The notes beneath the pieces were generated by a model. It saw only the letters and a list, made by a program, of their open reading frames with translations. It was not told the origin of the DNA and made no database searches. DNA of 64,000 bases from Flavobacterium sp. N502540 (lineage in GTDB: Bacteria; Bacteroidota; Bacteroidia; Flavobacteriales; Flavobacteriaceae), in NCBI RefSeq assembly GCF_025947365.1, contig NZ_CP110012.1, positions 3,162,001 to 3,226,000 of the forward strand, in the 5' to 3' direction. This document shows positions 1-64,000 of this stretch, one piece after another; the stretch's first letter is position 1, and each line of letters starts with the position of its first letter. Position numbers and translations under genes: made by a program.

Positions 1-1
1 A

Positions 2-364
2 GAAACATCCGATTTAGAGCATTTATTAAGCCAGTATCAGGATGATGAAGCAAAGTATGTTGAGGTTGTAAAAGGTTTACCAATTAAAGACACTGCAAAA
101 TTTGAAAGCGGATTGAGTTTATTCAAGCATAAAATTCCAATGTGGATCTTCTTATTGGTATTGGTTGGTTTAACGGTTTGGGCTTTCAAACAGAATTTAT
201 CCTTAATTCCGCTTCTAGGCTTAATCTGTTGTTTGTATATGATGGCCGAATTAAGTGTTTGGAATTGGATTTATTTCACAGTTTGGTTGCTTATCGGTCT
301 TTGTATCTATTTTGGCTTCAGCCGAAAAAACAGTAAGCTAAACGCGGAGAGTGTTATAAGTTAA
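2..364 (+). CDS. APC-family amino acid permease, C-terminal part (5' end outside window)
   Basis: The frame is open from the first bases, so only the last 120 codons are seen. The segment has a soluble stretch followed by hydrophobic spans (IPMWIFLLVLVGLTVW, LIPLLGLICCLYMM, WIYFTVWLLIGLCIYFGF) and ends in a basic tail (SRKNSKL). This pattern of paired spans, a W-rich linker and the ending IYFGFSRKNS is usual for the last helices of amino-acid/polyamine/organocation transporters of the inner membrane. The substrate cannot be told from this part. A hairpin terminator lies about 180 bases downstream. Confidence 0.7.
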   Translation, partial: ETSDLEHLLSQYQDDEAKYVEVVKGLPIKDTAKFESGLSLFKHKIPMWIFLLVLVGLTVWAFKQNLSLIPLLGLICCLYMMAELSVWNWIYFTVWLLIGLCIYFGFSRKNSKLNAESVIS

Positions 365-380
365 ACATTATAAGAGTTCC

Positions 381-512
381 ATCGGAACGAAATATATTGT
401 AGGGATGGATTTTAATCCGTCCCCATTGGACAACAAAATGTGTTGCAGAGATGGATTTTAATTCGTGCTCTATTGAAACGAAATGAATTGAGGATTGATT
501 TTAATCCGTCCA
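381..512. repeat. Three degenerate tandem units (~45 bp)
   Basis: The core ATGGATTTTAATCCGT occurs at 405-420, as ATGGATTTTAATTCGT at 451-466, and as ATTGATTTTAATCCGT at 494-509, giving periods of 46 and 43 bp. Each core is preceded by a GAAACGAAAT- or GGAACGAAAT-like stretch. The core GGATTTTAATCC is nearly palindromic. The array is non-coding, between the permease stop and the terminator. Confidence 0.6.
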
Positions 513-539
513 TTGAAATATAAAAAAAATAATAGATGA

Positions 540-577
540 TAAGCCGTTCTGAGAATCTTAGAACGGCTTATTTTTTT
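540..577 (+). terminator. Rho-independent terminator after the permease
   Basis: An 11-bp stem, TAAGCCGTTCT (540-550) with AGAACGGCTTA (560-570), is followed directly by a run of T residues. Confidence 0.8.
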
Positions 578-720
578 GTTGTCGCGAATTGCTCGAGTTT
601 TCGGCAATTAAAACCTAATGAATTTACAGTAAAGAAAATCGGTGTGATCTGCCACACGAGTGATAGCAAACTGGCGAGGCAAATCTGCAGGCAAAAAAAA
701 TAAACATTTCGAACAGGAAT

Positions 721-758
721 AAAAAAATCCGCCAAAAGAAAAACCTTCAGCGGATTTA
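721..758 (-). terminator. Terminator of the PLP-enzyme gene
   Basis: On the minus strand AAATCCGCT pairs with GGCGGATTT and is followed by a T run. It lies about 30 bases past the stop codon of the minus-strand gene. Confidence 0.7.
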
Positions 759-785
759 AACAAACTAAAAAAAAATCGTGCAAAT

Positions 786-2012
786 TTATTTATAAAGAAT
801 TGTTTTATTTTGCAAGATGCCAAGCTCTGTCATACAGGCTTTCATCATTTTGTAGGTACGTTCAATGTCATTGTCCAGACCGATAGAGAAACGGATTAAA
901 CCATCCGTCAGTCCCATTTCGGCTTGTTCTTCTAACGGAATTTCACTTGAAGTTGAAGTCCCCGGTGCGCTGAATAATGTTTTATAAAACCCTAAACTCA
1001 CCGCCAGATAACCTAAATTTCGGGTTTGCATCAATTCCATTAACTCGTTGGCTTTTTCCAGCGAACCCACATCTATGGTGAGCATTCCTCCAAAACCATA
1101 TTCCGGATTAATCATTGTTTTGTACAATTCATGACTTGGATGGCTTTTTAATCCCGGATAAACCGTTTTTAAACCGTCTTTCTCAAATTTGTCGGCCAGA
1201 ACGTGCGCATTATGACTGTGCTGCTTGATACGAATATGAAGCGTACGAAGGTTTTTCATCACAGAAGCGGAACGCAGACTGTCCATTGTAGGACCTAATA
1301 ACATACTGGCGCCTGAATTTACATTTTTCAGCGAATTGATAAACTCTTTCGAAGCACAGGTTACACCACCAACAGTATCACTGCTTCCGTTTATATATTT
1401 GGTTAAACTGTGAATCACAATGTCTGCTCCTAATTTTGCAGGAGAAACCGATAAAGGTGAAAACGTATTGTCTACCACCAATTTTAGATTATGTTTTTTG
1501 GCAATTTTAGCCAGGCCGGCGATATCAGCTACTTCTAGCAATGGATTGCTAACGGTTTCACAGTATAGAACCTTGGTTTTAGAGGTGATCGCAGCTTCTA
1601 CAATGTCAAGTTTGGTAATGTCCACAAAGCTCGTTTCGATTCCAAAGCGAGGAATGAAATTCTTTAGGAAGGCATACGTTCCGCCATAAATCGTTCTACT
1701 TGAAACAATATGATCACCCGCACTACAAAGTTGTAAAAGAGTAGGAGTGATAGCCCCCATTCCGGAAGCCGAAACATTGGCGGTTTCTGTTCCTTCCATC
1801 GCTGCGAGTGCCTGATCCAAATACAAGTTGCTTGGAGAAGAATGACGCGAATAGAGATAACAGCCCTCCATATTTCCTTCAAAAGTATCGAACATGGTTT
1901 TGGCTGAAAGAAAAGTATAAGTAGAAGAATCGGAAATCGATGGATTTACACCGCCAAATTCACCAAAGTATTGCAAATCCTGAATTTTGTCTGCCGGGTT
2001 AAAGTGGTTCAT
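786..2012 (-). CDS. Trans-sulfuration family PLP enzyme (cystathionine gamma-synthase / methionine gamma-lyase-like)
   Basis: A 408-residue enzyme of the Cys/Met-metabolism PLP-dependent family. Seen: the substrate and phosphate-binding stretch GCYLYSRHSSPSN, the SGMGAITPTLLQL helix, YGGTYAFL, the aspartate of VVDNTFSP, and the PLP lysine in HSLTKYINGSSD. Start: the ATG at 2012 (MNHFNPADK) fits the family; the frame stays open upstream but that part reads through the leader repeat and is not family-like. In classical methionine gamma-lyases the residue after YG is a cysteine; here it is glycine, as in cystathionine-processing enzymes, so true lyase activity is uncertain. It is divergent from an Lrp/AsnC regulator, the usual arrangement for a regulated amino acid catabolic gene. 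Confidence 0.85.
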   Translation of the reverse strand: MNHFNPADKIQDLQYFGEFGGVNPSISDSSTYTFLSAKTMFDTFEGNMEGCYLYSRHSSPSNLYLDQALAAMEGTETANVSASGMGAITPTLLQLCSAGDHIVSSRTIYGGTYAFLKNFIPRFGIETSFVDITKLDIVEAAITSKTKVLYCETVSNPLLEVADIAGLAKIAKKHNLKLVVDNTFSPLSVSPAKLGADIVIHSLTKYINGSSDTVGGVTCASKEFINSLKNVNSGASMLLGPTMDSLRSASVMKNLRTLHIRIKQHSHNAHVLADKFEKDGLKTVYPGLKSHPSHELYKTMINPEYGFGGMLTIDVGSLEKANELMELMQTRNLGYLAVSLGFYKTLFSAPGTSTSSEIPLEEQAEMGLTDGLIRFSIGLDNDIERTYKMMKACMTELGILQNKTILYK

Positions 2013-2020
2013 GGTTGGAA

Positions 2021-2045
2021 GTTTATAGTTTGTGGTTGGTAGTTT
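2021..2045 (-). repeat. Leader repeat, copy 1 (PLP-enzyme side)
   Basis: A 25-bp sequence whose exact reverse complement is at 2265-2289. Read toward the gene it consists of 7-bp units of the type AAACTAC, CAACCAC, AAACTAT. It ends 8 bases before the start codon at 2012. Confidence 0.8.
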
Positions 2046-2207
2046 TTTGAGACTGCTATTTTGATTTTTACTTCTAATAAGAACCTCGTATATTCTTTTT
2101 TGAAAGAAATCTTTTTCAAAATAAGAGCTAATTGGAAAATTAATCAATCACGAAATGAATAATTAGATTTTAAAACTACAAAAATGTATTTATCCTGATT
2201 TTTAATC

Positions 2208-2215
2208 TACATTTG
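2208..2215 (+). promoter_or_regulatory. -7 box of the lrp-like gene
   Basis: TACATTTG matches the Bacteroidota sigma -7 consensus TAnnTTTG. It would give a leader of about 75 bases containing the second heptad repeat. I do not see a strong -33 TTTG. Confidence 0.45.
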
Positions 2216-2264
2216 ATGAATATAAGATCAGTTAGTAGATTTTCTTTCATTTTACAGCAACAAT

Positions 2265-2289
2265 AAACTACCAACCACAAACTATAAAC
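2265..2289 (+). repeat. Leader repeat, copy 2 (lrp side)
   Basis: A perfect 25-bp inverted copy of 2021-2045. It ends 7 bases before the ATG at 2297, mirroring the 8-base spacing of the other copy. It is built of heptads AAACTAC / CAACCAC / AAACTAT, followed by AAACTGC. Confidence 0.8.
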
Positions 2290-2296
2290 TGCAGCC

Positions 2297-2755
2297 ATGA
2301 CTTTAGATGCCACAGATAAAAAACTCCTGGTTTTATTACAAACCGACAGTAAAAAAACAAATAAAGAATTATCCTTAAAACTCAATCTCTCTGTGACGGC
2401 GGTTTATGAGAGAATTAAAAAACTAGAGCGTGAAGGCATCATAAAAAACTACGTCGCTCTGGTGAATAAATCTAAAATCGAAAAGGGATTTGTGGTTTTC
2501 TGTCATTTAAAACTGATTCAGCATACTAAGGAATTTCTAACCAAATTCGAAAGTGAAGTCACCAAGTTAAACGAAGTGCTGGAATGCCACCACGTAAGCG
2601 GCGATTATGATTATATCTTAAAAGTTTTGGTAAAAGACATGGAGGCTTATCGTGAATTCCTGGTCACAAAATTGACTTCGCTTCAACATATTGGCAGCAC
2701 ACAAAGTATGTTTATGATTAGTGAAGTGAAGAACTCAACAGTGATTTCTTTTTAA
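2297..2755 (+). CDS. Lrp/AsnC family transcriptional regulator
   Basis: 152 residues, the usual length of the family. The N-terminal winged helix (LDATDKKLLVLLQTDSKK ... LSVTAVYERIKKLEREGII) binds DNA. The C-terminal RAM domain (VSGDYDYILKVLVKDMEAY) binds small molecules, typically amino acids, and mediates oligomerisation. It is divergent from the PLP enzyme and probably regulates that gene and itself. The last ~103 bases are duplicated at 3619-3722, beyond the toxin-antitoxin module. Confidence 0.9.
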   Translation: MTLDATDKKLLVLLQTDSKKTNKELSLKLNLSVTAVYERIKKLEREGIIKNYVALVNKSKIEKGFVVFCHLKLIQHTKEFLTKFESEVTKLNEVLECHHVSGDYDYILKVLVKDMEAYREFLVTKLTSLQHIGSTQSMFMISEVKNSTVISF

Positions 2756-2764
2756 GGGACTAAG
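2661..2764 (+). repeat. Direct repeat A: lrp 3' end and stop (original or acquired)
   Basis: These 104 bases match 3619-3722 except at 3 positions. They cover the last codons of lrp, its stop codon and a few bases beyond. The copies flank the toxin-antitoxin genes. Confidence 0.9.
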
Positions 2765-2845
2765 ATTCTGAGAGGCTAAGTTTTTGGATTGTGATTCAAA
2801 TTCAAAAGCGAAAAAAGCTTAAATTTGAATCAAATAGATTTTAGC

Positions 2846-3091
2846 ATGGAAACAAGAGAATTAAGACTTAGACTTATAAAAGATTTTGGGAAATTCATAA
2901 AAGATGATTCTAAATTAGAAATTCTGGAAAGTGTTTTTGATGCGATAAGTCATGATGAAAAAGAATCACTTGTTCCTGATTCTCATTATGATTTTGTTGC
3001 TGAAGAAAGAGAAAAGTATCTTTCACAGGAGAATGAAGCGAGTTCCTGGGAAGAAGTAGAACAACGTTTGAATGCTAAGTATGGTTTTTAA
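2846..3091 (+). CDS. Antitoxin of a RelE/ParE-type module (addiction module component family)
   Basis: An 81-residue acidic protein beginning METRELRLRLIKDFGKFIKDD. An N-terminal helical part is followed by a C-terminal SSWEEVEQRLNAKYGF, a common ending of addiction-module component antitoxins. I chose the ATG at 2846 because the upstream TTG at 2825 has no advantage. It overlaps the next gene by 11-20 bases, as expected for translationally coupled antitoxin-toxin pairs. It should neutralise the toxin encoded next to it. Confidence 0.75.
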   Translation: METRELRLRLIKDFGKFIKDDSKLEILESVFDAISHDEKESLVPDSHYDFVAEEREKYLSQENEASSWEEVEQRLNAKYGF

Positions 3092-3371
3092 AATTAAAAT
3101 TTTACCCTTAGCTGAAAATGAAATTGATAAAACTATTGAATTCTATGAAAGTAGGAGTAAAGGTTTAGGAAAGCAATTTCTATCCTACTTAAAAACATAT
3201 TTACAGGTTTTAAAAACACATCCGGAATTATTTCAAATAAAAAAAGAACCTGGTTACCGTGAATTGACTTTGGTGAAATTTCCATTTGTAATTATTTATG
3301 AAATTATTGGAAATGAAATAATCGTTTACTCTGTTTTCCACACTTCCAGAAATCCTAAGAAAAAACCTTAA
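3081..3371 (+). CDS. RelE/ParE family toxin
   Basis: About 96 residues with the ParE-fold signature: KIKILPLAENEIDKTIEFYESRSKGLGKQF, then a C-terminal hairpin containing REL..VKFPFVIIYEI and VYSVFHTSRNPKK. The end VFHTSRNP is typical of ParE/RelE toxins. Start: ATG 3081 (MVFKIKIL); an ATG 9 bases upstream in the same frame is possible. Members either inhibit gyrase or cleave mRNA at the ribosome; which one applies here cannot be told. Confidence 0.8.
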   Translation: MVFKIKILPLAENEIDKTIEFYESRSKGLGKQFLSYLKTYLQVLKTHPELFQIKKEPGYRELTLVKFPFVIIYEIIGNEIIVYSVFHTSRNPKKKP

Positions 3372-3618
3372 TTCGGCATCTAAATTTTCAGCGGGATAAA
3401 GGTTTTTTTAAAAGTGCTAAGAATCTAAGTTGCTAAGTTTCTGAGTTTTTGGTGTAAAGATTCAAAGGAATAAAGGTTTTTCTTAAAAATGTACAGCTGT
3501 GCGTTAAAAACGCGATAAATCTTTGCTTTTTTCGCGATTTTATAAGAATTAAAAATAGTCTCGGAGATCTGCAAAATCTGCGAGAGACAAAAATATTTCG
3601 AGAGAATTTGTGTAATCT
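3372..3618. other. Non-coding region between toxin gene and second lrp 3' copy
   Basis: No convincing gene. It contains low-complexity stretches (AAAGGTTTTT twice, TCTGCAAAATCTGCGAGAG) resembling the dispersed non-coding repeats seen elsewhere in the window. Confidence 0.4.
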
Positions 3619-3722
3619 TGGTCACAAAATTGACTTCGCTTCAACATATTGGTAGCACACAAAGTATGTTTATGATTAGTGAAGTGAAGAACTCAACGGT
3701 GATTTCTTTTTAAGGGGCTAAG
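3619..3722 (+). pseudogene. Direct repeat B: orphan duplicate of the lrp 3' end
   Basis: The second copy of 2661-2764. Read in the lrp frame it still encodes the last 31 residues without change (LVTKLTSLQHIGS ... STVISF, stop). Its two coding differences from copy A are synonymous (GGC/GGT, ACA/ACG). There is no start codon for it, so it is a gene fragment. Confidence 0.85.
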
Positions 3723-3749
3723 TTTTTTTAATAGTTTGATTTAAAGTAA

Positions 3750-4208
3750 TTATCGCTCTGAAATTTCTTTTAGTTTATTTAATGCCGTTGGATAGGTACT
3801 TTTAAAATAATCTAAATATTCGTCTACGGTATCCAGATCTACAGTGACAGTAGTTATACCGTTATTTTCCTGATAGGAATAATTTTCATGTCCGCCAGTC
3901 CATTTTTCAACTTGTTCCCCCGTAGTAACTTCAGTTTCGCCATCCAGGAAACCGTAATGCCTTATAGATATAAATTTGGCTGGTTGGTTTTCTACAATTT
4001 CAGAAACCATTCCGCCCTTTTTTCCGTTTTCATCCAGGCCTACAAAATAAATTTTACCGCCTTTTTCCCAGCTTCCTTCATAGGTAGAAGTTGGATTAAA
4101 TGCTGCTGTCCAATGTTCATAGGTGTTTTTGTCTTTCAAACCCAGCATCGCCTCATAAACTTTTTGAGCCGTTGCATTTATCTCTATTTTGAATTGTAGT
4201 TTTTCCAT
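3750..4208 (-). CDS. SRPBCC / AHSA1-like domain protein
   Basis: 152 residues with the helix-grip pattern: an N-terminal strand and helix (FKIEINATAQKVYEAMLG), a central G-rich region (YEGSWEKGGKIYFVGLDENGKKGGMVSEIVENQPAKFISIRH) and a long C-terminal helix (YFKSTYPTALNKLKEI). The family binds hydrophobic ligands or acts as chaperone cofactors; the ligand here is unknown. A 16-base T tract lies about 40 bases upstream of the start. Confidence 0.7.
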   Translation of the reverse strand: MEKLQFKIEINATAQKVYEAMLGLKDKNTYEHWTAAFNPTSTYEGSWEKGGKIYFVGLDENGKKGGMVSEIVENQPAKFISIRHYGFLDGETEVTTGEQVEKWTGGHENYSYQENNGITTVTVDLDTVDEYLDYFKSTYPTALNKLKEISER

Positions 4209-4247
4209 TTTTAATTAGCATTGATTAGATTTCAAATTTACATTTTA

Positions 4248-4263
4248 TTTTTTTTTTTTTTTT
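4248..4263. repeat. Homopolymer tract of 16 T
   Basis: Sixteen consecutive T residues upstream of the SRPBCC gene. Tracts of this length tend to slip in replication. Confidence 0.8.
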
Positions 4264-4468
4264 GCTTATGTTTTTTGTTGTCTGATTATCAGTGCTTTTT
4301 GTTTTTGTGTGTCTTTATAATATATAAAAATAAGATTTATCACAAACCAAAAAATAGCGAATCTCTGCGAACTTAGCATAAATCTTAGTGCTCTTAGCGG
4401 TTAAAACTCCATCTAAAATTTCACCCAAAAAACATTGAAAATTAAACTTCAAACAAAACTTTATTCCT

Positions 4469-4476
4469 TAATTTTG
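4469..4476 (+). promoter_or_regulatory. -7 box of lpd
   Basis: TAATTTTG fits TAnnTTTG and lies 27 bases before the lpd ATG. Confidence 0.55.
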
Positions 4477-4503
4477 TAACGCTAAAAATAAAATAGACAA
4501 ACT

Positions 4504-5907
4504 ATGAGTTCATTTGACGTAGTCATTATAGGTTCAGGTCCTGGCGGATATGTATCAGCAATTCGTTGCGCACAATTGGGATTTAAAACTGCAATTGTAG
4601 AAAAGTATAACTCTTTAGGCGGAACTTGCCTTAACGTAGGTTGTATTCCTTCAAAAGCATTGTTATCGTCTTCTCATCATTATGCGGAAATTGCACATTT
4701 TGCAGATCACGGAATCGAAGTTTCAGGTGATGTGAAAATCAATTTAGAGAAAATGATCGCGCGCAAGCAAGCTGTTGTAGATCAAACTGCTGGTGGAGTT
4801 AACTACTTAATGGATAAAAATAAAGTTACTGTTTTTAATGGTTTAGGTTCTTTTGTAGATGCAACGCACATTGCTGTGACAAAAGCTGACGGAACATCCG
4901 AAACTATTGAAGCAAAATATACTATAATTGCTACAGGTTCAAAACCATCTTCTTTGCCTTTCATTAAAATTGACAAAGAAAGAATCATCACTTCTACTGA
5001 GGCTTTAGCTTTAAAAGAAGTTCCAAAACACTTAGTAATTATTGGTGGTGGAGTAATCGGAATTGAGCTTGGACAAGTTTACCTTCGTTTAGGTGCTCAG
5101 GTTTCTGTAGTAGAATTCATGGACAGAATTATTCCGGGAATGGATAGTTCTTTGTCTAAAGAATTGACTAAAGTATTGAAAAAACAAGGAATGAAATTCT
5201 ACGTTTCTCACAAAGTAAAATCAGTAGAAAGAAACGGTGATGCTGTTGTGGTTCAGGCTGAAAATGCAAAAGGAGAAACAATCACTTTAGAAGGAGATTA
5301 TTCATTAGTTTCTGTTGGACGTCGTCCGTATACAGACGGATTGAACGCTGACAAAGCAGGAGTAAAAATTTCTGACAGAGGACAAGTGGAAGTAAACGAT
5401 CATTTGCAAACTAGCGTTCCAAATATCTATGCTATCGGTGACGTTGTTCGTGGAGCAATGTTGGCACACAAAGCAGAAGAAGAAGGAACTATGGTTGCTG
5501 AAATCTTAGCAGGTCAAAAACCACATATCGATTACAACTTAATCCCTGGTGTTGTATACACCTGGCCAGAAGTTGCGGCAGTTGGACAAACAGAAGAGCA
5601 ATTGAAAGCTGCAGGAGTTAAATACAAATCAGGAAGTTTCCCATTCAAAGCTTTAGGACGTGCGAGAGCAAGTGCTGACTTAGATGGATTCGTAAAAATC
5701 CTTGCTGATGAAAAAACAGATGAGGTTTTAGGTGTTCACATGATTGGAGCCCGTACAGCAGATTTAATCGCCGAAGCTGTTACAGCTATGGAATTTAAAG
5801 CTTCTGCTGAAGATATCTCAAGAATGAGCCATGCGCATCCAACTTTTGCTGAAGCAATAAAAGAAGCGGCTTTGGCAGCTACTGATAACAGAGCATTACA
5901 CGTATAA
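4504..5907 (+). CDS. lpdA: Dihydrolipoyl dehydrogenase (E3)
   Basis: 467 residues, full length. It reoxidises dihydrolipoyl groups of the 2-oxoacid dehydrogenase complexes and the glycine cleavage system with FAD and NAD. Seen: FAD-binding GSGPGGYVSA near the start, the redox disulfide motif GGTCLNVGCIPSK (Cys42 and Cys47), the NAD-binding GGGVIGIELG near residue 180, the FAD-contacting YAIGDV, and the C-terminal active-site pair His445/Glu450 in HPTFAE. It is a single gene with its own promoter and a terminator 25 bases after the stop; no E1 or E2 gene is adjacent. Confidence 0.97.
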   Translation: MSSFDVVIIGSGPGGYVSAIRCAQLGFKTAIVEKYNSLGGTCLNVGCIPSKALLSSSHHYAEIAHFADHGIEVSGDVKINLEKMIARKQAVVDQTAGGVNYLMDKNKVTVFNGLGSFVDATHIAVTKADGTSETIEAKYTIIATGSKPSSLPFIKIDKERIITSTEALALKEVPKHLVIIGGGVIGIELGQVYLRLGAQVSVVEFMDRIIPGMDSSLSKELTKVLKKQGMKFYVSHKVKSVERNGDAVVVQAENAKGETITLEGDYSLVSVGRRPYTDGLNADKAGVKISDRGQVEVNDHLQTSVPNIYAIGDVVRGAMLAHKAEEEGTMVAEILAGQKPHIDYNLIPGVVYTWPEVAAVGQTEEQLKAAGVKYKSGSFPFKALGRARASADLDGFVKILADEKTDEVLGVHMIGARTADLIAEAVTAMEFKASAEDISRMSHAHPTFAEAIKEAALAATDNRALHV

Positions 5908-5926
5908 TTTACGTAAAATATATCTT

Positions 5927-5962
5927 AAAAGCCCGTCAGAATTATTTTTGACGGGTTTTTTA
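5927..5962. terminator. Terminator between convergent lpd and the 5960 gene
   Basis: Stem CCCGTCA (5932-5938) with TGACGGG (5949-5955), then GTTTTTTATT on the plus strand. The minus strand also ends in several T, so it may serve both genes. Confidence 0.75.
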
Positions 5963-6613
5963 TTGTCTTAGTATGTTAAAAATATAGTAAGTTTCTTTAT
6001 TTTTTAAATAGACATTATAAGTTCCATTTTCTTCTTTATACAAATGGTACAAATATTTGTCGCCTTTAATACTTAAATTTTTTCGTGACAGATTGTTACT
6101 TTCAATAAATTCCAGCTCAAATTCACAACTGCCTTTTTTTCTGTAATGTAATTTTGAGAATGTACCATCACTAAAGCTTTCTGTCCATAAATGATCGCTT
6201 AAAGTTACGGCTACTTTAGCACCGCTATTTTCTACATAATAGTATTTTGAAGATTCATCAAAATGATTGCATTCCTCTCTGGATATTTCATCAAGAGGCT
6301 TTTCATTTTGCATGGACCAGCTGCTTTTCTCGGATTCGTTTGGAAAAAGAGCTACAAATTCGTTACAGTTTTTATGCAACCTGAAAAATAACTGCTCAAA
6401 TACTCTTCTTTGAACAATACTATCCTTAAATTTTGTCAGGTAAGGAGTGATATGAGAATTATTGATTGTATTAATTCTGATTTCATTGTCTAAAGCCTGA
6501 TTTTGAACCAATGATTTACAGATTTCGGTCGTTAGCGAATCTATAGATTTTATAGATTGTGATCTGGAAAAATGAACAAACAATAATAAGAAGGCGAGTA
6601 AATATTTTTTCAT
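5960..6613 (-). CDS. Exported protein of unknown function
   Basis: 217 residues with an N-terminal signal peptide (MKKYLLAFLLLFVHFSRS, cleavage probably before QSIKSID). The rest is soluble and charged, with a strand-rich C-terminal half (YYYVENSGAKVAVTLSDHLW, FSKLHYRKKGSCEFELEF). I do not recognise a family. It is a single gene, convergent with lpd. Likely periplasmic or surface located. Confidence 0.55.
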   Translation of the reverse strand: MKKYLLAFLLLFVHFSRSQSIKSIDSLTTEICKSLVQNQALDNEIRINTINNSHITPYLTKFKDSIVQRRVFEQLFFRLHKNCNEFVALFPNESEKSSWSMQNEKPLDEISREECNHFDESSKYYYVENSGAKVAVTLSDHLWTESFSDGTFSKLHYRKKGSCEFELEFIESNNLSRKNLSIKGDKYLYHLYKEENGTYNVYLKNKETYYIFNILRQ

Positions 6614-7131
6614 GTAAAATGGAAATTTTCATCAAATATAATTGTTTAGTAAAAGTATTCGGAGAATTGAATTTTATTCTTGTAATATTTGAGTCTAAAA
6701 ATGAAAAAGTTCAGGAAAAATTTCGTAAATTAGAGGTATGATTCTGAGGTTGTATTTGCAGATTTTAAGGGTTTAATTGTTTGATAATTAAGCTTGTAGT
6801 TTTGTTTTTGCAGAAGCCGAAAAATGGTAGAGATACTATGTTTTAAGAGCACTGAAGAATTCAAAAAAAAGGTAGTTTTGAACTGCTAAATTTTTTTAGT
6901 AAATAAATTAAAGTTATCAGAGCAGATTCTAAATGACGGTTGTTATTATTCTTTTAAGTAGTAATATAGAGATAAAGGTAAATAACAGGGGCTATAATGT
7001 CATAAAAGACGAGTGAGAGGAAAGTATCGGGAAAAGCCAGCTTTATCAGAAAAGATAATATTGGTATGCTTAAGGTCTCATTTTTTGGTCCTTTTTATTC
7101 TGATTGTAAAGCAAAATAGTGTAAGTATTAA
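6614..7131. other. Gene-free stretch of about 520 bases
   Basis: A+T-rich sequence with no convincing reading frame. I see no repeat or RNA structure apart from the long hairpin at its right edge. Confidence 0.4.
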
Positions 7132-7177
7132 AAAAAGCAAACCCGACAGGTTTTTAAATCTGTCGGGTTTGCTTTTT
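7132..7177. terminator. Strong bidirectional terminator hairpin
   Basis: A perfect 18-bp stem: the arm around GCAAACCCGACAG pairs with CTGTCGGGTTTGC, with a 10-base loop and A/T runs on both sides. It lies directly downstream of the DoxX gene stop on the minus strand. Confidence 0.85.
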
Positions 7178-7198
7178 AAGTCTAAAGTGAAAAATTGA

Positions 7199-7573
7199 TT
7201 ATCTGGTGAAAACGCTTTTGTAATTATCCCAATATCTGTAAATTAAGAACAAGTTGCCCAGGAATAGTAATACAGCAAGCGGCAATCCTTGTGGTGCCAG
7301 AAAGTAGTTGATAAACAAAATGTTCACCGTAATGGGTAAGATCAGTATATTGGCTAGTGTTACATATCGTCCTGTTACAAACGCAATTCCGCAAAGTAGT
7401 TCGATTGATTTTGCTAATGGCAATAAATATGTTGAGGCAACAAGTCCCATATTAAAAGCTTTAAAATCACCGGTAGTTTCTGGTTCCGGAGCCAGTTTGA
7501 AGAAAAAACTAAGAGAAGCGAATAATAACAGAAGGCCAATTAAAACACGGACAATAATGGTAGCAATTTTCAT
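7199..7573 (-). CDS. DoxX family membrane protein
   Basis: 124 residues with four predicted membrane spans. The N-terminus (IIVRVLIGLLLLFASLSFFF), the GLVASTYLLPLAKSIELLCGIAFVTGRY segment and the final LFLGNLFLIYRYWDNYKSVF are usual DoxX-family features. Members are small inner-membrane proteins, some linked to oxidative stress or quinone chemistry. Nothing adjacent suggests a more precise role. Confidence 0.8.
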   Translation of the reverse strand: MKIATIIVRVLIGLLLLFASLSFFFKLAPEPETTGDFKAFNMGLVASTYLLPLAKSIELLCGIAFVTGRYVTLANILILPITVNILFINYFLAPQGLPLAVLLFLGNLFLIYRYWDNYKSVFTR

Positions 7574-7780
7574 AATATTTAAGATTTTTAATGGGTTAAA
7601 AAAGTCTAATTTATTTTTGGAAAACGTTATAATCTGAACTCACCAATGATAAAAAGTAATTTTTATGACTTTTATATTGAGAATTTGACAGTCATTATCG
7701 TTCTATTTTGAGATAAATAGAATGCTATATCAAATATAACGATTTTTTTCTTATGAAATTGTTGTTTTTTAACACTTTTC

Positions 7781-8677
7781 TTATTTCTTAAAGTATTTTT
7801 TGTAAAGGAAAAATCCTCCAAAACCAATCAAAAGAAATGGCCACAAATTAATTAGAAAAACAAAGATCGTTTCAAGAATGTACCAGCCATTTTTTAGCGA
7901 ATCGATGATTTGAATTCCCAGATTAGGTTTGTAAGCATCGCTGTCTTTTTCACTGGCTATTATCTCCTGTTTTATCGTTTCGTTTTGATACAGCTGTAAA
8001 GTTATAGTACTGAAGTTGATTTGATCCTCTAAAGATAAATTCTCAATAATGTTGTTATCATTGGCTTCTTTCTGGTTCGCCAGCGCATTTTCGGCTTCCA
8101 TAACATCATTGATTTTTTTGCCTTTAGCATCAATTGCTTTTTCGACCCTTTTTTGTGTAACAGTGTTCCTTTTTTGTGAAAGCTGATTGGATAATAACTT
8201 CAATGAAACATCATCGGCTTTGATAAGTCTGAAGTCCAGAAAATCAATTTGTTTGGCTATGATTTTAATAACAGTATCGAGCTGCGTATTGGGAACACGG
8301 ATTGTAATGTCGTTTTGTACCGTATATTTAGTGGTTTCAAGTGTGCTGTCGGGACTAATTTTGGTTTTAACCTGATCACGAATGGTACTTTGTAAGTTGG
8401 TGTAGGTTACAAAACCTCCAAATTTCTGAGTGGCGTTTTCAATTGCATAAGTAGATTTAACGACATTTTTTACCTTAAATTTAATGTCGGCAGTGCGAAT
8501 AAATTTTTGCTTACCGTCTTTTTTTTCCACTGCTGCTGATGAAGAAACTGCAGTGCTGTCTGTTGCTGTTTGTTGATCTGTAATGTTTTCTGATGTAGCG
8601 GGATCGAATTTTTTGCAGGAAAAGAATAAGATGATAAGCACTAAGGAAGTCAATCCAAGGTTGGCAATTGTTTTCAT
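7781..8677 (-). CDS. DUF4349 domain lipoprotein
   Basis: 298 residues from the ATG at 8677. That start gives a lipoprotein signal with a lipobox-like LILFFSC, whereas the longer frame does not. A Ser/Thr/Ala-rich linker follows, then the DUF4349 core (FIRTADIKFKVKNVVKSTYAIENATQKFGGFV ... VPNTQLDTVIKIIAK), a coiled-coil region around KRVEKAIDAKGKKINDVMEA, and a C-terminal membrane span (LINLWPFLLIGFGGFFLYKK). It is probably anchored in the envelope. Function unknown. Confidence 0.8.
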   Translation of the reverse strand: MKTIANLGLTSLVLIILFFSCKKFDPATSENITDQQTATDSTAVSSSAAVEKKDGKQKFIRTADIKFKVKNVVKSTYAIENATQKFGGFVTYTNLQSTIRDQVKTKISPDSTLETTKYTVQNDITIRVPNTQLDTVIKIIAKQIDFLDFRLIKADDVSLKLLSNQLSQKRNTVTQKRVEKAIDAKGKKINDVMEAENALANQKEANDNNIIENLSLEDQINFSTITLQLYQNETIKQEIIASEKDSDAYKPNLGIQIIDSLKNGWYILETIFVFLINLWPFLLIGFGGFFLYKKYFKK

Positions 8678-8906
8678 AAATTTTTTTAGATTTAATGGGT
8701 TGAGTAATAATTTAGAGAATCCGTTTTTCAGGAGGAGACTAGGAAGATTCTTATCGATTTTTTGGTATAACGAATTCAATCTGTGTTAGTCTTTAGTGGC
8801 TGTGTTTTTTAGAAGTGTATTTTATCAATAGGCAAAAAAAGGTTTGAGTATTCTTGTTAATTCGATATACTAAAAAGTGTGCCAATATTTTTTGTTTAAT
8901 ATTTTA

Positions 8907-8934
8907 TTGAAGGATTTTTTTTGTTGTAATTTTG
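8907..8934 (+). promoter_or_regulatory. Promoter of the pabB-tilS-dsbD group
   Basis: TTG at 8907-8909 and TAATTTTG at 8927-8934, 17 bases apart. The -7 box overlaps the TTG codon at 8932, so translation should begin further down, at the TTG at 8956. Confidence 0.5.
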
Positions 8935-8955
8935 AGGCCTAAAATTTACCTATTT

Positions 8956-10242
8956 TTGAGAGTTACCATTTACAAAGACATTTCAGATCCAGAGCATTTT
9001 AAACAGCAGCTTTTAAGCTGGTCACAACAATTTCGAGAGGTAATTTTTTTGGATAGTAATTCGTATCCACAGGAATATTCAAGCTTTGATTTTGTTTTGG
9101 CGGTGGATGCTTTTACCTCTTTAAAAACAGATTTTCATAATGCTTTTGAAGATCTGAAGCAATATCAGCAAACGACTAAAGACTGGCTTTTTGGATATCT
9201 TTCCTATGATTTAAAAAATGATACGGAAAACCTCTCATCATCAAATTTTGACGGTTTAGATTTTCCGGATTTGTTTTTCTTTCAGCCTAAAAAGATTTTT
9301 ACGTTAAAAGAGAATAAACTTGAGATACAATATTTATTGCTTTGCGATGATGAGTTGGAAGAGGACTATGAAGAAATCGTTAATAATGAATATGATGCCT
9401 TTGAAACGGTTAGCACGATTGAAGTCAAACAACGTATTTCAAAAGAAGCTTATGTTGAAAAAGTCAACAAAATGCTGGAGCACATTCATGTAGGTGATAT
9501 GTATGAAGCTAATTTTTGCATGGAATTTTTTGCTGAGACTGCCGAAATTAACCCCTTAGAGAAATTTCAGAAGTTAAATGCGATATCACAGGCTCCGTTT
9601 TCGGTATTTTTTAAGAATCATAAACAATATTTGCTTTCGGCTTCTCCGGAGCGATATCTGAAAAAAGTTGGCGAAACTTTGATTTCTCAACCGATAAAAG
9701 GAACTTCAAAACGATCTTCAGATCCGGTTGAAGATGAAAAATCAAAGCAGTTTTTAGCATCAGATCCTAAAGAACGTGCTGAAAACATTATGATTACCGA
9801 TTTGGTACGAAATGATTTGTCGCATACGGCACAGAAAGGTTCTGTTGAAGTAACGGAACTTTGTAAAATTTACTCATTTTTGCAGGTGCACCAAATGATT
9901 TCAACCATCACTTCAAAAATAGATCCGCAGTATTCACCAATAGATGTTTTAAGGACTACTTTTCCAATGGGAAGCATGACGGGAGCACCAAAAATTTCGG
10001 TCATGAAGATTATTGAAGATGTGGAAGAAACCAAACGAGGTCTGTACAGTGGTGCGGTTGGTTATTTCACGCCTGAAGGTGATTTCGATTTTAATGTGGT
10101 GATAAGAAGTATCCTGTACAATCAGGAAAATAAGTATATATCGTTTTCAGTTGGAAGTGCGATTACTTCTCAATCGATTCCTGAAAAAGAGTACGAAGAA
10201 TGTTTGTTAAAGGCAAAAGCAATGCACGAAGTTTTGCAATAA
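8956..10242 (+). CDS. pabB: Aminodeoxychorismate synthase component I / anthranilate synthase component I family
   Basis: 428 residues from the TTG at 8956 (LRVTIYKDISD); an earlier TTG at 8932 lies inside the promoter box. The C-terminal chorismate-binding domain is clear: GDMYEANFCMEF, SASPERYLK, QPIKGTSKRS, TDLVRNDL, PMGSMTGAPK and GLYSGAVGYFTPEGDFDFNVVIRS. The lack of trp neighbours and the length favour the folate-pathway enzyme (chorismate to 4-amino-4-deoxychorismate). The glutamine amidotransferase partner is not in the window. Confidence 0.85.
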   Translation: MRVTIYKDISDPEHFKQQLLSWSQQFREVIFLDSNSYPQEYSSFDFVLAVDAFTSLKTDFHNAFEDLKQYQQTTKDWLFGYLSYDLKNDTENLSSSNFDGLDFPDLFFFQPKKIFTLKENKLEIQYLLLCDDELEEDYEEIVNNEYDAFETVSTIEVKQRISKEAYVEKVNKMLEHIHVGDMYEANFCMEFFAETAEINPLEKFQKLNAISQAPFSVFFKNHKQYLLSASPERYLKKVGETLISQPIKGTSKRSSDPVEDEKSKQFLASDPKERAENIMITDLVRNDLSHTAQKGSVEVTELCKIYSFLQVHQMISTITSKIDPQYSPIDVLRTTFPMGSMTGAPKISVMKIIEDVEETKRGLYSGAVGYFTPEGDFDFNVVIRSILYNQENKYISFSVGSAITSQSIPEKEYEECLLKAKAMHEVLQ

Positions 10243-10400
10243 CAACTATATTTTCGATTGATGAATTGCATGTAGGAATGTTAAATTAAATAAAATTCGT
10301 ACAATTTTATTTGCAGTTTCGAAATATAGTGTAAATTCGCACAATTCTGAGATTTAAAAAACTTTCTCAATTATATAGAATTAAATTTTTACATTTATAA

Positions 10401-11711
10401 ATGCTTTCAAAATTTCAAAATCATCTCGCTTTAAGATTTCCATTTCTGGAGGATAAAAAGTTGTTTCTGGCAGTAAGCGGAGGATTGGATAGCATGGTCT
10501 TGCTGCATTTGTTTCAGCAATTACCGTTTGAGATCACCGTTTTGCACTGTAATTTTCAATTGCGTGGATTAGAAAGTTTTGGAGATCAGGATTTTATTCA
10601 AAAGTACTGTGACGAGAATGGTATTTCGATTTTTAGTACTCAATTTGATACTGAGGCTTTTGCCAAAGATTATAAATTATCCACTCAGGTGGCGGCCCGG
10701 GAACTGCGCTATAACTGGTTTTACGAACTTCTCGAAACCGAAAATTTCGACTATATTGTAACGGCACATCATGCCGACGATAATCTCGAAACGTTTATAA
10801 TCAATCTAACCCGGGGGACAGGATTAGATGGGTTGACTGGGATTCCGGAGCAAAATGATAAAATTGTTCGTCCGCTTTTACCTTTTTCCAGAGCCGAAAT
10901 TTTAGAGTATGCAAAGCAAAACAATATACTGTGGCGGGAAGACAGTAGTAATGCATCTAATAAATACCTTCGAAATAAAATTCGCCATGATCTTGTTCCG
11001 ATCTTGAAAGAAATCAATCCAAATTTTTTAAATGCCTTTCAAAAAACGCAAGAATATTTACAGGAATCACAAGAAATGGTTGAAGATGCTTCGATCATGA
11101 TTTACCAGCAAGTAGCGAAAGAGGAGGGAGAAGATATTCACTTTGATTTGAACCAGCTTAAAAAGCTTCCTAATTATAAATCGTATTTGTATCAGTGGTT
11201 AAATGAATTTGGTTTCGCGGCCTGGAATGATATTTATGATTTGGTAGAGGGGCAATCCGGTAAACAGGTTTTTTCGGCTGATTTTCGATTGTTGAAAAAC
11301 AGAGATACTTTGATTTTGAGTCCAATTTCTGAATTAGAAGAAAATGAAGTATTCGAAATTGGAGCAGAGGAGAAAGACGTTAATTTTCCCTTAAAATTGA
11401 GGCTTTGTCAGGTAGACGACATTACAATAGATTCAAATAAAGCTATATTTGTGGACGCTGAAAAAATCCGTTTTCCACTTATTTTGCGTAAATGGAAGGA
11501 GGGAGATGTTTTTCATCCTTTTGGAATGAAAGGAAAATCTAAAAAGTTAAGCAAACTTTTTAAAGATGAAAAAATATCGCTGATTGAAAAAGAGAAAATT
11601 TGGATTTTATGCTCAGATAATCAGATTGTGTGGGTGATAGGAATCAGACAGGATGAACGTTTTAAAATCGAGAATACAACAAACAAAATAATTAAAATAG
11701 AATTATTATAA
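10401..11711 (+). CDS. tilS: tRNA(Ile)-lysidine synthase
   Basis: 436 residues. It converts cytidine 34 of the CAU-anticodon tRNA-Ile to lysidine, using ATP and lysine. The PP-loop SGGLDS is at residues 26-31, followed by LHCNFQLRG, the HHADDNLET motif and the substrate-binding segment SSNASNKYLRNKIRHDLVP. The C-terminal TilS domain (LILRKWKEGDVFHPFGMKG) is present. The stop codon overlaps the next start (TAATG), so the two genes are translationally coupled. Confidence 0.95.
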   Translation: MLSKFQNHLALRFPFLEDKKLFLAVSGGLDSMVLLHLFQQLPFEITVLHCNFQLRGLESFGDQDFIQKYCDENGISIFSTQFDTEAFAKDYKLSTQVAARELRYNWFYELLETENFDYIVTAHHADDNLETFIINLTRGTGLDGLTGIPEQNDKIVRPLLPFSRAEILEYAKQNNILWREDSSNASNKYLRNKIRHDLVPILKEINPNFLNAFQKTQEYLQESQEMVEDASIMIYQQVAKEEGEDIHFDLNQLKKLPNYKSYLYQWLNEFGFAAWNDIYDLVEGQSGKQVFSADFRLLKNRDTLILSPISELEENEVFEIGAEEKDVNFPLKLRLCQVDDITIDSNKAIFVDAEKIRFPLILRKWKEGDVFHPFGMKGKSKKLSKLFKDEKISLIEKEKIWILCSDNQIVWVIGIRQDERFKIENTTNKIIKIELL

Positions 11712-13813
11712 TGAACCCTAACTACTACCAACAAACGATAATGTCGAAAAGTGTCTGGAATAAATCCATTGTTTTTTTATTGTTTTTTCTTTTTGCATTT
11801 GCAAAGGGGAATGCTCAAATTCTCGAACCGGTAAAATGGACTTCAAAAATCGAAAAGAGAGCCGGAAATAATGCTGTTTTGATTTTTGACGGAACAATTG
11901 AAAAAGAGTGGCACATGTATTCGCAGTTTACACCTGAAGGCGGGCCACTTGCTTTGGAAATTACCTTTAAAAATCAGAAAGGAAATTACAATTTGGTTGG
12001 AAAGGCTAAAGAAGGAAAAACCAAAACAGCTTTTAATGATGTTTTTGGTGTAAATGAAACTTTCTTTGAAGGCAAAGCGCATATCGAGCAGGAAATCACC
12101 ATTATCAATCCGAACTTAAAAACGGTTGAGGTTGATTTTGACTTTCAGGTTTGTAAAGAAGTTTGTATCAATTCCAGTAAAAAGTTTTCTATTGCGATTC
12201 CATCAAATTTTAAAATGGATGCTGTTGCGGCAGTATCTGAATCTAAATTAGATGAAACAAAAGTGGAGGGGATAGCAGTTGATACAGTAAAAAAAGTAGC
12301 CGCTTCAGCCGTAGAGCAAGTTATAAAAACAGATAAGGCTTTGGCAGAAGCAAGTGAAGAAATTCCAGCGTCGACGCCATCAAGAAGTTTATGGTCGATC
12401 TTTTTTATCGCTTTTATTTCAGGATTTGCAGCTTTGTTGACTCCTTGTGTTTTCCCGATGATCCCAATGACGGTAAGTTTTTTTACCAAACAAAGTAAAA
12501 GCAGGGCAAAAGGAATTAGAAATGCAATCATTTATGGTTTTTCTATTATTGCTATTTACGTAATATTAGGATTAATTGTTACCAAAATTTTTGGGGCAGA
12601 TGCCTTGAATGCACTGTCTACAGATGTTTGGTTTAACCTGATTTTCTTTGTGATCCTGATCATTTTTGCTACTTCATTTTTGGGAGCTTTCGAAATTATG
12701 CTACCTAATTCATGGGCGAATAAAGCAGATCAGCAAGCAGACAGAGGAGGTTTAATTGGTATATTGTTTATGGCTTTAGCTTTGGCTATTGTGTCGTTTT
12801 CTTGTACCGGACCTATTGTTGGAACCTTATTAGTGGAAGCTGCTTCGAATGGTGGAATTGCTCCAATTGTTGGAATGTTAGGATTTTCATTAGCGTTAGC
12901 ACTGCCATTTATGTTCTTTGCTATGTTCCCGGGCTGGCTAAATTCGTTGCCAAAATCCGGTGGATGGCTGAACACTGTGAAAGTAGTTTTAGGATTCTTA
13001 GAATTGGCTTTAGCGTTTAAATTTTTATCCAATGCTGATTTGGTACTTCAGTTGCATTTTCTGGAAAGAGAAGTATTCATTGCAATCTGGATCGCTATTT
13101 TTGCAGCTTTGACGTTATATTTATTCGGAAAAATTACATTGCCTCACGATAGTCCTTTAAATCATATTTCGGTTGGAAGATTGTATTTAGGATTGCTTAC
13201 TTTAGTGTTCACGGTTTATTTAATTCCGGGACTTTGGGGAGCGCCATTAAAATTAATCAGCGCATTCCCGCCGCCACCGCAATATAGCGAAAGCCCGTTT
13301 GGGGTAGGAGGGTCTGCAAATTCAAATAGCGGCAGTACTGAAACTGTTTCGGGTTTACCGGCAGGAGCTGAGCTAGGCCCTCATGGTATTATGGTTTTTC
13401 ATGACTATGAAGATGGTTTAGCGTATGCAAAATCAATCAACAAACCAATCATGCTTGACTTTACAGGTTATGCCTGTGTCAATTGCAGAAAAATGGAAAA
13501 CAATGTATGGTCGGAACCAATGATTTTACCAATCCTGAAAAATGATGTCGTTTTGATTTCACTTTATGTGGATGATAAACGTGACTTGCCAAAAGAAGAG
13601 CAGTATGTTACGGCAAAAGGAGATAAAATCGAAACGGTGGGTGATAAATGGACCGATTTTATGATTTCAAAATATAAAACCAATACACAGCCATTATATG
13701 TGATTACAGATTTGGAAGGGAAGAATTTAAACCCTTCAAAACCTACTATCAGTTATGTAAGTGCCGAAGAATATTTGCAATGGCTGAAAGAAGGAATTTC
13801 AAATTTTAAGTAG
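11711..13813 (+). CDS. dsbD: DsbD-like thiol:disulfide interchange protein
   Basis: About 700 residues. It carries reducing power across the inner membrane to periplasmic thioredoxin-like proteins. Layout: a signal peptide (start ATG 11711, or more naturally ATG 11741, MSKSVWNK), an N-terminal periplasmic domain with CKEVC, a central membrane domain with the paired cysteines of LLTPCVFPMIPMTV and VSFSCTGPIVGTLL, and a C-terminal thioredoxin-like domain with YACVNCRKME. All three cysteine sets are intact. Coupled to tilS by a one-base overlap. Confidence 0.92.
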   Translation: MNPNYYQQTIMSKSVWNKSIVFLLFFLFAFAKGNAQILEPVKWTSKIEKRAGNNAVLIFDGTIEKEWHMYSQFTPEGGPLALEITFKNQKGNYNLVGKAKEGKTKTAFNDVFGVNETFFEGKAHIEQEITIINPNLKTVEVDFDFQVCKEVCINSSKKFSIAIPSNFKMDAVAAVSESKLDETKVEGIAVDTVKKVAASAVEQVIKTDKALAEASEEIPASTPSRSLWSIFFIAFISGFAALLTPCVFPMIPMTVSFFTKQSKSRAKGIRNAIIYGFSIIAIYVILGLIVTKIFGADALNALSTDVWFNLIFFVILIIFATSFLGAFEIMLPNSWANKADQQADRGGLIGILFMALALAIVSFSCTGPIVGTLLVEAASNGGIAPIVGMLGFSLALALPFMFFAMFPGWLNSLPKSGGWLNTVKVVLGFLELALAFKFLSNADLVLQLHFLEREVFIAIWIAIFAALTLYLFGKITLPHDSPLNHISVGRLYLGLLTLVFTVYLIPGLWGAPLKLISAFPPPPQYSESPFGVGGSANSNSGSTETVSGLPAGAELGPHGIMVFHDYEDGLAYAKSINKPIMLDFTGYACVNCRKMENNVWSEPMILPILKNDVVLISLYVDDKRDLPKEEQYVTAKGDKIETVGDKWTDFMISKYKTNTQPLYVITDLEGKNLNPSKPTISYVSAEEYLQWLKEGISNFK

Positions 13814-13829
13814 TTTTTTTTTCTAGAAC

Positions 13830-13971
13830 ATAGAGAATAGAGTGAAGAATATAGAGTAAAGAGTACAATTTAAAATCTGTAATCTACAATCAACAATCTG
13901 AAATCTGCAATCTACAATCTAAAGTCTACAATCTACAATCTACAATCTATAATCTATAATCTATAATAAAC
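13830..13971. repeat. Period-7 tandem repeat array, about 20 units
   Basis: The sequence runs in register with period 7. It starts with units ATAGAGA, ATAGAGT, ATAGAGT, AAAGAGT and moves into AATCTAC-type units: AATCTGT, AATCTAC, AATCAAC, AATCTGA, AATCTGC, AATCTAC, three times AATCTAT. It is non-coding, between convergent dsbD and amt. The same heptad type forms the leaders at 2021-2045 and 2265-2289. Confidence 0.85.
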
Positions 13972-13993
13972 AAAGGTGAAGTTAATTCAAAAC

Positions 13994-14030
13994 AAAAATC
14001 CCTCTAAGGTCAGACTTAGAGGGATTTTTT
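13994..14030. terminator. Bidirectional terminator between dsbD and amt
   Basis: A 15-bp stem with core ATCCCTCTAAG / CTTAGAGGGAT, a 6-base loop, and A/T runs on both sides, between convergent genes. Confidence 0.85.
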
Positions 14031-14054
14031 ATAGGCAAAGGCGGAAATTTATTT

Positions 14055-15371
14055 TTATAAGAATTCTCCGTGTTGAGAAATATCTAATCCTAATTCTTCT
14101 TTCTCTTCAGTAACTCTTAGTGGGGTAATTTTGTTTACGACAAAGAATAAAGCATAAGAACCTACAAATGCAAATATAGAAACGATTACCAAAGCAGTTA
14201 ATTGATTGATAAATAATGTTGGAGTTCCAAAAATTAAACCTTGATTGTCTCCAACAGCGGGGTTGATTGCTTTCGAGGCAAAAACACCAGTTAACAGCAT
14301 TCCTACCATACCACCAACACCATGACAGGCGAAAACGTCTAACGCATCATCGATTTTTCCTTTAGGAAATTTGCTTACTACCAGATTACTAACGATGGCA
14401 GAGAATGCTCCAATGAAAATAGCGTGAGAGATGCTTACAAAACCTGCGGCAGGAGTAATGGCAACCAGTCCTACGACCGCTCCGATACAGGCACCCAGAG
14501 CTGATAATTTGTGACCTAAGATTTTATCCAGGAAAACCCATGCCATAGCAGCAGCTGCGGCAGCAACAGTTGTAGTTCCTAAAGCCTGAACAGCTAATCC
14601 GTTAGCTCCTAATGCAGAACCGGCATTGAATCCAAACCATCCAAACCATAACAAACCTGTTCCCAATAAAACATAAGTAATTCTGGCCGGATTTACTTTT
14701 TGAATTTTTCTTTTTCCTAAGAATATTGCTCCTGCTAAAGCGGCCCATCCGGCACTCATGTGCACTACTGTTCCTCCCGCGAAATCTAATACTCCCATTT
14801 TAAAGAATACTCCTTCAGGATGCCATGTCATATGTGCTAAAGGAGAATAGATGAATAGGATGAATAAAACCATGAATAACAAATAAGCCCAAAAACGCAC
14901 ACGTTCTGCAAATGCACCAGTGATTAATGCAGGTGTAATAATGGCGAATTTTGCCTGAAACAATGCGAATAACATAAATGGTATTGTTGGGGCAAGGCTC
15001 CAGGCAGTGCTGGTACCTACATTCTGAAAGAATAAATTGGAAGTTGGGTTTCCAATGATTCCGCCAATAGTAGGGCCAAATGCTAATCCGAAAGCGACAA
15101 TAACCCATAAGATCGTAACAATTACCATTGCCATAAAACTTTGCAGCATGGTACTAATAACGTTTTTCTTACCTACCATTCCTCCGTAGAAAAATCCTAA
15201 TCCGGGTGTCATAAGCAAAACAAAAGCAGTGGCTACGATCATCCAGGCTGTATCTCCTGTGTCAAACTTTACAGTTTCTGCCGGAATTGGATTATCGGTT
15301 AGTATAAAGTTGGATAAAAAGGTGAGTACTAAAATCGTGATAAGAATCACACTTAAAATAATTTTTCGCAT
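14055..15371 (-). CDS. amt: Ammonium transporter
   Basis: 438 residues with 11-12 membrane spans and an N-terminal hydrophobic leader. Seen: DTAWMIVATAFVLLMTPGLGFFYGGMV, FGPTIGGIIGN, AFAERVRF, DFAGGTVVHMSAGWAAL with the first pore histidine, LLWFGWFGFNAGSAL, and DVFACHGVGGMVGMLLTG with the second pore histidine. This is the Amt/MEP/Rh family. No glnK/PII gene is adjacent, unlike in many bacteria. Related in role to the gltB/gltD genes at the other end of the window, since both serve ammonium assimilation. Confidence 0.95.
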   Translation of the reverse strand: MRKIILSVILITILVLTFLSNFILTDNPIPAETVKFDTGDTAWMIVATAFVLLMTPGLGFFYGGMVGKKNVISTMLQSFMAMVIVTILWVIVAFGLAFGPTIGGIIGNPTSNLFFQNVGTSTAWSLAPTIPFMLFALFQAKFAIITPALITGAFAERVRFWAYLLFMVLFILFIYSPLAHMTWHPEGVFFKMGVLDFAGGTVVHMSAGWAALAGAIFLGKRKIQKVNPARITYVLLGTGLLWFGWFGFNAGSALGANGLAVQALGTTTVAAAAAAMAWVFLDKILGHKLSALGACIGAVVGLVAITPAAGFVSISHAIFIGAFSAIVSNLVVSKFPKGKIDDALDVFACHGVGGMVGMLLTGVFASKAINPAVGDNQGLIFGTPTLFINQLTALVIVSIFAFVGSYALFFVVNKITPLRVTEEKEELGLDISQHGEFL

Positions 15372-15644
15372 AGTTATTTGGTTTTAAATTTTTTTATAAA
15401 TGTATAAAATTGAGCAATAACCATGTAAAAAATAGGGGTATGTTCTTTATTTTTATTAATTTTTTATTTTGACCCCCTGTATTTTGTGTCAACTGAATAA
15501 TATTAACTTTAAATTTATGATTTGGTAAAATGTGTTTGTGTTTTTGTTAGTATATTAACTGAAAAACAATGTTTTGTAGGGGTGTTTTTGGTGTTTTTTT
15601 GAATTAATATCTGTATATTTTGGTTTGTTGTTGTGAATTGTAAA
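15372..15644. other. Upstream region of amt, no gene
   Basis: About 270 A+T-rich bases holding the amt promoter region. I see no clear TAnnTTTG box on the minus strand and no small gene. Confidence 0.35.
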
Positions 15645-15684
15645 TAAAAAAGGCGTCAGATGAATTTTCAAATGACGCCTTTTA
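15645..15684 (-). terminator. Terminator of the amidohydrolase pair
   Basis: Stem AAAGGCGTCA with TGACGCCTTT. On the minus strand it is followed by a T run, about 15 bases past the stop of the gene ending at 15701. Confidence 0.8.
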
Positions 15685-15700
15685 TTGTAAAATTTATTGC

Positions 15701-17008
15701 TTATTTCTGATTGAACTTTGCTTTGAATTTGTCATTCAGTTTGGTTTGAAAAGTTTCTAAGTTAATCTTTCTTCCCTGAATGAAAGCAGATGTTAACTTA
15801 TTCGTTCTCATGTCAAGTGCATCACCTTCAGAGATAAATAGAGTGGCATCTTTACCCGTTTCCAGAGTTCCGCAAGTAGCATCAATACCTAATAATTTTG
15901 CCGTATTTGAAGTGATAAGCTGTAATGCTTTTTCTCTGTCTAAGCCATATGCTGCACAGGTTCCTGCTAAAAACGGCAGGTTTCTTACGCTCATACGCTC
16001 GTGATCACCACTGTTTTCAAGTCCTACCACAATACCTTTATCGGTAAGTATTTTGGCCATTTTATAAGGCAGATTTACATCTTCGTCATCACTTGTTGGC
16101 ATGTCATGTACACGTCTTAAGAATACACCAACATTATATTTTTGCAATACATCGGCAGCTTTATAAGCTTCAAAACCTCCTACAATAACTATTTTCTTGA
16201 TCTGATTGCTTGCCGCTAACTGAATAGCATCAACGATTTGTTTTTCTTCATCAGCATGGATGTATAGCGTCTGAGTTCCATCAAAAAGCCCTTTTGTAGC
16301 TTCAAAAACGATGTTTCTTTCTTTTGAAACAGCCTGATTGTAAGCCTTTGCGTTAGCCCAGAACGCTGCGATTTCTTCCACTTGTTTTGGATAATCTTTG
16401 TTGGCTTCAATAACTCCCGGTTCAAACCATGTTCCTGATCTTCTGAAATTAGAAGGGAAGTCAAGATGAATTCCGTCATTTTCCTTTATAATCGCATCTT
16501 TCCAGCTCCAGGCATCCAATTGTACCACAGATGAAGTTCCGGAAATTCTACCCCCACGAGGAGTGATCTGAGCCATTAAAATCCCATTCGGACGAACAGT
16601 TTCTACCACTTTCGATTCAGAATTGTAGGCGATAATACTTCTTACGTTTGGATTAAAAGTTCCAATTTCTTCCTGATCGTCTGACGATTTCACGGCATCA
16701 ATTTCTACCAAACCTAATGTTGCATTAGCTACGATAAATCCCGGGTAAATGTGTTTTCCGCTGGCGTCAATGGTTGTGTCATACGCATCGGCAGCAAGTC
16801 TCACGGTCGTTGCATCTGCTACCAGGGTTAATTTTCCGTCTTTAAATCCAACGGCACTGTTCTGAATAACACTTCCGTTACCTAAATGTGCAGTAGCATT
16901 TAAAATCAAAACCGATTTGGTTTGTTGTGGTGCCGGTATTTGCTGTGCTTTTATTTGCAATGATGCACAAAAGGCAAGCAGACCTATATATATGTTTTTA
17001 TTAATCAT
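15701..17008 (-). CDS. Exported amidohydrolase-like protein (metal HxH motif not seen)
   Basis: 435 residues: a signal peptide (MINKNIYIGLLAFCASLQIKA), then a composite amidohydrolase fold with the N-terminal beta domain (GKLTLVADATTVRLA ... IDASGKHIYPGFI) and the C-terminal closing segment (NTAKLLGIDATCGTLETGKDATLFISEGD). After PGFI, where active members have HxH, the sequence reads VANATLGLVEID, so a key metal site is missing. A distal aspartate region (ENSGDHERMS) remains. Second gene of an operon, 40 bases after the larger paralogue. Possibly a non-catalytic partner of that protein. Confidence 0.75.
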   Translation of the reverse strand: MINKNIYIGLLAFCASLQIKAQQIPAPQQTKSVLILNATAHLGNGSVIQNSAVGFKDGKLTLVADATTVRLAADAYDTTIDASGKHIYPGFIVANATLGLVEIDAVKSSDDQEEIGTFNPNVRSIIAYNSESKVVETVRPNGILMAQITPRGGRISGTSSVVQLDAWSWKDAIIKENDGIHLDFPSNFRRSGTWFEPGVIEANKDYPKQVEEIAAFWANAKAYNQAVSKERNIVFEATKGLFDGTQTLYIHADEEKQIVDAIQLAASNQIKKIVIVGGFEAYKAADVLQKYNVGVFLRRVHDMPTSDDEDVNLPYKMAKILTDKGIVVGLENSGDHERMSVRNLPFLAGTCAAYGLDREKALQLITSNTAKLLGIDATCGTLETGKDATLFISEGDALDMRTNKLTSAFIQGRKINLETFQTKLNDKFKAKFNQK

Positions 17009-17048
17009 GTTATCTGTTTTTATCTTTATGAATTTTATAAAGCCGTTA

Positions 17049-20045
17049 TTATTGTTCTAAAGTATCACAGTGATATTCTTTCTTCTCTTTTTTGGTTGGT
17101 GGCTGTGTGCTCATTCCTTTGTTTTTTTCCTGCAACATCTGCCCAATCAATAAACTTCTTTCTTTCGAAATAGCCTGTTGTTTTTCAGCATCTTTTTCAA
17201 GATCAAAATACACTACACCTTCAATCATTGTTTTTTCGACTTTAGCATAAATAGACAACGGATTTTCGCTCCATAATACAACGTCAGCATCTTTACCTAC
17301 TTTTACACTTCCTACCTTATCGTCAATGTGTAATAATTTGGCAGGGTTTAAGGTTACAAATTTCCAAGCCTCTTCTTCAGAGATGTTTCCGTATTTCACC
17401 GCTTTTGCAGCCTCCTGATTTAATCTTCTTGACATTTCGGCATCATCTGAATTGTAAGCAACCACTAATCCCTGATTGTGCATAATTGGTCCGTTAAACG
17501 GAATCGCGTCATTTACTTCAAATTTGTAAGCCCACCAGTCAGAGAATGTAGATGCTCCAACACCGTGTTCTTTCATCTTATCTGCCACTTTATATCCTTC
17601 CAGAATGTGCGTAAAAGTATTCACTTTGAAATTGAACTTCTCCGTAACATTCATCAACATTAAGATCTCAGATTCTACATAAGAGTGACACGTAATAAAA
17701 CGCTCTTTGTTTAGAATTTCAGCGATCGTTTGCATTTCTAAATCAACTCTTGGCGCTTTTCCTTTTTTAGAACCTGCGTTGAATTTTTTCCAGTTTTCAT
17801 CGTATTCTTTTGCACGTTGGAAATAATCCGTAAAAACTTGTTCAACTCCCATTCTGGTTTGTGGAAAACGGGTAGGATTGTCAATTCCCCAATTCGCTTG
17901 TTTTACATTTTCTCCCAAAGCAAATTTGATGAACTTTGGCTGGTTTTTGTATAACATTTCGTCTGGTGCAGCACCCCATTTCCATTTTACAATGGCAGAA
18001 CGTCCTCCAATTGGGTTTGCAGATCCGTGTAATAATTGCGAAGTGGTTACACCTCCAGCTAAGTCTCTGTAGATATTAATGTCTTCAGAGTTTACAACAT
18101 CCTGAATTGTAACTTCGGCAGTCGAGTTATGTCCCATTTCGTTCACCCCTTTTGAAATGGCGATGTGGGAGTGTTCGTCAATAATTCCGCTCGTGATATG
18201 TTTACCTTTAGCATCAATAACTGTAGCAGAAGCATCGGAAAGATTTTTACCTACAGCAGCAATTTTTCCGTTTTTAATTAAAACGTCAGTTTCAGTTAAA
18301 ATACCTTCCTTTTCGTTGGTCCAAACCGTAGCATTTTTGAATAGTAAAGTTTGAGCAGTTAATCTTTTTGAGTCACCAAAAGCAATATTTGGATACGTTG
18401 TCGGGATAATCGGATTTAGTTTTTCAACTTTAGTTGAATCTTTTACCGCTACAAATGGGCTTGTTCTAGTAGCAGTCCAGAACAATTCTGTTCCGTTTGC
18501 CAATACCGCTTTTCCAGATAAGTTTTCCGGTTTTTCGATCAATCCGGTCAAACGTGAAAAATTAGATTTGATTGAATCGGTTGGTTTAATTAAAAGAGAG
18601 ATCCAGTTTTTAGAAACAGCAAAAGTACTGCTCACTTTCTTTGCATCTGCAGTTGTAACTTCAGATTTTGGAGCATCAACTGTTCCTTCGATTTTCCATT
18701 TGTAGGTATCTTTTCCAACCGTTAAGTCGTAGTTACCACGAATGTCTTTTGCGTTAACATCGTTTACAACGTATTTAGTTCCTTGTACCCAGTTTTCATA
18801 TAAAACCGTTTTTTCGTCAAAAATTTCACCTGAAGTAATGATGAAGTTGGCAAAAGCACCAGCTTTCAAACTTCCTACTTCATTACTTTTTCCTAAAATA
18901 GCTGCAGGAACTGTGGTTAGAGCTTCAAGAGCCTTTGTTTTATCAAAACCATATTTAATGGCTTTTAGTAAATTAGTTTTAAAATCTTCGGTCTTTTTTA
19001 ATTTGTCTGTTGTTAAAGCAAAAACAACTCCATTGTCCGAAAGAACTTTTAAGTTGGTAGGCGCCTGGTTCCAGAAACGCATATCAGCCAATTCGATTTG
19101 ATTGGACAAATAAGGGTTAGAAACATCATACGCCTCAGGGAAACTGATTGGGATGATATATTTGGCATTGGTACCTTTAATTTCTTCAATTCTTTCAAAC
19201 TCATTTCCGCTTCCTTTCAGAACATAGTTTAATCCAAATTCTTTGGCAATTTTCGCTGCTCTTAAACTGTTTAACTTGTCTTCTGTAGCAAAAATCTGAA
19301 CCAGTTTTTCGTTATCAGCTAAAGCCTCTAATGACAAATCTTTGGTTTCTGAATTTCCTTTTTTGTACCAGTCTAAGTCCAGATACATTTGGCGTAACAA
19401 AGCTGTCATACCCATTAATGAACTTGGATAAGCCTGATTCGTCAGAGCACTTCTTGTAAAAGCAAAATGGTTGGTTACTTTATTTGCAATAATTTGTTTG
19501 CTGTTTTCGGTATTGTTCAGTGCTACTAAAATTCCGGTTCCCTGAGCAACTCCGTCAGCAATATGGGTTCCTACTACTCCAAAACCGGCTTTTAGTAATT
19601 CTTCCGCTTTCGGCTGATCGTATTTAAAAGTTTCATAAGTATTTACTTCGGGACGAACACTTTCGTTCCAATAGTAACCTACTTTTTTAGTGTCGTATAA
19701 AGGGCTGCGATCACGTCCACGTCCGGCAGGGGCCTTAGGTTTTTCAACCCCAAAGCTGGTGTAGATATCAATAAACGAAGGATAAATAGTTTTTCCTGCA
19801 AGATCAATAGCAACGCTATTTTTAGGAATGGTGATGTTGTTTCCAACACCAACCACTTTGCCATCCTGAATGAGTAAAGTTCCTTTTTCGATTTTTTGTG
19901 TTGGGGTTACATAAATCGTGGCATTGGTAAAAACAGTGTAATTGTTGTTTTTGTTGTGGACACTTTCATTAACGGGAAAGTAATCTTGAGCATACGTTTT
20001 TGTTAAAAAAACACTCAAAAACAGTAGTAGTAGTTTTCTTTTCAT
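17049..20045 (-). CDS. Exported tandem-domain amidohydrolase
   Basis: 998 residues with a signal peptide (MKRKLLLLFLSVFLTKTYA) and two amidohydrolase-like domains. The first (about 35-440) has YPSFIDIYTSFG where HxH is expected, so it appears metal-free. The second (about 560-960) keeps DEHSHIA, CHSYVESE, THILEG and NSDDAEMSRR, a full set of likely metal ligands. It resembles imidazolonepropionase-like or dipeptidase-like exported amidohydrolases of Bacteroidota; the substrate is unknown. First gene of a two-gene operon with the 435-residue paralogue. Confidence 0.82.
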   Translation of the reverse strand: MKRKLLLLFLSVFLTKTYAQDYFPVNESVHNKNNNYTVFTNATIYVTPTQKIEKGTLLIQDGKVVGVGNNITIPKNSVAIDLAGKTIYPSFIDIYTSFGVEKPKAPAGRGRDRSPLYDTKKVGYYWNESVRPEVNTYETFKYDQPKAEELLKAGFGVVGTHIADGVAQGTGILVALNNTENSKQIIANKVTNHFAFTRSALTNQAYPSSLMGMTALLRQMYLDLDWYKKGNSETKDLSLEALADNEKLVQIFATEDKLNSLRAAKIAKEFGLNYVLKGSGNEFERIEEIKGTNAKYIIPISFPEAYDVSNPYLSNQIELADMRFWNQAPTNLKVLSDNGVVFALTTDKLKKTEDFKTNLLKAIKYGFDKTKALEALTTVPAAILGKSNEVGSLKAGAFANFIITSGEIFDEKTVLYENWVQGTKYVVNDVNAKDIRGNYDLTVGKDTYKWKIEGTVDAPKSEVTTADAKKVSSTFAVSKNWISLLIKPTDSIKSNFSRLTGLIEKPENLSGKAVLANGTELFWTATRTSPFVAVKDSTKVEKLNPIIPTTYPNIAFGDSKRLTAQTLLFKNATVWTNEKEGILTETDVLIKNGKIAAVGKNLSDASATVIDAKGKHITSGIIDEHSHIAISKGVNEMGHNSTAEVTIQDVVNSEDINIYRDLAGGVTTSQLLHGSANPIGGRSAIVKWKWGAAPDEMLYKNQPKFIKFALGENVKQANWGIDNPTRFPQTRMGVEQVFTDYFQRAKEYDENWKKFNAGSKKGKAPRVDLEMQTIAEILNKERFITCHSYVESEILMLMNVTEKFNFKVNTFTHILEGYKVADKMKEHGVGASTFSDWWAYKFEVNDAIPFNGPIMHNQGLVVAYNSDDAEMSRRLNQEAAKAVKYGNISEEEAWKFVTLNPAKLLHIDDKVGSVKVGKDADVVLWSENPLSIYAKVEKTMIEGVVYFDLEKDAEKQQAISKERSLLIGQMLQEKNKGMSTQPPTKKEKKEYHCDTLEQ

Positions 20046-20213
20046 GGATAATTAATAAAATTTTCATTAAAAATAGGAAATATTAATATTTGAGCAAGTT
20101 TTAATGAAAATTAATTTTTTATATTCCGCGTTAAGTACCAAAAACGATTTAGTAATTCTTCTGATTTTGATGATTTGCACTGTTTTTTGAGTGCTGCTTT
20201 TAAGAATGTCTTT

Positions 20214-21641
20214 TTATTTTAGGATCTTCTCATATCGGTTTTTTATCCCTTCCAGATAGGGAGCTTTGATTTCTGTGGCAAGCTCTACCGCTTTTTTTAA
20301 GACCGCCGTTGCAGTATCTTTTTTTCCGTTTTGCTCCAAAAGATCACCATATTTTAAAAAGGCTATCGGAGATTTTGGATGTAATTCTGCATTGCTTTTT
20401 AAAATTGATTCTGCAATAAATGATTTTGTAGGAGTATAATCGGATGAAAGGTTAGTAATGTCCTCTTCTGTAAACCAATCAGATTCAATTAGCTTTTTGA
20501 CGACTGTTTGAATTTGCTGATCCATTTTTGCTAAATCAGCTTCGTTTAATGGTTTTGTTTGCTGGTCAACAGTAGATTGCAATTCCAGATAAAGTCTTTT
20601 TGATTCAGCTGCAATTTTACTTCGGTAGTCCTCTGCTGCTTTTTTTGCCAATTCTATGGTTTTGTCGTAAGCCAGTTCCTGGGTTGTTTTGTACTCAGGG
20701 ATTACGCCAATTCCTTCCCAGTTTGTTTTAGTGATTGGATTTATCGGAGTTCCGGTAGGAATGAAAATTTCTAAAAGAGGGTTAATTTCAAGAATTTCAC
20801 CGGGATTGGCTCCACCACCAGTCACTTCACCAACTAAGGTTGCTCTTTTTTGCGCTTGCATGTTATAACTGAATTCTTCTGCACCCGAAAAACTTCTGGC
20901 ACCTGTGATAATAAATAGGGGAACATCGATTCTTTTTTTACCGTTAACTTCTGTAACTCTTAATTCTTCCGTATAATTGTCTTTTCTAAAATATAAGGTA
21001 TTGAGCAATAGTGGTTCTTTTAAAAAATAACTGCACAGGTACTGCACGGTTTTAGGACTTCCACCTCCGTTAGTGCTTAAATCAATAACAATGGCGTCCG
21101 TTTTAGAAAGCAATTGCATATAAGAATCAATAGTGGGTTTAGTTTCGTGTATGAAATATTTAAAATTGAGGTAACCGATATTACCGTCAAGGATCTTAAC
21201 CTCTCTGAAACCATCGGCGAGTTTGCGATTGTCGGTTAAATTATGAAGATAAATTTCGTAGGAATCTTTAGCTGCATTTGTGTTTTTATTATCCGGAACA
21301 AATTTAGGCTTGACTCTAAGATGTTTGTCGTTGTTGACCAAACGAATTTCTTTCGTTAGAGCTACAGCGAAAGAATCCAGTAGATCGTATTTTTTGAATT
21401 TATTTTCTTTATAACTCTTTTTTAAATGAGCCGCGATCAGTTTTGCCTGATCAGGAAATATGTACTCCTTTTGAATGAGGGAATCTATTTTTAGAATAGT
21501 CTCTTTTTTAAATTTCTCCGTTATTTTCTTTTGCTGACCATTTGCGTTAGGAAGAATCAGACAGGTGAGCGCGAATAAAAAAACGAATTTGTTGCTAAAA
21601 ATAAAAATCTGTTGTAAAAATGGTTTGGTGAGATATTTCAT
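20214..21641 (-). CDS. S41 family (C-terminal processing) peptidase
   Basis: 475 residues. The N-terminus has an extended hydrophobic signal (FVFLFALTCLILPNANG). Then comes an N-terminal helical domain (FKKETILKIDSLIQKEYIFPDQAKLIAAHL) and the S41 core: DAIVIDLSTNGGGSPKTVQYL, TLYFRKD, and the catalytic serine in FIITGARSFSGAEEF. GEVTGGGANPGE and the beta-rich IPTGTPINPITKTNWEGIGVIPEY follow. A TPR-like tail (SPIAFLKYGDLLEQNGKKDTATAVLKKAVEL) closes it. Likely periplasmic; the substrate is unknown. Confidence 0.85.
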   Translation of the reverse strand: MKYLTKPFLQQIFIFSNKFVFLFALTCLILPNANGQQKKITEKFKKETILKIDSLIQKEYIFPDQAKLIAAHLKKSYKENKFKKYDLLDSFAVALTKEIRLVNNDKHLRVKPKFVPDNKNTNAAKDSYEIYLHNLTDNRKLADGFREVKILDGNIGYLNFKYFIHETKPTIDSYMQLLSKTDAIVIDLSTNGGGSPKTVQYLCSYFLKEPLLLNTLYFRKDNYTEELRVTEVNGKKRIDVPLFIITGARSFSGAEEFSYNMQAQKRATLVGEVTGGGANPGEILEINPLLEIFIPTGTPINPITKTNWEGIGVIPEYKTTQELAYDKTIELAKKAAEDYRSKIAAESKRLYLELQSTVDQQTKPLNEADLAKMDQQIQTVVKKLIESDWFTEEDITNLSSDYTPTKSFIAESILKSNAELHPKSPIAFLKYGDLLEQNGKKDTATAVLKKAVELATEIKAPYLEGIKNRYEKILK

Positions 21642-21844
21642 AATGTTTTTGATTTTTATTCATAACGCTAATTTAGGGTTTTATGATAAATTCTGATGAA
21701 AATATTTATTAGGTGTGTTGTTTAGTTGTTTTTCGTTAATAGAAATTGCGATTACTTGCGACTTTTTAATAATGAATTTGGAAAGATAGAATTGAATTCA
21801 AAAGGAAGTAGGAAGGAACGTGTATTTAATTGTAATAAAAAAGC

Positions 21845-21852
21845 TACTTTTG
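21845..21852 (+). promoter_or_regulatory. -7 box of comM
   Basis: TACTTTTG matches TAnnTTTG, 43 bases before the comM ATG. Confidence 0.55.
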
Positions 21853-21895
21853 TACATCTCGTTAGATTTGAATCCATTTATTAGGAATAGGAATT

Positions 21896-23344
21896 ATGTT
21901 AGTAAAAGTTTACGGAAGTGCCGTTTTTGGAGTAGAAGCAACAACGATTACGATCGAAGTTCATATGGATAAAGGAATTGGTTATCATTTAGTGGGATTG
22001 CCGGATAATGCCATAAAGGAAAGCAGTTATCGAATTGCCGCCGCACTTAAGAACAATGGATTAATTTTTCCGGGTAAGAAAATAACAATTAATATGGCAC
22101 CGGCTGACTTACGAAAGGAGGGTTCCGCATACGATTTAACTTTGGCGATGGGAATTTTGGTGGCTTCAGATCAGATAAAAGCACCGGAGATTGAAAAATA
22201 TATTATCATGGGAGAGCTTTCTTTAGACGGCAGTTTACAACCGATTCGGGGAGCATTACCGATCGCAGTCAAAGCAAAGGAGGAAGGTTATAAAGGTTTC
22301 TTCCTGCCTATTCAGAATGTGAAAGAAGCTGCAATAGTGACTGGATTAGACACTTACGGAGTTCAGAATCTTCAGGATGTTATTGATTTTTTTAAGGGGA
22401 AAGGAACTCTTGAGCCTACAACTATTGATACGAAAGCTGAATTTTATAAAAGCTTAGATTTTCCGGAATTTGACTTTTCAGATGTCCGCGGACAGGAAAG
22501 TATAAAACGTTGTATGGAAATTGCGGCTGCGGGAGGTCATAACATCATTTTAATTGGTCCGCCCGGAGCGGGGAAAACGATGTTGGCTAAACGTGTTCCG
22601 AGTATTTTACCGCCAATGACTTTGCGTGAAGCTCTTGAAACGACTAAAATTCACAGTGTTGCCGGAAAGTTGAAAGAAGTTGGATTAATGAACCAGCGAC
22701 CTTTTAGAAGCCCTCATCATACCATTTCTAATGTTGCCTTGGTTGGAGGAGGAAGTTATCCTCAGCCCGGAGAAATTTCGATGGCTCACAATGGTGTTTT
22801 GTTTTTAGACGAATTACCGGAGTTCAAGCGCGATGTTCTTGAAGTGATGCGCCAGCCGCTGGAAGATCGGGAAGTTACTATTTCAAGGGCTAAATTTACA
22901 GTAACTTACCCTTCCTCGTTTATGCTTGTGGCGAGTATGAATCCCAGCCCGAGTGGTTTTTTTAACGATCCTGCTATGCCTAATACATCTTCGCCACATG
23001 AGATGCAGCGCTATTTGAGCAAAATATCAGGACCTTTACTGGATCGGATTGACATTCATATCGAAGTCACACCAGTTCCTTTTGAAAAATTGGCCGATGA
23101 TCGAAAAGCCGAGAGTAGTGTTGAAATCCGCAAACGGGTTACCGCTGCACGAGAAATTCAGACCAGACGTTTCGAAACAATTGAAAATGTACATTACAAT
23201 GCACAAATGAGCAGTAAACTTATTCGGGAGTTTTGTATTCTTGACGATCCGTCAAAAGAATTGCTTAAAACGGCTATGGAACGATTGAATCTGTCTGCGA
23301 GAGCCTACGACAGAATCCTGAATGACAAACTTTTTTATATATAG
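21896..23344 (+). CDS. comM: ComM/YifB Mg-chelatase-like AAA ATPase, C-terminus replaced by element insertion
   Basis: 482 residues. In naturally transformable bacteria ComM is a hexameric branch-migration helicase. Seen: the N-terminal Lon-like domain (AVFGVEATTITIEVHMDKG), Walker A GPPGAGKT near residue 221, FRSPHHTISNVALVGGG, Walker B GVLFLDELPEF, DRIDIHIEV, and the start of the C-terminal domain (LNLSARAYDRIL). After codon 475 the host sequence stops and 7 residues (NDKLFYI) are read from the inserted element. The lost part lies at 38949-39057; joining at the shared AA gives 511 residues, the usual family length. Whether the truncated protein folds or works is unknown. Confidence 0.95.
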   Translation: MLVKVYGSAVFGVEATTITIEVHMDKGIGYHLVGLPDNAIKESSYRIAAALKNNGLIFPGKKITINMAPADLRKEGSAYDLTLAMGILVASDQIKAPEIEKYIIMGELSLDGSLQPIRGALPIAVKAKEEGYKGFFLPIQNVKEAAIVTGLDTYGVQNLQDVIDFFKGKGTLEPTTIDTKAEFYKSLDFPEFDFSDVRGQESIKRCMEIAAAGGHNIILIGPPGAGKTMLAKRVPSILPPMTLREALETTKIHSVAGKLKEVGLMNQRPFRSPHHTISNVALVGGGSYPQPGEISMAHNGVLFLDELPEFKRDVLEVMRQPLEDREVTISRAKFTVTYPSSFMLVASMNPSPSGFFNDPAMPNTSSPHEMQRYLSKISGPLLDRIDIHIEVTPVPFEKLADDRKAESSVEIRKRVTAAREIQTRRFETIENVHYNAQMSSKLIREFCILDDPSKELLKTAMERLNLSARAYDRILNDKLFYI

Positions 23345-23347
23345 TTC
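23298..23347 (+). other. attL: left junction of the comM element
   Basis: Host comM sequence runs up to CAGAATCCTG plus the core AA at 23321-23322. Element sequence follows from TGACAAAC. The right arm of attP is 23323-23347 and ends in ATATAGTTC, the inverse of GAACTATAT at the other end. Confidence 0.85.
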
Positions 23348-23480
23348 ATTTTTTGGTTTTAAATTATTGTAAGTTAGTTTTTTATGTTCTAAATATTGTT
23401 GTTTGATTGTTACAATTATTTATGTTAATTAGTGATATTTTTTCTTTATGCGTGATTTTTCTTAAATTCACGTAATTGTA

Positions 23481-23493
23481 CCTAAACTTTAGG
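23481..23493. promoter_or_regulatory. 13-bp palindrome at the transposase start
   Basis: CCTAAACTTTAGG is a perfect palindrome about a central C, ending 2 bases before the ATG at 23496. A protein bound here would cover the ribosome-binding region, which suggests autoregulation. Inference only. Confidence 0.4.
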
Positions 23494-23495
23494 AA

Positions 23496-24626
23496 ATGGA
23501 GAAGCATAAAATTTACGACCGTGATTTTAAAGTGAACGCAGTCAAATTAGCACTTAAAACAAATCGTTTCCAAGCAGCAAAAGAACTTGGCGTAGGAACT
23601 ACAAATATCTACAGATGGCAAGCCGAATTTCAAAAATATGGTGAAGCAGATAGCTTTTGCAAAGGCCATTTTAGAAACCCCGAGCAAAAAAGGTTTGTGA
23701 TACTTAAAATTACACTTACAAAAAGGCTACAAAAAGTAGAACGTCAAGTTGAAATTTTTAAGAGCGCAAGCCACTATATCCTGCAAGGAAAACCAATGAT
23801 TTTTTATTTTATCGAAAACAATTTAGATAAATATTCAATTTGTAGTATGTGTGAAGTTTTAGGTATAAGAGAAACGACTTATTATCGATGGAGAGATAAA
23901 ATAGTTTCTCCAAGAAAGCGTGAAACAATCTTCTTAGAAGAAGAAATAACGTCTATATTTTACGAATATAAAGCGAGATATGGTAATATCAAAATTTCAG
24001 CAGAATTGAGAAGCCGAGGCATTATATTATCACCTCCTTCGGTAACTCGTTACATGAATAGACTAGGTCTTGTCAGTAAGCTTAGCAGTAGACATAAATT
24101 GAAATCTGGTTCGCATTTTGTTCCCCATAATCCTTGTATTTTTCCTAATATTCTTAATCGTCAGTTTAAAGCTGACAAACCTTCACAGATTTGGGTATCG
24201 GGTATAACAAACTTAGAAACAGAGAAAGGTCTTTTATCACTAACAATTATTATGGATTTATTTGACAATAAAATTATTGGATGGAATTTGAGTACAGGTG
24301 CGACAATAATGGAAACTTCAATGCCAGCTTGGGAAATGGCTATCCTAAATCGTAAACCTAAGAAAGGATTAATATTTCATTCTGATAGATCACCTCAATA
24401 CGCTAATAAGATGTTTACTCGTAAATTGAACTCATATAAACATATTAAACGAAGTATGAGCAGGAATGGGAATCATTTAGATAATGTTGTGCCCAAAAGA
24501 TTTTTTATCGCCCTTAAATCTGAACTAGCTTCTTTAAATGAACTTTCTATTAAAAAAGAAATTGAAGAAAAAATACCTGAATATCTTGAACAAACATCAA
24601 ACGTTTTTAAGCACATATTAATATAA
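23496..24626 (+). CDS. IS3-like transposase paralogue with degraded DDE site
   Basis: 376 residues: an N-terminal helix-turn-helix of the transposase-8 type (MEKHKIYDRDFKVNAVKLAL), a middle linker, an HTH_21-like segment (YEYKARYGNIKISAELRSRGI) and an rve integrase-like domain. The catalytic set is broken: the first aspartate is Gly236 (WVSGIT, against WVSDIT in its neighbour) and the glutamate is Lys334 (VVPKRFF against AVSESFF). Asp297 (HSDRSPQYA) remains. The C-terminal end also diverges and is shorter. The frame is nevertheless open throughout. It is followed after 10 bases by an intact paralogue. It may be a decaying copy or a catalytically dead regulator/DNA-binding partner. Confidence 0.8.
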   Translation: MEKHKIYDRDFKVNAVKLALKTNRFQAAKELGVGTTNIYRWQAEFQKYGEADSFCKGHFRNPEQKRFVILKITLTKRLQKVERQVEIFKSASHYILQGKPMIFYFIENNLDKYSICSMCEVLGIRETTYYRWRDKIVSPRKRETIFLEEEITSIFYEYKARYGNIKISAELRSRGIILSPPSVTRYMNRLGLVSKLSSRHKLKSGSHFVPHNPCIFPNILNRQFKADKPSQIWVSGITNLETEKGLLSLTIIMDLFDNKIIGWNLSTGATIMETSMPAWEMAILNRKPKKGLIFHSDRSPQYANKMFTRKLNSYKHIKRSMSRNGNHLDNVVPKRFFIALKSELASLNELSIKKEIEEKIPEYLEQTSNVFKHILI

Positions 24627-24636
24627 ACTTACTGTT

Positions 24637-25797
24637 ATGAAAAATTACGATCGTACGTTTAAAATGAATGCAGTCAAATTAAGCTATAAGAGAGGTAAAG
24701 GACAAATTGCGAGTATTGAAAGGGAGTTAGGAATAACTGCTAGTTGTTTATATCGATGGCGACAAGACTTCGAAAAATTTGGAGCAGGAAGTTTTTGCGG
24801 AACAGGCTACTTAAAATTAACTCTCGATCAAAGTACAATTACTAATCTTGAAAAGAAAGTAAAAGATTCAGAACTTACACTTGAAATTTTGAAAAGAGGA
24901 AGTAAACATGTTGCACTGGGAAAAATAATGACTAAAGATTTTATTGAGGATAACAAAAATAAATTTTCAATTTTAAAAATGTGCAGTGCATTAGGAGTTT
25001 CAAGAACCACATATTATAGAAGAAAAAAACAAGAACTTTCAAATACTGAAATTCGAATAAATATTTTGAAAGAGGAAATTACATCTATATTTTATGAATT
25101 TAAGCAAATATGTGGCTGTAGAAAAATTGCTAAAGAACTTGAAAAGAGAGGGTTTAAAATAACAGACTCACATGTCGCATCTTATATGAAAGTTCTGGGG
25201 CTTTATCGAAAAGCCAAAAGAAAATACAAAGCAACAACAGATTCACTTCATAATCACTATGTGTTTCCAAATGTTTTAAATAGAGAGTTTAAAGTTACTG
25301 ACCCTTCCCAAGTTTGGGTTTCGGACATTACATACATACAGACTATGAGAGGCTTTCTATACCTCACTATAATTATGGATTTATTTGATAGAAAAATCAT
25401 AGGATGGAGCTTAAGTGACACAATGAGTACCAAAGCAACAACTCTACCAGCTTGGGAAATGGCGGTTAACAATAGAAAAATTACCAAAGAGTTAATTTTC
25501 CATTCAGATAGAGGTACTCAATATGCTAATAAAATTTTCACTAAATCTTTAGACTCATACAAATATGTTAGAAGAAGTATGAGTCGTAAGCAAAATCACA
25601 ATGATAATGCTGTTTCTGAAAGCTTTTTTAGCATATTTAAACGAGAATTAATTCACAGGGATAAACTTTTATCAAGAAAACAGTTGAGAATAGAAGTTTA
25701 TGAATACATTGAAAACTGGTATAATAAGAAAAGAAGACATGGATTTTTAGGCTATAAGACAATTGAGGAATTTGATAGAATTAATAAACTAAGCTAA
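24637..25797 (+). CDS. IS3-like transposase with intact DDE triad
   Basis: 386 residues with the same layout as its neighbour: HTH (NAVKLSYKRGKGQIASIERELGI-type), a coiled linker (TITNLEKKVKDSELTLEILKRG), HTH_21, and an rve domain with D230 in WVSDITYI, D291 in HSDRGTQYAN and E328 in AVSESFFSIFKREL. The ending (ENWYNKKRRHGFLGYKTIEEF) is typical of the family. IS3-family transposases are normally made from two frames by frameshifting; here one continuous frame encodes everything. I find no clear terminal inverted repeats of an insertion sequence around the pair. Confidence 0.88.
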   Translation: MKNYDRTFKMNAVKLSYKRGKGQIASIERELGITASCLYRWRQDFEKFGAGSFCGTGYLKLTLDQSTITNLEKKVKDSELTLEILKRGSKHVALGKIMTKDFIEDNKNKFSILKMCSALGVSRTTYYRRKKQELSNTEIRINILKEEITSIFYEFKQICGCRKIAKELEKRGFKITDSHVASYMKVLGLYRKAKRKYKATTDSLHNHYVFPNVLNREFKVTDPSQVWVSDITYIQTMRGFLYLTIIMDLFDRKIIGWSLSDTMSTKATTLPAWEMAVNNRKITKELIFHSDRGTQYANKIFTKSLDSYKYVRRSMSRKQNHNDNAVSESFFSIFKRELIHRDKLLSRKQLRIEVYEYIENWYNKKRRHGFLGYKTIEEFDRINKLS

Positions 25798-26317
25798 ATT
25801 TAACTAGAGCTTATGATTGAGCTGTTTTTCATGTAATCTCTATTTGCTTAAGTCTTAATTGAAAATAATAAACTTTTAAATATATAGTTCATTTTTTTTG
25901 AAATTAGCCTTCTAAAAATAGATTAAGTTAATGACTTGTTTTTATGTATTTAAAAGTTTATTAATTCATCAGAAGTGGTCAATAGCTAAAGGCTTAAGCA
26001 TCGAGAATCAATTAGAAAAGGTATGTAAGCAATCGATATATTAAAAAGGGGATTATATAAGTTGCTATTAATAGATACTAAAGATTAATTTTGACAATTC
26101 TTAGACTATTCATTGATTCAATCCGATTAAATAATTTTAATACATCCTTAATTTATAATAACTAATTAATTAAACTGAGTGTTTTAATGTTTTAAAAACT
26201 CGATTTTTGTTTAAAAAATAATCAGAATAGCTCTGAAAAAATAGGTTTTTAGGGTCTTGTTGATTAATGCTCAGATTGTACATCACAATTAAGATTTTTT
26301 AAGGACACATAATGAAT
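25798..26317. other. Gene-free stretch left of the iterons
   Basis: About 520 A+T-rich bases with no convincing gene. It contains the second attP-arm copy (25866-25890). Confidence 0.45.
25864..25890 (+). other. Second attP-arm copy (internal att-like site)
   Basis: AA at 25864-25865 followed by a 25-base arm that matches the attL arm 23323-23347 at 21 of 25 positions, with the next 7 bases also matching. Both end in ATATAGTTC at the same distance from AA. The left side does not carry the GAACTATAT half. Confidence 0.55.
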
Positions 26318-26360
26318 AATATTATAGATATAAATATTATAGATATAAATATTATAGAAG
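26318..26360. repeat. Iteron-like 15-bp tandem repeats
   Basis: AATATTATAGATATA occurs twice exactly (26318-26332, 26333-26347) and a third time in part (26348-26357). The array ends 27 bases before the ATG at 26388. Confidence 0.8.
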
Positions 26361-26387
26361 TAATAAATAGTAATAAAAAAAAATCGC

Positions 26388-27716
26388 ATGTTTGATATTA
26401 ATGAAGAATTTGATTATTTTAATGAAAAAGATTGTAATTACAAAGAATTTTTGAATTCTCAAAAATTATTAACAGATGTTAATACTCTTACAGTACCAAA
26501 ACGTTCAGTTAGATTGTTAAATGCAAAAAAAAATGAAAAAAGATTACTGGAAATTAGTCCTGATAAGCTTTTGGCTGTAGAATATTGTTTGGTTTTCTTG
26601 TCAAATCTCGTAAATGTACAATTCAATGGCAATAATGATAAGTGGAAGTCTTTGTCTAGTAGGGTTTTAAGAGAGCAGATTCCAGGATCTGACGGAACAT
26701 ATAAAAGGGTTATAGAATTTTTACTTGAGCCAATATTTTCATTTAATTCTTTAATAGAAGTTAAACTAAATGACAGGGAGACCGAAACTTACGAAGTAAG
26801 GACAAGGTCAAAACAGTATAGACTCTCAAGCTTGCTTTTAAATAATAAAGTTGAAATATATAAAATATCAAATTCCTATCATAAGAAAAGGAGATTAGAT
26901 ATCTATCGCATAAAAATTATAGAATCGAAGAATAATTTGATTGTAACAAATCTATTGGCTATATATCCCAAATTAGCCCTTCCTGTAGAAAATGAAATAT
27001 TAGCAGAAGCTAGAAGATTAGTAAAAATCAAATATAGGAATGGTAAAGGCAAAAAACTGACTATTTTAAATGGCAGAAAAAAAACCGATCTTGTGGATCA
27101 GAAGCGATTTTATTTAGAAGATAGTTTAAAATTATTTAAATATTTAACAGAGAATGGATTTAAATATCCCTCAATATCTGGAGAAAGATCTGGAGGTAGG
27201 GTGTATGATTCAATAAATATGATGCCTAAATTCATTCGAAACCTAATTAAAATAGACAATGAGAAAACTATTGATATTGATTTCAGATGTTTACATCCAA
27301 ATTTAGCTGTAAAATTATACGGAGGTACTACAAAATATATTACTCATGAGTTGATAAAGGATAAGTTAGAAATGGAGCTTCATATTGTAAAAGAAGAACA
27401 TTTAAGTTTTTTTAATAAGAAGGCTCAACAGATGAGAATGAGTCTATTGTACCCTTATTATGAAACAAATGAACCCACGATGTTAAAAAAAATTATATCT
27501 GACAAGAATAAAAATAATTACAAAATTACCAGTCAAAAAATGTTTGATTTAGAAGTCAAAATAATGACGGAGTGTATTAGGAGGTTAAATAACATCGGAA
27601 TTAATGTTTTATATGTCTTTGATGCTCTTTTGGTTAAATGTAGTAATCAAAGAGCTGTCGAAAATATAATGAATCAAGTCGTTTCCGAAATGGGAATTTA
27701 TACTAATGTTGGTTAA
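26388..27716 (+). CDS. Mobile-element protein with polymerase-palm-like motifs
   Basis: 442 residues, basic, not fully recognised. The C-terminal half has a pattern known from plasmid- and element-borne proteins: GGRVYDSINMMP (about 268), then an acidic motif IDIDFRCLHPNLAVKLYGG (about 295), a helix KKAQQMRMSLLYPYYE, and near the end VLYVFDALLVK (about 407). The order, an acidic D in a motif-A-like position and FDA in a motif-C-like position, resembles a polymerase palm, but this is inference. The 15-bp iteron-like repeats directly upstream make a replication role plausible. Alone in its transcript as far as can be seen. Confidence 0.5.
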   Translation: MFDINEEFDYFNEKDCNYKEFLNSQKLLTDVNTLTVPKRSVRLLNAKKNEKRLLEISPDKLLAVEYCLVFLSNLVNVQFNGNNDKWKSLSSRVLREQIPGSDGTYKRVIEFLLEPIFSFNSLIEVKLNDRETETYEVRTRSKQYRLSSLLLNNKVEIYKISNSYHKKRRLDIYRIKIIESKNNLIVTNLLAIYPKLALPVENEILAEARRLVKIKYRNGKGKKLTILNGRKKTDLVDQKRFYLEDSLKLFKYLTENGFKYPSISGERSGGRVYDSINMMPKFIRNLIKIDNEKTIDIDFRCLHPNLAVKLYGGTTKYITHELIKDKLEMELHIVKEEHLSFFNKKAQQMRMSLLYPYYETNEPTMLKKIISDKNKNNYKITSQKMFDLEVKIMTECIRRLNNIGINVLYVFDALLVKCSNQRAVENIMNQVVSEMGIYTNVG

Positions 27717-28062
27717 AAAAATAGTCTTTGTTTTATAAGTGATTGGTATTAAGTGTTTTGGGTTTATTTTGCTTTTTACAGAAATAGTGGTTAGTAAAGG
27801 TTTGCCAAGCAATGACCTATTTATTGTTTGATCTAGAGTGTGTTGTAAGATTTTAGATTTTACCTTTTTTTCGGCTCTATTTTGTATTTCTTAAGAAAAA
27901 AGCTGGAACGACTTTTTTTGTTTCGCTTTTTATTGGTAAAAATAGTACAAAAATATTTTTTTTGTAAGTATTATTTGTAATATATTTGAAGGAATCAGTT
28001 TGTTTGTTACCCGATTAACAAGTGACAATAGGAATACCACTTAAGCAACATCTAATTTAATT
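27717..28062. other. Leader and promoter region of the rhs gene
   Basis: About 345 bases without a gene. TTTG at 27961-27964 and TATATTTG at 27981-27988, 16 bases apart, form a good promoter for the Rhs gene with a 75-base leader. Confidence 0.6.
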
Positions 28063-31000
28063 ATGTTATTAACCGATAACCATTTAACCATAGTCGTGGG
28101 TATTGACATCCACTTTACTACTTTACCACCATTCAATCCTTTTCATCCTTATATTGGTATTGTTATTGATCCTGCGGATTACATTCCTTTTTTAGGTACT
28201 TCGGTACATGTAAATGGTTTTAAACGTGGGAATTCTGATACAGGAGGTATTATTATTCCATTACAGCATATTCCACTTTTTACGCCACCTTGGCTAATGA
28301 TGCCCATTATTGGGCACGAGAGTATGAACTTTTTTGCTTCACAAACTGTATTTTCAGATGGTACGCGAATGAGTCCCAAAGGGCATATGCTAATGACTTG
28401 TAATGATATTGGAATTCCGCTCTCGATGTCTCTAGGGAAAACCAAAGTGGGTAAAAAAATGTTACCGTTTGCTCCAACGCTTTTTGCTCCAACCTCATTT
28501 TCATTGCCTATTCCTACCGGGAAACCCGTAATGGTAGGTGGACCTTATCCGCCCGATTGGGGAGGAATGATTACCGGACTGGTTGCTAGTATTGGCTTTA
28601 GCACGCTATTGAAGAAAACGAGAGGTCTTATTAAAAAATTTAATACAAGTGGAAAAAGTCCAAAAGGTCTTAAAAGAATCTTGTGCCGGTTTGGCTTTGA
28701 ACCTATAAACTTAATTAATGGTGCTGTAATTTATGAAGGGAGCGATTTTGATATTGCTAGTCCAATTTCTTTAAACTGGCAACGTAGTTGGTACTCCGAT
28801 TCTGATTATGTAGGCTGGTTGGGTCATGGTGTACATTGTGTATATGACAGAGCGGTAGAATTATACCCTGAAGACGATGCAGTAGGACTTCGTATGGAGG
28901 ATGGAAGATTGGTTGCTTTTCCTGCTTTAATACCGGAAGAAGAATTTTATCTCCGTGAAGAAAAAACAACCCTGAAAAAAACTCAGGACGGTTATCAGGC
29001 TTACGATCATACAAAGAAACTGTTTTATGATTTCACCCTTTTTAACGGCAAGAAATACCAGCTCACTCAAATTACCAATTCTGCTGGGCTTTCTGTTATT
29101 TTTGAATTTAAAGGATATATCCTGAACAGGATCATCGATTCGGCAGGCAGAGCCATCAAAGTAAGCACTAAAGACGGATTCATTCAAAAGCTAGAACTTG
29201 TTGGACCTGAACAAGAGGAACTTTTAGTTGCGTACGAGTACGATCAGGAAGGCAATATAAGCTCCATTATTGATGCACTTCAAAAACCAACAACCATTGA
29301 ATATGAAAATCATTTGATGGTCAAAAAAACAGATCGTAACGGTCAGACTTTTTATTGGGAGTATGATACTCAAAACAAATGTATTCACACGTGGGGTGAT
29401 GGTGGTTGGCAGGAAGGCTGGATGGATTACCATACGGAAGAAGGTTATAACTTAGTTACTGACGCCAACGGAGCTGTAACCACTTATTATTACGAGCCAA
29501 GTCAGTTGGTCACGCAGGTAAAAGACCCAATGGGCAACAGCACCTTTTATGATTATACCGAGTTTATGGAACTCTACCGGGAGATTGATCCCGAAGGACG
29601 TATACTAGGCTATAATTATGATGAAAGAGGAAACAAAACCAGTACAGTTTACCCCGATGGTACAGAAGAAATCATGATTTATGATGAGGAAAATCGTCCA
29701 TCAATTGCCATAGATCCCGAAGGCAATAAAACCGTTTACCTGTACAAAGAAGATAAAGAGAATCAGCTAAAAACAATTATAGCTCCTGATAAAACCACTA
29801 CCCATTTTAGTTATCACAATAATGGATTATTGGCAACAGTGGCCAAAAACAACAACAAACTCGAACTGATTTATGACGACCAATTCAACCTTATAGAGTG
29901 GCGTGAGAATAATGAAAAGTTAAAGTCATGGGAGTATGACCATCGTGGGCGCGTACAGGCGATCTATACCCCAATGCAAATGGCGGATTACTTTAGTTAC
30001 GATGCACTGGACAGAGTAAGACAGATTGTAGAAAAAGACAGCAATGTTATACAGTTTACCTACAACAATTATGATGAAGTAATAGGTTTAAAAGACAATA
30101 AGAACAGTATTAAGTTCAGTTATACCCCGATGGGAAGTCTTGCTACACGAGAGCAAAACGGAGTAAAAGTGCGTTTTGATTACGACAAGATGGAGCAGTT
30201 GCAAGGCATCAAAAACGAAGACAATGAAGTCTACTATTTTGACAGAAATAAAGCAGGACATATAATAAAAGAAGTTGCTTTTGACGGTATGGTGAAAAAG
30301 TACCAGCGTAATTTGGCAGGTGAAGTGACCAGAATAGATCATGGCAACGGAAAATTTACAGAATACGAACAAGATGCACTGGGACGCATTACCAGAGCGG
30401 ATTATCACGACGGTACTTGGGAAACGTACGGTTACAACAAAAATGGACAGCTCATTGAAGCTACTAACCAAAACGTTAGCATTTATTTTGAACGTGATGC
30501 AGTAGGACGTATCATACAAGAAACTCAAAAACAACAGCTCGATGCCACCCAAAACGGCATAACACTCTTATCAACTTATAATGCTTTAGGACAACGTACC
30601 AACATTACTTCCAGCCTTGGAGCCGATATCAATACTCATTACAACCAAAAGGGACAGCTGGAGCGAATAGAAGCCCAAAGTAAGGAACTTAAAGAACAGC
30701 ATCAAAAGTGGGAAACCACCCTGAAACGAGATGAATTAGGACGTGAAATAGAGCGCTTTACCACAGGAGGACTACATGTTAAAACCGGTTACAACAACAG
30801 CGGGAAACAAAAAGAGCAGGAAGTATTTGCCAATGGCAAACGTACAGGTTCGCGTTTTTACAACTGGGACACCAACCAGCAATTGCGCAGTGCGGTGAAC
30901 CAAATGACTTCAAGTATTACTTACTTTGATTATGATGACTTTGGCAATCTGGCCAAGAGTTATAATGGCAATGAAGAACTATATAAAACTCCCGATGCAG

Positions 31001-32262
31001 TAGGTAACTTGTACAAAACTCCCGATCGCAGCGATCGTAAATACGGTAAAGGCGGTAAACTGCTACAGGATGAAAAGTATTATTACAGATACGATGAGTT
31101 GGGTAATCTGATACACAAAAGTATAAGAAACATCAATGAAGAACTAAAGTTTGAAGAGCCAACCAATTGGATCGACAAACTGGCAGGCAACAAAAGCGAA
31201 GAAAAGAGATTACAGCAGGAACATCGGCAATGGCAAGATGGAGACACTACCTATAAATGGCTGGCTAATGGCATGCTCGAGAGTATCACCAACCCCGATG
31301 GAAAAACTGTACAGTTTGAATACGATGCCTTAGGAAGACGCACCGCAAAAATTGCAAACCAAAGAATAAATCGTTATGTTTGGGATGCAAATGTTCTTAT
31401 TCATGAATGGTATTATGATTTAAAAGATCGACCTAAATTAATAGCTACTGAGGATGATTTAGTCTACGACAAACCAGAGCCTATCGAGAATCTTATAACT
31501 TGGATCTACGAAGAAGGTTCTTTTGTTCCAAGTGCTAAGATCGTTGGAGAAGAAATGGTCTCTATTATTAATGATTATATTGGTAGGCCCATACAGGCTT
31601 ACAATGAAATTGGCGAGTTAGTTTGGGAAACCGATTATGATATTTATGGTGATTTACGTAATCTAAAAGGTGATAGAAGTTTTATCCCTTTTAGACAGTT
31701 AGGGCAGTATGAGGATATAGAGACGGCTTTATTCTATAATAGGTTTAGGTATTATAATCCAGAGACGGGAGGATATATTTCACAGGACCCGATTGGATTA
31801 CATGGAAATAACCCAAATTTTTACGCTTATACTTGTAATAGTAATAGATTTGTAGATGTGTTCGGATTAGCTCCGTGGGAAACGGGGAAATTTAGTGAAT
31901 GGTTTAATAATGCTTCTGTTCAGGATATTGTAGATAATAAGGATATAGTTTCAGATGCTTTAAGAGCGCCTGGTGGGAAACATGAAATGTTTCCTGTTTC
32001 AATTGCTTCAAAGGCTAAAGAGCTTGGATTTACAGCTGAAGATATAAAAAGTATGAGTATTGATACAGACAAAATTACTTTCTCAGGAGTTACGGATAGT
32101 GATGGTAATTTACTTCCTGACGGCCCACATCATAATAGTAGAGCAGGAAGGCATTTTCACAATAAGTTAATAAAAGAATTGAAAGATGCAACTTCAAAAC
32201 AAGATGCTTTAGATATCATTAAGAGACATCATGATGCACATATGAGAATAAAATGTAACTAA
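28063..32262 (+). CDS. Rhs-repeat polymorphic toxin with PAAR-like N-terminus and putative nuclease tip
   Basis: 1399 residues without signal peptide. The N-terminal ~170 residues are PAAR-like and G/P-rich (VHVNGFKRGNSDTGG, FSDGTRMSPKGHMLMTCNDIGIP), as in type VI secretion cargo. A DUF6531-like segment follows (about 215-290), then many YD repeats forming the Rhs shell (YEYDQEGN, YDERGNKTS). The core ends with GGYISQDPIGL and VDVFGLAPW at about 1270. The last 130 residues are the variable tip, rich in conserved-looking histidines (GGKHEMFPV, PHHNSRAGRHFHNKL, RHHDAHM), suggesting a metal-dependent nuclease. The immunity gene follows at once. No type VI structural genes are present, so it would depend on a secretion system elsewhere. 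Confidence 0.85.
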   Translation: MLLTDNHLTIVVGIDIHFTTLPPFNPFHPYIGIVIDPADYIPFLGTSVHVNGFKRGNSDTGGIIIPLQHIPLFTPPWLMMPIIGHESMNFFASQTVFSDGTRMSPKGHMLMTCNDIGIPLSMSLGKTKVGKKMLPFAPTLFAPTSFSLPIPTGKPVMVGGPYPPDWGGMITGLVASIGFSTLLKKTRGLIKKFNTSGKSPKGLKRILCRFGFEPINLINGAVIYEGSDFDIASPISLNWQRSWYSDSDYVGWLGHGVHCVYDRAVELYPEDDAVGLRMEDGRLVAFPALIPEEEFYLREEKTTLKKTQDGYQAYDHTKKLFYDFTLFNGKKYQLTQITNSAGLSVIFEFKGYILNRIIDSAGRAIKVSTKDGFIQKLELVGPEQEELLVAYEYDQEGNISSIIDALQKPTTIEYENHLMVKKTDRNGQTFYWEYDTQNKCIHTWGDGGWQEGWMDYHTEEGYNLVTDANGAVTTYYYEPSQLVTQVKDPMGNSTFYDYTEFMELYREIDPEGRILGYNYDERGNKTSTVYPDGTEEIMIYDEENRPSIAIDPEGNKTVYLYKEDKENQLKTIIAPDKTTTHFSYHNNGLLATVAKNNNKLELIYDDQFNLIEWRENNEKLKSWEYDHRGRVQAIYTPMQMADYFSYDALDRVRQIVEKDSNVIQFTYNNYDEVIGLKDNKNSIKFSYTPMGSLATREQNGVKVRFDYDKMEQLQGIKNEDNEVYYFDRNKAGHIIKEVAFDGMVKKYQRNLAGEVTRIDHGNGKFTEYEQDALGRITRADYHDGTWETYGYNKNGQLIEATNQNVSIYFERDAVGRIIQETQKQQLDATQNGITLLSTYNALGQRTNITSSLGADINTHYNQKGQLERIEAQSKELKEQHQKWETTLKRDELGREIERFTTGGLHVKTGYNNSGKQKEQEVFANGKRTGSRFYNWDTNQQLRSAVNQMTSSITYFDYDDFGNLAKSYNGNEELYKTPDAVGNLYKTPDRSDRKYGKGGKLLQDEKYYYRYDELGNLIHKSIRNINEELKFEEPTNWIDKLAGNKSEEKRLQQEHRQWQDGDTTYKWLANGMLESITNPDGKTVQFEYDALGRRTAKIANQRINRYVWDANVLIHEWYYDLKDRPKLIATEDDLVYDKPEPIENLITWIYEEGSFVPSAKIVGEEMVSIINDYIGRPIQAYNEIGELVWETDYDIYGDLRNLKGDRSFIPFRQLGQYEDIETALFYNRFRYYNPETGGYISQDPIGLHGNNPNFYAYTCNSNRFVDVFGLAPWETGKFSEWFNNASVQDIVDNKDIVSDALRAPGGKHEMFPVSIASKAKELGFTAEDIKSMSIDTDKITFSGVTDSDGNLLPDGPHHNSRAGRHFHNKLIKELKDATSKQDALDIIKRHHDAHMRIKCN

Positions 32263-32275
32263 AATATTGGAAATT

Positions 32276-32656
32276 ATGGATTATTTAGATAAGATTTTTT
32301 TATGGTTAGGTGTGACAAGTAAAAGTCAAGAGCAATTTGATGAATATTTTGAATTAGATTATTCAGAAGATATTGACAATAGAAAGATATGCGGTTTTTG
32401 TAAAGACATAGGTAAAAAATGGTATGATGAAGATTTCATAGGCTACCTAAGATTTAATGAAGAATTAACGGTTTTGGCAATTTTGAAAGAAGTGCCAATA
32501 AGTGAAAATGATAAAAATAAAGTACTGGATAATTGTAAAGATTTAGGTATTGAATTTGTTAATTCAGTTTACTGGTATTCTGGAGAGATAGAAGTTCCTT
32601 CAAAGGATAAAAAATACAATGAACTATTTTATATTGGAGAATATAGTTTAGATTAA
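32276..32656 (+). CDS. Probable immunity protein (Imm22-like) for the Rhs toxin
   Basis: 126 residues from ATG 32276 (MDYLDKIFLWLG), 13 bases after the toxin stop. It is acidic (FDEYFELDYSEDIDN, KKWYDEDFIGYLRF), as usual for immunity proteins. The start FLWLG...EQFDEYFELDYSE and the YDEDF motif recall the Imm22 family of polymorphic-toxin immunity proteins; that name is tentative. Position and charge make the immunity role likely. Confidence 0.65.
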   Translation: MDYLDKIFLWLGVTSKSQEQFDEYFELDYSEDIDNRKICGFCKDIGKKWYDEDFIGYLRFNEELTVLAILKEVPISENDKNKVLDNCKDLGIEFVNSVYWYSGEIEVPSKDKKYNELFYIGEYSLD

Positions 32657-33199
32657 CTTATTGTAAGAAAATTTCTTTTTGTCATACTTAAGATTAGGAA
32701 AAGAATGTTTTTCTAGATGAACAGATAGAAGTTTTCCGGTTAGCGTTGTTATCTTGCTTATGAATGTAATGAAACTTGACAAAGAATAGAGAAGCTACCT
32801 CCATGTTGAGGTAGTTTTTTGTTTGTAGATGTTATGACTTTTTACATGAAATATTTTAAAAAAAAATATTGTGAAGATGCAAAGTTAAAAGGTTTTAATT
32901 TTATAGCGCAAGGGTATTCTATGTTATGCAGATTTGTAAATTAAATTGCAAAGAGTATTTCTTGTTTCTTCGTCTAAATTTTGAATGTCTTTCATGTATT
33001 CAATTATTTTTCTCAAAAGTTACATTGTGCCCTTCCCCATTGAGCGTGTCTTTTAATAATAAATAAAGAAAGAGATGTGTCCTTTTTAGAGTATACCTTA
33101 GCTTTAATACTATTTCAATTAAAATCTAAACAGTTTTATTGGTTTTGCAGTGTATTAAAAATAACCACTCTAAAATTAATACATTAAAATGAAAAGTAT
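32657..33199. other. Gene-free stretch after the immunity gene
   Basis: About 540 bases. It contains a terminator (32795-32820); otherwise I see no gene, repeat or structured RNA. Confidence 0.4.
32795..32820 (+). terminator. Terminator of the rhs-immunity unit
   Basis: Stem CTACCTC (32795-32801) with GAGGTAG (32808-32814), followed by TTTTTT. Confidence 0.75.
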
Positions 33200-33207
33200 T
33201 ATCTTTG
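33200..33207 (+). promoter_or_regulatory. -7 box of the resolvase gene
   Basis: TATCTTTG matches TAnnTTTG and lies 21 bases before ATG 33229. This favours 33229 over the earlier in-frame codon at 33205. Confidence 0.5.
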
Positions 33208-33228
33208 TTTCAACAAAAGCAAAGAGCT

Positions 33229-33819
33229 ATGAAAACTGCAAAATACATTAGAGTTAGTACGACAGAACAAAACATTGATAGACAATCGACAACTAATCAT
33301 AAAATGTACATTGACAAATGCAGTGGTTCAATTCCATTCAACGAACGCCCAAACGCGATAAAATTATTGAACGATATAGCAAGCAAAAAAATTGATACGT
33401 TAATTGTGCATTCAATTGATAGATTAGGAAGAAATGCTTTTGATATCCAAACAACATTAAATACATTAAGCAATCTTAACATTAATGTATACGTAGAGAA
33501 TATTGGTTTATATTCTATGATTGACAACAAACCCAATTCTATCTTCAAAATGATAACTGATGTTTTAAGTAATGTTGCAGAAATGGAAAGAGCATCATTG
33601 TTGGAAAGACAAAAAGAAGGTATCATGATTGCGAAAGCAAAAGGAACATACAAAGGAAGACAGTTAAATACAACTGAAACACCTCAGCAATTTTTGTCAA
33701 AGTATAACCAATCTCACGTAGAATTGATTAAAGACAAAAACTATTCAATAAGAAAACTGGCAACAATTACCAATTTATCAAATAATACTATTGTCAAGAT
33801 TAGAAAAATATTGACATAG
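33229..33819 (+). CDS. Small serine recombinase (resolvase/invertase family)
   Basis: 196 residues. The catalytic N-terminal domain has the nucleophile serine in KYIRVSTTEQNIDRQ, DTLIVHSIDRLGRNAFD, and the E-helix with AEMERASLLERQKEGI. GTYKGR leads to a C-terminal helix-turn-helix (YSIRKLATITNLSNNTIVKIRKI). Size and layout match resolvases and invertases, not integrases. It is the second serine recombinase of the element. It may resolve multimers or invert DNA; no obvious res site or invertible segment was identified. Confidence 0.88.
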   Translation: MKTAKYIRVSTTEQNIDRQSTTNHKMYIDKCSGSIPFNERPNAIKLLNDIASKKIDTLIVHSIDRLGRNAFDIQTTLNTLSNLNINVYVENIGLYSMIDNKPNSIFKMITDVLSNVAEMERASLLERQKEGIMIAKAKGTYKGRQLNTTETPQQFLSKYNQSHVELIKDKNYSIRKLATITNLSNNTIVKIRKILT

Positions 33820-33877
33820 CATATTATAGAGTAAAAAAGAACTAACTAATTCACAAAATTATTAACATGAATATCTT

Positions 33878-33885
33878 TATATTTG
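33878..33885 (+). promoter_or_regulatory. -7 box of the AbiJ-like gene
   Basis: TATATTTG matches TAnnTTTG, 33 bases before the ATG at 33919. Confidence 0.45.
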
Positions 33886-33918
33886 TTTCCTAGTAAACTA
33901 AATATAAAAGAAATAGAA

Positions 33919-34779
33919 ATGAAATTTTCTCAACGAATTGGCAAAGTGGCAGTTTCAAAACAAATGCAGATTGATTCTTTAGATGATGAGCTAAAAAATG
34001 GTCTATAGAATGGTATAAAATTATTTTTAATTGACACATTATCCAAAAACAATAGTTATGGAGTATCAAAATTTGACAATTTCTGTTCGCTACTTTGGCA
34101 CAATCATTTTAAATTAGCAATTGACAAAATCCCTAGTTCCGATTACCAATCTGAGCAATATATCAGAGATAGTTTTTACAAAGGAGAGTGGTATGAATCA
34201 TATGATTTATTAGAGTTCTTAGCAAATTTAAAATCAAACTCATTTTATATTGAAAATGAAGAATTCATGTTCTTTTGTAATGAAATTTTAGAAAGGGAAT
34301 TTTCTGGTTATCGATTCATTGATAACCAAATTTCACCAATAACTAATAGAAACGAAATTGAAGAAATCGAAAATGCAATAAGTCAATCAGGCGAATTTAC
34401 AGCTTTAAGAGGTGTAAATATTCATTTAAAATCTGCTTTAGAAAAACTTTCTGACAAAAAATCTCCAGATTATCGAAATTCTATAAAAGAATCTATTTCT
34501 GCAATTGAATCAGTAGCAAAAGCAATTTCTGAAAATCCTAAAGATAGCTTAGGAGGAGCACTTGATAAAATTAAAGGAAAAATTAAACTTCATGCTTCAC
34601 TAGAAAGAGGTTTTAAACAATTATATGGATATACCAGTGATAGCGATGGAATACGTCATGCCTTAATGGACGACCATAACTGTGATTTTGAGGATGCAAA
34701 GTATATGCTTGTTTCAAGTAGCTCATTCATAAATTATCTAATCGTTAAAGCTAACAAAGCAGGAGTTTCTTTAGAATAA
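33919..34779 (+). pseudogene. AbiJ_NTD4-type abortive infection protein, interrupted by one nonsense codon
   Basis: The reading frame from ATG 33919 (MKFSQRIGKVAVSKQMQIDS) to 34779 is continuous except for TAG at 34006-34008 (codon 30). Related proteins read DELRNSLWN at this point, so a TGG-to-TAG change (one base) explains it. Restored, it has about 286 residues. The N-terminus is the AbiJ_NTD4-type domain. The C-terminal part (IESVAKAISENPKDSLGGALDKI, GIRHALMDDHNCDFEDAKYMLV) is helical and HEPN-like, with a possible R-x6-H. Such genes are linked to phage defence. Reinitiation at ATG 34267 would give a 170-residue C-terminal protein. A sequencing error is possible. Confidence 0.75.
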
Positions 34780-34840
34780 AACAGAATAATCTTAGAAAAA
34801 TATTAAGTCATCGTAAACGTAAAAGTTTTTATTTAGAGAA

Positions 34841-35359
34841 ATGATAGAGAAAAAACTAAAAGAAATCTTATCCTTAAACGGTATATCAATTTTAATTGGA
34901 ATAGTTGGAGGTATTTTAGGCATTATATCGATTTTCATTGATTGGAACACTCAACTAAGTATAAAATGGGTTGCAGGTTTATGTATCATATTTTCATTTT
35001 TTTTGATTATATCTTTAAAACTAACTTTTGACATTTACATGTTACATAAATTAAGAACTACTAGAAATAATAAAGTCATACAATTTTCAAGTACTGATTC
35101 GTTATTACTAGTAGAGAACAATAACAACCTTGAATATTCCCAGAGTGTTTCCATTTTTTTCATAAAAAACAATTTTCAATTATTGTTAGCGAGTGGATAT
35201 GTACAAAATATACAAGATAAATTTGTTCAAGTAAAAATTATAAATTTTGATGATGGCTTTATCAATTCCTATAGAGATGATTATGAAAGAATTCTTAATA
35301 ATGACAATAATGCCTTGATATCAATATTAATTAAAAATTACATAAGTTATAATGGATAA
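34841..35359 (+). CDS. Membrane protein of unknown function, first of a two-gene unit
   Basis: 172 residues. Two N-terminal membrane spans (ISILIGIVGGILGIISIFI and WVAGLCIIFSFFLIISLKL) are followed by about 100 soluble, strand-rich residues (NKVIQFSSTDSLLLVENNN, FVQVKIINFDDGFINSY). I do not recognise a family. It overlaps the next gene by 8 bases, so the two are translationally coupled and probably act together, with this protein holding its partner at the membrane. Confidence 0.6.
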   Translation: MIEKKLKEILSLNGISILIGIVGGILGIISIFIDWNTQLSIKWVAGLCIIFSFFLIISLKLTFDIYMLHKLRTTRNNKVIQFSSTDSLLLVENNNNLEYSQSVSIFFIKNNFQLLLASGYVQNIQDKFVQVKIINFDDGFINSYRDDYERILNNDNNALISILIKNYISYNG

Positions 35360-35708
35360 AGAAATAACAGATATAGTAGTAGCTAGTAAAATAGATGATT
35401 ATACAATTGTCATTAATAAAGGTCTTAAGGATTTTATTAATAGCAATATGAGATTTTTAGTTTATCAAGAGGGAAATGAAATTATTGACCCATCAACAAA
35501 TAATAGCTTGGGCAAGCTTGAAATTCCTAAAGGTTTTTTTAAAGTTCTGCATATTCAAGACAGCATGACAATACTAGTTTCAGAATTAAAAAAGGAAAAA
35601 AGCATGTTTCAAGTATTGAATAATGTATACAAAGAGATAGATATAGAACAAGATTTACTAAGCAAAATAACACTTGGAGATAAAGTGAAAATAGTCAACA
35701 AATTGTAA
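35352..35708 (+). CDS. Small beta-rich protein (FlgT C-terminal-like), second of the unit
   Basis: 118 residues, soluble. The core (INSNMRFLVYQEGNEIIDP, NSLGKLEIPKGFFKVLHIQ, SMTILVSEL, GDKVKIVNKL) resembles small beta-barrel domains of the FlgT C-terminal type (a pattern of F.VY..G..I.DP.T...LG......G..KV). That match is by eye and tentative. Coupled to the membrane protein upstream. Confidence 0.55.
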   Translation: MDKEITDIVVASKIDDYTIVINKGLKDFINSNMRFLVYQEGNEIIDPSTNNSLGKLEIPKGFFKVLHIQDSMTILVSELKKEKSMFQVLNNVYKEIDIEQDLLSKITLGDKVKIVNKL

Positions 35709-35750
35709 TTTCGCTTTGATTTTTAAAGAATGCTTCTAAAAACGAATTTC

Positions 35751-36101
35751 ATGGAAATACAAGAAATATATTTAACTATAGTAACAACCTTTGTCGCTAT
35801 TTTTGGATTATTATTTACATGGCTCCAGTTTATTCTTGCCAAGAAAAAGCGCAAAGATGACCTTTTTAATTTAAGATATGAATTTTACAAAGATATATCT
35901 AATATATGGACTTCAACATGTAATCCAGAAATGCCTCCATTGGATATTGTAGACTTAATACCATTAGCTGAAAAAGGAAATTTCTTATTTGGAAAAGATA
36001 TTTCCTCATACATAATTTCTTTAGAGAATAAGACTGCAAACCGTCCTTTCTTTCCAGATGAAGATTTCACTAAACCTTTCGTTAAATATTTAAAACTATA
36101 A
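35751..36101 (+). CDS. Single-span membrane protein of unknown function
   Basis: 116 residues from ATG 35751 (MEIQEIYLTIVTTFVAIFGLLFTWLQF); an in-frame ATG lies 21 bases upstream. One N-terminal span and a basic stop-transfer (AKKKRKDD) precede a cytosolic part (RYEFYKDISNIW ... AEKGNFLFGKDISSYIISLENK). The order span - basic - FYK - LFGKDI occurs in unnamed small membrane proteins of accessory regions. Function unknown. Confidence 0.5.
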   Translation: MEIQEIYLTIVTTFVAIFGLLFTWLQFILAKKKRKDDLFNLRYEFYKDISNIWTSTCNPEMPPLDIVDLIPLAEKGNFLFGKDISSYIISLENKTANRPFFPDEDFTKPFVKYLKL

Positions 36102-36289
36102 TTAATTTGGTACAATTTAAGAGCATTTATATGTCTTTACCGTCCGAAAATATTAATGTTCTAATACAACTTAGCTAAGGTAATTTTACCACTTTAATAG
36201 TAGAAAAGAGTGACGAAAAGAAGTGACTAAAACGGGTAAGATCGCATCAAAACGGAATTATGCTTTTAAAAGTTTTAGTACTAAACATA

Positions 36290-36361
36290 GTATAAACAAT
36301 TGGCTTGTCTAGTATTAGGATTCATAATCCTAAGGTTATGAGTTCAATACCCTGACTACAA
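36290..36361 (+). pseudogene. Degenerate tRNA-Met-like sequence
   Basis: The anticodon arm is perfect: stem TAGGA, loop TTCATAA (anticodon CAT), stem TCCTA, at 36316-36332. A T-loop consensus GTTCAATA-type stretch (AGTTCAATAC) follows at the right distance, and a D-arm-like TTGGCTTGTCTAG precedes it. The T stem and acceptor stem do not pair and there is no CCA context, so it is probably not functional. Confidence 0.45.
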
Positions 36362-36365
36362 ATGA

Positions 36366-36395
36366 AAAGCCACTCTATAAAGAGTGGCTTTATTT
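36366..36395. terminator. Hairpin downstream of the 36422 gene
   Basis: An 11-bp perfect stem, AAAGCCACTCT / AGAGTGGCTTT, with 4-base loop ATAA. It may end minus-strand transcription from the gene that stops at 36422, and plus-strand transcription too. Confidence 0.65.
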
Positions 36396-36421
36396 GCGAT
36401 TGAGGTATCTTCTTAATATTA

Positions 36422-36880
36422 CTACTTCGATTGGTCATTAAAGAGTTTTTTAGTCTGTTTTTGAGTTAAATACATTCCTAATGAAACTACATTGTTTTTT
36501 GATATTGCAATATATAGAGACTTAGTTCCCATAGATTTTTTAAAGTTTGCATGAACTGCTGTTCCTTCTTTAGTTTGAAAAATAAATCCTTCATTATCTT
36601 TATATTCATCTTTATTAAAGCGATTTTTAACCTCGCTGTAAAAAGAATCTATCTCTTCTGGGGTCATTATAAATTTAGCTTGAACATTTAAAATTTGATA
36701 TTTAGAATCTTGAAATATAAATGAAGTATAATTATCATACCAGTTAGCTTCTATCAGTGTAGCTCCCATTATTGATGCTTTTGTAATCAATTTTGGTTCT
36801 AATGTTTTATTGTCAATAATTTGGGCGTCAACTAAAGATGTGCATAATAAGGTAACTAATAGTAATGATAATTTTTTCAT
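36422..36880 (-). CDS. Exported protein of unknown function in the element
   Basis: 152 residues with a signal peptide (MKKLSLLLVTLLCTSLVDA, cleavage before QIIDNK). The mature part alternates strands and helices (EEIDSFYSEVKNRFNKDEY, GTAVHANFKKSMGTKSLYIAIS). No family recognised. It faces away from the XRE regulator gene, so the two share an upstream region. Confidence 0.5.
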   Translation of the reverse strand: MKKLSLLLVTLLCTSLVDAQIIDNKTLEPKLITKASIMGATLIEANWYDNYTSFIFQDSKYQILNVQAKFIMTPEEIDSFYSEVKNRFNKDEYKDNEGFIFQTKEGTAVHANFKKSMGTKSLYIAISKNNVVSLGMYLTQKQTKKLFNDQSK

Positions 36881-36950
36881 TTTTTTTGATTTGGTTAATA
36901 TTTAGTGATTTAAATTTAAGTATTTAAATGTCTTACATCATAGTTTATAT

Positions 36951-36978
36951 TTTGAGTTGACATATGTGTTTACTTTTG
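36951..36978 (+). promoter_or_regulatory. Promoter of the XRE regulator gene
   Basis: TTTG (36951-36954) and TACTTTTG (36971-36978) are 16 bases apart, the same spacing as at the rhs gene. This argues for translation from ATG 37009, not 36964. Confidence 0.6.
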
Positions 36979-37008
36979 AAACAAATATATGAAGTATTAT
37001 TGACAATC

Positions 37009-37269
37009 ATGTCAACAGAGTCAATAAAAAAAATCAATTTTTTCGTTAAGCAATTCGGAATCAATTTGAAGGAAATCAGACAATCAAAAAATATGACCCA
37101 GCTCGATCTAGCAACTGCGATGAATGATATGAGTTCTGAGTCGTTTATTGATAAGACAACAATTTCTAGAATTGAAAATGGGCGAACAAATATAACCTTA
37201 ACTACTTCTATAAAGCTTTCTTTAGCACTTGAAGTAGATTTAAAGGTGCTTTTTGATTTTAAATTATAA
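37009..37269 (+). CDS. XRE-family helix-turn-helix regulator
   Basis: 86 residues starting MSTESIKKINFF. The helix-turn-helix is complete: GINLKEIRQSKNMTQLDLATAM ... IDKTTISRIENGRTNITL, then SIKLSLALEVDLKVLFDF. It is a stand-alone DNA-binding protein. Its place next to the convergent integrase gene suggests control of excision or cargo, but this is inference. Confidence 0.8.
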   Translation: MSTESIKKINFFVKQFGINLKEIRQSKNMTQLDLATAMNDMSSESFIDKTTISRIENGRTNITLTTSIKLSLALEVDLKVLFDFKL

Positions 37270-37352
37270 TATTAAAAGTAGATGTTAAATATTTAAATAG
37301 TTCTAATTAAAAACATTTTCAATAGGTTCTTTAATATTGATTAATTCTGAAG

Positions 37353-37375
37353 CACTGTAAGAAAAGCTTACAGTG
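37353..37375. other. Hairpin between XRE and integrase genes
   Basis: A 9-bp stem CACTGTAAG / CTTACAGTG with a 5-base loop, directly after the integrase stop. There is no T run on either strand, so terminator function is doubtful. Confidence 0.4.
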
Positions 37376-38884
37376 TTAATTGGGGGAATTATTAGACAGA
37401 TAGTCATCAACCATCATTTCTAAATCTTCATCGCTAATAGGATGTCGTGACGGAAGTTCTTCATTAAGATATCTCTCATTTAATGGTTTTCTTGCTTCCC
37501 AGCCGAGTTTGGTAGGATTGGGTTTGTTGAGGTCGTATTCTTGCCATCCAAATATGTTTATTAGAACTCGCTTTTTATCTATAATGACGTAATTAATAAT
37601 TTCTTTAATTTCATTTTTAAATAATTCAAGATCTTCACTGAAATATTGAATATCTATTTTTAGTGCATTTTCAGCTGTTTTAATAACATCTTTGAGTTTG
37701 TTGTTAGTTCTGTTGTATTCTTCTATTTTGGTGGCTATTTCGGCTTTAATTTCATTGTATTCTTCATTTGTGAATTCCGAATCAAGATATAGATCTCTTA
37801 CTTTTTTTTGTCTGTTTTTAAGTTTTTCAACTTCCTTACTATTTAAATCAATTTTAGCTTTAAAAGATAATATTTGTAGTTTGAAGTTTTCACGAATTTG
37901 TTCCTCTTTTGTTTTCTGCGCATGCTTTATTACTGCTTTACGTATCATTCTAAATAACCAAGGTCTATTAATTGAATTTTTACATTTTTCATCTTTACAG
38001 ATAAAACAATCAATTCCTCCTTGTACGATTACTTTTTGATGCATTACATTTCCACAGACACAAGTGATTTTTCCATGAATGATATTAGTATGTACATATG
38101 TTCTGCTTCCAAATTTGCTTCTAGTATCGATAGAATCATTTGCTTTTTGCCATAATTCTCCTGAAACAATTGCCGGAACATTGAGATCCAGATTATTATA
38201 TTTTCTTTCTCCTTTATGGAAGGTATTTCTTATTATGCCACTGAGTGTTCCAATAGCTATTTTTCGCCCAAATTCAGATTCAATCAATGCGGATATATTT
38301 CGCATACCAAGGTCTTTTGACGCAAGTTCGAATATCTTTCTAATCATTGGCGCTTCTGTCTCATCAATTGCAGGGGTACCATCTTCTCCTTTTTTATATC
38401 CAATAATTTTCCCACCAAAAGCTAAATTTTTTTTTGCTCTTGACATTTTTCCCGAACTTATTCTTGAACCAAGTAATCGTCCTTCATTAGATGACATTAC
38501 ACCCAACATTGAAATAATCATTTCCGAAGCAAAAGATCTTTTACCGTAGTCGTCAAGAGTTGATACATTTAAGTCTTTAATGTGAATGCTAATCCCTTTT
38601 TCTATATACTCCTCAACTATATTTTGGATATCATTATTTTTTCGCCCAAGCCTAGAAATTTCTAAAACTAAAATATTTCTAACATCTTCGTTTAGCTCGA
38701 GGTATTTTTTCATTTGATTAAATCCAATTCTCTCGTCAGATTTTGTTTTTGTACCACTTATTTTGTCTTCAAATATTTTTACCAGAGTTAAGCTTTTTTT
38801 AGAAGCAAAACTTTCAATATCATCATACTGTCTTTCTAGGGATTGTTCTTGAGTACTCACTCTGAGATATGCAACTGCTTTCAT
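37376..38884 (-). CDS. Large serine recombinase (site-specific integrase of the comM element)
   Basis: 502 residues. The catalytic domain has nucleophile Ser10 in AYLRVSTQEQSLERQ, then LVLEISRLGRKNND. The recombinase domain follows (FGGKIIGYKKGEDGTPAID, MIRKIFELAS, RNISALIESEFGRKIAIGTLSGIIRN). A zinc ribbon has Cys pairs in CVCGN and CFICKDEKC. A long coiled coil (about 325-410) is as expected for synapsis control. Its start is 62 bases from the attR core, as usual for an integrase next to its attP. It should catalyse attP x attB recombination with comM as attB. Confidence 0.92.
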   Translation of the reverse strand: MKAVAYLRVSTQEQSLERQYDDIESFASKKSLTLVKIFEDKISGTKTKSDERIGFNQMKKYLELNEDVRNILVLEISRLGRKNNDIQNIVEEYIEKGISIHIKDLNVSTLDDYGKRSFASEMIISMLGVMSSNEGRLLGSRISSGKMSRAKKNLAFGGKIIGYKKGEDGTPAIDETEAPMIRKIFELASKDLGMRNISALIESEFGRKIAIGTLSGIIRNTFHKGERKYNNLDLNVPAIVSGELWQKANDSIDTRSKFGSRTYVHTNIIHGKITCVCGNVMHQKVIVQGGIDCFICKDEKCKNSINRPWLFRMIRKAVIKHAQKTKEEQIRENFKLQILSFKAKIDLNSKEVEKLKNRQKKVRDLYLDSEFTNEEYNEIKAEIATKIEEYNRTNNKLKDVIKTAENALKIDIQYFSEDLELFKNEIKEIINYVIIDKKRVLINIFGWQEYDLNKPNPTKLGWEARKPLNERYLNEELPSRHPISDEDLEMMVDDYLSNNSPN

Positions 38885-38921
38885 TTACACGAGTTTTTCT
38901 GTAAAAGTATAAAAGAATATT

Positions 38922-38973
38922 GAACTATATGTTGTAATTAATTATTAAAGTTGCCCGAACAATCAGTGATTTG
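38922..38973 (+). other. attR: right junction of the comM element
   Basis: The left attP arm 38922-38946 starts GAACTATAT, then core AA 38947-38948, then comM sequence from AGTTGCCCGAAC. The arm is exactly 25 nt, the same as the arm at attL. Confidence 0.85.
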
Positions 38974-39057
38974 GATCATTCAGAAAATATTATTTCGTCT
39001 CATATTGCCGAAGCCATTCAGTACAGAAGTTTGGATCGCGATGGCTGGTTGGGGTAG
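38949..39057 (+). pseudogene. comM: Displaced 3' end of comM (last 35 codons)
   Basis: Read from 38950 it gives [14 protein letters not shown] and [16 protein letters not shown], then a stop at 39055-39057. The motif [11 protein letters not shown] is the conserved C-terminus of YifB/ComM proteins. With the AA core and the A at 38949, it completes codon 476 of the left part in frame, giving 511 residues. It has no start codon and cannot be expressed as a normal protein. Confidence 0.93.
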
Positions 39058-39106
39058 TTATCTGAGATTCGGAATGACAAAAAATGAGAGAGAATGAGTA
39101 GTAAAT

Positions 39107-39475
39107 TTATTCGAATTTTAAACTTGAGCTTTTTGACATTAGGTAGGAGGTGAGTTTTTTAATTTTGCCTTTTTCCATTTCAAAAACATCACAGAAAACA
39201 GCATCCAGTTTATTGCCATTTTTCATATTTCCCTGTACGGCACCTTCGGCAATAACGATGTCATTTTCTTCAATCATCTTGATGATCTGAATCGTGGGAC
39301 TGCCTGTAAAATTGTCGTTTTCAATTTCTTTATCAAAAGCTTTTTTACCAACATGCTGATAAATTCCGGGCATTTCCCAAATTACATCATCAGTAAGGCA
39401 ATCTAAAATTCGTTTATGATCGCTTACTCTAAAAGCTTCCATATATTCGGTTACGGTTTGTTTATTTGCTGTCAT
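39107..39475 (-). CDS. SnoaL/NTF2-like protein
   Basis: 122 residues of the cone-shaped NTF2 fold: VTEYMEAFRVSDHKRILDCLTDDVIWEMPG, then GKKAFDKEIE, and a C-terminal sheet (VIAEGAVQGNMKNGNKLDAVFCDVFEMEKGKIKKLTSY). The family includes ketosteroid isomerase-like enzymes and ligand-binding proteins. The role here is unknown. It is convergent with the comM remnant. Confidence 0.75.
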   Translation of the reverse strand: MTANKQTVTEYMEAFRVSDHKRILDCLTDDVIWEMPGIYQHVGKKAFDKEIENDNFTGSPTIQIIKMIEENDIVIAEGAVQGNMKNGNKLDAVFCDVFEMEKGKIKKLTSYLMSKSSSLKFE

Positions 39476-39564
39476 AATGATTGCGGAATTTTTATACTTT
39501 ATAAATTTAAGAATTTAAAGTGATTATTGTAATCTGTTAATGCTTAATTGGTATGTATTAAAAA

Positions 39565-40002
39565 TTAGAGGCTTATTTTAAGCCGCCATTTCATTGTATT
39601 TATTTTGTCAAGTTCTAACTCTGACAAACTCTGATTTTCAATTTTAGACAAGGAATTTTTCACAGCTTCAATACCATAATTATCTTTTAGCCAAAAGGGG
39701 AATTCTTCGACACTTTTATTCCAATTTTTTAAAATTCTTTTAAGAATTATTTCAGTGTCTATCACTGTTTTTGGTTGAAGCGCTTTTAGAACTAAGCCCG
39801 CGTATTTTTGGTCTGTATAAATGGTTTGATCCCTGTCTTCATTTTCAAGAATTAAGATGACACCTTCAATAATTATTTCATCATTAACTTTTGGTAAAAG
39901 CTGGATAAATTGGCGGACTCGTAAATCTCCAATTTGGTTGATAAGATCGATCGATTTTAGTAATTCGTTTTTAAAGCCTTCTGCTGTTGTTGGAATTTTC
40001 AT
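39565..40002 (-). CDS. Conserved helical protein of unknown function
   Basis: 145 residues, acidic, mostly helical (FKNELLKSIDLINQIGDLRVRQFIQLLP, DTEIILKRILKNWNKSVEEFPFWLKDNYG). No signal peptide or membrane span. The helical pairs recall HEAT-like or immunity-type proteins, but I cannot name a family. Confidence 0.5.
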   Translation of the reverse strand: MKIPTTAEGFKNELLKSIDLINQIGDLRVRQFIQLLPKVNDEIIIEGVILILENEDRDQTIYTDQKYAGLVLKALQPKTVIDTEIILKRILKNWNKSVEEFPFWLKDNYGIEAVKNSLSKIENQSLSELELDKINTMKWRLKISL

Positions 40003-40047
40003 TTTTTAAATTGTGGTCTAATGAAAAAATCAAAGATGAATATATAC

Positions 40048-40734
40048 TTATTGTTTTTTAGAAACATTCCAAAAGCTGATTTTTCGTCTCGTTACAAAAC
40101 CTAGTTTTTCATATAAGCTAATGGCACCAATATTATTTTCGGCAACATGTAAAAAAGGAGTTTTACTTTCGTCTAAAATGCTATTGACAACATGCGAAAT
40201 CAATTGTTTGGCGTAACCTTTTCTGGTGTGATCGGGATGTGTGATAATAGCACTCACTTCTGTAAAGTCAGTCATTTTCATGCGTTCGCCTGCGACAGCT
40301 ATCAATTGGGCGTCTTTAAATATTCCGTAATAATTTCCTAATAAAGGGGTTTTGGTTTTAAAATATCCCGGCTGTACCAAATTAACCAGTTGTAATAATT
40401 CGGCATTATGACTTTCAGTAAGTTTGACAATTTCAGTATCAATCGCAAGTTGAATTTTGTCCTGAACAACCATTTGCAGACAAACCAATTCTTTGGTGAT
40501 TGTCAAAGAATCTTCTATTTCGGGTTTTTCACCCACTATAAAAAAAGAATCTGTTAACAACGCATATTGCTTTGTGGCCGTTAAATTGCTTTCCGGGAGT
40601 ATAAAACTTCCAAAAGGACAATACTCCGGATTGTAAAATTTAGTACCATCATAATCAAGGACAAATGCGGAATGGTTTTCGGATAATGCATACCAAACCG
40701 GATTATCTAGTTTATGTTCTTCTTTAATTGTCAT
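40048..40734 (-). CDS. GNAT family N-acetyltransferase
   Basis: 228 residues. The C-terminal half has the acetyl-CoA fold: QLIAVAGERMKMTDFTEVSAIITHPDHTRKGYAKQLISHVVN (pyrophosphate loop around HTRKGYAKQL), then PFLHVAENNIGAISLYEKLGFVTRRKISFW. The N-terminal half is a divergent lobe. Of the FR47-like type. Substrate unknown. Confidence 0.85.
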   Translation of the reverse strand: MTIKEEHKLDNPVWYALSENHSAFVLDYDGTKFYNPEYCPFGSFILPESNLTATKQYALLTDSFFIVGEKPEIEDSLTITKELVCLQMVVQDKIQLAIDTEIVKLTESHNAELLQLVNLVQPGYFKTKTPLLGNYYGIFKDAQLIAVAGERMKMTDFTEVSAIITHPDHTRKGYAKQLISHVVNSILDESKTPFLHVAENNIGAISLYEKLGFVTRRKISFWNVSKKQ

Positions 40735-40776
40735 TATTTTAAAAATAATTTTTTGGGATCGTACTATATTCGGTTT

Positions 40777-41649
40777 TTATTCTTTCTCTTTTACAGGATA
40801 GAAAAAACGAAATGAATTCGAAGCCGCGGGATGTAGAATCGTACCGTGATTTTCAAGCGGAAAATAATCGAAATAAACTTTTATGTTTTTGCTTTTTGAG
40901 GCTTTAATTTTTTCAGCAAGTAAATTGGCATCTACTTCCATTACCCTTGGAATTTCGGTTGGCGTAAGTCCTTCTTTACCAACGGCAATGTAAATGTCTG
41001 TTTGCTGACTGAAATTTTCCTGAAAAATGGAGCTGTCTAGATTTAGTATAGAACCATTATTCCACCAAATGCTTGGGCTTACAATAACATATTTATTAAA
41101 AAGGGTTGGTTTTGTCAGTAGAATTTCGGTCCCTAGTAATCCTCCTAATGATTGTCCCATAAGGGTTTTAGAGTCATTGGTTTTGTATTTTTTTTCGATA
41201 AAAGGCTGCAATTCTTTTTCGATAAAAGCAATGAATTTATCAGAATGACCGGAAGTTGAAAACCTTTTTTGATCTTTTTCGATAGTTGTCGGGAATGTAA
41301 AATCTCTTCTTCTGTCGACAGTAGCAATTCCCACAACAATTGATTTAGGAACCTGATTGATCCATTCAAAACTATTAAATTGTACCAGACCGGCGATATG
41401 AATAAAATCTTCATCAGCCGAACCGTCTAATAAATAAATGACCGGATATTTTGTTGCCTCTTCTGCTTTGTAACCTTCGGGAAGATAAATATTCAGAATC
41501 CTTTTTTCTCCTAATTCTTTCGATTGAATTTCATCGATAACTCCTAATACAAATGGTTTTGCAGTTTCTGTTGGTTTGGATTTATTGGTTTGACAAAAGA
41601 CAAAAGAGGTAGAAAGGAATAGGAGGGCAATGATAAAAAATTTGTTCAT
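40777..41649 (-). CDS. Exported esterase, alpha/beta-hydrolase fold
   Basis: 290 residues with a signal peptide (MNKFFIIALLFLSTSFVFC). The fold signature of the putative esterase family (esterase D / enterochelin-esterase-like) is present: KRILNIYLPEGYKAEEATKYPVIYLLDGSAD, the nucleophile elbow GQSLGGLLG, an acid region (IYIAVGKEG), and a C-terminal histidine (FPLENHGTILHP). Likely periplasmic. Substrate unknown. Confidence 0.82.
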   Translation of the reverse strand: MNKFFIIALLFLSTSFVFCQTNKSKPTETAKPFVLGVIDEIQSKELGEKRILNIYLPEGYKAEEATKYPVIYLLDGSADEDFIHIAGLVQFNSFEWINQVPKSIVVGIATVDRRRDFTFPTTIEKDQKRFSTSGHSDKFIAFIEKELQPFIEKKYKTNDSKTLMGQSLGGLLGTEILLTKPTLFNKYVIVSPSIWWNNGSILNLDSSIFQENFSQQTDIYIAVGKEGLTPTEIPRVMEVDANLLAEKIKASKSKNIKVYFDYFPLENHGTILHPAASNSFRFFYPVKEKE

Positions 41650-41847
41650 TATTATGGTATTAAGTAGTAATAAAGGTTAAATGTTATAGAATGAAACAGG
41701 AAAATTATGCAGAACGAAAATACAAAATTTCGGCATTCTAAAATCTTAATTAGGAAGGAAAACATTCGTAAATAGCGACTATAAAGTAAATCCCTTTCAT
41801 CAAACAATGAAAGGGATTTATTGAGAGTTTAAAACTATTGGGATTTT

Positions 41848-43077
41848 TTAAAAAAAGGAGTATCCTACTATTAAAGAAACTGTTGCGAATTTGGAATCAT
41901 AGGCGAGATAATCTTTTAGAATTGTTCTGCCAAACAGATATCTAAATTCGATACTGTATTTGTCACGAAATTTCCCTCCAACTCCCAACGCCATGGTACT
42001 GCGGGAACCAACGTCAAGATTATTTAATTCAGAACCGTCCTTTCTAACAAGTTCTATTTTTGACTTTGAATTAATGTCAAATAGTAGTGATGCATTGACA
42101 AAAATCTTGGATTGATTTTTAAGAAAAAAGTAATGTCTAATTCCTATTGGTAGTTCAATAGATTTGTAATCTACTTTTGCAGTCACTTCTCCGCCTAATA
42201 CATTATTCGTTTTATTTGTTTTTTCGGAATTGTAATATTGATAAGTTGGTTCTACAATAAGCGCCCATTTATTTTTATTAAAAGGGAAAATAAACTCTGC
42301 CTCAAGGCCTATGCTTAAATTTAGTTTAGAATCAAATTTGGTATCATAAGTACTAAAATTGGAATTGTTCATAGATAAAGAACTAGAGTTTAGTCTTGGT
42401 CTAATGGTTAAATTAAACAAGTCCTTCTTTTCTTTAGTTTCAAAGGTGGCAAAATTAGTATCACTGCATTTGTTGTACTTGATGAAAAATTTTAGCAGTT
42501 TATTGTAGTTGTAGTCTAAAATTTCATACTCTCTTTGAAGAATATTATCACATTTAAGGTCAATAAATAACTGCTCTCTAAAGTAGTTGTTTTTAGCAAT
42601 TGAATAATTTTCGTTTACCAGATAGGTTTTATAAATCAACTGTTTTATCTCGGTATTATCCATTTTATAGAAGAAACGTCTTAAGTTTCCATCGTCATAC
42701 AAATAAAGAGATGCTTTTCCTTCAATAAGTACTTTCAGGAAGAGAGTTTCTTCTTTAAGATCAGGATTTTTATCCGTACTCATATTTTCTATGTTCTTGG
42801 AGGAGCGGTCTATTTTTACTAAAGATCTGATGTACTTACTTTGTCCAGTGATGGCAAATTCTTTTACAGTTTTTATATCCGCAGTAATGATATTCGTATT
42901 GTCAGGGAGTTGGTATCTGAAGCTGGTAGGAGTGTTTTTCCAGTCTTGATTTTCGATTTGACACTCTATTTTTTGATCATTTTGGTTAATAATGTAACCG
43001 TGTTCGAAAACTATTTGAGAATAACTGTTAATGCTTATTATAAGAGTTAATACAAGAAATAAGGCTTGTTTTTTCAT
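41848..43077 (-). CDS. Outer-membrane beta-barrel-type protein of unknown function
   Basis: 409 residues with a signal peptide (MKKQALFLVLTLIISINSYS). The N-terminal half is a soluble domain with little similarity to known families (IVFEHGYIINQNDQKIECQIEN). The C-terminal half alternates amphipathic strands and short turns (LNLSIGLEAEFIFPFNKNKW, YKSIELPIGIRHYFFL, GVGGKFRDKYSIEFRYLFG), ending in a strand with aromatic residues (SLIVGYSFF), as in Bacteroidota barrels. Confidence 0.6.
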   Translation of the reverse strand: MKKQALFLVLTLIISINSYSQIVFEHGYIINQNDQKIECQIENQDWKNTPTSFRYQLPDNTNIITADIKTVKEFAITGQSKYIRSLVKIDRSSKNIENMSTDKNPDLKEETLFLKVLIEGKASLYLYDDGNLRRFFYKMDNTEIKQLIYKTYLVNENYSIAKNNYFREQLFIDLKCDNILQREYEILDYNYNKLLKFFIKYNKCSDTNFATFETKEKKDLFNLTIRPRLNSSSLSMNNSNFSTYDTKFDSKLNLSIGLEAEFIFPFNKNKWALIVEPTYQYYNSEKTNKTNNVLGGEVTAKVDYKSIELPIGIRHYFFLKNQSKIFVNASLLFDINSKSKIELVRKDGSELNNLDVGSRSTMALGVGGKFRDKYSIEFRYLFGRTILKDYLAYDSKFATVSLIVGYSFF

Positions 43078-43370
43078 TAAAATTAGGTTGTTGGTTAGTA
43101 TTGGTTTTAGTTATTTAATGTTAGTTAGATAAATCCTTGAATAAAAAAATAGCAGCATTATTTTTTGCGTGTAAATGTAATGTACGAAATCGGTATTACA
43201 TTACGTAAAACCGTAAAGCTTTCGATTTGTTATTAGGAAAATTTAGTAGTGGTATTTGTCTTGTCGTTTGTAAATGTATACGTTAGGACAAGTGAAGCAG
43301 ATTTTTAGCAGATTTTTGTTTTTATCAATTAAATTAATTGCCCTCAAAAGTTTAAAATAGATAACGGAAA

Positions 43371-43967
43371 TTATTTCACTTCCGTTCCTTCAAACTTTAT
43401 TCTGCTGTCATTTACGTGAACTAATTCATCAAGTTCGTAGATATTTTTATAGCCATACCCATAAAGGTTAATATGTGTAGGAATGTTCAGAGCCAGCATA
43501 ACAGGTTTTCTGTTGGCTAAAATCTGAGACTCGGGCGCATTTTTAGGAAGTGCCATTTTTGAAGCGAAATCTATCGGATCGCCATTAAAATTGTTATTAC
43601 AGTAAATCAGTATTCTGGTGTTAGGATCTGGAATTAATTGATGAAGATTTTCCTGTGTAAAATCGGTAAAATCAAGATGAATAGCCCCTTTTAAGTGTTT
43701 TCGGTTGTAACGAAAATCAGAGCGTGTGTCCAGAATAACAGTATTCTCTTCATGACTCATTTTAAGAAAAAGATCGAGATTCACTAAATGAGTTGCTCTT
43801 GCTTTTTCGACTTCGGTAACGAGGTTTTTAAAATCATCGTAATCGACTAGTGCTTTTGGATATTGTTGCTGGTTTGTCATTGCGGTATAGGTTTTGGCCG
43901 TTTGAGACTGTGTAACACAGCCTGTGAAACAAAATGATACTAAAAATAGAAGGGTTATCTTTTTCAT
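43371..43967 (-). CDS. Rhodanese-domain lipoprotein
   Basis: 198 residues. A lipoprotein signal (MKKITLLFLVSFCFTGC) is followed by a rhodanese-like domain: VILDTRSDFRYNRKHLKGAIHLDF, then the active-site loop with cysteine in ILIYCNNNFNGDP, and a C-terminal helix/strand (THINLYGYGYKNIYEL). The usual sixth-residue loop is altered, so sulfur-transferase activity is uncertain. Envelope location. Confidence 0.8.
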   Translation of the reverse strand: MKKITLLFLVSFCFTGCVTQSQTAKTYTAMTNQQQYPKALVDYDDFKNLVTEVEKARATHLVNLDLFLKMSHEENTVILDTRSDFRYNRKHLKGAIHLDFTDFTQENLHQLIPDPNTRILIYCNNNFNGDPIDFASKMALPKNAPESQILANRKPVMLALNIPTHINLYGYGYKNIYELDELVHVNDSRIKFEGTEVK

Positions 43968-44035
43968 TTGAAATGAGGTTTATAGTTCAATATGTTTATC
44001 AGCCGGACTCTACCGCTTTTAATAAAGTGTTAGAT

Positions 44036-45223
44036 TTATCTCCTGAATTTGTTTCTGACAATAATATCTTTTAGTCTCTCTTTTAAGTCTTCTCCTGTAT
44101 CAAACACCATTTGTTCATTGTTCGGGAACGGAACTGCACGTTTGTTGAAGTAGTTGATATAACTGTCTTCACAGGCACTTCTGTCTCCTTTGTAGGTAGA
44201 GTAAATATTCTCAAAAATAAATTCACTGCTTACCGGAAAAGATTGTAGTAACTGATTGGTTTTTAAATCAACATAATCCACTTTTGCTGTGATCTGGCAG
44301 GATTTAAATTGTCTGAATTCGTATACGTTTGCACGGAGCATTCTGTAATTGTCTACTTTTATTTCTCTACCCAGACTGTCTTTAACCGGTCTTCCTCTGC
44401 TGTCGAGAAGCGTTTTGACACCGTCTTTTATCTGTCTTTCTTTAATGAATTCCTTCTCTTTGATTTGCTCTGGTGAAATATTGATCTGCACGAAGTTTAC
44501 AATCAGGCTATAATCGTAAACGATGCCTTTTTGTCTAAGACTGTGATAAACCGTCCATTTATCGTTTAGTCCATAGGTTTTAAAATCGAGTAAGTCATCC
44601 TGAAGTGGTTTCGGAATGACCATATTGGTTTCGTTTTTAGCATAAACATCTACAAAATCGGTTCCTTTAAACTGTGCATCGTCCATCAATTTTTTGGTGT
44701 TTTTGTAGTTTGGACTAATGCTTTCCAAATAGAAAAAATCATCGTAGGCTTTTCTAAAATCCAGTTTGTTATTTGATTTTAAAAGTGCAGAAGCATTTTC
44801 ATACAAATATCTAGACAGTGCAATTTTACTGCTTATGATCTGATTGGTATAATTATCAAACTGGAATGTAGCGGTTCTTCCTTGTTTCAATAGTTGCAGA
44901 GGCAATAAAGGTCTGATTTTTTCCTGACGATTGTTCAACTGCATGTAGGTATTGTAAGTGCGTTCTGCATTTACCGGATTTGCTTCTTTTATCATTAATT
45001 CCAGACTACGCAAATCTCTGTCTTTGGCTTTTGCGAAAGCCTCTTCCAGCAAATACACGTAATCTTGTTTTCCTTTAGAATCTTTTTTCGTTCTTAAAGC
45101 TTCAACGGCGCGGTCTATCGCTCCATCGTAATTTCCATCGCTTAGCATGGATTGGGTAGTTTTTACACCACAAGACGACAGTGCTAAAAATAATATTGAA
45201 AACAGGATTGTAATTTTTTTCAT
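44036..45223 (-). CDS. Large lipoprotein of unknown function
   Basis: 395 residues from ATG 45223, which gives a clean lipobox (ILFLALSSCG); a codon 12 bases upstream is less likely. A helical, TPR-like N-terminal part (YDGAIDRAVEALRTKKDSKGKQDYVYLLEEAFAKAKDRD) precedes a strand-rich C-terminal part (NVYEFRQFKSCQITAKVDYVDLKTNQLLQSFPVSSEF). No named family recognised. Confidence 0.6.
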   Translation of the reverse strand: MKKITILFSILFLALSSCGVKTTQSMLSDGNYDGAIDRAVEALRTKKDSKGKQDYVYLLEEAFAKAKDRDLRSLELMIKEANPVNAERTYNTYMQLNNRQEKIRPLLPLQLLKQGRTATFQFDNYTNQIISSKIALSRYLYENASALLKSNNKLDFRKAYDDFFYLESISPNYKNTKKLMDDAQFKGTDFVDVYAKNETNMVIPKPLQDDLLDFKTYGLNDKWTVYHSLRQKGIVYDYSLIVNFVQINISPEQIKEKEFIKERQIKDGVKTLLDSRGRPVKDSLGREIKVDNYRMLRANVYEFRQFKSCQITAKVDYVDLKTNQLLQSFPVSSEFIFENIYSTYKGDRSACEDSYINYFNKRAVPFPNNEQMVFDTGEDLKERLKDIIVRNKFRR

Positions 45224-45334
45224 TCTAAAGACCAATTGATTTTAAAGGAGCAAAGATATCTGTTTTTAGATAAACTAGAAGTTGTGATTTTAATTTAAGA
45301 AGGTGAAATTTTTGTAAAGTGTTTTATTTCAGAT

Positions 45335-45883
45335 CTATTCCTGCTGAATCCATTCATATTTTCCACCTTTAAGGTAAATAATCCCGCCTCCGCAGCTTTC
45401 TTCGGCATGAATAAAGATTCCGTCATTTGGTAGTTTTATTTTGTCTTCTTCTTTTATTTCTGCGTCGCCCAAGATTTCTCCCTGATCGTTTACATTGTTC
45501 CAGACAACCTCCCCCTTTGGAGCTTTTTCGAATATTCCGGCCCAGTCGATTTCTTCAAAACCCTGATTGAGAATAGTATTTCCCATTCCGAAATAATCCG
45601 TTCGGTTTCCATCTCCGAAAACGATTCGCAAACCGCTTTTATTGCTTTTTGTACTTCTTACAATTTCAACCGTTTCATTTTTTCCGTCCCCATCCAGATC
45701 ACATACGATTTTATTTGTTTTGTGTTGGGCCGAAATCACAATAGTATCGGAGCTATTTTGAGTTTCTTTTTTGTCAGTTACTACCAAAGAGTCTTTTGGA
45801 GTAATTCTAGGAGTTTCTGTTTTTGTTTCTTTTTTGCAAGAAATAGCAAGTACCGATAAAAGGAGTAGAGTTGTAATTCTCAT
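45335..45883 (-). CDS. Small lipoprotein with FG-GAP/VCBS-like motif
   Basis: 182 residues from ATG 45883 (MRITTLLLLSVLAISC lipobox). A Ser/Thr/Lys linker is followed by DLDGDGKNETVEIVRSTK, a motif of calcium-binding VCBS/FG-GAP type, and a C-terminal DGIFIHAEESCGGGIIYLKGGKYEW. Envelope protein of unknown role. Confidence 0.6.
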   Translation of the reverse strand: MRITTLLLLSVLAISCKKETKTETPRITPKDSLVVTDKKETQNSSDTIVISAQHKTNKIVCDLDGDGKNETVEIVRSTKSNKSGLRIVFGDGNRTDYFGMGNTILNQGFEEIDWAGIFEKAPKGEVVWNNVNDQGEILGDAEIKEEDKIKLPNDGIFIHAEESCGGGIIYLKGGKYEWIQQE

Positions 45884-45954
45884 ATTTGGCATAGATGAAA
45901 TTTTAAAGTGCTAATGTAAAAAAAAATATGTACGAAAATTTTTGGTTTTACTGA

Positions 45955-46440
45955 TTACTGAAGATTTTGTTTATTCTCGATATCGTTCTTATTATGTTCA
46001 ATTTTGAGAACCCAGAAAGCAAATTTTGAATATTCGATTTCTATAGTGTCGTTAACATTTATAAGACCATAATTTCTTTTGGTAACCTCATATTTAGGAA
46101 TATCTTTCGAATCAAATATAATAATGTAGCTGCTGTTTCTTCTTTGAGTATAGTATTTATCAATCACTTTAAAAGTGTCTACAATTTTAATTTTTGCTTT
46201 AAGGTCCTTTTTGGTTACTCTTAATCTTTTTAAGGCATAGGCAAAGACGATTAGGACTATGGTATCAAAAACGAGAATGAAGATATTCAATATCGTGAAA
46301 TAAGAGTCTGAATCGCATAAACCCCAAGACCAAAGGATAATAAAGAAAAGAAATACAAATAAGAAGATTTTCGTTTTCTCTACTTTTCTTTTTATGGTTT
46401 TGATGTCTTGATCTGTTATTGGGGCTTCGATTTGATTCAT
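45955..46440 (-). CDS. Membrane protein with two N-terminal spans
   Basis: 161 residues. Two spans (IFLFVFLFFIILWSWGL and FTILNIFILVFDTIVLIVFAYAL) are followed by a soluble tail with strands (KVIDKYYTQRRNSSYIIIFD, INVNDTIEIEYSKFAFWVLKIEHNK). No family recognised. Confidence 0.5.
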   Translation of the reverse strand: MNQIEAPITDQDIKTIKRKVEKTKIFLFVFLFFIILWSWGLCDSDSYFTILNIFILVFDTIVLIVFAYALKRLRVTKKDLKAKIKIVDTFKVIDKYYTQRRNSSYIIIFDSKDIPKYEVTKRNYGLINVNDTIEIEYSKFAFWVLKIEHNKNDIENKQNLQ

Positions 46441-46605
46441 TTTGGAGAGGCTGGGTTTGTTTTTAGAGATCTAACAAATTGCATCCAGCTTTAGTTGGAG
46501 ATACAGTATTGATATAAAAAAGGTTTTAAAAGAAAAAGCGATTAGGCTAAAGCTCTTTTGAGACTTTTTATTTACCTCCAGGTAAAGCCGGAGGCGGTAT
46601 AAGAA

Positions 46606-46968
46606 TTACTGTTTTCTTATCTTAATTTGATATACAATTTCCCAAAAGAGGATTGATAGAATAGCATTGGTGAATATGGCGGTTTTAACTAAATAAGGAT
46701 CATATTTGGTCAGCAAATGTAAGTTGGCGAACTGTACGGCTAAAAATAGAGACAAAGCTGCAATTGCAACAGAGCAGATCACATTCAGTACAGGTTTCCA
46801 CTTTAAACCTAAGAAAGAATAAATAATGTTCAAAATAGCAAAACCACAACCCAAAGTAATATAGGGATCTGTTCCTAATTTCTCCCCCAATTGCAGTAAA
46901 AGAGAAGTTGAGGTAAGATATAAAAAGAAAAGGATTGCATAAAAGAGGATTCGTGTTTGAATTTTCAT
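46606..46968 (-). CDS. Small four-span membrane protein
   Basis: 120 residues, almost all hydrophobic: ILFYAILFFLYLTSTSLLLQL, YITLGCGFAILNIIYSFLGL, VLNVICSVAIAALSLFLAVQF, TAIFTNAILSILFWEIVYQI. No family recognised. Confidence 0.5.
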   Translation of the reverse strand: MKIQTRILFYAILFFLYLTSTSLLLQLGEKLGTDPYITLGCGFAILNIIYSFLGLKWKPVLNVICSVAIAALSLFLAVQFANLHLLTKYDPYLVKTAIFTNAILSILFWEIVYQIKIRKQ

Positions 46969-47033
46969 TTTGATATTTTTTAAATAAAACGGAAAAGAGG
47001 TTTTATAGGTTTAGATTTGTTCTCAATTTTAAA

Positions 47034-47417
47034 TTATTCCTTTTGGCTCATGTGTAATGCGATTCTGTTTCCTTCACAGTCTTTAAATTCAGCTACCCAG
47101 CCAAATTCGCCGTTTGAGGTTATGGGAAATAAAATCTCGGCACCATTTTTTACGGCCAGATTTATAGTTTCTTCAATATCTTCGGTATTCAAATAAACAA
47201 GAGTTCCATCTATCGTAGGCTTGTAAATTTCTCCTTGGGCTAAGGCTCCCGAAATACCATTGTTGCCTTCGATAAGCGGAAAGAATGCCATTTCATTATC
47301 ATGAATGCGATCACGTTCAAATTCAAAACCAAAAACCGCCGAATAGAATTGTATGGCTCTTTCTATGTTGGTTACCGGAATTTCAAAATAAACAACAGGA
47401 TTTGATTTTGTTTTCAT
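47034..47417 (-). CDS. VOC family (glyoxalase-like) protein
   Basis: 127 residues with one vicinal-oxygen-chelate repeat pair: NPVVYFEIPVTNIERAIQFYSAVFGFEFER, then VYLNTEDIEETINLAVKNGAEILFP and EFGWVAEFKDCEGNRIALHM. Many members are dioxygenases or resistance proteins; the substrate is unknown. Confidence 0.85.
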   Translation of the reverse strand: MKTKSNPVVYFEIPVTNIERAIQFYSAVFGFEFERDRIHDNEMAFFPLIEGNNGISGALAQGEIYKPTIDGTLVYLNTEDIEETINLAVKNGAEILFPITSNGEFGWVAEFKDCEGNRIALHMSQKE

Positions 47418-47462
47418 TTTGTTTGAGGCTATTTTTTATTGTAAGCGAAGTTAGAGAAAATT

Positions 47463-47939
47463 CTAGTTCAATTGACTGTATTTTATTTTTTCAATTTGTC
47501 GTTTGTGCCGAAGAATATGTACAATGGCATGTTCTGTAAGTTGTTCGATGTCGTACAATTGTCCCCAGCCTGTTTTTATTTTTAGTGAATCGTCAAATTG
47601 TTCTAATTCATCGTCTTTAATTTCTCTGAAAACACTTTCAGTAAAAAGAAAAACATTCGTTAAATCTTTCAGATATTCGACAATGGTGACATGAAAAATT
47701 TTGTCAGGTCGCTGTATATTGTGCCCTTTAAGATTATGAATACTGATCGCATAACTATAACCTGAACTTACAACGTGCGAAAGAATAGCTTGTATGGATT
47801 TGCAATCTTCGTTTGTTGTTTTTTCGTCTGTGATGTTGGTCAAAACATTATCCGGAATACTTTTGATAACGTTTTTAAGATCTAAAATTGCCTGTTCGTA
47901 AATGTCAAGCAATGCTCCAACGGCTCCTGGTCTGTTCAT
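47463..47939 (-). CDS. DinB-like (DfsB/YfiT) four-helix protein
   Basis: 158 residues, helical. Candidate metal-ligand histidines sit in ILSHVVSSG and in HAIVHILRHKRQIEK, the usual spacing of DinB-superfamily bundles. The N-terminus ALLDIYEQAILDLKNVI fits. Role unknown. Confidence 0.75.
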   Translation of the reverse strand: MNRPGAVGALLDIYEQAILDLKNVIKSIPDNVLTNITDEKTTNEDCKSIQAILSHVVSSGYSYAISIHNLKGHNIQRPDKIFHVTIVEYLKDLTNVFLFTESVFREIKDDELEQFDDSLKIKTGWGQLYDIEQLTEHAIVHILRHKRQIEKIKYSQLN

Positions 47940-47961
47940 TTTTGAATTTGTTGGTTATTTT

Positions 47962-48411
47962 TTATTGTAAAAGCGCCTCGATCTTAGTCTCTGATTTTTC
48001 TTTAATTGCACTGTTAGGATGAAAATTCCAGATAATCAGAAATTTTCCTTTTGCAAGATATTCTTCAGGACGTTCGTCAGTTGGCTGACCGTCTTTTCCC
48101 CAAAGTAATCCTTGCAGAAATCGATCGCCCTTAAAAGTGTGTTCAAATTCAAAATACATTACGGATCCACGATCCGTTTTACTTTTAAAATTTTGAATTG
48201 ATTTACTTTTTAAGGTTCCCACAATACTAGCGTAGGTTTCAATATCATTATAAAAAGTACAGGCTTGCGGAGTAATACAAATATTTCCATCGTTTAAAGT
48301 GTAGCCTTTGGGAATTTCTTTGGGTTTTAGTTTTAAATCGGCAATTGTCTGACCGAATAAAGTAGTAGTAAGTAATAAAAATAATACCGACAGGGGAATC
48401 GTAATTTTCAT
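47962..48411 (-). CDS. Exported protein of unknown function
   Basis: 149 residues with a signal peptide (MKITIPLSVLFLLLTTTLFG). The mature part is strand-rich (LKLKPKEIPKGYTLNDGN, SVMYFEFEHTFKGDRFLQGLLWG). No family recognised. Confidence 0.5.
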   Translation of the reverse strand: MKITIPLSVLFLLLTTTLFGQTIADLKLKPKEIPKGYTLNDGNICITPQACTFYNDIETYASIVGTLKSKSIQNFKSKTDRGSVMYFEFEHTFKGDRFLQGLLWGKDGQPTDERPEEYLAKGKFLIIWNFHPNSAIKEKSETKIEALLQ

Positions 48412-48449
48412 GGATTTTGGGGTTTGATTTGCTACGCTAAAGTAGTTTT

Positions 48450-48785
48450 TTATTTTTTTCTTACTTTGACTGTTTTGTCTTTTTCGTCAAAATATAAAAA
48501 ATCTTTGTTTTTCTCAAACCAAGACCTCCACTTTTTTATAGTTTTATCAGGTGGGAATACAGGCATATCAAATGGTTTTTCCATTTTATAAGTAATGCCG
48601 GTGATGTCTATCAAAAACTTTCGAGCTTCGTAAACTTTGTTTAGGCTTATAGACTCATTTTCATTTTTAGATAATCTTTCAAATGATTCGAGGTTGTCTA
48701 GAAAAATTGCCTGAGCATTTTGTGCATTTACTTTGTTTGTAAAGGAAAGTAAAATCAGAAATAAAAGAATGGTTAGTTTTTTCAT
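48450..48785 (-). CDS. Small exported protein of unknown function
   Basis: 111 residues with a signal peptide (MKKLTILLFLILLSFTNKVNA). The mature part is helical and charged (IFLDNLESFERLSKNENESISLNKVYEARKFL), ending KTVKVRKK. No family recognised. It may belong with the exported protein gene that follows on the same strand. Confidence 0.5.
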   Translation of the reverse strand: MKKLTILLFLILLSFTNKVNAQNAQAIFLDNLESFERLSKNENESISLNKVYEARKFLIDITGITYKMEKPFDMPVFPPDKTIKKWRSWFEKNKDFLYFDEKDKTVKVRKK

Positions 48786-48856
48786 AGGTTAGTTTATAAA
48801 AAAAGCACAAAATAAAAAGATATTTGTGCTTTTGTAAAATTAATATTTGTGAGGAA

Positions 48857-49246
48857 TTATTTTCCTTTGTATAATTTTTCTAAATATTCGTTTTTGTCTT
48901 TTTCAGCCTGTACCAAACGTTCGTAAAGCTCCACCACTTTATCAAGGGGGTTAAAATTACAGGAATTATTGGTTATAAAACTGCCAGTAACAGATTCGTG
49001 AAAAGTATTGAAGTAATTGATAACGTTCTCTTCTGAAAAATTCTCAATAGCTTCAACGGTAACGCCAAGCACTTTTGCAATTTCTGCAAGTTTTGCGGCT
49101 TCAATCGTTTCACTTGCTTCTAAATTAGAAACAGATTGCTGACTTACGCCAATCGCAATCGCCAGTGCTTCTTGTTTCATACCTTTAAGCTCTCTGATTC
49201 GGCTGATGTTTCTGCCAATGTGTTTTGATTTTGTTGCTGTGCTCAT
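48857..49246 (-). CDS. XRE-family transcriptional regulator
   Basis: 129 residues. The N-terminal helix-turn-helix is clear: NISRIRELKGMKQEALAIAIGVSQQSVSNLEASETIEAAKLAEIAKVLGVTVEAIENF. The C-terminal ~60 residues form a helical tail (LDKVVELYERLVQAEKDKNEYLEKLY), probably for dimerisation. No obvious target is adjacent. Confidence 0.85.
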   Translation of the reverse strand: MSTATKSKHIGRNISRIRELKGMKQEALAIAIGVSQQSVSNLEASETIEAAKLAEIAKVLGVTVEAIENFSEENVINYFNTFHESVTGSFITNNSCNFNPLDKVVELYERLVQAEKDKNEYLEKLYKGK

Positions 49247-49324
49247 AATTCAAAGGTATTTAAAATTCTTTTATAAAGATTACTGTTGGTAAAAAACATG
49301 TTTTTTTGGATAGAAAACGGTTTT

Positions 49325-50449
49325 TTAGTTTTTAATAAACTTTTTCACCTGAACTTTTTCACCATTCTCTAACTTTATAAAATATACGTTTTTATTTAAA
49401 TTCATTACGTTTACTGAAAAGTCATTTCCAACAAAATTCTCTTTATGAATAACCTTTCCCAGAGCATCTATTATTGAAACTTTAGTATCGTTAGCCCCTT
49501 CAAGATGAACATTTATAAAATCAGTTGTTGGATTAGGAAAGATTTTGAGTTGAGATTTAATTAAATCGGCGATTCCTAAATTTTTGTCATATTCAAAGGT
49601 TGAACGAAATGAATTCCCCCATGATTTGGATGAATTATCCCATATTTCTGTAAGATTTTGTTTAACTGTTCCGTTTGGATTATTAGTGTAAGTCGTTTGC
49701 TCCTCATTTACCAAAGCAGCCGTAGTTCTATCCCGATCCTGACGTAAATGATTTGTTAAAAAACCATTTGTGTCGTATGAATTTGTATAGACGCCTCTTT
49801 CGATCCACTTATTGTTTTCCCAAAGATTCATTGTTTCTATTGAAACCTTTTTTGAGCTATTGTAAGTATAAGTTGATTGCGAAAAATTTTCCCATTTAGA
49901 ACTGGAATTATTCCATTTTTGTCGAGTTATTTGAGTAACTAATCCATCAGAATTATTTGAATAATCATCGAATTGGCTGTCTTTCCAAGTATTTTGACTC
50001 CACATTTGTATAAAATTAGATATTATATTTCCTTTTGAATCATAGGTTGAATTAACTTTAACGGAGTTTTCCCAAGTGTTATTTATCCACCTTTCATGAA
50101 TTGCTACGTCTATTCTTTTTTCATTGTTATAGTTGAAAGAACTTCTTTGAAAGAACACGAATAAATTTGAAGCATTATTCCATGATTTGGTAATCATTTT
50201 ATCTACTACATTATTCGTATTATATTCATAATTTGCTGAATTAAAATTTTTCCAGGTATTAGAATTCAAATCCCATAGTTGAACTAAATCATCTATGATG
50301 TTGTTGTTTTTGTTGTAATTTTTTATAACATAAGTAGAATTTACCCAATTGTTGTTTCTCCAACTTTCGGTTTTGACACTTTTAAGATTCTGACTGTAAA
50401 CGGAGGAAGTTAAGATAATAGTAAATAGTAGGTAAAGTGTTCTTTTCAT
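49325..50449 (-). CDS. Secreted repeat protein with type IX sorting domain
   Basis: 374 residues with a signal peptide (MKRTLYLLFTIILTSSVYS). The middle has about eight imperfect repeats of W-N-N type (SWRNNNWVNS, WDLNSNTWKNF, SWNNASNLF, RWINNTWENS, KWNNSSSKWENF, LWENNKWIER, IWDNSSKSWGN), each followed by a Y-rich strand. The last ~75 residues are a type IX secretion A-type sorting domain (LKIFPNPTTDFINVHLEG ... NVYFIKLENGEKVQVKKFI). It should be exported through the outer membrane and anchored or released. Function unknown. Confidence 0.85.
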   Translation of the reverse strand: MKRTLYLLFTIILTSSVYSQNLKSVKTESWRNNNWVNSTYVIKNYNKNNNIIDDLVQLWDLNSNTWKNFNSANYEYNTNNVVDKMITKSWNNASNLFVFFQRSSFNYNNEKRIDVAIHERWINNTWENSVKVNSTYDSKGNIISNFIQMWSQNTWKDSQFDDYSNNSDGLVTQITRQKWNNSSSKWENFSQSTYTYNSSKKVSIETMNLWENNKWIERGVYTNSYDTNGFLTNHLRQDRDRTTAALVNEEQTTYTNNPNGTVKQNLTEIWDNSSKSWGNSFRSTFEYDKNLGIADLIKSQLKIFPNPTTDFINVHLEGANDTKVSIIDALGKVIHKENFVGNDFSVNVMNLNKNVYFIKLENGEKVQVKKFIKN

Positions 50450-50658
50450 TTTTTAGAATATAATTGAATAGCTTTTTAGTGGGTTTTATAAGGTAAAAAT
50501 AGTATTAAAAAATGGAAAAGAGTTATTGGTTTTTATCAAATGTTATACAATTTGCTTTCTTTTCGGTTTAGGGGCTGGCCACTAACCTTCTAATGGCTTT
50601 TTTATACATTGCTATTTTAATAATCGTAAATAGTTCAATTCATCGGTTGATTTTTTTT

Positions 50659-51171
50659 TTAGCTAATTTTTCGAAGCGTTATACTAATTCTTCCTTCTTC
50701 AGTATTTGATTGCGGAATTGAATGTTGCCAAATTTTTTGAACTTCCTGCGTCATATAAATTAAACTTCCTGCTGTTAATTCGAAACTTTGAAATAACTCA
50801 GGATTTAATATATTTCTAAATTTGAGAGTTCGAACTGCTCCAATCGAAATAATCGCAACTCCGGTTAGCGGTTCTAAAATATCAATTTGGTCGGAATGAT
50901 AACCCATTTTTGATTTCCCGTCTAAGTAATAATTTATAAGACAATTGTTGGGTTCAAAACCAATTATTGCAGAAACTTTTTGATTAATTTCTTTTAGCTC
51001 TGGCAAGAATTCCTGAAATGGATATTCGATTTGAGAGTAGTTGTATGCTTTTCCGAAACTTGCCGTTTTTCTGGCAGTCATTCTTCCGTCCCAAATTACA
51101 TTTGTTTTTAAATTTTCAAATAGTTCGTTTGGATTTTCGATAAAATTTTCGATACATGTAATTCCTTCCAT
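50659..51171 (-). CDS. AlkB-like 2-oxoglutarate/Fe(II) dioxygenase
   Basis: 170 residues. The Fe ligands are seen in GYHSDQ (H and D) and IWQHSIP (H), and the 2-oxoglutarate arginine in GRISITLRKI. The N-terminal substrate lid WDGRMTARKTASFGKAYNYS also fits the AlkB family of oxidative demethylases that repair alkylated DNA or RNA. Confidence 0.88.
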   Translation of the reverse strand: MEGITCIENFIENPNELFENLKTNVIWDGRMTARKTASFGKAYNYSQIEYPFQEFLPELKEINQKVSAIIGFEPNNCLINYYLDGKSKMGYHSDQIDILEPLTGVAIISIGAVRTLKFRNILNPELFQSFELTAGSLIYMTQEVQKIWQHSIPQSNTEEGRISITLRKIS

Positions 51172-51454
51172 TTTTTTTCTTTATATCAAATGTATTTGTT
51201 TTTTCTTATAAATTGTCTCATGAAAATGTTTTTGCGTCAGGGATTGAGGCGGTATCCTTTTGTGAAGTGAAACGGAGCAAAAGATATAGCCGAAAGCCCG
51301 GCCCGCTTTTTTCGGCGGGAGACGCCCAAGGGATTAAATTCTAATTTCATTTTCAAGTTCCAATTATCCACAATCTTGTCTTTTCGAGGAACGAGAAATC
51401 TTCGCAAGAAACTCCGCAAAGAGAAAGAAATTAACGCAGAAATGAGATTGCAAA

Positions 51455-51769
51455 TCAGGAGAATAAATCATCTAAAAAATCCAAATCTGGGTTAATTGTT
51501 TTTATTAATTCTATTTTCTTTTCCCTACGCCAGTCTTTAACTTCTTTTTCGCGAGCAATTGCTTGCTGAATCCAGGTAAACCTTTCATAATACAACAAGT
51601 ATATTACATTATATTTTGACGCAAATGTTTTCTTCCCGCTTGCATTGTTTTCTTTATGTTGGCTTAAACGAACGGTTAAATTATTTGTAACTCCGGTATA
51701 AAAAACAGTTTTTGATTTGTTTGTTATGATGTACACGTAGTAAGTATGATAACCCTCTTGAAGTTGCAT
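51455..51769 (-). CDS. GIY-YIG endonuclease-domain protein
   Basis: 104 residues with the motif YYVYIITNKSKTVFYTGVTNNL (the GIY-YIG pair reads YVY and YTG), the conserved arginine in LTVRLSQHKE, the KYNVIYLLYYERF strand and the EREKEVKDWRREKKIELIK helix. Stand-alone domain proteins like this are common in Flavobacteriia genomes; their role is unclear. Confidence 0.85.
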   Translation of the reverse strand: MQLQEGYHTYYVYIITNKSKTVFYTGVTNNLTVRLSQHKENNASGKKTFASKYNVIYLLYYERFTWIQQAIAREKEVKDWRREKKIELIKTINPDLDFLDDLFS

Positions 51770-52150
51770 TTTACTTTTTTTGTAAAAATAAGTTTTTTTA
51801 AAGAATTTTCTTTCTTTTTCTTTAAATAATTCATATTCTAATCTTTGTAGAGTTTCTTGTGAAGATTTCTCATTCTTCGAAATGACAAGATTGGCGATAA
51901 ACTATATGCATAGATAAACTTTGTGTGGGCCTCGGCTTCGCTCAGCCAGGCAAACGCTTGAAATCTGCAATAAAAAAACCGTCATAATCCGTGTTTTCGC
52001 AAAGCGAATCCGCGTCATCCGTGTGCTATATTGACGACTATTTTTGTCGATCAAGTAGTATGATTTACTTCGTCAGTCGCTATCGCTCGAGTCTTCTCTG
52101 TCGAAATGACAAGATTGGGGTGAGGCTTCGACTTCGCTCAGCCTGACGAA
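51770..52150. repeat. Gene-free region with dispersed repeat fragments
   Basis: About 380 bases. CGGCTTCGCTCAGCC (around 51935) and GACTTCGCTCAGCC (around 52130) are related, as are CGAAATGACAAGATTGG copies near 51877 and 52104. A third TTCGACTTCGCTCAGG copy occurs near 57405. This is probably a dispersed non-coding repeat family. Confidence 0.5.
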
Positions 52151-52166
52151 TGGTTGCATCCTGAAA

Positions 52167-52200
52167 CAAAAAAATCCCGCCTCAATGAAGAAACGGGATG
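52167..52200 (-). terminator. Terminator of lysA
   Basis: On the minus strand ATCCCG ... CGGGAT forms a stem followed by a T run, about 30 bases past the lysA stop. Confidence 0.75.
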
Positions 52201-52227
52201 CAATAGATATTCTCTTTTTTTTTATTT

Positions 52228-53451
52228 TTAAACTGTTGCAGCAACTTCCTGTGGCAACGGAATTTGATTTTTAAGTAAATCTTCGAATGTTTCGTGAGCA
52301 CGAATCAGGATTCCTTGACCGTTCATCCATAAAACTTCAGCTGGTTTGTATCTTGAATTGTAGTTCGAAGACATCGAGAAGCAATAAGCTCCTGCATTTC
52401 TGAACGCTAAGATATCACCTTCTGTAATCTCTGAAATTCTGCGGTTGTTGGCAAAAGTATCCGTTTCGCAGATGTAACCAACTACCGAGTAAAAACGCTC
52501 TTTTCCTTTTGGGTTGGAGATGTTTTCAATATGGTGCTGTGAACCGTAAAACATCGGACGGATTAAGTGATTGAAACCACTGTCAACCCCTGCGAAAACT
52601 GTCGAAGTAGTTTGTTTTACTACGTTTACTTTGGCTAAGAAGAAACCAGCTTCGCTCACCAGGAATTTTCCGGGCTCGAAAATCAACGTTAAATCTCTAC
52701 CGTATTCTGTACAGAAAGAATTGAATCTTTTAGATAATTTTTTACCTAATTCTTCAATATCCGTTTCGATATCGTCTTTTTTGTAAGGTACTTTGAATCC
52801 GCTTCCGAAATCTAAGAATTGTAATTCTTTGAAATGTTTAGCCGTATCAAATAAGATTTCAGCGGCATACAAGAATACTTCGATATCTAAAATATCTGAT
52901 CCTGTGTGCATGTGAATCCCCACAATATGCATTTTCGTATTTTCAACAATTCGTAAAATATGTGGTATCTGGTGAACAGAGATTCCGAATTTACTATCGA
53001 TATGTCCAACGGAAATATTAGCATTTCCACCCGCCATTACGTGTGGATTGATACGAATACATACCGGTATATTAGGATGTTTGGTTCCGAATTGCTCTAA
53101 AATAGATAAATTGTCAATGTTGATCTGTACACCCATTGCGGCCACTTCTTCGATTTCTTCTAAAGAAACTCCGTTTGGTGTAAAGAAAATTTTGTCAGGA
53201 TCATAGCCGGCATGAAGTCCTAATTGAACTTCCTGAATAGATACAGTATCCAGGCCAGACCCCATGTTCTTTAATAGCTGAAGAATGGCAACGTTAGACA
53301 ATGCCTTCATGGCATAATTAACTCTTAAGTTTTCTACCTTAGAGAAAGCTTTAGTTAACCTGTTGTACTGAGATTGGATTTTTTCGGCATCATATACATA
53401 TAATGGACTTCCAAATTGGTCTGCTAACTGCAGTAAATCTTTTGCTTGCAT
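52228..53451 (-). CDS. lysA: Diaminopimelate decarboxylase
   Basis: 407 residues; the last step of lysine synthesis, from meso-diaminopimelate, PLP-dependent. Seen: SPLYVYDAEKIQSQYNRL, the PLP lysine in NYAMKALSN, the histidine in GIHMHTGSDI, the glycine-rich phosphate site FLDFGSGFKVPY, IFEPGKFLV, and the cysteine region GYICETDTFANN. All family motifs are intact. Confidence 0.94.
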   Translation of the reverse strand: MQAKDLLQLADQFGSPLYVYDAEKIQSQYNRLTKAFSKVENLRVNYAMKALSNVAILQLLKNMGSGLDTVSIQEVQLGLHAGYDPDKIFFTPNGVSLEEIEEVAAMGVQINIDNLSILEQFGTKHPNIPVCIRINPHVMAGGNANISVGHIDSKFGISVHQIPHILRIVENTKMHIVGIHMHTGSDILDIEVFLYAAEILFDTAKHFKELQFLDFGSGFKVPYKKDDIETDIEELGKKLSKRFNSFCTEYGRDLTLIFEPGKFLVSEAGFFLAKVNVVKQTTSTVFAGVDSGFNHLIRPMFYGSQHHIENISNPKGKERFYSVVGYICETDTFANNRRISEITEGDILAFRNAGAYCFSMSSNYNSRYKPAEVLWMNGQGILIRAHETFEDLLKNQIPLPQEVAATV

Positions 53452-53468
53452 CTGTAAACTATTTTCAG

Positions 53469-53498
53469 CAAACTTATTACTCTTTTACCGATTGACAA
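53469..53498 (-). promoter_or_regulatory. Promoter of lysA
   Basis: On the minus strand TTTG (53498-53495) and TAAGTTTG (53476-53469) lie about 19 bases apart; the -7 box is 18 bases before the lysA ATG. Confidence 0.6.
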
Positions 53499-53606
53499 AT
53501 TTTAAATTGAAAAATAACAAATTGTAACAAATTGTTATAAAATAAACATTTAAAGTTTTTTTTAACTTTTAATGGTTTCTAATTCTTATTTAGAGTGAAT
53601 AAAAAT

Positions 53607-53614
53607 TATATTTG
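53607..53614 (+). promoter_or_regulatory. -7 box of the TonB-dependent receptor gene
   Basis: TATATTTG matches TAnnTTTG, 29 bases before the ATG at 53644. No clear iron-box was identified. Confidence 0.5.
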
Positions 53615-53643
53615 CCCCAAAATTACATTATTAGAGATTATTT

Positions 53644-55776
53644 ATGAAAAAGATTATTACATTTTGCTTGATTATCCTTACGGTTTTGATAGGATTTGCT
53701 CAGGAAAAATCAAAAGACAGTTTGCAGACCAATAATTTAGATGATATTATTGTAACTGCAAGCCGAAAAAAAGAGAGTATAAAAGAAGTTGTTTCTTCTA
53801 TTACGATTGTTGGAGCTAAAAAAATCCAAAGTCAGACTATGGTGAATTCAAATATCGGTAATATTTTGCAATATACGGTTCCGGGTTTAGCGACCGCGAG
53901 TAACCAAACTTCAAATTTCGGTCAGACTTTAAGAGGAAGACCATTTTTGGTTATGATTGATGGAATACCGCAGTCTACGCCTTTGCGAAATGGAGGTAGA
54001 GACCTTCAGGTAATTGAACCTTCGTCTATCGAAAGAGTGGAAGTTATTAAAGGTGCAACTTCAATTTATGGGAATGGTGCCGATGGAGGGATCATCAATT
54101 ATATTACAAAGAAAAACCATTCTGAAGAAAAAATTAGCGGTTCGGTACAACTGGGTTTGATCACACAACCCAAAACTTTTGCAGAATCATTTGGTTACAG
54201 AGCTTCACTTTCATTGGCTGGAAAGCTGAAGAAACTGGATTATGTAGTTGGATTTACACAAGAAAGATCAGGAGTTTCTAAAGATGCCAACGGAGTAAAC
54301 CTTTCGCCATTTTATAGTTTGTCGAATTTAAATACGTACAACGGATTGTTTAAAATAGGATACGCACTAACTGATACCCAAAGGTTGGAGTTCTCTTACA
54401 TGGGGTATGCTTCAAAATCATTTTTAGATCAGGATGTTAAGATTGGTAAATGGGGAGAAATCCCAACGATTGGAGTGGAAGCCGGTGGACGTTTGGGAAC
54501 GCCTGAAGGAACTCCTAGAAATCATAATTTTAGAGTAGCGTATTCGAATTCGGAGATTTGGAACAATACTTCTTTGGATGTTAATGTTTATGCACAGGAT
54601 TTCAGAACGGTTTATTCGTATGACAGAGATCAGTTTTTAAACGGAGGTCAATCGAATGTGGCTTCGCAAAAGAAAGGGCTTCGTGTTAATTTTGATTCTC
54701 GTCTTTTTGCCAATGATAGGTATAAAGTGGAGATCATTTACGGTCTGGATTTGCTTCAGGATAAAACAGTTCAAAAGTTAGAGGACGGTCGTTTTTGGAC
54801 TCCTCAAATGAAAATGCTGAATACTGCGCCTTTTGCATTGATTAAATTTGATGCCTGGGGTAAATTTACCTTAAAAGCAGGTGCCAGATATGAAAATATT
54901 AAGGTTAAAGCGGATGATTTTAATACATTGCCGGTATTGAATGCTAAAAACAATACGTACACCAAAAGTATTTTTGTTCAGGGAGGCGAGTTAGATTACA
55001 ATGCTCTTGTTGGAAACATCGGATTAAGATATAACATTATGCCGGAAGTAAATGTTTTTACAAGTTATTCTCAGTCCTTTTCGATCAATGAGGTAGGGCG
55101 TATTTTAAGAACGTCTACTGAAAGTGTGATCTCAAAATTACCAACTGATCCTATTATTGTAAACAATTACGAAATGGGTGTGGCCGGAGCGATAAAAAAA
55201 TGGTTCAATTATGAGGTAACCAGTTTTTGGAGTACCTCAGAATTGGGGGCTACATCAATTCAGTCAGCTGATGGTTCTTTTGCCATGCAGCGTGCTCCCG
55301 AGAATATCTGGGGGTATGAGGCCGTTGTGGGCTTTAATCCAATAGAGTTTTTAAGTTTTGGTGGTGCTTTTGCCTGGATAGAAGGAAAGGTCGATAATGA
55401 CAATAACGGATCGTACGAAAAATATATTAACGGATCCCGAATAATGGCTCCAAAGCTTACTACTTATGTTCAGATTCGTCCGTTGAAAAATTTAGATATT
55501 GAACTAAGTTCTTTGCATAACTTCAAAAGAGACCGATTTGACCCAAATCCAACAACAAACTTGTATAGTTTTAATGAAGGTCCGGTAAAAAAATATACGG
55601 TCTTTAATTTAAGCAGTTCTTATCTCATCAATAAATCATTCCGATTAGGATTGGGAGTTGAGAATTTGTTTAATAAAGATTACGCTCCAAATATTGCCTG
55701 GTGGCAGGCCAGAGATAAAGATTTTGTAAATGCTCCGGGAAGACGTGCTACTTTACAAATTCAGTATAATTTTTAA
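53644..55776 (+). CDS. TonB-dependent outer-membrane receptor (siderophore-receptor type)
   Basis: 710 residues with a signal peptide (MKKIITFCLIILTVLIGFA). A TonB-box/plug region follows (DDIIVTASRKKESIKEVVSSITIVGA, LQYTVPGLATASNQTSNFGQTLRGRPF, VEVIKGATSIYGNGADGGIINYITK). The 22-strand barrel ends with VENLFNKDYAPNIAWWQARD and the terminal strand RRATLQIQYNF. It takes up a ligand through the outer membrane with TonB energy. Barrel similarity suggests a ferric siderophore, but the ligand is not proven; no partner genes are adjacent. Confidence 0.9.
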   Translation: MKKIITFCLIILTVLIGFAQEKSKDSLQTNNLDDIIVTASRKKESIKEVVSSITIVGAKKIQSQTMVNSNIGNILQYTVPGLATASNQTSNFGQTLRGRPFLVMIDGIPQSTPLRNGGRDLQVIEPSSIERVEVIKGATSIYGNGADGGIINYITKKNHSEEKISGSVQLGLITQPKTFAESFGYRASLSLAGKLKKLDYVVGFTQERSGVSKDANGVNLSPFYSLSNLNTYNGLFKIGYALTDTQRLEFSYMGYASKSFLDQDVKIGKWGEIPTIGVEAGGRLGTPEGTPRNHNFRVAYSNSEIWNNTSLDVNVYAQDFRTVYSYDRDQFLNGGQSNVASQKKGLRVNFDSRLFANDRYKVEIIYGLDLLQDKTVQKLEDGRFWTPQMKMLNTAPFALIKFDAWGKFTLKAGARYENIKVKADDFNTLPVLNAKNNTYTKSIFVQGGELDYNALVGNIGLRYNIMPEVNVFTSYSQSFSINEVGRILRTSTESVISKLPTDPIIVNNYEMGVAGAIKKWFNYEVTSFWSTSELGATSIQSADGSFAMQRAPENIWGYEAVVGFNPIEFLSFGGAFAWIEGKVDNDNNGSYEKYINGSRIMAPKLTTYVQIRPLKNLDIELSSLHNFKRDRFDPNPTTNLYSFNEGPVKKYTVFNLSSSYLINKSFRLGLGVENLFNKDYAPNIAWWQARDKDFVNAPGRRATLQIQYNF

Positions 55777-55824
55777 TACTTTCTTTATTCAGAATAACAA
55801 TTCTCATTTCAGAACTAAAGAATT

Positions 55825-55866
55825 AAAGCCCCTTTTTTAAATATAAAAAAAGGGGCTTTTGTTTTG
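55825..55866. terminator. Bidirectional terminator between receptor gene and gltD
   Basis: The stem AAAGCCCC plus T run pairs with an A run plus GGGGCTTT, between convergent genes. Confidence 0.75.
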
Positions 55867-55885
55867 TAAAAGGGATATTTAAAAT

Positions 55886-57340
55886 CTATAAACTTGGCAA
55901 ATCTCCATTTCCTTTGGTTGGTAAATTGGTATAACCCATCAGGAACAAATCGACTTCTCTTGCCGCTTCACGGCCTTCTGAAATGGCCCATACAATTAAG
56001 GACTGCCCTCTTCGCATATCACCGGCAGTGAAAATGTGCGGAACATTCGTCTGATAATTTTTGGCTTTATAGTTGTTTCTCATATCGATTTCCAGACCTA
56101 ATTGCTCGCTTAAAGTTTTCTCAGGACCTGTAAATCCTAAAGCCAATAAAGCTAAATCACAGGGCCATATTTTCTCTGAACCTTCTTTTTCGATTAGTTC
56201 AGGACGTTGCCCCGGAGTCATTTTCCATTGTACTTCAACGGTTTTTAATCCTACCAGTTCTCCTTTGTCGTTAGATAAGAATTCTTTGGTATTGATTAGC
56301 CAGTTCCTGTCGCAGCCTTCTTCGTGAGACGATGAGGTTTTTAACTGGAGCGGCCAGAAAGGCCAAGGAGTTGTTTCGCTTCTTCCAACGGGAGGTTTTG
56401 GTAAAATCTCAAAATTGGTTACCGATTTTGCACCATGCCTGTTCGAGGTTCCGATACAATCAGAACCGGTGTCTCCACCGCCAATTACGATTACATCTTT
56501 ACCGGTAGCCATAACCTGATCTTGAATTGATTCTCCAAACAAAACTTTAGTCTGCTGTGTTAAGAAATCCATTGCCTGAACAACGCCTTTGCTTTCGATA
56601 CCTTTGGTTGGTAAACTTCTTCTTTCGGTTGCTCCGCCGCACAATACGATAGAATCGAAAGAATTTAATTCGGCTACGCTATAGTTTACGCCAACATTTA
56701 CATTGGTTTTAAAAGTGATTCCTTCTGCTTCAAGAATCGCAACACGTCTGTCGATGATTGCTTTTTCCAGTTTAAAATTTGGAATTCCGTAGCGTAGTAG
56801 ACCGCCAATAGCATTGTCTCTTTCGAAAACGGTGACGGTGTGACCGGCTCTGTTTAATTGTTGAGCGGCAGCCAACCCTGCAGGACCTGAACCAATAACA
56901 GCAACCGTTTTTCCGGTTCTGGTTTTTGGCGCCTGTGGCTTGATCCAGCCTTCGGCAAAACCTCTTTCGATGATGTTTTTTTCGATGTTTTCGATGGCAA
57001 CAGGCTCTTTGATGATCCCTAATACACATGATTTCTCACATGGAGCAGGGCATAAGCGGCCTGTGAATTCCGGAAAGTTATTGGTAGACTGTAAAATCTC
57101 TAAAGCACTTTGCCATTCTTCCTGATGTACCATATCGTTGAAATCAGGAATTAAATTCCCTAACGGACAGGAACTGTGGCAAAAAGGAATTCCACAATCC
57201 ATACATCTCGAACCTTGTTCTTTTATTTTATCTTTTGCTAACGGAATTGTAAATTCGTTGTAGTTCGTAACACGTTCTGCAACCGCTATATTACTTTCGT
57301 CGGCTCTGTTATATTCTTTAAATCCGCCTATTTTACCCAT
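55886..57340 (-). CDS. gltD: Glutamate synthase, small subunit
   Basis: 484 residues from ATG 57340 (MGKIGGFKEYNRADES); the longer frame adds 15 unrelated residues. The N-terminal Fe-S motifs CMDCGIPFCHSSCPLGN and CPAPCEKSC are complete. FAD-binding GSGPAGLAAAQQL and NADPH-binding IGGGDTGSDC are present, and APK..PGR-type FAD contacts follow (FTAGDMRRGQSLIVWAI). It reduces the large subunit for glutamate formation from 2-oxoglutarate and glutamine. It follows gltB on the same strand after 125 bases. Confidence 0.95.
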   Translation of the reverse strand: MGKIGGFKEYNRADESNIAVAERVTNYNEFTIPLAKDKIKEQGSRCMDCGIPFCHSSCPLGNLIPDFNDMVHQEEWQSALEILQSTNNFPEFTGRLCPAPCEKSCVLGIIKEPVAIENIEKNIIERGFAEGWIKPQAPKTRTGKTVAVIGSGPAGLAAAQQLNRAGHTVTVFERDNAIGGLLRYGIPNFKLEKAIIDRRVAILEAEGITFKTNVNVGVNYSVAELNSFDSIVLCGGATERRSLPTKGIESKGVVQAMDFLTQQTKVLFGESIQDQVMATGKDVIVIGGGDTGSDCIGTSNRHGAKSVTNFEILPKPPVGRSETTPWPFWPLQLKTSSSHEEGCDRNWLINTKEFLSNDKGELVGLKTVEVQWKMTPGQRPELIEKEGSEKIWPCDLALLALGFTGPEKTLSEQLGLEIDMRNNYKAKNYQTNVPHIFTAGDMRRGQSLIVWAISEGREAAREVDLFLMGYTNLPTKGNGDLPSL

Positions 57341-57385
57341 GACATTTTTATTAAAATTACAATTTCCTAAAAATCCAAATTTCAA

Positions 57386-57440
57386 TTCTTCGACTTCGCT
57401 TCCTTCGACTTCGCTCAGGAAGACATTGTCATTGAAATTG
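57386..57440. repeat. Dispersed repeat fragment between gltB and gltD
   Basis: TTCGACTTCGCTTCC is followed by TTCGACTTCGCTCAGG in tandem. The second is related to the elements near 51935 and 52130. Confidence 0.45.
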
Positions 57441-57465
57441 ATTTTTGATTTTTGAAATTGATGTT

Positions 57466-60400
57466 TTATCCCGCTATTAATTCTTCTATTTTTTTCTCTT
57501 CTGCAATTCGTTGTAGTGCTTTTTTGTAATCTGTTGGCATTACTTTTACGAAATTTTGCTGTTCATTTTCCCAGTCTGCTAAAATTCTTTTGGCTAATGG
57601 ACTGTTGGTGTACAGAGAGTGGTTTTTGATCAGTTTTCTTAGTTTTCTCACGTCTTCGTCTTCGATAGGATCAAAAGCAACCATTTCCATGTTGCATACC
57701 CTTGCATCGAATTGTTGATTCGGATCGTACACATAAGCAACACCACCACTCATACCTGCGGCGAAGTTTCGTCCTGTTTTTCCTAAAACAACTACTGTAC
57801 CTCCCGTCATGTACTCGCATCCGTGATCTCCAATTCCTTCGACAACCGCAGTTGCTCCGGAATTTCTAACACAGAAACGCTCTCCGGCAATTCCATTAAT
57901 ATAAGCCTCTCCGGTAATAGCTCCGTAAAGGGCAACGTTCCCGATAATGATATTTTCTTCAGGCTTGAAAGTGGCAGTAGGAGGGACTTTTACAATTAAT
58001 TTTCCTCCCGAAAGTCCTTTTCCTAAGTAATCATTACAGTTTCCGTGAATTTTAAACGACAATCCGTTGGTGGCAAAAGCACCAAAACTTTGTCCGGCAG
58101 AGCCTTCAAAATCAACTAAAATAGTATCATCAGGTAATCCTTGTGCGCCATAAATTTTTGAGATTTCATTACTCAAAATAGCACCTACAGAACGGTCTGT
58201 ATTTTTAATTTTAAAGGTAACTCTGGTTTTTTCTTTTCTGTAAATAGACGGAATTGCTTCTTTAATGATATCAAAATCCAATACATTTTCAAGCTGGTGA
58301 TCTTGTTGTGTTGTGTTGTGATTTGGAACCGTTTTGGCTTTTTCCGGTTTGTATAGAATTGATGACAAGTCTAAACCATTGGCTTTGTAATGTTGGATCG
58401 CTTTGTTTACATTTAATTTTTGCGACTGCCCCACCATTTCTTTTAAAGTTCTGAAACCTAATTGAGCCATAATTTCTCTTAGCTCTTCGGCAATAAAATA
58501 CATGAAGTTGATGACGTGCTCCGGAGTTCCTTTGAAGTTTTTTCTCAATTCAGGATCCTGAGTAGCAATACCAACCGGACAGGTATTCAAATGACAAGCT
58601 CTCATCATAATACATCCGGAAGCTACAAGCGGAGCCGTTGCAAAACCAAATTCCTCAGCTCCTAACAATGCAGCGATGGCAACGTCACGACCCGTTTTTA
58701 GCTGTCCGTCACATTCCAGAACCACACGGCTTCTTAAATCGTTTAAGATTAGAGTTTGCTGGGCTTCGGCTAAACCAAGTTCCCACGGAATACCTGTATG
58801 TTGTAAAGAGGTTAAGGGTGCAGCACCGGTTCCTCCGTCGTAACCTGAAATTAAGATCACGTCAGCTTTTGCTTTGGCAACACCGGCAGCGATCGTTCCA
58901 ACTCCAACTTCGGAAACTAATTTTACGTTTACACGTGCTTCACGATTGGCATTTTTTAAATCGTAAATCAACTGAGATAAATCTTCAATAGAGTAAATGT
59001 CATGGTGTGGCGGAGGCGAAATCAAACCTACATAAGGGGTTGAATTTCTGGTTTCGGCAATCCATGGCACTACTTTTTCTCCGGGTAATTGTCCACCTTC
59101 ACCAGGTTTCGCTCCCTGAGCCATTTTAATCTGGATTTCTTTGGCGTTGGTCAAATAGTTGATCGAAACACCAAAACGTCCCGATGCCACTTGTTTGATC
59201 GCACTGTTTCTCGAATCTCCGTTAATTTCTTTTTGGAAACGTTTTGGATCTTCTCCTCCTTCTCCGGAATTACTTTTTCCGCCAATTCGGTTCATGGCAA
59301 TCGCTAAATTCTCATGCGCTTCTCTACTGATGGATCCGTAAGACATGGCTCCGGTTTTGAATTTCTTCACAATTTCAGTCCAAGATTCTACTTCATCAAT
59401 AGAAATTGGATCTAAATTGTTGAATTCAAATAAACCTCTGATGGTCATTAGGTTTGAGCTTTGCTCATTGACCATATTCGAGTATTCTTTATAGCTTTCA
59501 GGGCTGTTTAAACGAACGGCCTGTTGTAATTTAGAAATAGTGGTCGGGTTGAACATGTGTTTCTCTCCACCGCGTCTCCATCTGTAAATACCTCCAATTT
59601 CAAGAGAAAGTAAGTTGGCAATTTTTGAATTTGGGAATGCTTTCTGGAAACGTTTCTTCACTTCTTTTTCGACTTCCATCAAACCAATTCCTTCAATTCG
59701 TGATGGGGTGTAAGGGAAATACTTTGAAGTAAAAGTTTTGTTCAGTCCTAAAATCTCGAAAATTTGTGCAGCTCTGTACGAATGTAAAGTAGAGATACCA
59801 ATTTTGTTCATGATTTTAACGATTCCTTTTGCAATGGCTTTGTTGTAATTTACAATGGCATAATCTGCTTTTACCCCTTTTATAAAGCCCTGATTCACCT
59901 GATCGTGAATGATTTCATTGACCATGTAAGGATTGATTGCACTAGCACCGTATCCGAACAATAAAGCAAAATGATGAGGTTCGCGAGGCTCGGCAGATTC
60001 GATTATGATTCCGAATTTTGAACGAACCTGCAAAATGTTCAAAGAGTGATGAATGTATGAACAAGCCAGTAACATTGGTATTGGAGCCAGTTCTTCACTT
60101 ACGCCTCGGTCTGATAAAATAATGACGTTGCATCCGTCAGAAACGGCTTTAAAAGTTGCCTCAACACATTTTTCAAGTGCGCGCTCTAAGCCATTTACTC
60201 CTTTTTCTATTTTATATAAGGTAGAAATAGTAGCCGATTTGAAATCGACATGATCGATGTTTCTTATTTTATCTAAATCCTCATTGGAAATAACTGGATT
60301 TTGGATTTTTAGTTTTTTACATTGTTTGGATTCAATTTCAAAAATATTGAAATCACCGCCAATGGCTAAACTGATATCAGTAATAATTTCTTCACGAATA

Positions 60401-61983
60401 CCGTCTAAAGGCGGGTTAGTCACCTGAGCAAACAATTGTTTGAAATAGTTGTACAACAATTGAGGCTGGTCTGATAAAACGGCCAGAGGTGTATCGTTAC
60501 CCATAGAACTGATGGCTTCAGCTCCCTGACCTCCCATTGGGTTAATGATGGTTTTTAAATCTTCAATCGTATAGCCAAATAATTTTTGTCTGGTTAAGAA
60601 ATCCAGTTTCTCAACCGGAGTTGGGTTATTCGTATACGGTATTTTAGATAAAGGTAATAAGTTAGCGTCGATCCATTCTTTGTAAGGACGTTTGGTAACG
60701 ATGGATTTTTTTACCTCGTCGTCTTCAATAATACGGCCTTCGTTCATGTCTACCAGGAACATTTTTCCAGGCTCTAAACGACCGTGTTGAATCACATCTT
60801 CAGGATCGATATCCAAAACACCAATTTCTGATGACATGATTACAAAACCGCTTTTGGTTAAGGTATAACGAGAAGGGCGTAATCCGTTACGATCTAATAG
60901 TGCACCAATTACGTTACCGTCAGTAAACGGAATAGAGGCAGGGCCATCCCAAGGCTCCATAATACAAGCGTTAAACTCGTAGAAGGCTTTTTTCTCAGGA
61001 GACATGGTCTGGTGTTTTTCCCAGGCTTCCGGAACCACCATCATCATGGCTTCCGGTAAGGAACGTCCTGTCATTAATAGAAGTTCTACTACCATATCCA
61101 TAGAAGCAGAATCTGATTTTCCTTCTAAGATAATTGGGAATAATTTTTTGATATCATCACCAAAGATTTTGCTTTGCATCAATTCTTCACGGGCACGCAT
61201 ACGACTTACGTTTCCGCGAAGCGTATTGATTTCACCGTTGTGACACATGTATCTAAACGGCTGTGCTAAATCCCAGGATGGGAATGTATTGGTAGAGAAA
61301 CGCTGGTGTACTAACGCCAAACGAGTCACTAAATCGGGATCTTTTAAGTCAACATAATAACGGCTGATGTCTTCCGGCATCAAGAGACCTTTATATATTA
61401 TGGTAGTTGTCGATAAACTAGAGAAATAAAACATATGGCTTTCAGAGGTTTTAGATCCTCTAATGGCATGTTCAGCAATTTTTCTAGCTGCAAAAAGTTT
61501 TGCATTAAATTCATTTTCAGTTAAATCCTGACCGTTTTTGCTAACAAAAACCTGTTTAACTGTTGGTTCTTTTTCTGCGGCGATTTGCCCTAAATTTTCT
61601 ACTTCAACCGGTACATCTCTCCAACCCAGAATCTTTAAATTTTGATCCTTAATAGTCGATTCGAAAGCGTTCATACAAAAAGAAACCTGGTTTTTGCTTT
61701 TTGGTAAAAAAACCATTCCTACTGCATACTCACGTGTTTCAGGGATTTCAAAATCACATACTTTTTTAAAAAAATCATGTGGGATGTCGAATAAAATTCC
61801 AGCTCCGTCTCCAGTTCTTCCATCAGAACTAACTGCACCACGATGTTCCAATTTTATTAAGATATCCAATGCTTTGTGAATAATATCATTTGATTTAATA
61901 CCATTCAAATTACAAATAAATCCTGCACCACAATTGTCGTGTTCAAATTCAGGCAAATAAAGCCCTTGTTCTTTAACTTTCAT
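57466..61983 (-). CDS. gltB: Glutamate synthase, large subunit
   Basis: 1505 residues from ATG 61983; the longer frame adds 43 residues unlike the family, and a -7 box lies right above this start. Cys18 in DNCGAGFI becomes the N-terminal nucleophile of the class II amidotransferase domain after propeptide removal. The central and FMN domains ([29 protein letters not shown]) and the 3Fe-4S cluster region ([19 protein letters not shown]) are intact. The C-terminal beta-helix GXGXG domain is present ([10 protein letters not shown] ... [21 protein letters not shown]). Forms the enzyme with gltD downstream. Confidence 0.96.
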
Positions 61984-62000
61984 TCTTGATATTTTTTTTA

Positions 62001-62008
62001 CAAAAATA
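62001..62008 (-). promoter_or_regulatory. -7 box of gltB
   Basis: On the minus strand TATTTTTG matches TAnnTTTG, 17 bases before the ATG at 61983. It supports that start codon. Confidence 0.45.
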
Positions 62009-62342
62009 GAGATTTCGTTAAATATAATGTATTGAAATAGCTGTTTTGCTTTTATTTTTGTTGTAATATTAGAAAAAGACTTCTTAATTGATAATAATGT
62101 TTTTTTAGCCATTGCGAATTATTAAAATGACAATACAGACTAAAATATAGTATGAAAAATCGCTGTAAGGCTAACAAATACGGTGGTCTTTTTGTTAAAT
62201 ATCAAACGTTTTAGTGGTTTCTAGTTAATATTAACAAATTATTTATTTAACCATTTCTTTGCTTTCAAAAAGAATAAACGTTTCGTGCATATCACTCTCG
62301 TTTTTTAATTGAAAAAGATTTTACTATTAAGTTGATTTTTGC

Positions 62343-62350
62343 TACTTTTG
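62343..62350 (+). promoter_or_regulatory. -7 box of sucC
   Basis: TACTTTTG matches TAnnTTTG, 48 bases before ATG 62399. A TTG upstream (about 62332) could act as the -33 part only with short spacing. Confidence 0.5.
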
Positions 62351-62398
62351 TCGCACTTTTATTCTGAAATAAATTCAGAACCAGACAAATTCTATATT

Positions 62399-63592
62399 AT
62401 GAACATACACGAATATCAAGGAAAAGAAATTTTAGCAAGTTACGGAGTACGCATTCAACGCGGAATTGTGGCTAACAATGCGGTTGAAGCTGTGGCTGCT
62501 GCAAAACAATTAACTGCCGAAACTGGTACAGGATGGCATGTGATAAAAGCACAAATTCACGCAGGTGGACGTGGAAAAGGTGGTGGAGTGAAGTTGGCTA
62601 AAAACTTGCAACAAGTTGAAGAAATTGCTGAACAAATCATCGGAATGCAATTGATTACTCCTCAAACTTCTGCTGAGGGTAAAAAAGTAAACAAAGTTTT
62701 AGTTGCTGAAGATGTTTACTATCCTGGTGAAAGCGAAACTTCTGAGTTTTATGTTTCTGTTTTATTGAATAGAGGTACAGGACGTAACATGATTATGTAT
62801 TCTACTGAAGGTGGAATGGATATCGAAGAAGTTGCTGAGCATACACCACACTTAATCTTTACAGAAGAAATTGATCCAACTGTTGGATTACAAGGTTTTC
62901 AGGCAAGAAGAATTGCTTTTAACTTAGGTGTTACTGGAAATGCTTTTAAAGAAATGGTGAAATTCATCGATGCTTTATACAACGCTTACGTTGGTTCTGA
63001 TGCATCTATGTTCGAAATCAACCCGGTTTTGAAAACTTCAGATAACAAAATTCTTGCTGTTGACGCTAAAGTAAATATCGACGATAATGCTTTATACAGA
63101 CAACCAAAATATGCTGAGATGAGAGATATCCGTGAGGAGAATCCAATCGAGGTTGAAGCTAAAGAAGTAGGATTGAACTATGTAGATCTTGACGGTACTG
63201 TAGGTTGTATGGTAAACGGAGCTGGTCTTGCAATGGCAACTATGGATTTAATTAAATATGCTGGTTTTGAGCCTGCTAACTTCTTAGATGTTGGTGGAAC
63301 TGCTGATGCTAAACGTGTTGAAACAGCTTTCCGTATTATCTTAAAAGATCCAAACGTAAAAGCTATTTTGATCAATATCTTCGGAGGAATCGTTCGTTGT
63401 GACCGTGTTGCTCAAGGTGTTGTTGATGCTTACAAAAACATGGGTGATGCTATCAATGTGCCAATTATCGTTCGTTTGCAAGGAACAAATGCTGAAATTG
63501 CAAAAGAATTAATTGACAACTCAGGTATGCCAATTTTATCAGCTGTTCAATTTCAGGAAGCTGCTGACCAAGTTAAAGCTGCTCTTTCTTAA
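62399..63592 (+). CDS. sucC: Succinyl-CoA synthetase (ADP-forming), beta subunit
   Basis: 397 residues from ATG 62399 (MNIHEYQGKEILASYGV), the usual family start; the longer frame reads through the leader. ATP-grasp domain: VIKAQIHAGGRGKGGGVKLA, ... FEINPVLKTSDNKILAVDAKVNIDDNALYR. CoA-ligase domain: NGAGLAMATMDLIKYAG, NFLDVGGTA, INIFGGIVRCD. Part of the citric acid cycle. The alpha subunit gene is not beside it, as often in Flavobacteriia. Confidence 0.96.
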   Translation: MNIHEYQGKEILASYGVRIQRGIVANNAVEAVAAAKQLTAETGTGWHVIKAQIHAGGRGKGGGVKLAKNLQQVEEIAEQIIGMQLITPQTSAEGKKVNKVLVAEDVYYPGESETSEFYVSVLLNRGTGRNMIMYSTEGGMDIEEVAEHTPHLIFTEEIDPTVGLQGFQARRIAFNLGVTGNAFKEMVKFIDALYNAYVGSDASMFEINPVLKTSDNKILAVDAKVNIDDNALYRQPKYAEMRDIREENPIEVEAKEVGLNYVDLDGTVGCMVNGAGLAMATMDLIKYAGFEPANFLDVGGTADAKRVETAFRIILKDPNVKAILINIFGGIVRCDRVAQGVVDAYKNMGDAINVPIIVRLQGTNAEIAKELIDNSGMPILSAVQFQEAADQVKAALS

Positions 63593-63617
63593 TTCAATAA
63601 GAAATCAATTTATATAG

Positions 63618-63650
63618 AAAATCCATTCCGAAAGGAGTGGATTTTTTTTT
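63618..63650 (+). terminator. Terminator of sucC
   Basis: Stem AAATCCATTCC with GGAGTGGATTT (one T-G pair), loop GAAA-like, then a run of T. Confidence 0.75.
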
Positions 63651-63661
63651 GTTTTTATAAC

Positions 63662-63780
63662 CGCAAAGCACGCAAAGTTTTTTAGCCCCGAATTCACGAA
63701 TTATTTTTTATAATCTTAGAGAATAAAAATTCGTGAATTCGTGGCTTTTTTAAACGAATAGCTTTGTGAACTTTGCGTTT
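63662..63780. repeat. Nested inverted repeats
   Basis: Inner arms GCCCCGAATTCACGAATT (63684-63701) and AATTCGTGAATTCGTGGC (63729-63746) match at 17 of 18 positions. Outer arms CGCAAAGTT and AACTTTGCG flank them. Non-coding, between sucC and the last gene. Confidence 0.7.
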
Positions 63781-63837
63781 CTATTGGCAATACTAAGTTA
63801 AATTCTTAACGCCCTTTGCGGTTAAATGATCTCTGAC

Positions 63838-63999
63838 CTATTTTAAAACTGTTGCCAATTCTACAATTTCAAATTCAGGATTGTGTTCTACAAATTCCCT
63901 GATCATAGCGGTATGTCCGGCACCTAATAAAACCATTATTTTGTTGTCTTTACTTTCGGTTAGTTTTTGAATTAAAGCATACATATAAAGGTTTCTTCT
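63838..63999 (-). CDS. DUF5694-like protein, C-terminal part (5' end outside window)
   Basis: The minus strand is open from the window edge to TAG at 63838-63840 and encodes 53 residues (RRNLYMYALIQKL, IMVLLGAGHTAMIREFVE, FEIVELATVLK). The pattern R.N....IQ.L ... GAGH is typical of DUF5694 proteins. Function unknown; no start is visible. Confidence 0.6.
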   Translation of the reverse strand, partial: RRNLYMYALIQKLTESKDNKIMVLLGAGHTAMIREFVEHNPEFEIVELATVLK

Positions 64000-64000
64000 G

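Follow-up and report, generated by a model that had tools for sequence, protein, structure and literature searches.

In the text of a survey of large serine recombinases (LSRs) spanning 20 host phyla, 12.4% of predicted site-specific LSRs target Mg chelatase/ATP-dependent protease homologues, and DNA competence genes are enriched among LSR targets (PMC10083194). In Wolbachia, the LSRs of sr1WO phages are placed in a magnesium chelatase gene by the portion of PMC9203015 drawn on here. According to excerpts of two further papers, comM is disrupted by mobile elements in several Gammaproteobacteria, which has been read as conflict with transformation (PMC4774983, PMC11472951), and transformation of A. 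baumannii falls on ComM loss (PMC11472951). Thus, a serine integrase that targets comM, which the sequence-only reading of the present DNA had considered new, was already published in these sources (PMC10083194, PMC9203015; for other elements PMC4774983, PMC11472951).

The window, the whole 64,000-nucleotide stretch of DNA that was analysed, belongs to a 5.41-Mb chromosome of the Flavobacterium group, assembled as one contig. We show here that a 15,626-bp element with its own LSR interrupts its comM after codon 475. The host genome holds two pieces of comM and no others:

21896..23344, + strand: comM 5' part, 475 native codons; the seven foreign residues that follow (NDKLFYI) and the stop come from the attP half-site of the element
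38947..39057, + strand: comM 3' part, detached from the start codon; codons 476-511 at 38947-39054, stop at 39055-39057

The dinucleotide AA is common to both junctions (23321-23322 and 38947-38948), and joining the flanks at AA restores a ComM of 511 residues and its stop. The early end of ComM with seven foreign residues and the recovery of 511 in-frame residues by joining at AA had been proposed by the sequence-only reading and are borne out. That reading also placed the missing codons correctly, 15.6 kb away, although it put their number at 35; our count is 36, a difference that comes from the split junction codon. The LSR gene does start 62 bases from the right junction, as measured against the right AA.

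Two checks suggested with that reading were run. At the position of the insertion, here called site D, 28 full-length comM loci of relatives are uninterrupted and present a clean empty site. A ComM match was obtained in 291 of 299 genomes of the genus, full length among the matches listed except in G000 and G091 (residues 1-476) and G086 (6-511). An LSR stands beside a comM fragment at the same junction in five further loci from other genomes (L031, L032, L033, L002 and L003); there the comM 3' end lies beside the LSR start, and the ComM alignment starts at residue 463-475 and runs onward. It is hardly conceivable that the junction is an assembly artefact or a chimera. We found no point in favour of such an error, the host genome is a single contig, and the five independent loci from other genomes practically refute it.

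The recombinase, its attachment sites and its relatives

The recombinase gene and the attachment sites are as follows:

37376..38884, - strand: large serine recombinase (integrase), 502 aa; Resolvase and Recombinase domains and four conserved cysteines (zinc ribbon)
23321..23354, + strand: attL, core AA (23321-23322) and the right half of attP, outer arm ATATAGTTCA
38921..38948, + strand: attR, the left half of attP, outer arm TGAACTATAT, and core AA (38947-38948)
25864..25897, + strand: second attP right half-site inside the element, an 88% identical copy

The LSR combines the catalytic serine, Recombinase domain and zinc ribbon by which serine integrases are recognized. Its Resolvase catalytic domain (PF00239) covers residues 3-153, and its Recombinase domain (PF07508) scores 31.8 bits against a cut-off of 21.1. 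The YxRxS motif (Y6, R8, S10) is found in 61 of 62 family members, with one gap, and the zinc-ribbon cysteines 275, 277, 296 and 301 in all 62. The attB is the SARAYDRIL/KVARTI segment of ComM, and in the window element and four related ones the reconstructed attP has inverted-repeat arms on either side of AA; all five thus pair an inverted-repeat attP with a 2-bp core common to attB, as serine integrases do. Symmetry about AA extends to 16 of 30 positions in the window element, the weakest of the five by count, and to 23, 20, 21 and 22 of 30 in the other four; shuffles matched these counts in 120 of 5000 trials for the window element and in 0, 0, 0 and 0 of 5000 for the others. By longest run, only 2 of 5000 shuffles were as good as the window attP. 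Such attP/attB pairs are ready predictions for serine-integrase tools. A tandem insertion may have left the internal half-site behind as a scar; no such second copy lies inside the L031 element. Separately, the notion that attB sites lie in specially conserved DNA was rejected, the four sites standing at the 0.68, 0.76, 0.12 and 0.47 conservation percentiles of comM.

A census of the 299 genomes returned 242 Recombinase-domain matches in 142 of them. By hand count, 17 LSRs lie against comM, at four sites in 16 genomes; one of these, in G001, is cut by a contig end. Thirteen of the 17 are among the Recombinase-domain matches listed, which do not include those of G000, G001, G038 and G267. The 17 do not include G037 and G056, which have no LSR at their comM junctions in the stretches fetched, and genomes with comM pieces at contig ends (e.g. 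G055, G131, G227) are unclassified in the count. In a tree in which some genes were entered twice (two loci) and the truncated LSRs of G001 and of G202 site C were omitted, the comM-adjacent LSRs cluster largely by site. Of four elements sampled from sites A-C, three have genes for phage packaging or structure. Different recombinase groups converge on four positions of comM, and some of the elements carry phage genes. The sequence-only reading was silent on this four-site targeting and on the partly phage-gene-bearing elements.

With at most five candidates scored per genome, the only other full-length LSRs of the window type in the 299 genomes are 30-31% identical to it. A 34% relative, L108 (G423), has no comM in the flank fetched. 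Plasmid and phage collections contained no relative at E <= 1e-20, and none was confirmed in viral contigs; nor was an excised or circular form of the element seen in these three kinds of collection. These observations weigh against the explanation favoured below.

Content of the site-D elements

The window element carries the following genes in addition to its LSR:

23496..24626, + strand: IS3-type transposase paralogue 1; two of its three expected catalytic acidic residues are replaced by others
24637..25797, + strand: IS3-type transposase paralogue 2, with an intact catalytic motif
26388..27716, + strand: 442-aa protein; its AlphaFold2 model shows a weak to moderate resemblance to a short family A DNA polymerase of phage type
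28063..32262, + strand: Rhs-repeat protein, 1399 aa
32267..32656, + strand: Imm22-type immunity gene (PF14112), adjoining the Rhs gene
33205..33819, + strand: small serine recombinase of 204 aa, companion to the LSR; each of the six site-D elements compared has a relative
34267..34779, + strand: 5'-truncated match to PDC-S32, a candidate defence family of PADLOC, over the C-terminal ~160 of its ~285 aa
36422..36880, - strand: 152-aa protein with relatives (36-38%) in L088 and L089
36964..37269, + strand: XRE-type HTH regulator of 101 aa, represented in five of six site-D elements, the window one counted

Toxin and defence-type cargo had been predicted from the letters and is indeed present, as the Rhs protein, the immunity gene and the truncated PDC-S32 match. 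We read the Rhs C-terminus as toxin-like, although no toxin domain was matched, and the start of the 152-aa protein as signal-like. The IS3-type pair also occurs elsewhere in the genome and in the genus; the idea that the LSR mobilizes it as a passenger was rejected because the flanks of seven other copies listed show no att half-site by eye. Around the small recombinase, no inverted repeats of the kind expected for phase variation are common to the five elements among the five longest pairs listed for each. It has only two plasmid matches (36.5%) and one viral-contig match (33%), and at least 23 of 76 such recombinases (hand count) lie in proximity to an LSR.

Site-D elements measure 9.1-15.6 kb in the five cases measured and have in common the LSR, the second small serine recombinase and usually the XRE regulator, while their defence or toxin cargo differs: sister elements match ShosTA (L032, L089), an AbiL-type system (L088) and a candidate defence family (L109). 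For family searches, 64 ORFs of six elements including that of the window were used, one of 65 listed ORFs being left out. Among the 25 families listed of 37 Pfam families there is no relaxase, T4SS, terminase, portal or capsid, in agreement with the earlier claim that conjugation genes are absent, and the relaxase or conjugation genes by which an ICE or IME is recognized are likewise missing from these 25.

We consider it rather unlikely that these elements are phage satellites, replicated and packaged with phage help. Such a nature would suit their small size, the LSR with an XRE regulator and the polymerase-like protein of the window element, and phage-gene-bearing elements do occupy other sites of comM; one of the 64 ORFs also matches phrog_19979, labelled 'virion structural protein' (E 2.4e-105). 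However, besides the Pfam result, no terminase, portal or capsid, the marks of a prophage, stands among the 25 PHROG families listed of 39, the nine window ORFs searched (of 13) gave only recombination, HTH-regulator and unknown PHROG families and no structural one, the other five elements compared lack a homologue of the polymerase-like protein, and the LSR lacks a match in phage or viral collections. A bolder proposal, of which we are equally doubtful, would make them distinct non-phage, non-conjugative 'comM cassettes' of Flavobacteriaceae, in which a large integrase, a small companion serine recombinase and an XRE regulator shuttle interchangeable cargo for defence and toxicity into and out of a single comM codon, cargo is exchanged across LSR clades (as ShosTA in L032 and L089 may suggest), and the cell can toggle or lose heterologous recombination.

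The state of ComM and the proposed benefit

Sequence comparison makes it quite probable that the cassette moves by its own LSR and disrupts ComM in doing so. A circular form would exist, whose attP the predicted LSR would join to the comM attB; as read from the sequence, recombination at the AA core is what cuts comM after codon 475. The truncated ComM would be missing the final stretch of its C-terminal Mg-chelatase domain and has probably lost its function, and excision, probably with an element-coded directionality factor, would restore comM exactly. Under a published intragenomic-conflict model, less heterologous DNA would be integrated by transformation in a cell with ComM disabled, and the cassette would therefore be spared replacement by element-free DNA, while its defence and toxin cargo may repay the host. 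Whether disabling ComM benefits the cassette in this manner we would put at about even. The host encodes ComEC, a point in favour of our explanation; that it can be transformed naturally is only presumed, a point against.

The alternative that comM is a dispensable, convenient landing place, whose disabling brings the element no benefit, appears somewhat unlikely. comM could be a target merely because its loss is tolerated: it is broken by internal stops or frame breaks in G149, G158, G239, G270 and G279, where the pieces are contiguous and therefore enclose no large insert. Most of the LSRs found in the genus lie elsewhere than against comM, and the target sites do not lie in extra-conserved DNA, an observation that counts against our own best explanation as well. 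On the other hand, LSRs of different groups have struck this one gene at four sites, and in other bacteria genes of its class are over-represented among LSR targets, as the text of PMC10083194 has it. That site-D elements persist by integrating in comM and disabling ComM is, in our view, most likely.

The split genes bear on whether controlled excision and re-integration turn ComM on and off, a regulatory switch that the sequence-only reading had proposed and that we judge improbable. The predicted restoration of comM is exact and in frame, and an XRE regulator is present in five of six site-D elements. Moreover, in 18 of 19 split comM genes the reading frame of the aligned pieces is unbroken, and pN/pS of split comM against the nearest intact gene (0.03-0.19 in 18 of 19) falls within the range of most intact comM genes against their nearest intact neighbour (0.03-0.24 in 26 of 28). 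Open frames fit a reversible state and, equally simply, a recent insertion. pN/pS gives no clock of insertion age: between species, synonymous sites are close to saturated, so that insertions younger than the species would give the same frames and ratios. In addition, serine integrases usually require a directionality factor, and none was identified in the element; no excised form was seen; and the split comM of G037 carries a stop while that of G056 lacks ~60 codons between its pieces.

Comparison with described systems

The elements of Durrant et al. 2022 are alike in having a precise attB in a ComM-type gene, on which many diverse LSRs converge, and in the enrichment of competence genes, if their Mg-chelatase/ATP-dependent protease (YifB/ComM-type) annotation is equated with ComM, which is our reading. 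The locus described here has the marks of such an element, with gene halves on both sides, an LSR at one end and an empty site in relatives. The text of that study gives no within-gene positions and names no Bacteroidota case, although its supplementary tables may contain some; in the present case a single genus has four target sites, and a small recombinase accompanies the LSR (compare PMC10083194). Wolbachia phage WO of the sr1WO group likewise has its LSR in a magnesium chelatase gene with gene parts on both sides, as far as the consulted part of PMC9203015 goes, but WO are prophages, whereas the site-D cassettes have no terminase or portal among the families listed; the elements at sites A-C are closer to WO in carrying phage genes. 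In the excerpts of PMC11472951 and PMC4774983, AbaR/AbGRI islands and other comM insertions of Acinetobacter and Pasteurellaceae also split comM, some with defence genes, and low transformation accompanies the loss of comM; these use Tn7-like or other integrases, in contrast to the LSRs here. A Tn7-like AbaR island was rejected as an identity for our element, since no Tn7-type transposition family is listed for the window ORFs scanned or the six site-D elements.

Staphylococcal cassette chromosome (SCC) elements are non-conjugative cassettes with a large serine recombinase, one chromosomal target gene and swappable cargo. The window element resembles them in all four respects, and its LSR has a weak NCBIfam similarity to CcrA (50.4 bits against a cut-off of 700) and CcrC (45 against 900). 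SCC differs in its target and in having a Ccr set where one LSR and a small serine recombinase are found here, and with scores this far below the Ccr cut-offs, and so neither ccrA/B nor ccrC, SCC membership was rejected.

What we did not find described before are the 17 comM-adjacent LSRs at four sites in one genus and the small site-D elements. They extend the pattern of mobile elements disabling ComM to Bacteroidota, a phylum for which the open-licence literature searched, the supplementary tables of PMC10083194 apart, yielded no earlier report, and their convergence on comM in a tractable genus makes the idea of intragenomic conflict testable.

The interrupted comM gene and its uninterrupted counterpart

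The sequence-only reading had proposed that an integrase element splits comM and that joining the flanks restores the gene. This is what we find in the host genome, a single contig of 5.41 Mb in which a search for a second comM copy found none. The window corresponds to G000:C1:3162001-3226000, and its named relatives indicate that the genus is Flavobacterium. The ORFs and the sequence give the following arrangement:

start 21896, premature end 23344, + strand: 5' part of comM
beyond the 15.6-kb insert, + strand: the last codons of comM, where the gene resumes

AA is common to both junctions (23321-23322 and 38947-38948), and joining the flanks there gives a ComM of 511 residues followed by a stop. 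The predicted empty site indeed exists in relatives, where comM runs through it uninterrupted in 28 full-length loci. ComM is matched in 291 of 299 same-genus genomes; among the matches listed all but three are full length, two of these three being split genes.

The sequence-only reading had also proposed a search for the same integrase next to comM fragments in other Bacteroidota. Five relatives of the window's large serine recombinase (LSR), one of them in Arenibacter troitsensis, have the 3' end of ComM immediately beside the LSR start, with alignments that begin at ComM residue 463-475.

Relatives with the ComM 3' end beside the LSR start, and LSR identity
L031, F. ustbae: 80%
L032, Flavobacteriaceae PS02337: 77%
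L033, Arenibacter troitsensis: 60%
L002 (genome G202) and L003 (genome G091): 30-31%

No comM was present within the fetched flank of L108, a locus from another genus whose LSR (34% identity) was the sole further match to reach E <= 1e-40 in a search of 397 family genomes. None of the remaining 24 LSR loci (27-31% identity, most of them from Firmicutes MAGs) had a comM match. At the A. troitsensis locus L109 (14348-14808), the last ~20 ComM codons and flanking DNA occur three times, ~169 bp apart.

The integrase, its attachment site and its targets in comM

The 502-aa window LSR carries Resolvase and Recombinase domains and matches the PHROG integrase family phrog_95. Scoring of 7991 candidates gave 80 database relatives at E <= 1e-20, and those with a named organism are Flavobacteriaceae. 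The four zinc-ribbon cysteines are present in all 62 aligned family members and the catalytic Y/R/S motif in 61, with one gap. When the element ends are joined, the resulting attachment site (attP) is symmetric about AA, with 16 of 30 positions symmetric in the window, 23 in G716, 20 in G717, 21 in G091 and 22 in G202. None of 5000 shuffles reached the count in the latter four genomes; the window symmetry is weak by count (120 of 5000 shuffles as good), and its 10-base outer arm was equalled in 2 of 5000. An attP half gives the truncated ComM seven codons and a stop (NDKLFYI in the window genome, NNKLIYV in G716, NNTLLHI in G717), the foreign tail being longer in G091 and G202. A second copy of the right half-site, lacking the left half, lies at 25864-25897, 2.5 kb inside the element, and is possibly the scar of a tandem insertion followed by deletion.

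A PF07508 census of the 299 genus genomes returned 242 matches in 142 genomes. Seventeen LSRs, 13 of them among the matches listed in that census, adjoin a comM fragment, in 16 genomes.

LSR insertion sites in comM
Site A, near codon 147: G106, G166, G188
Site B, near codon 219, just before Walker A: G001 (LSR cut by the contig end), G038, G047, G267
Site C, near codon 279: G102, G150, G154, G202, G210, G249, G265
Site D, codon 475: G000 (the window genome), G091, G202

The comM of G202 lies in three pieces, with one element at site C and another at site D. The inverted attP arms at sites A-C were judged only by eye, from the junction sequences, and comM DNA at the four sites displayed no unusual conservation. 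The LSRs fall largely into groups by comM site in a FastTree phylogeny, with support of 1.000 for site B, 1.000 for each of two site-D clades and 0.999 for these together; site C separates from the rest at 0.994, and site A has a support of only 0.41 with G166 included. Four LSRs (L167, L168, L169 and L170) are nested in the site A and C groups yet do not lie beside comM, and possibly changed their target.

Other irregular comM loci were also seen. Orphan comM 3' fragments, which may be relics of earlier, repaired insertions, lie 1-2 kb past an intact comM in G032 (L092, C1:127433-127669) and G139 (L093, C1:2180515-2180586). In G150 the two comM halves (C1:2693765 and 3416675) are on opposite strands with 722 kb between them, which points to an inversion of the chromosome within the element. 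In G037 (L124), comM is interrupted at codon ~200 between apparent 8-bp repeats, GTCAAAGG; a search of the fetched stretch found no LSR, and a transposon is a more probable cause than an integrase.

Size, gene content and cargo of the elements

Site-D elements measure 9.1-15.6 kb in the five that could be sized (the fetched stretch of L032 holds no left end), and site A-C elements with both ends on one contig with the LSR measure 19-51 kb. The 68 ORFs of four site A-C elements include matches to families of terminase, portal, head protease and tail proteins. Single-protein checks assigned portal and tail to G188, terminase to G267, and both terminase and head protease to G265; the two G210 proteins checked matched none of these. 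No terminase or portal was among the matches listed for the 64 ORFs of six site-D elements (the window's, L031, L032, L088, L089 and L109). In the pooled comparison, one of these ORFs matches phrog_19979 'virion structural protein' (2.4e-105), which counts against calling site-D elements wholly free of phage genes.

An LSR is encoded in all six, as is a small serine recombinase (~200 aa), and all except L109 have an XRE regulator. One small secreted-like protein is common to the window element, L088 and L089, and another type occurs in L031 and L032. Matches to the small recombinase number 76, spread over 60 of the 299 genomes. Of 16 checkable comM-targeting genus elements, 14 have it or a similar small serine recombinase within them or alongside (the exceptions are G047 and G210, and G001 is outside the count). 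By hand count, no fewer than 23 of the 76 have a listed LSR within 40 kb on their contig; we roughly estimate that one or two would be expected by chance.

Cargo differs between the site-D elements. In the window element the toxin- and defence-type cargo consists of Rhs with Imm22 and a truncated PDC-S32 gene. L088 carries an AbiLi/AbiLii-type system (AAA_21 and RloB) and L109 carries PDC-M68B; one L031 cargo protein checked had no defence match. ShosT and ShosA are matched in both L032 and L089, the pairs being 75% and 79% identical. The LSRs of these two elements share only about 31% identity, a difference suggesting that cargo may be exchanged between elements. A 442-aa window protein with 126 homologues gave a confident model (pLDDT 89) that best matches phage Pol I-like models (TM about 0.6) and weakly matches PDB family A polymerases (TM 0.3-0.4); we read it as a putative divergent short family A polymerase. 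Two homologues lie on contigs of the same size (90,729 and 157,995 bases) as those of two LSR relatives, hinting that both genes move as a unit.

The element also holds a tandem pair of IS3-type transposase paralogues (23496-25797), found again at G000:C1:3109619-3111847 and 3892323-3894550 and in many of the genus genomes. Where the last catalytic Glu is expected, the second paralogue has Glu in 9 of 9 pairs and the first another residue in 8 of 9 (the ninth not read), as if the altered paralogue were retained for a purpose.

Probable consequences for ComM and comparison with known elements

According to PMC11612176, ComM is a branch-migration helicase whose C-terminal domain is of the Mg-chelatase type. 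Given that the cassette removes codons 476-511 of this domain, the truncated protein would likely have lost its function. ComEC is present in the host. Within the aligned pieces, 18 of 19 split comM genes keep an open frame, and constraint on them is like that on intact genes, in a comparison where G717 is set against a distant comparator, G056 lacks ~60 codons and G716 counts from codon 233 on. This pattern would be compatible with young insertions or with a reversible state. The conflict model of PMC4774983 and PMC11472951 assumes no regulation, and for this reason we favour it over a regulated ComM switch.

The sequence-only reading regarded a comM-specific serine integrase element in a Flavobacterium-like host as apparently new. 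No literature linking comM, a serine recombinase and Bacteroidetes was found among open-licence papers (main text). LSR targeting of ComM-type genes is itself already known, being described in PMC10083194 and PMC9203015.
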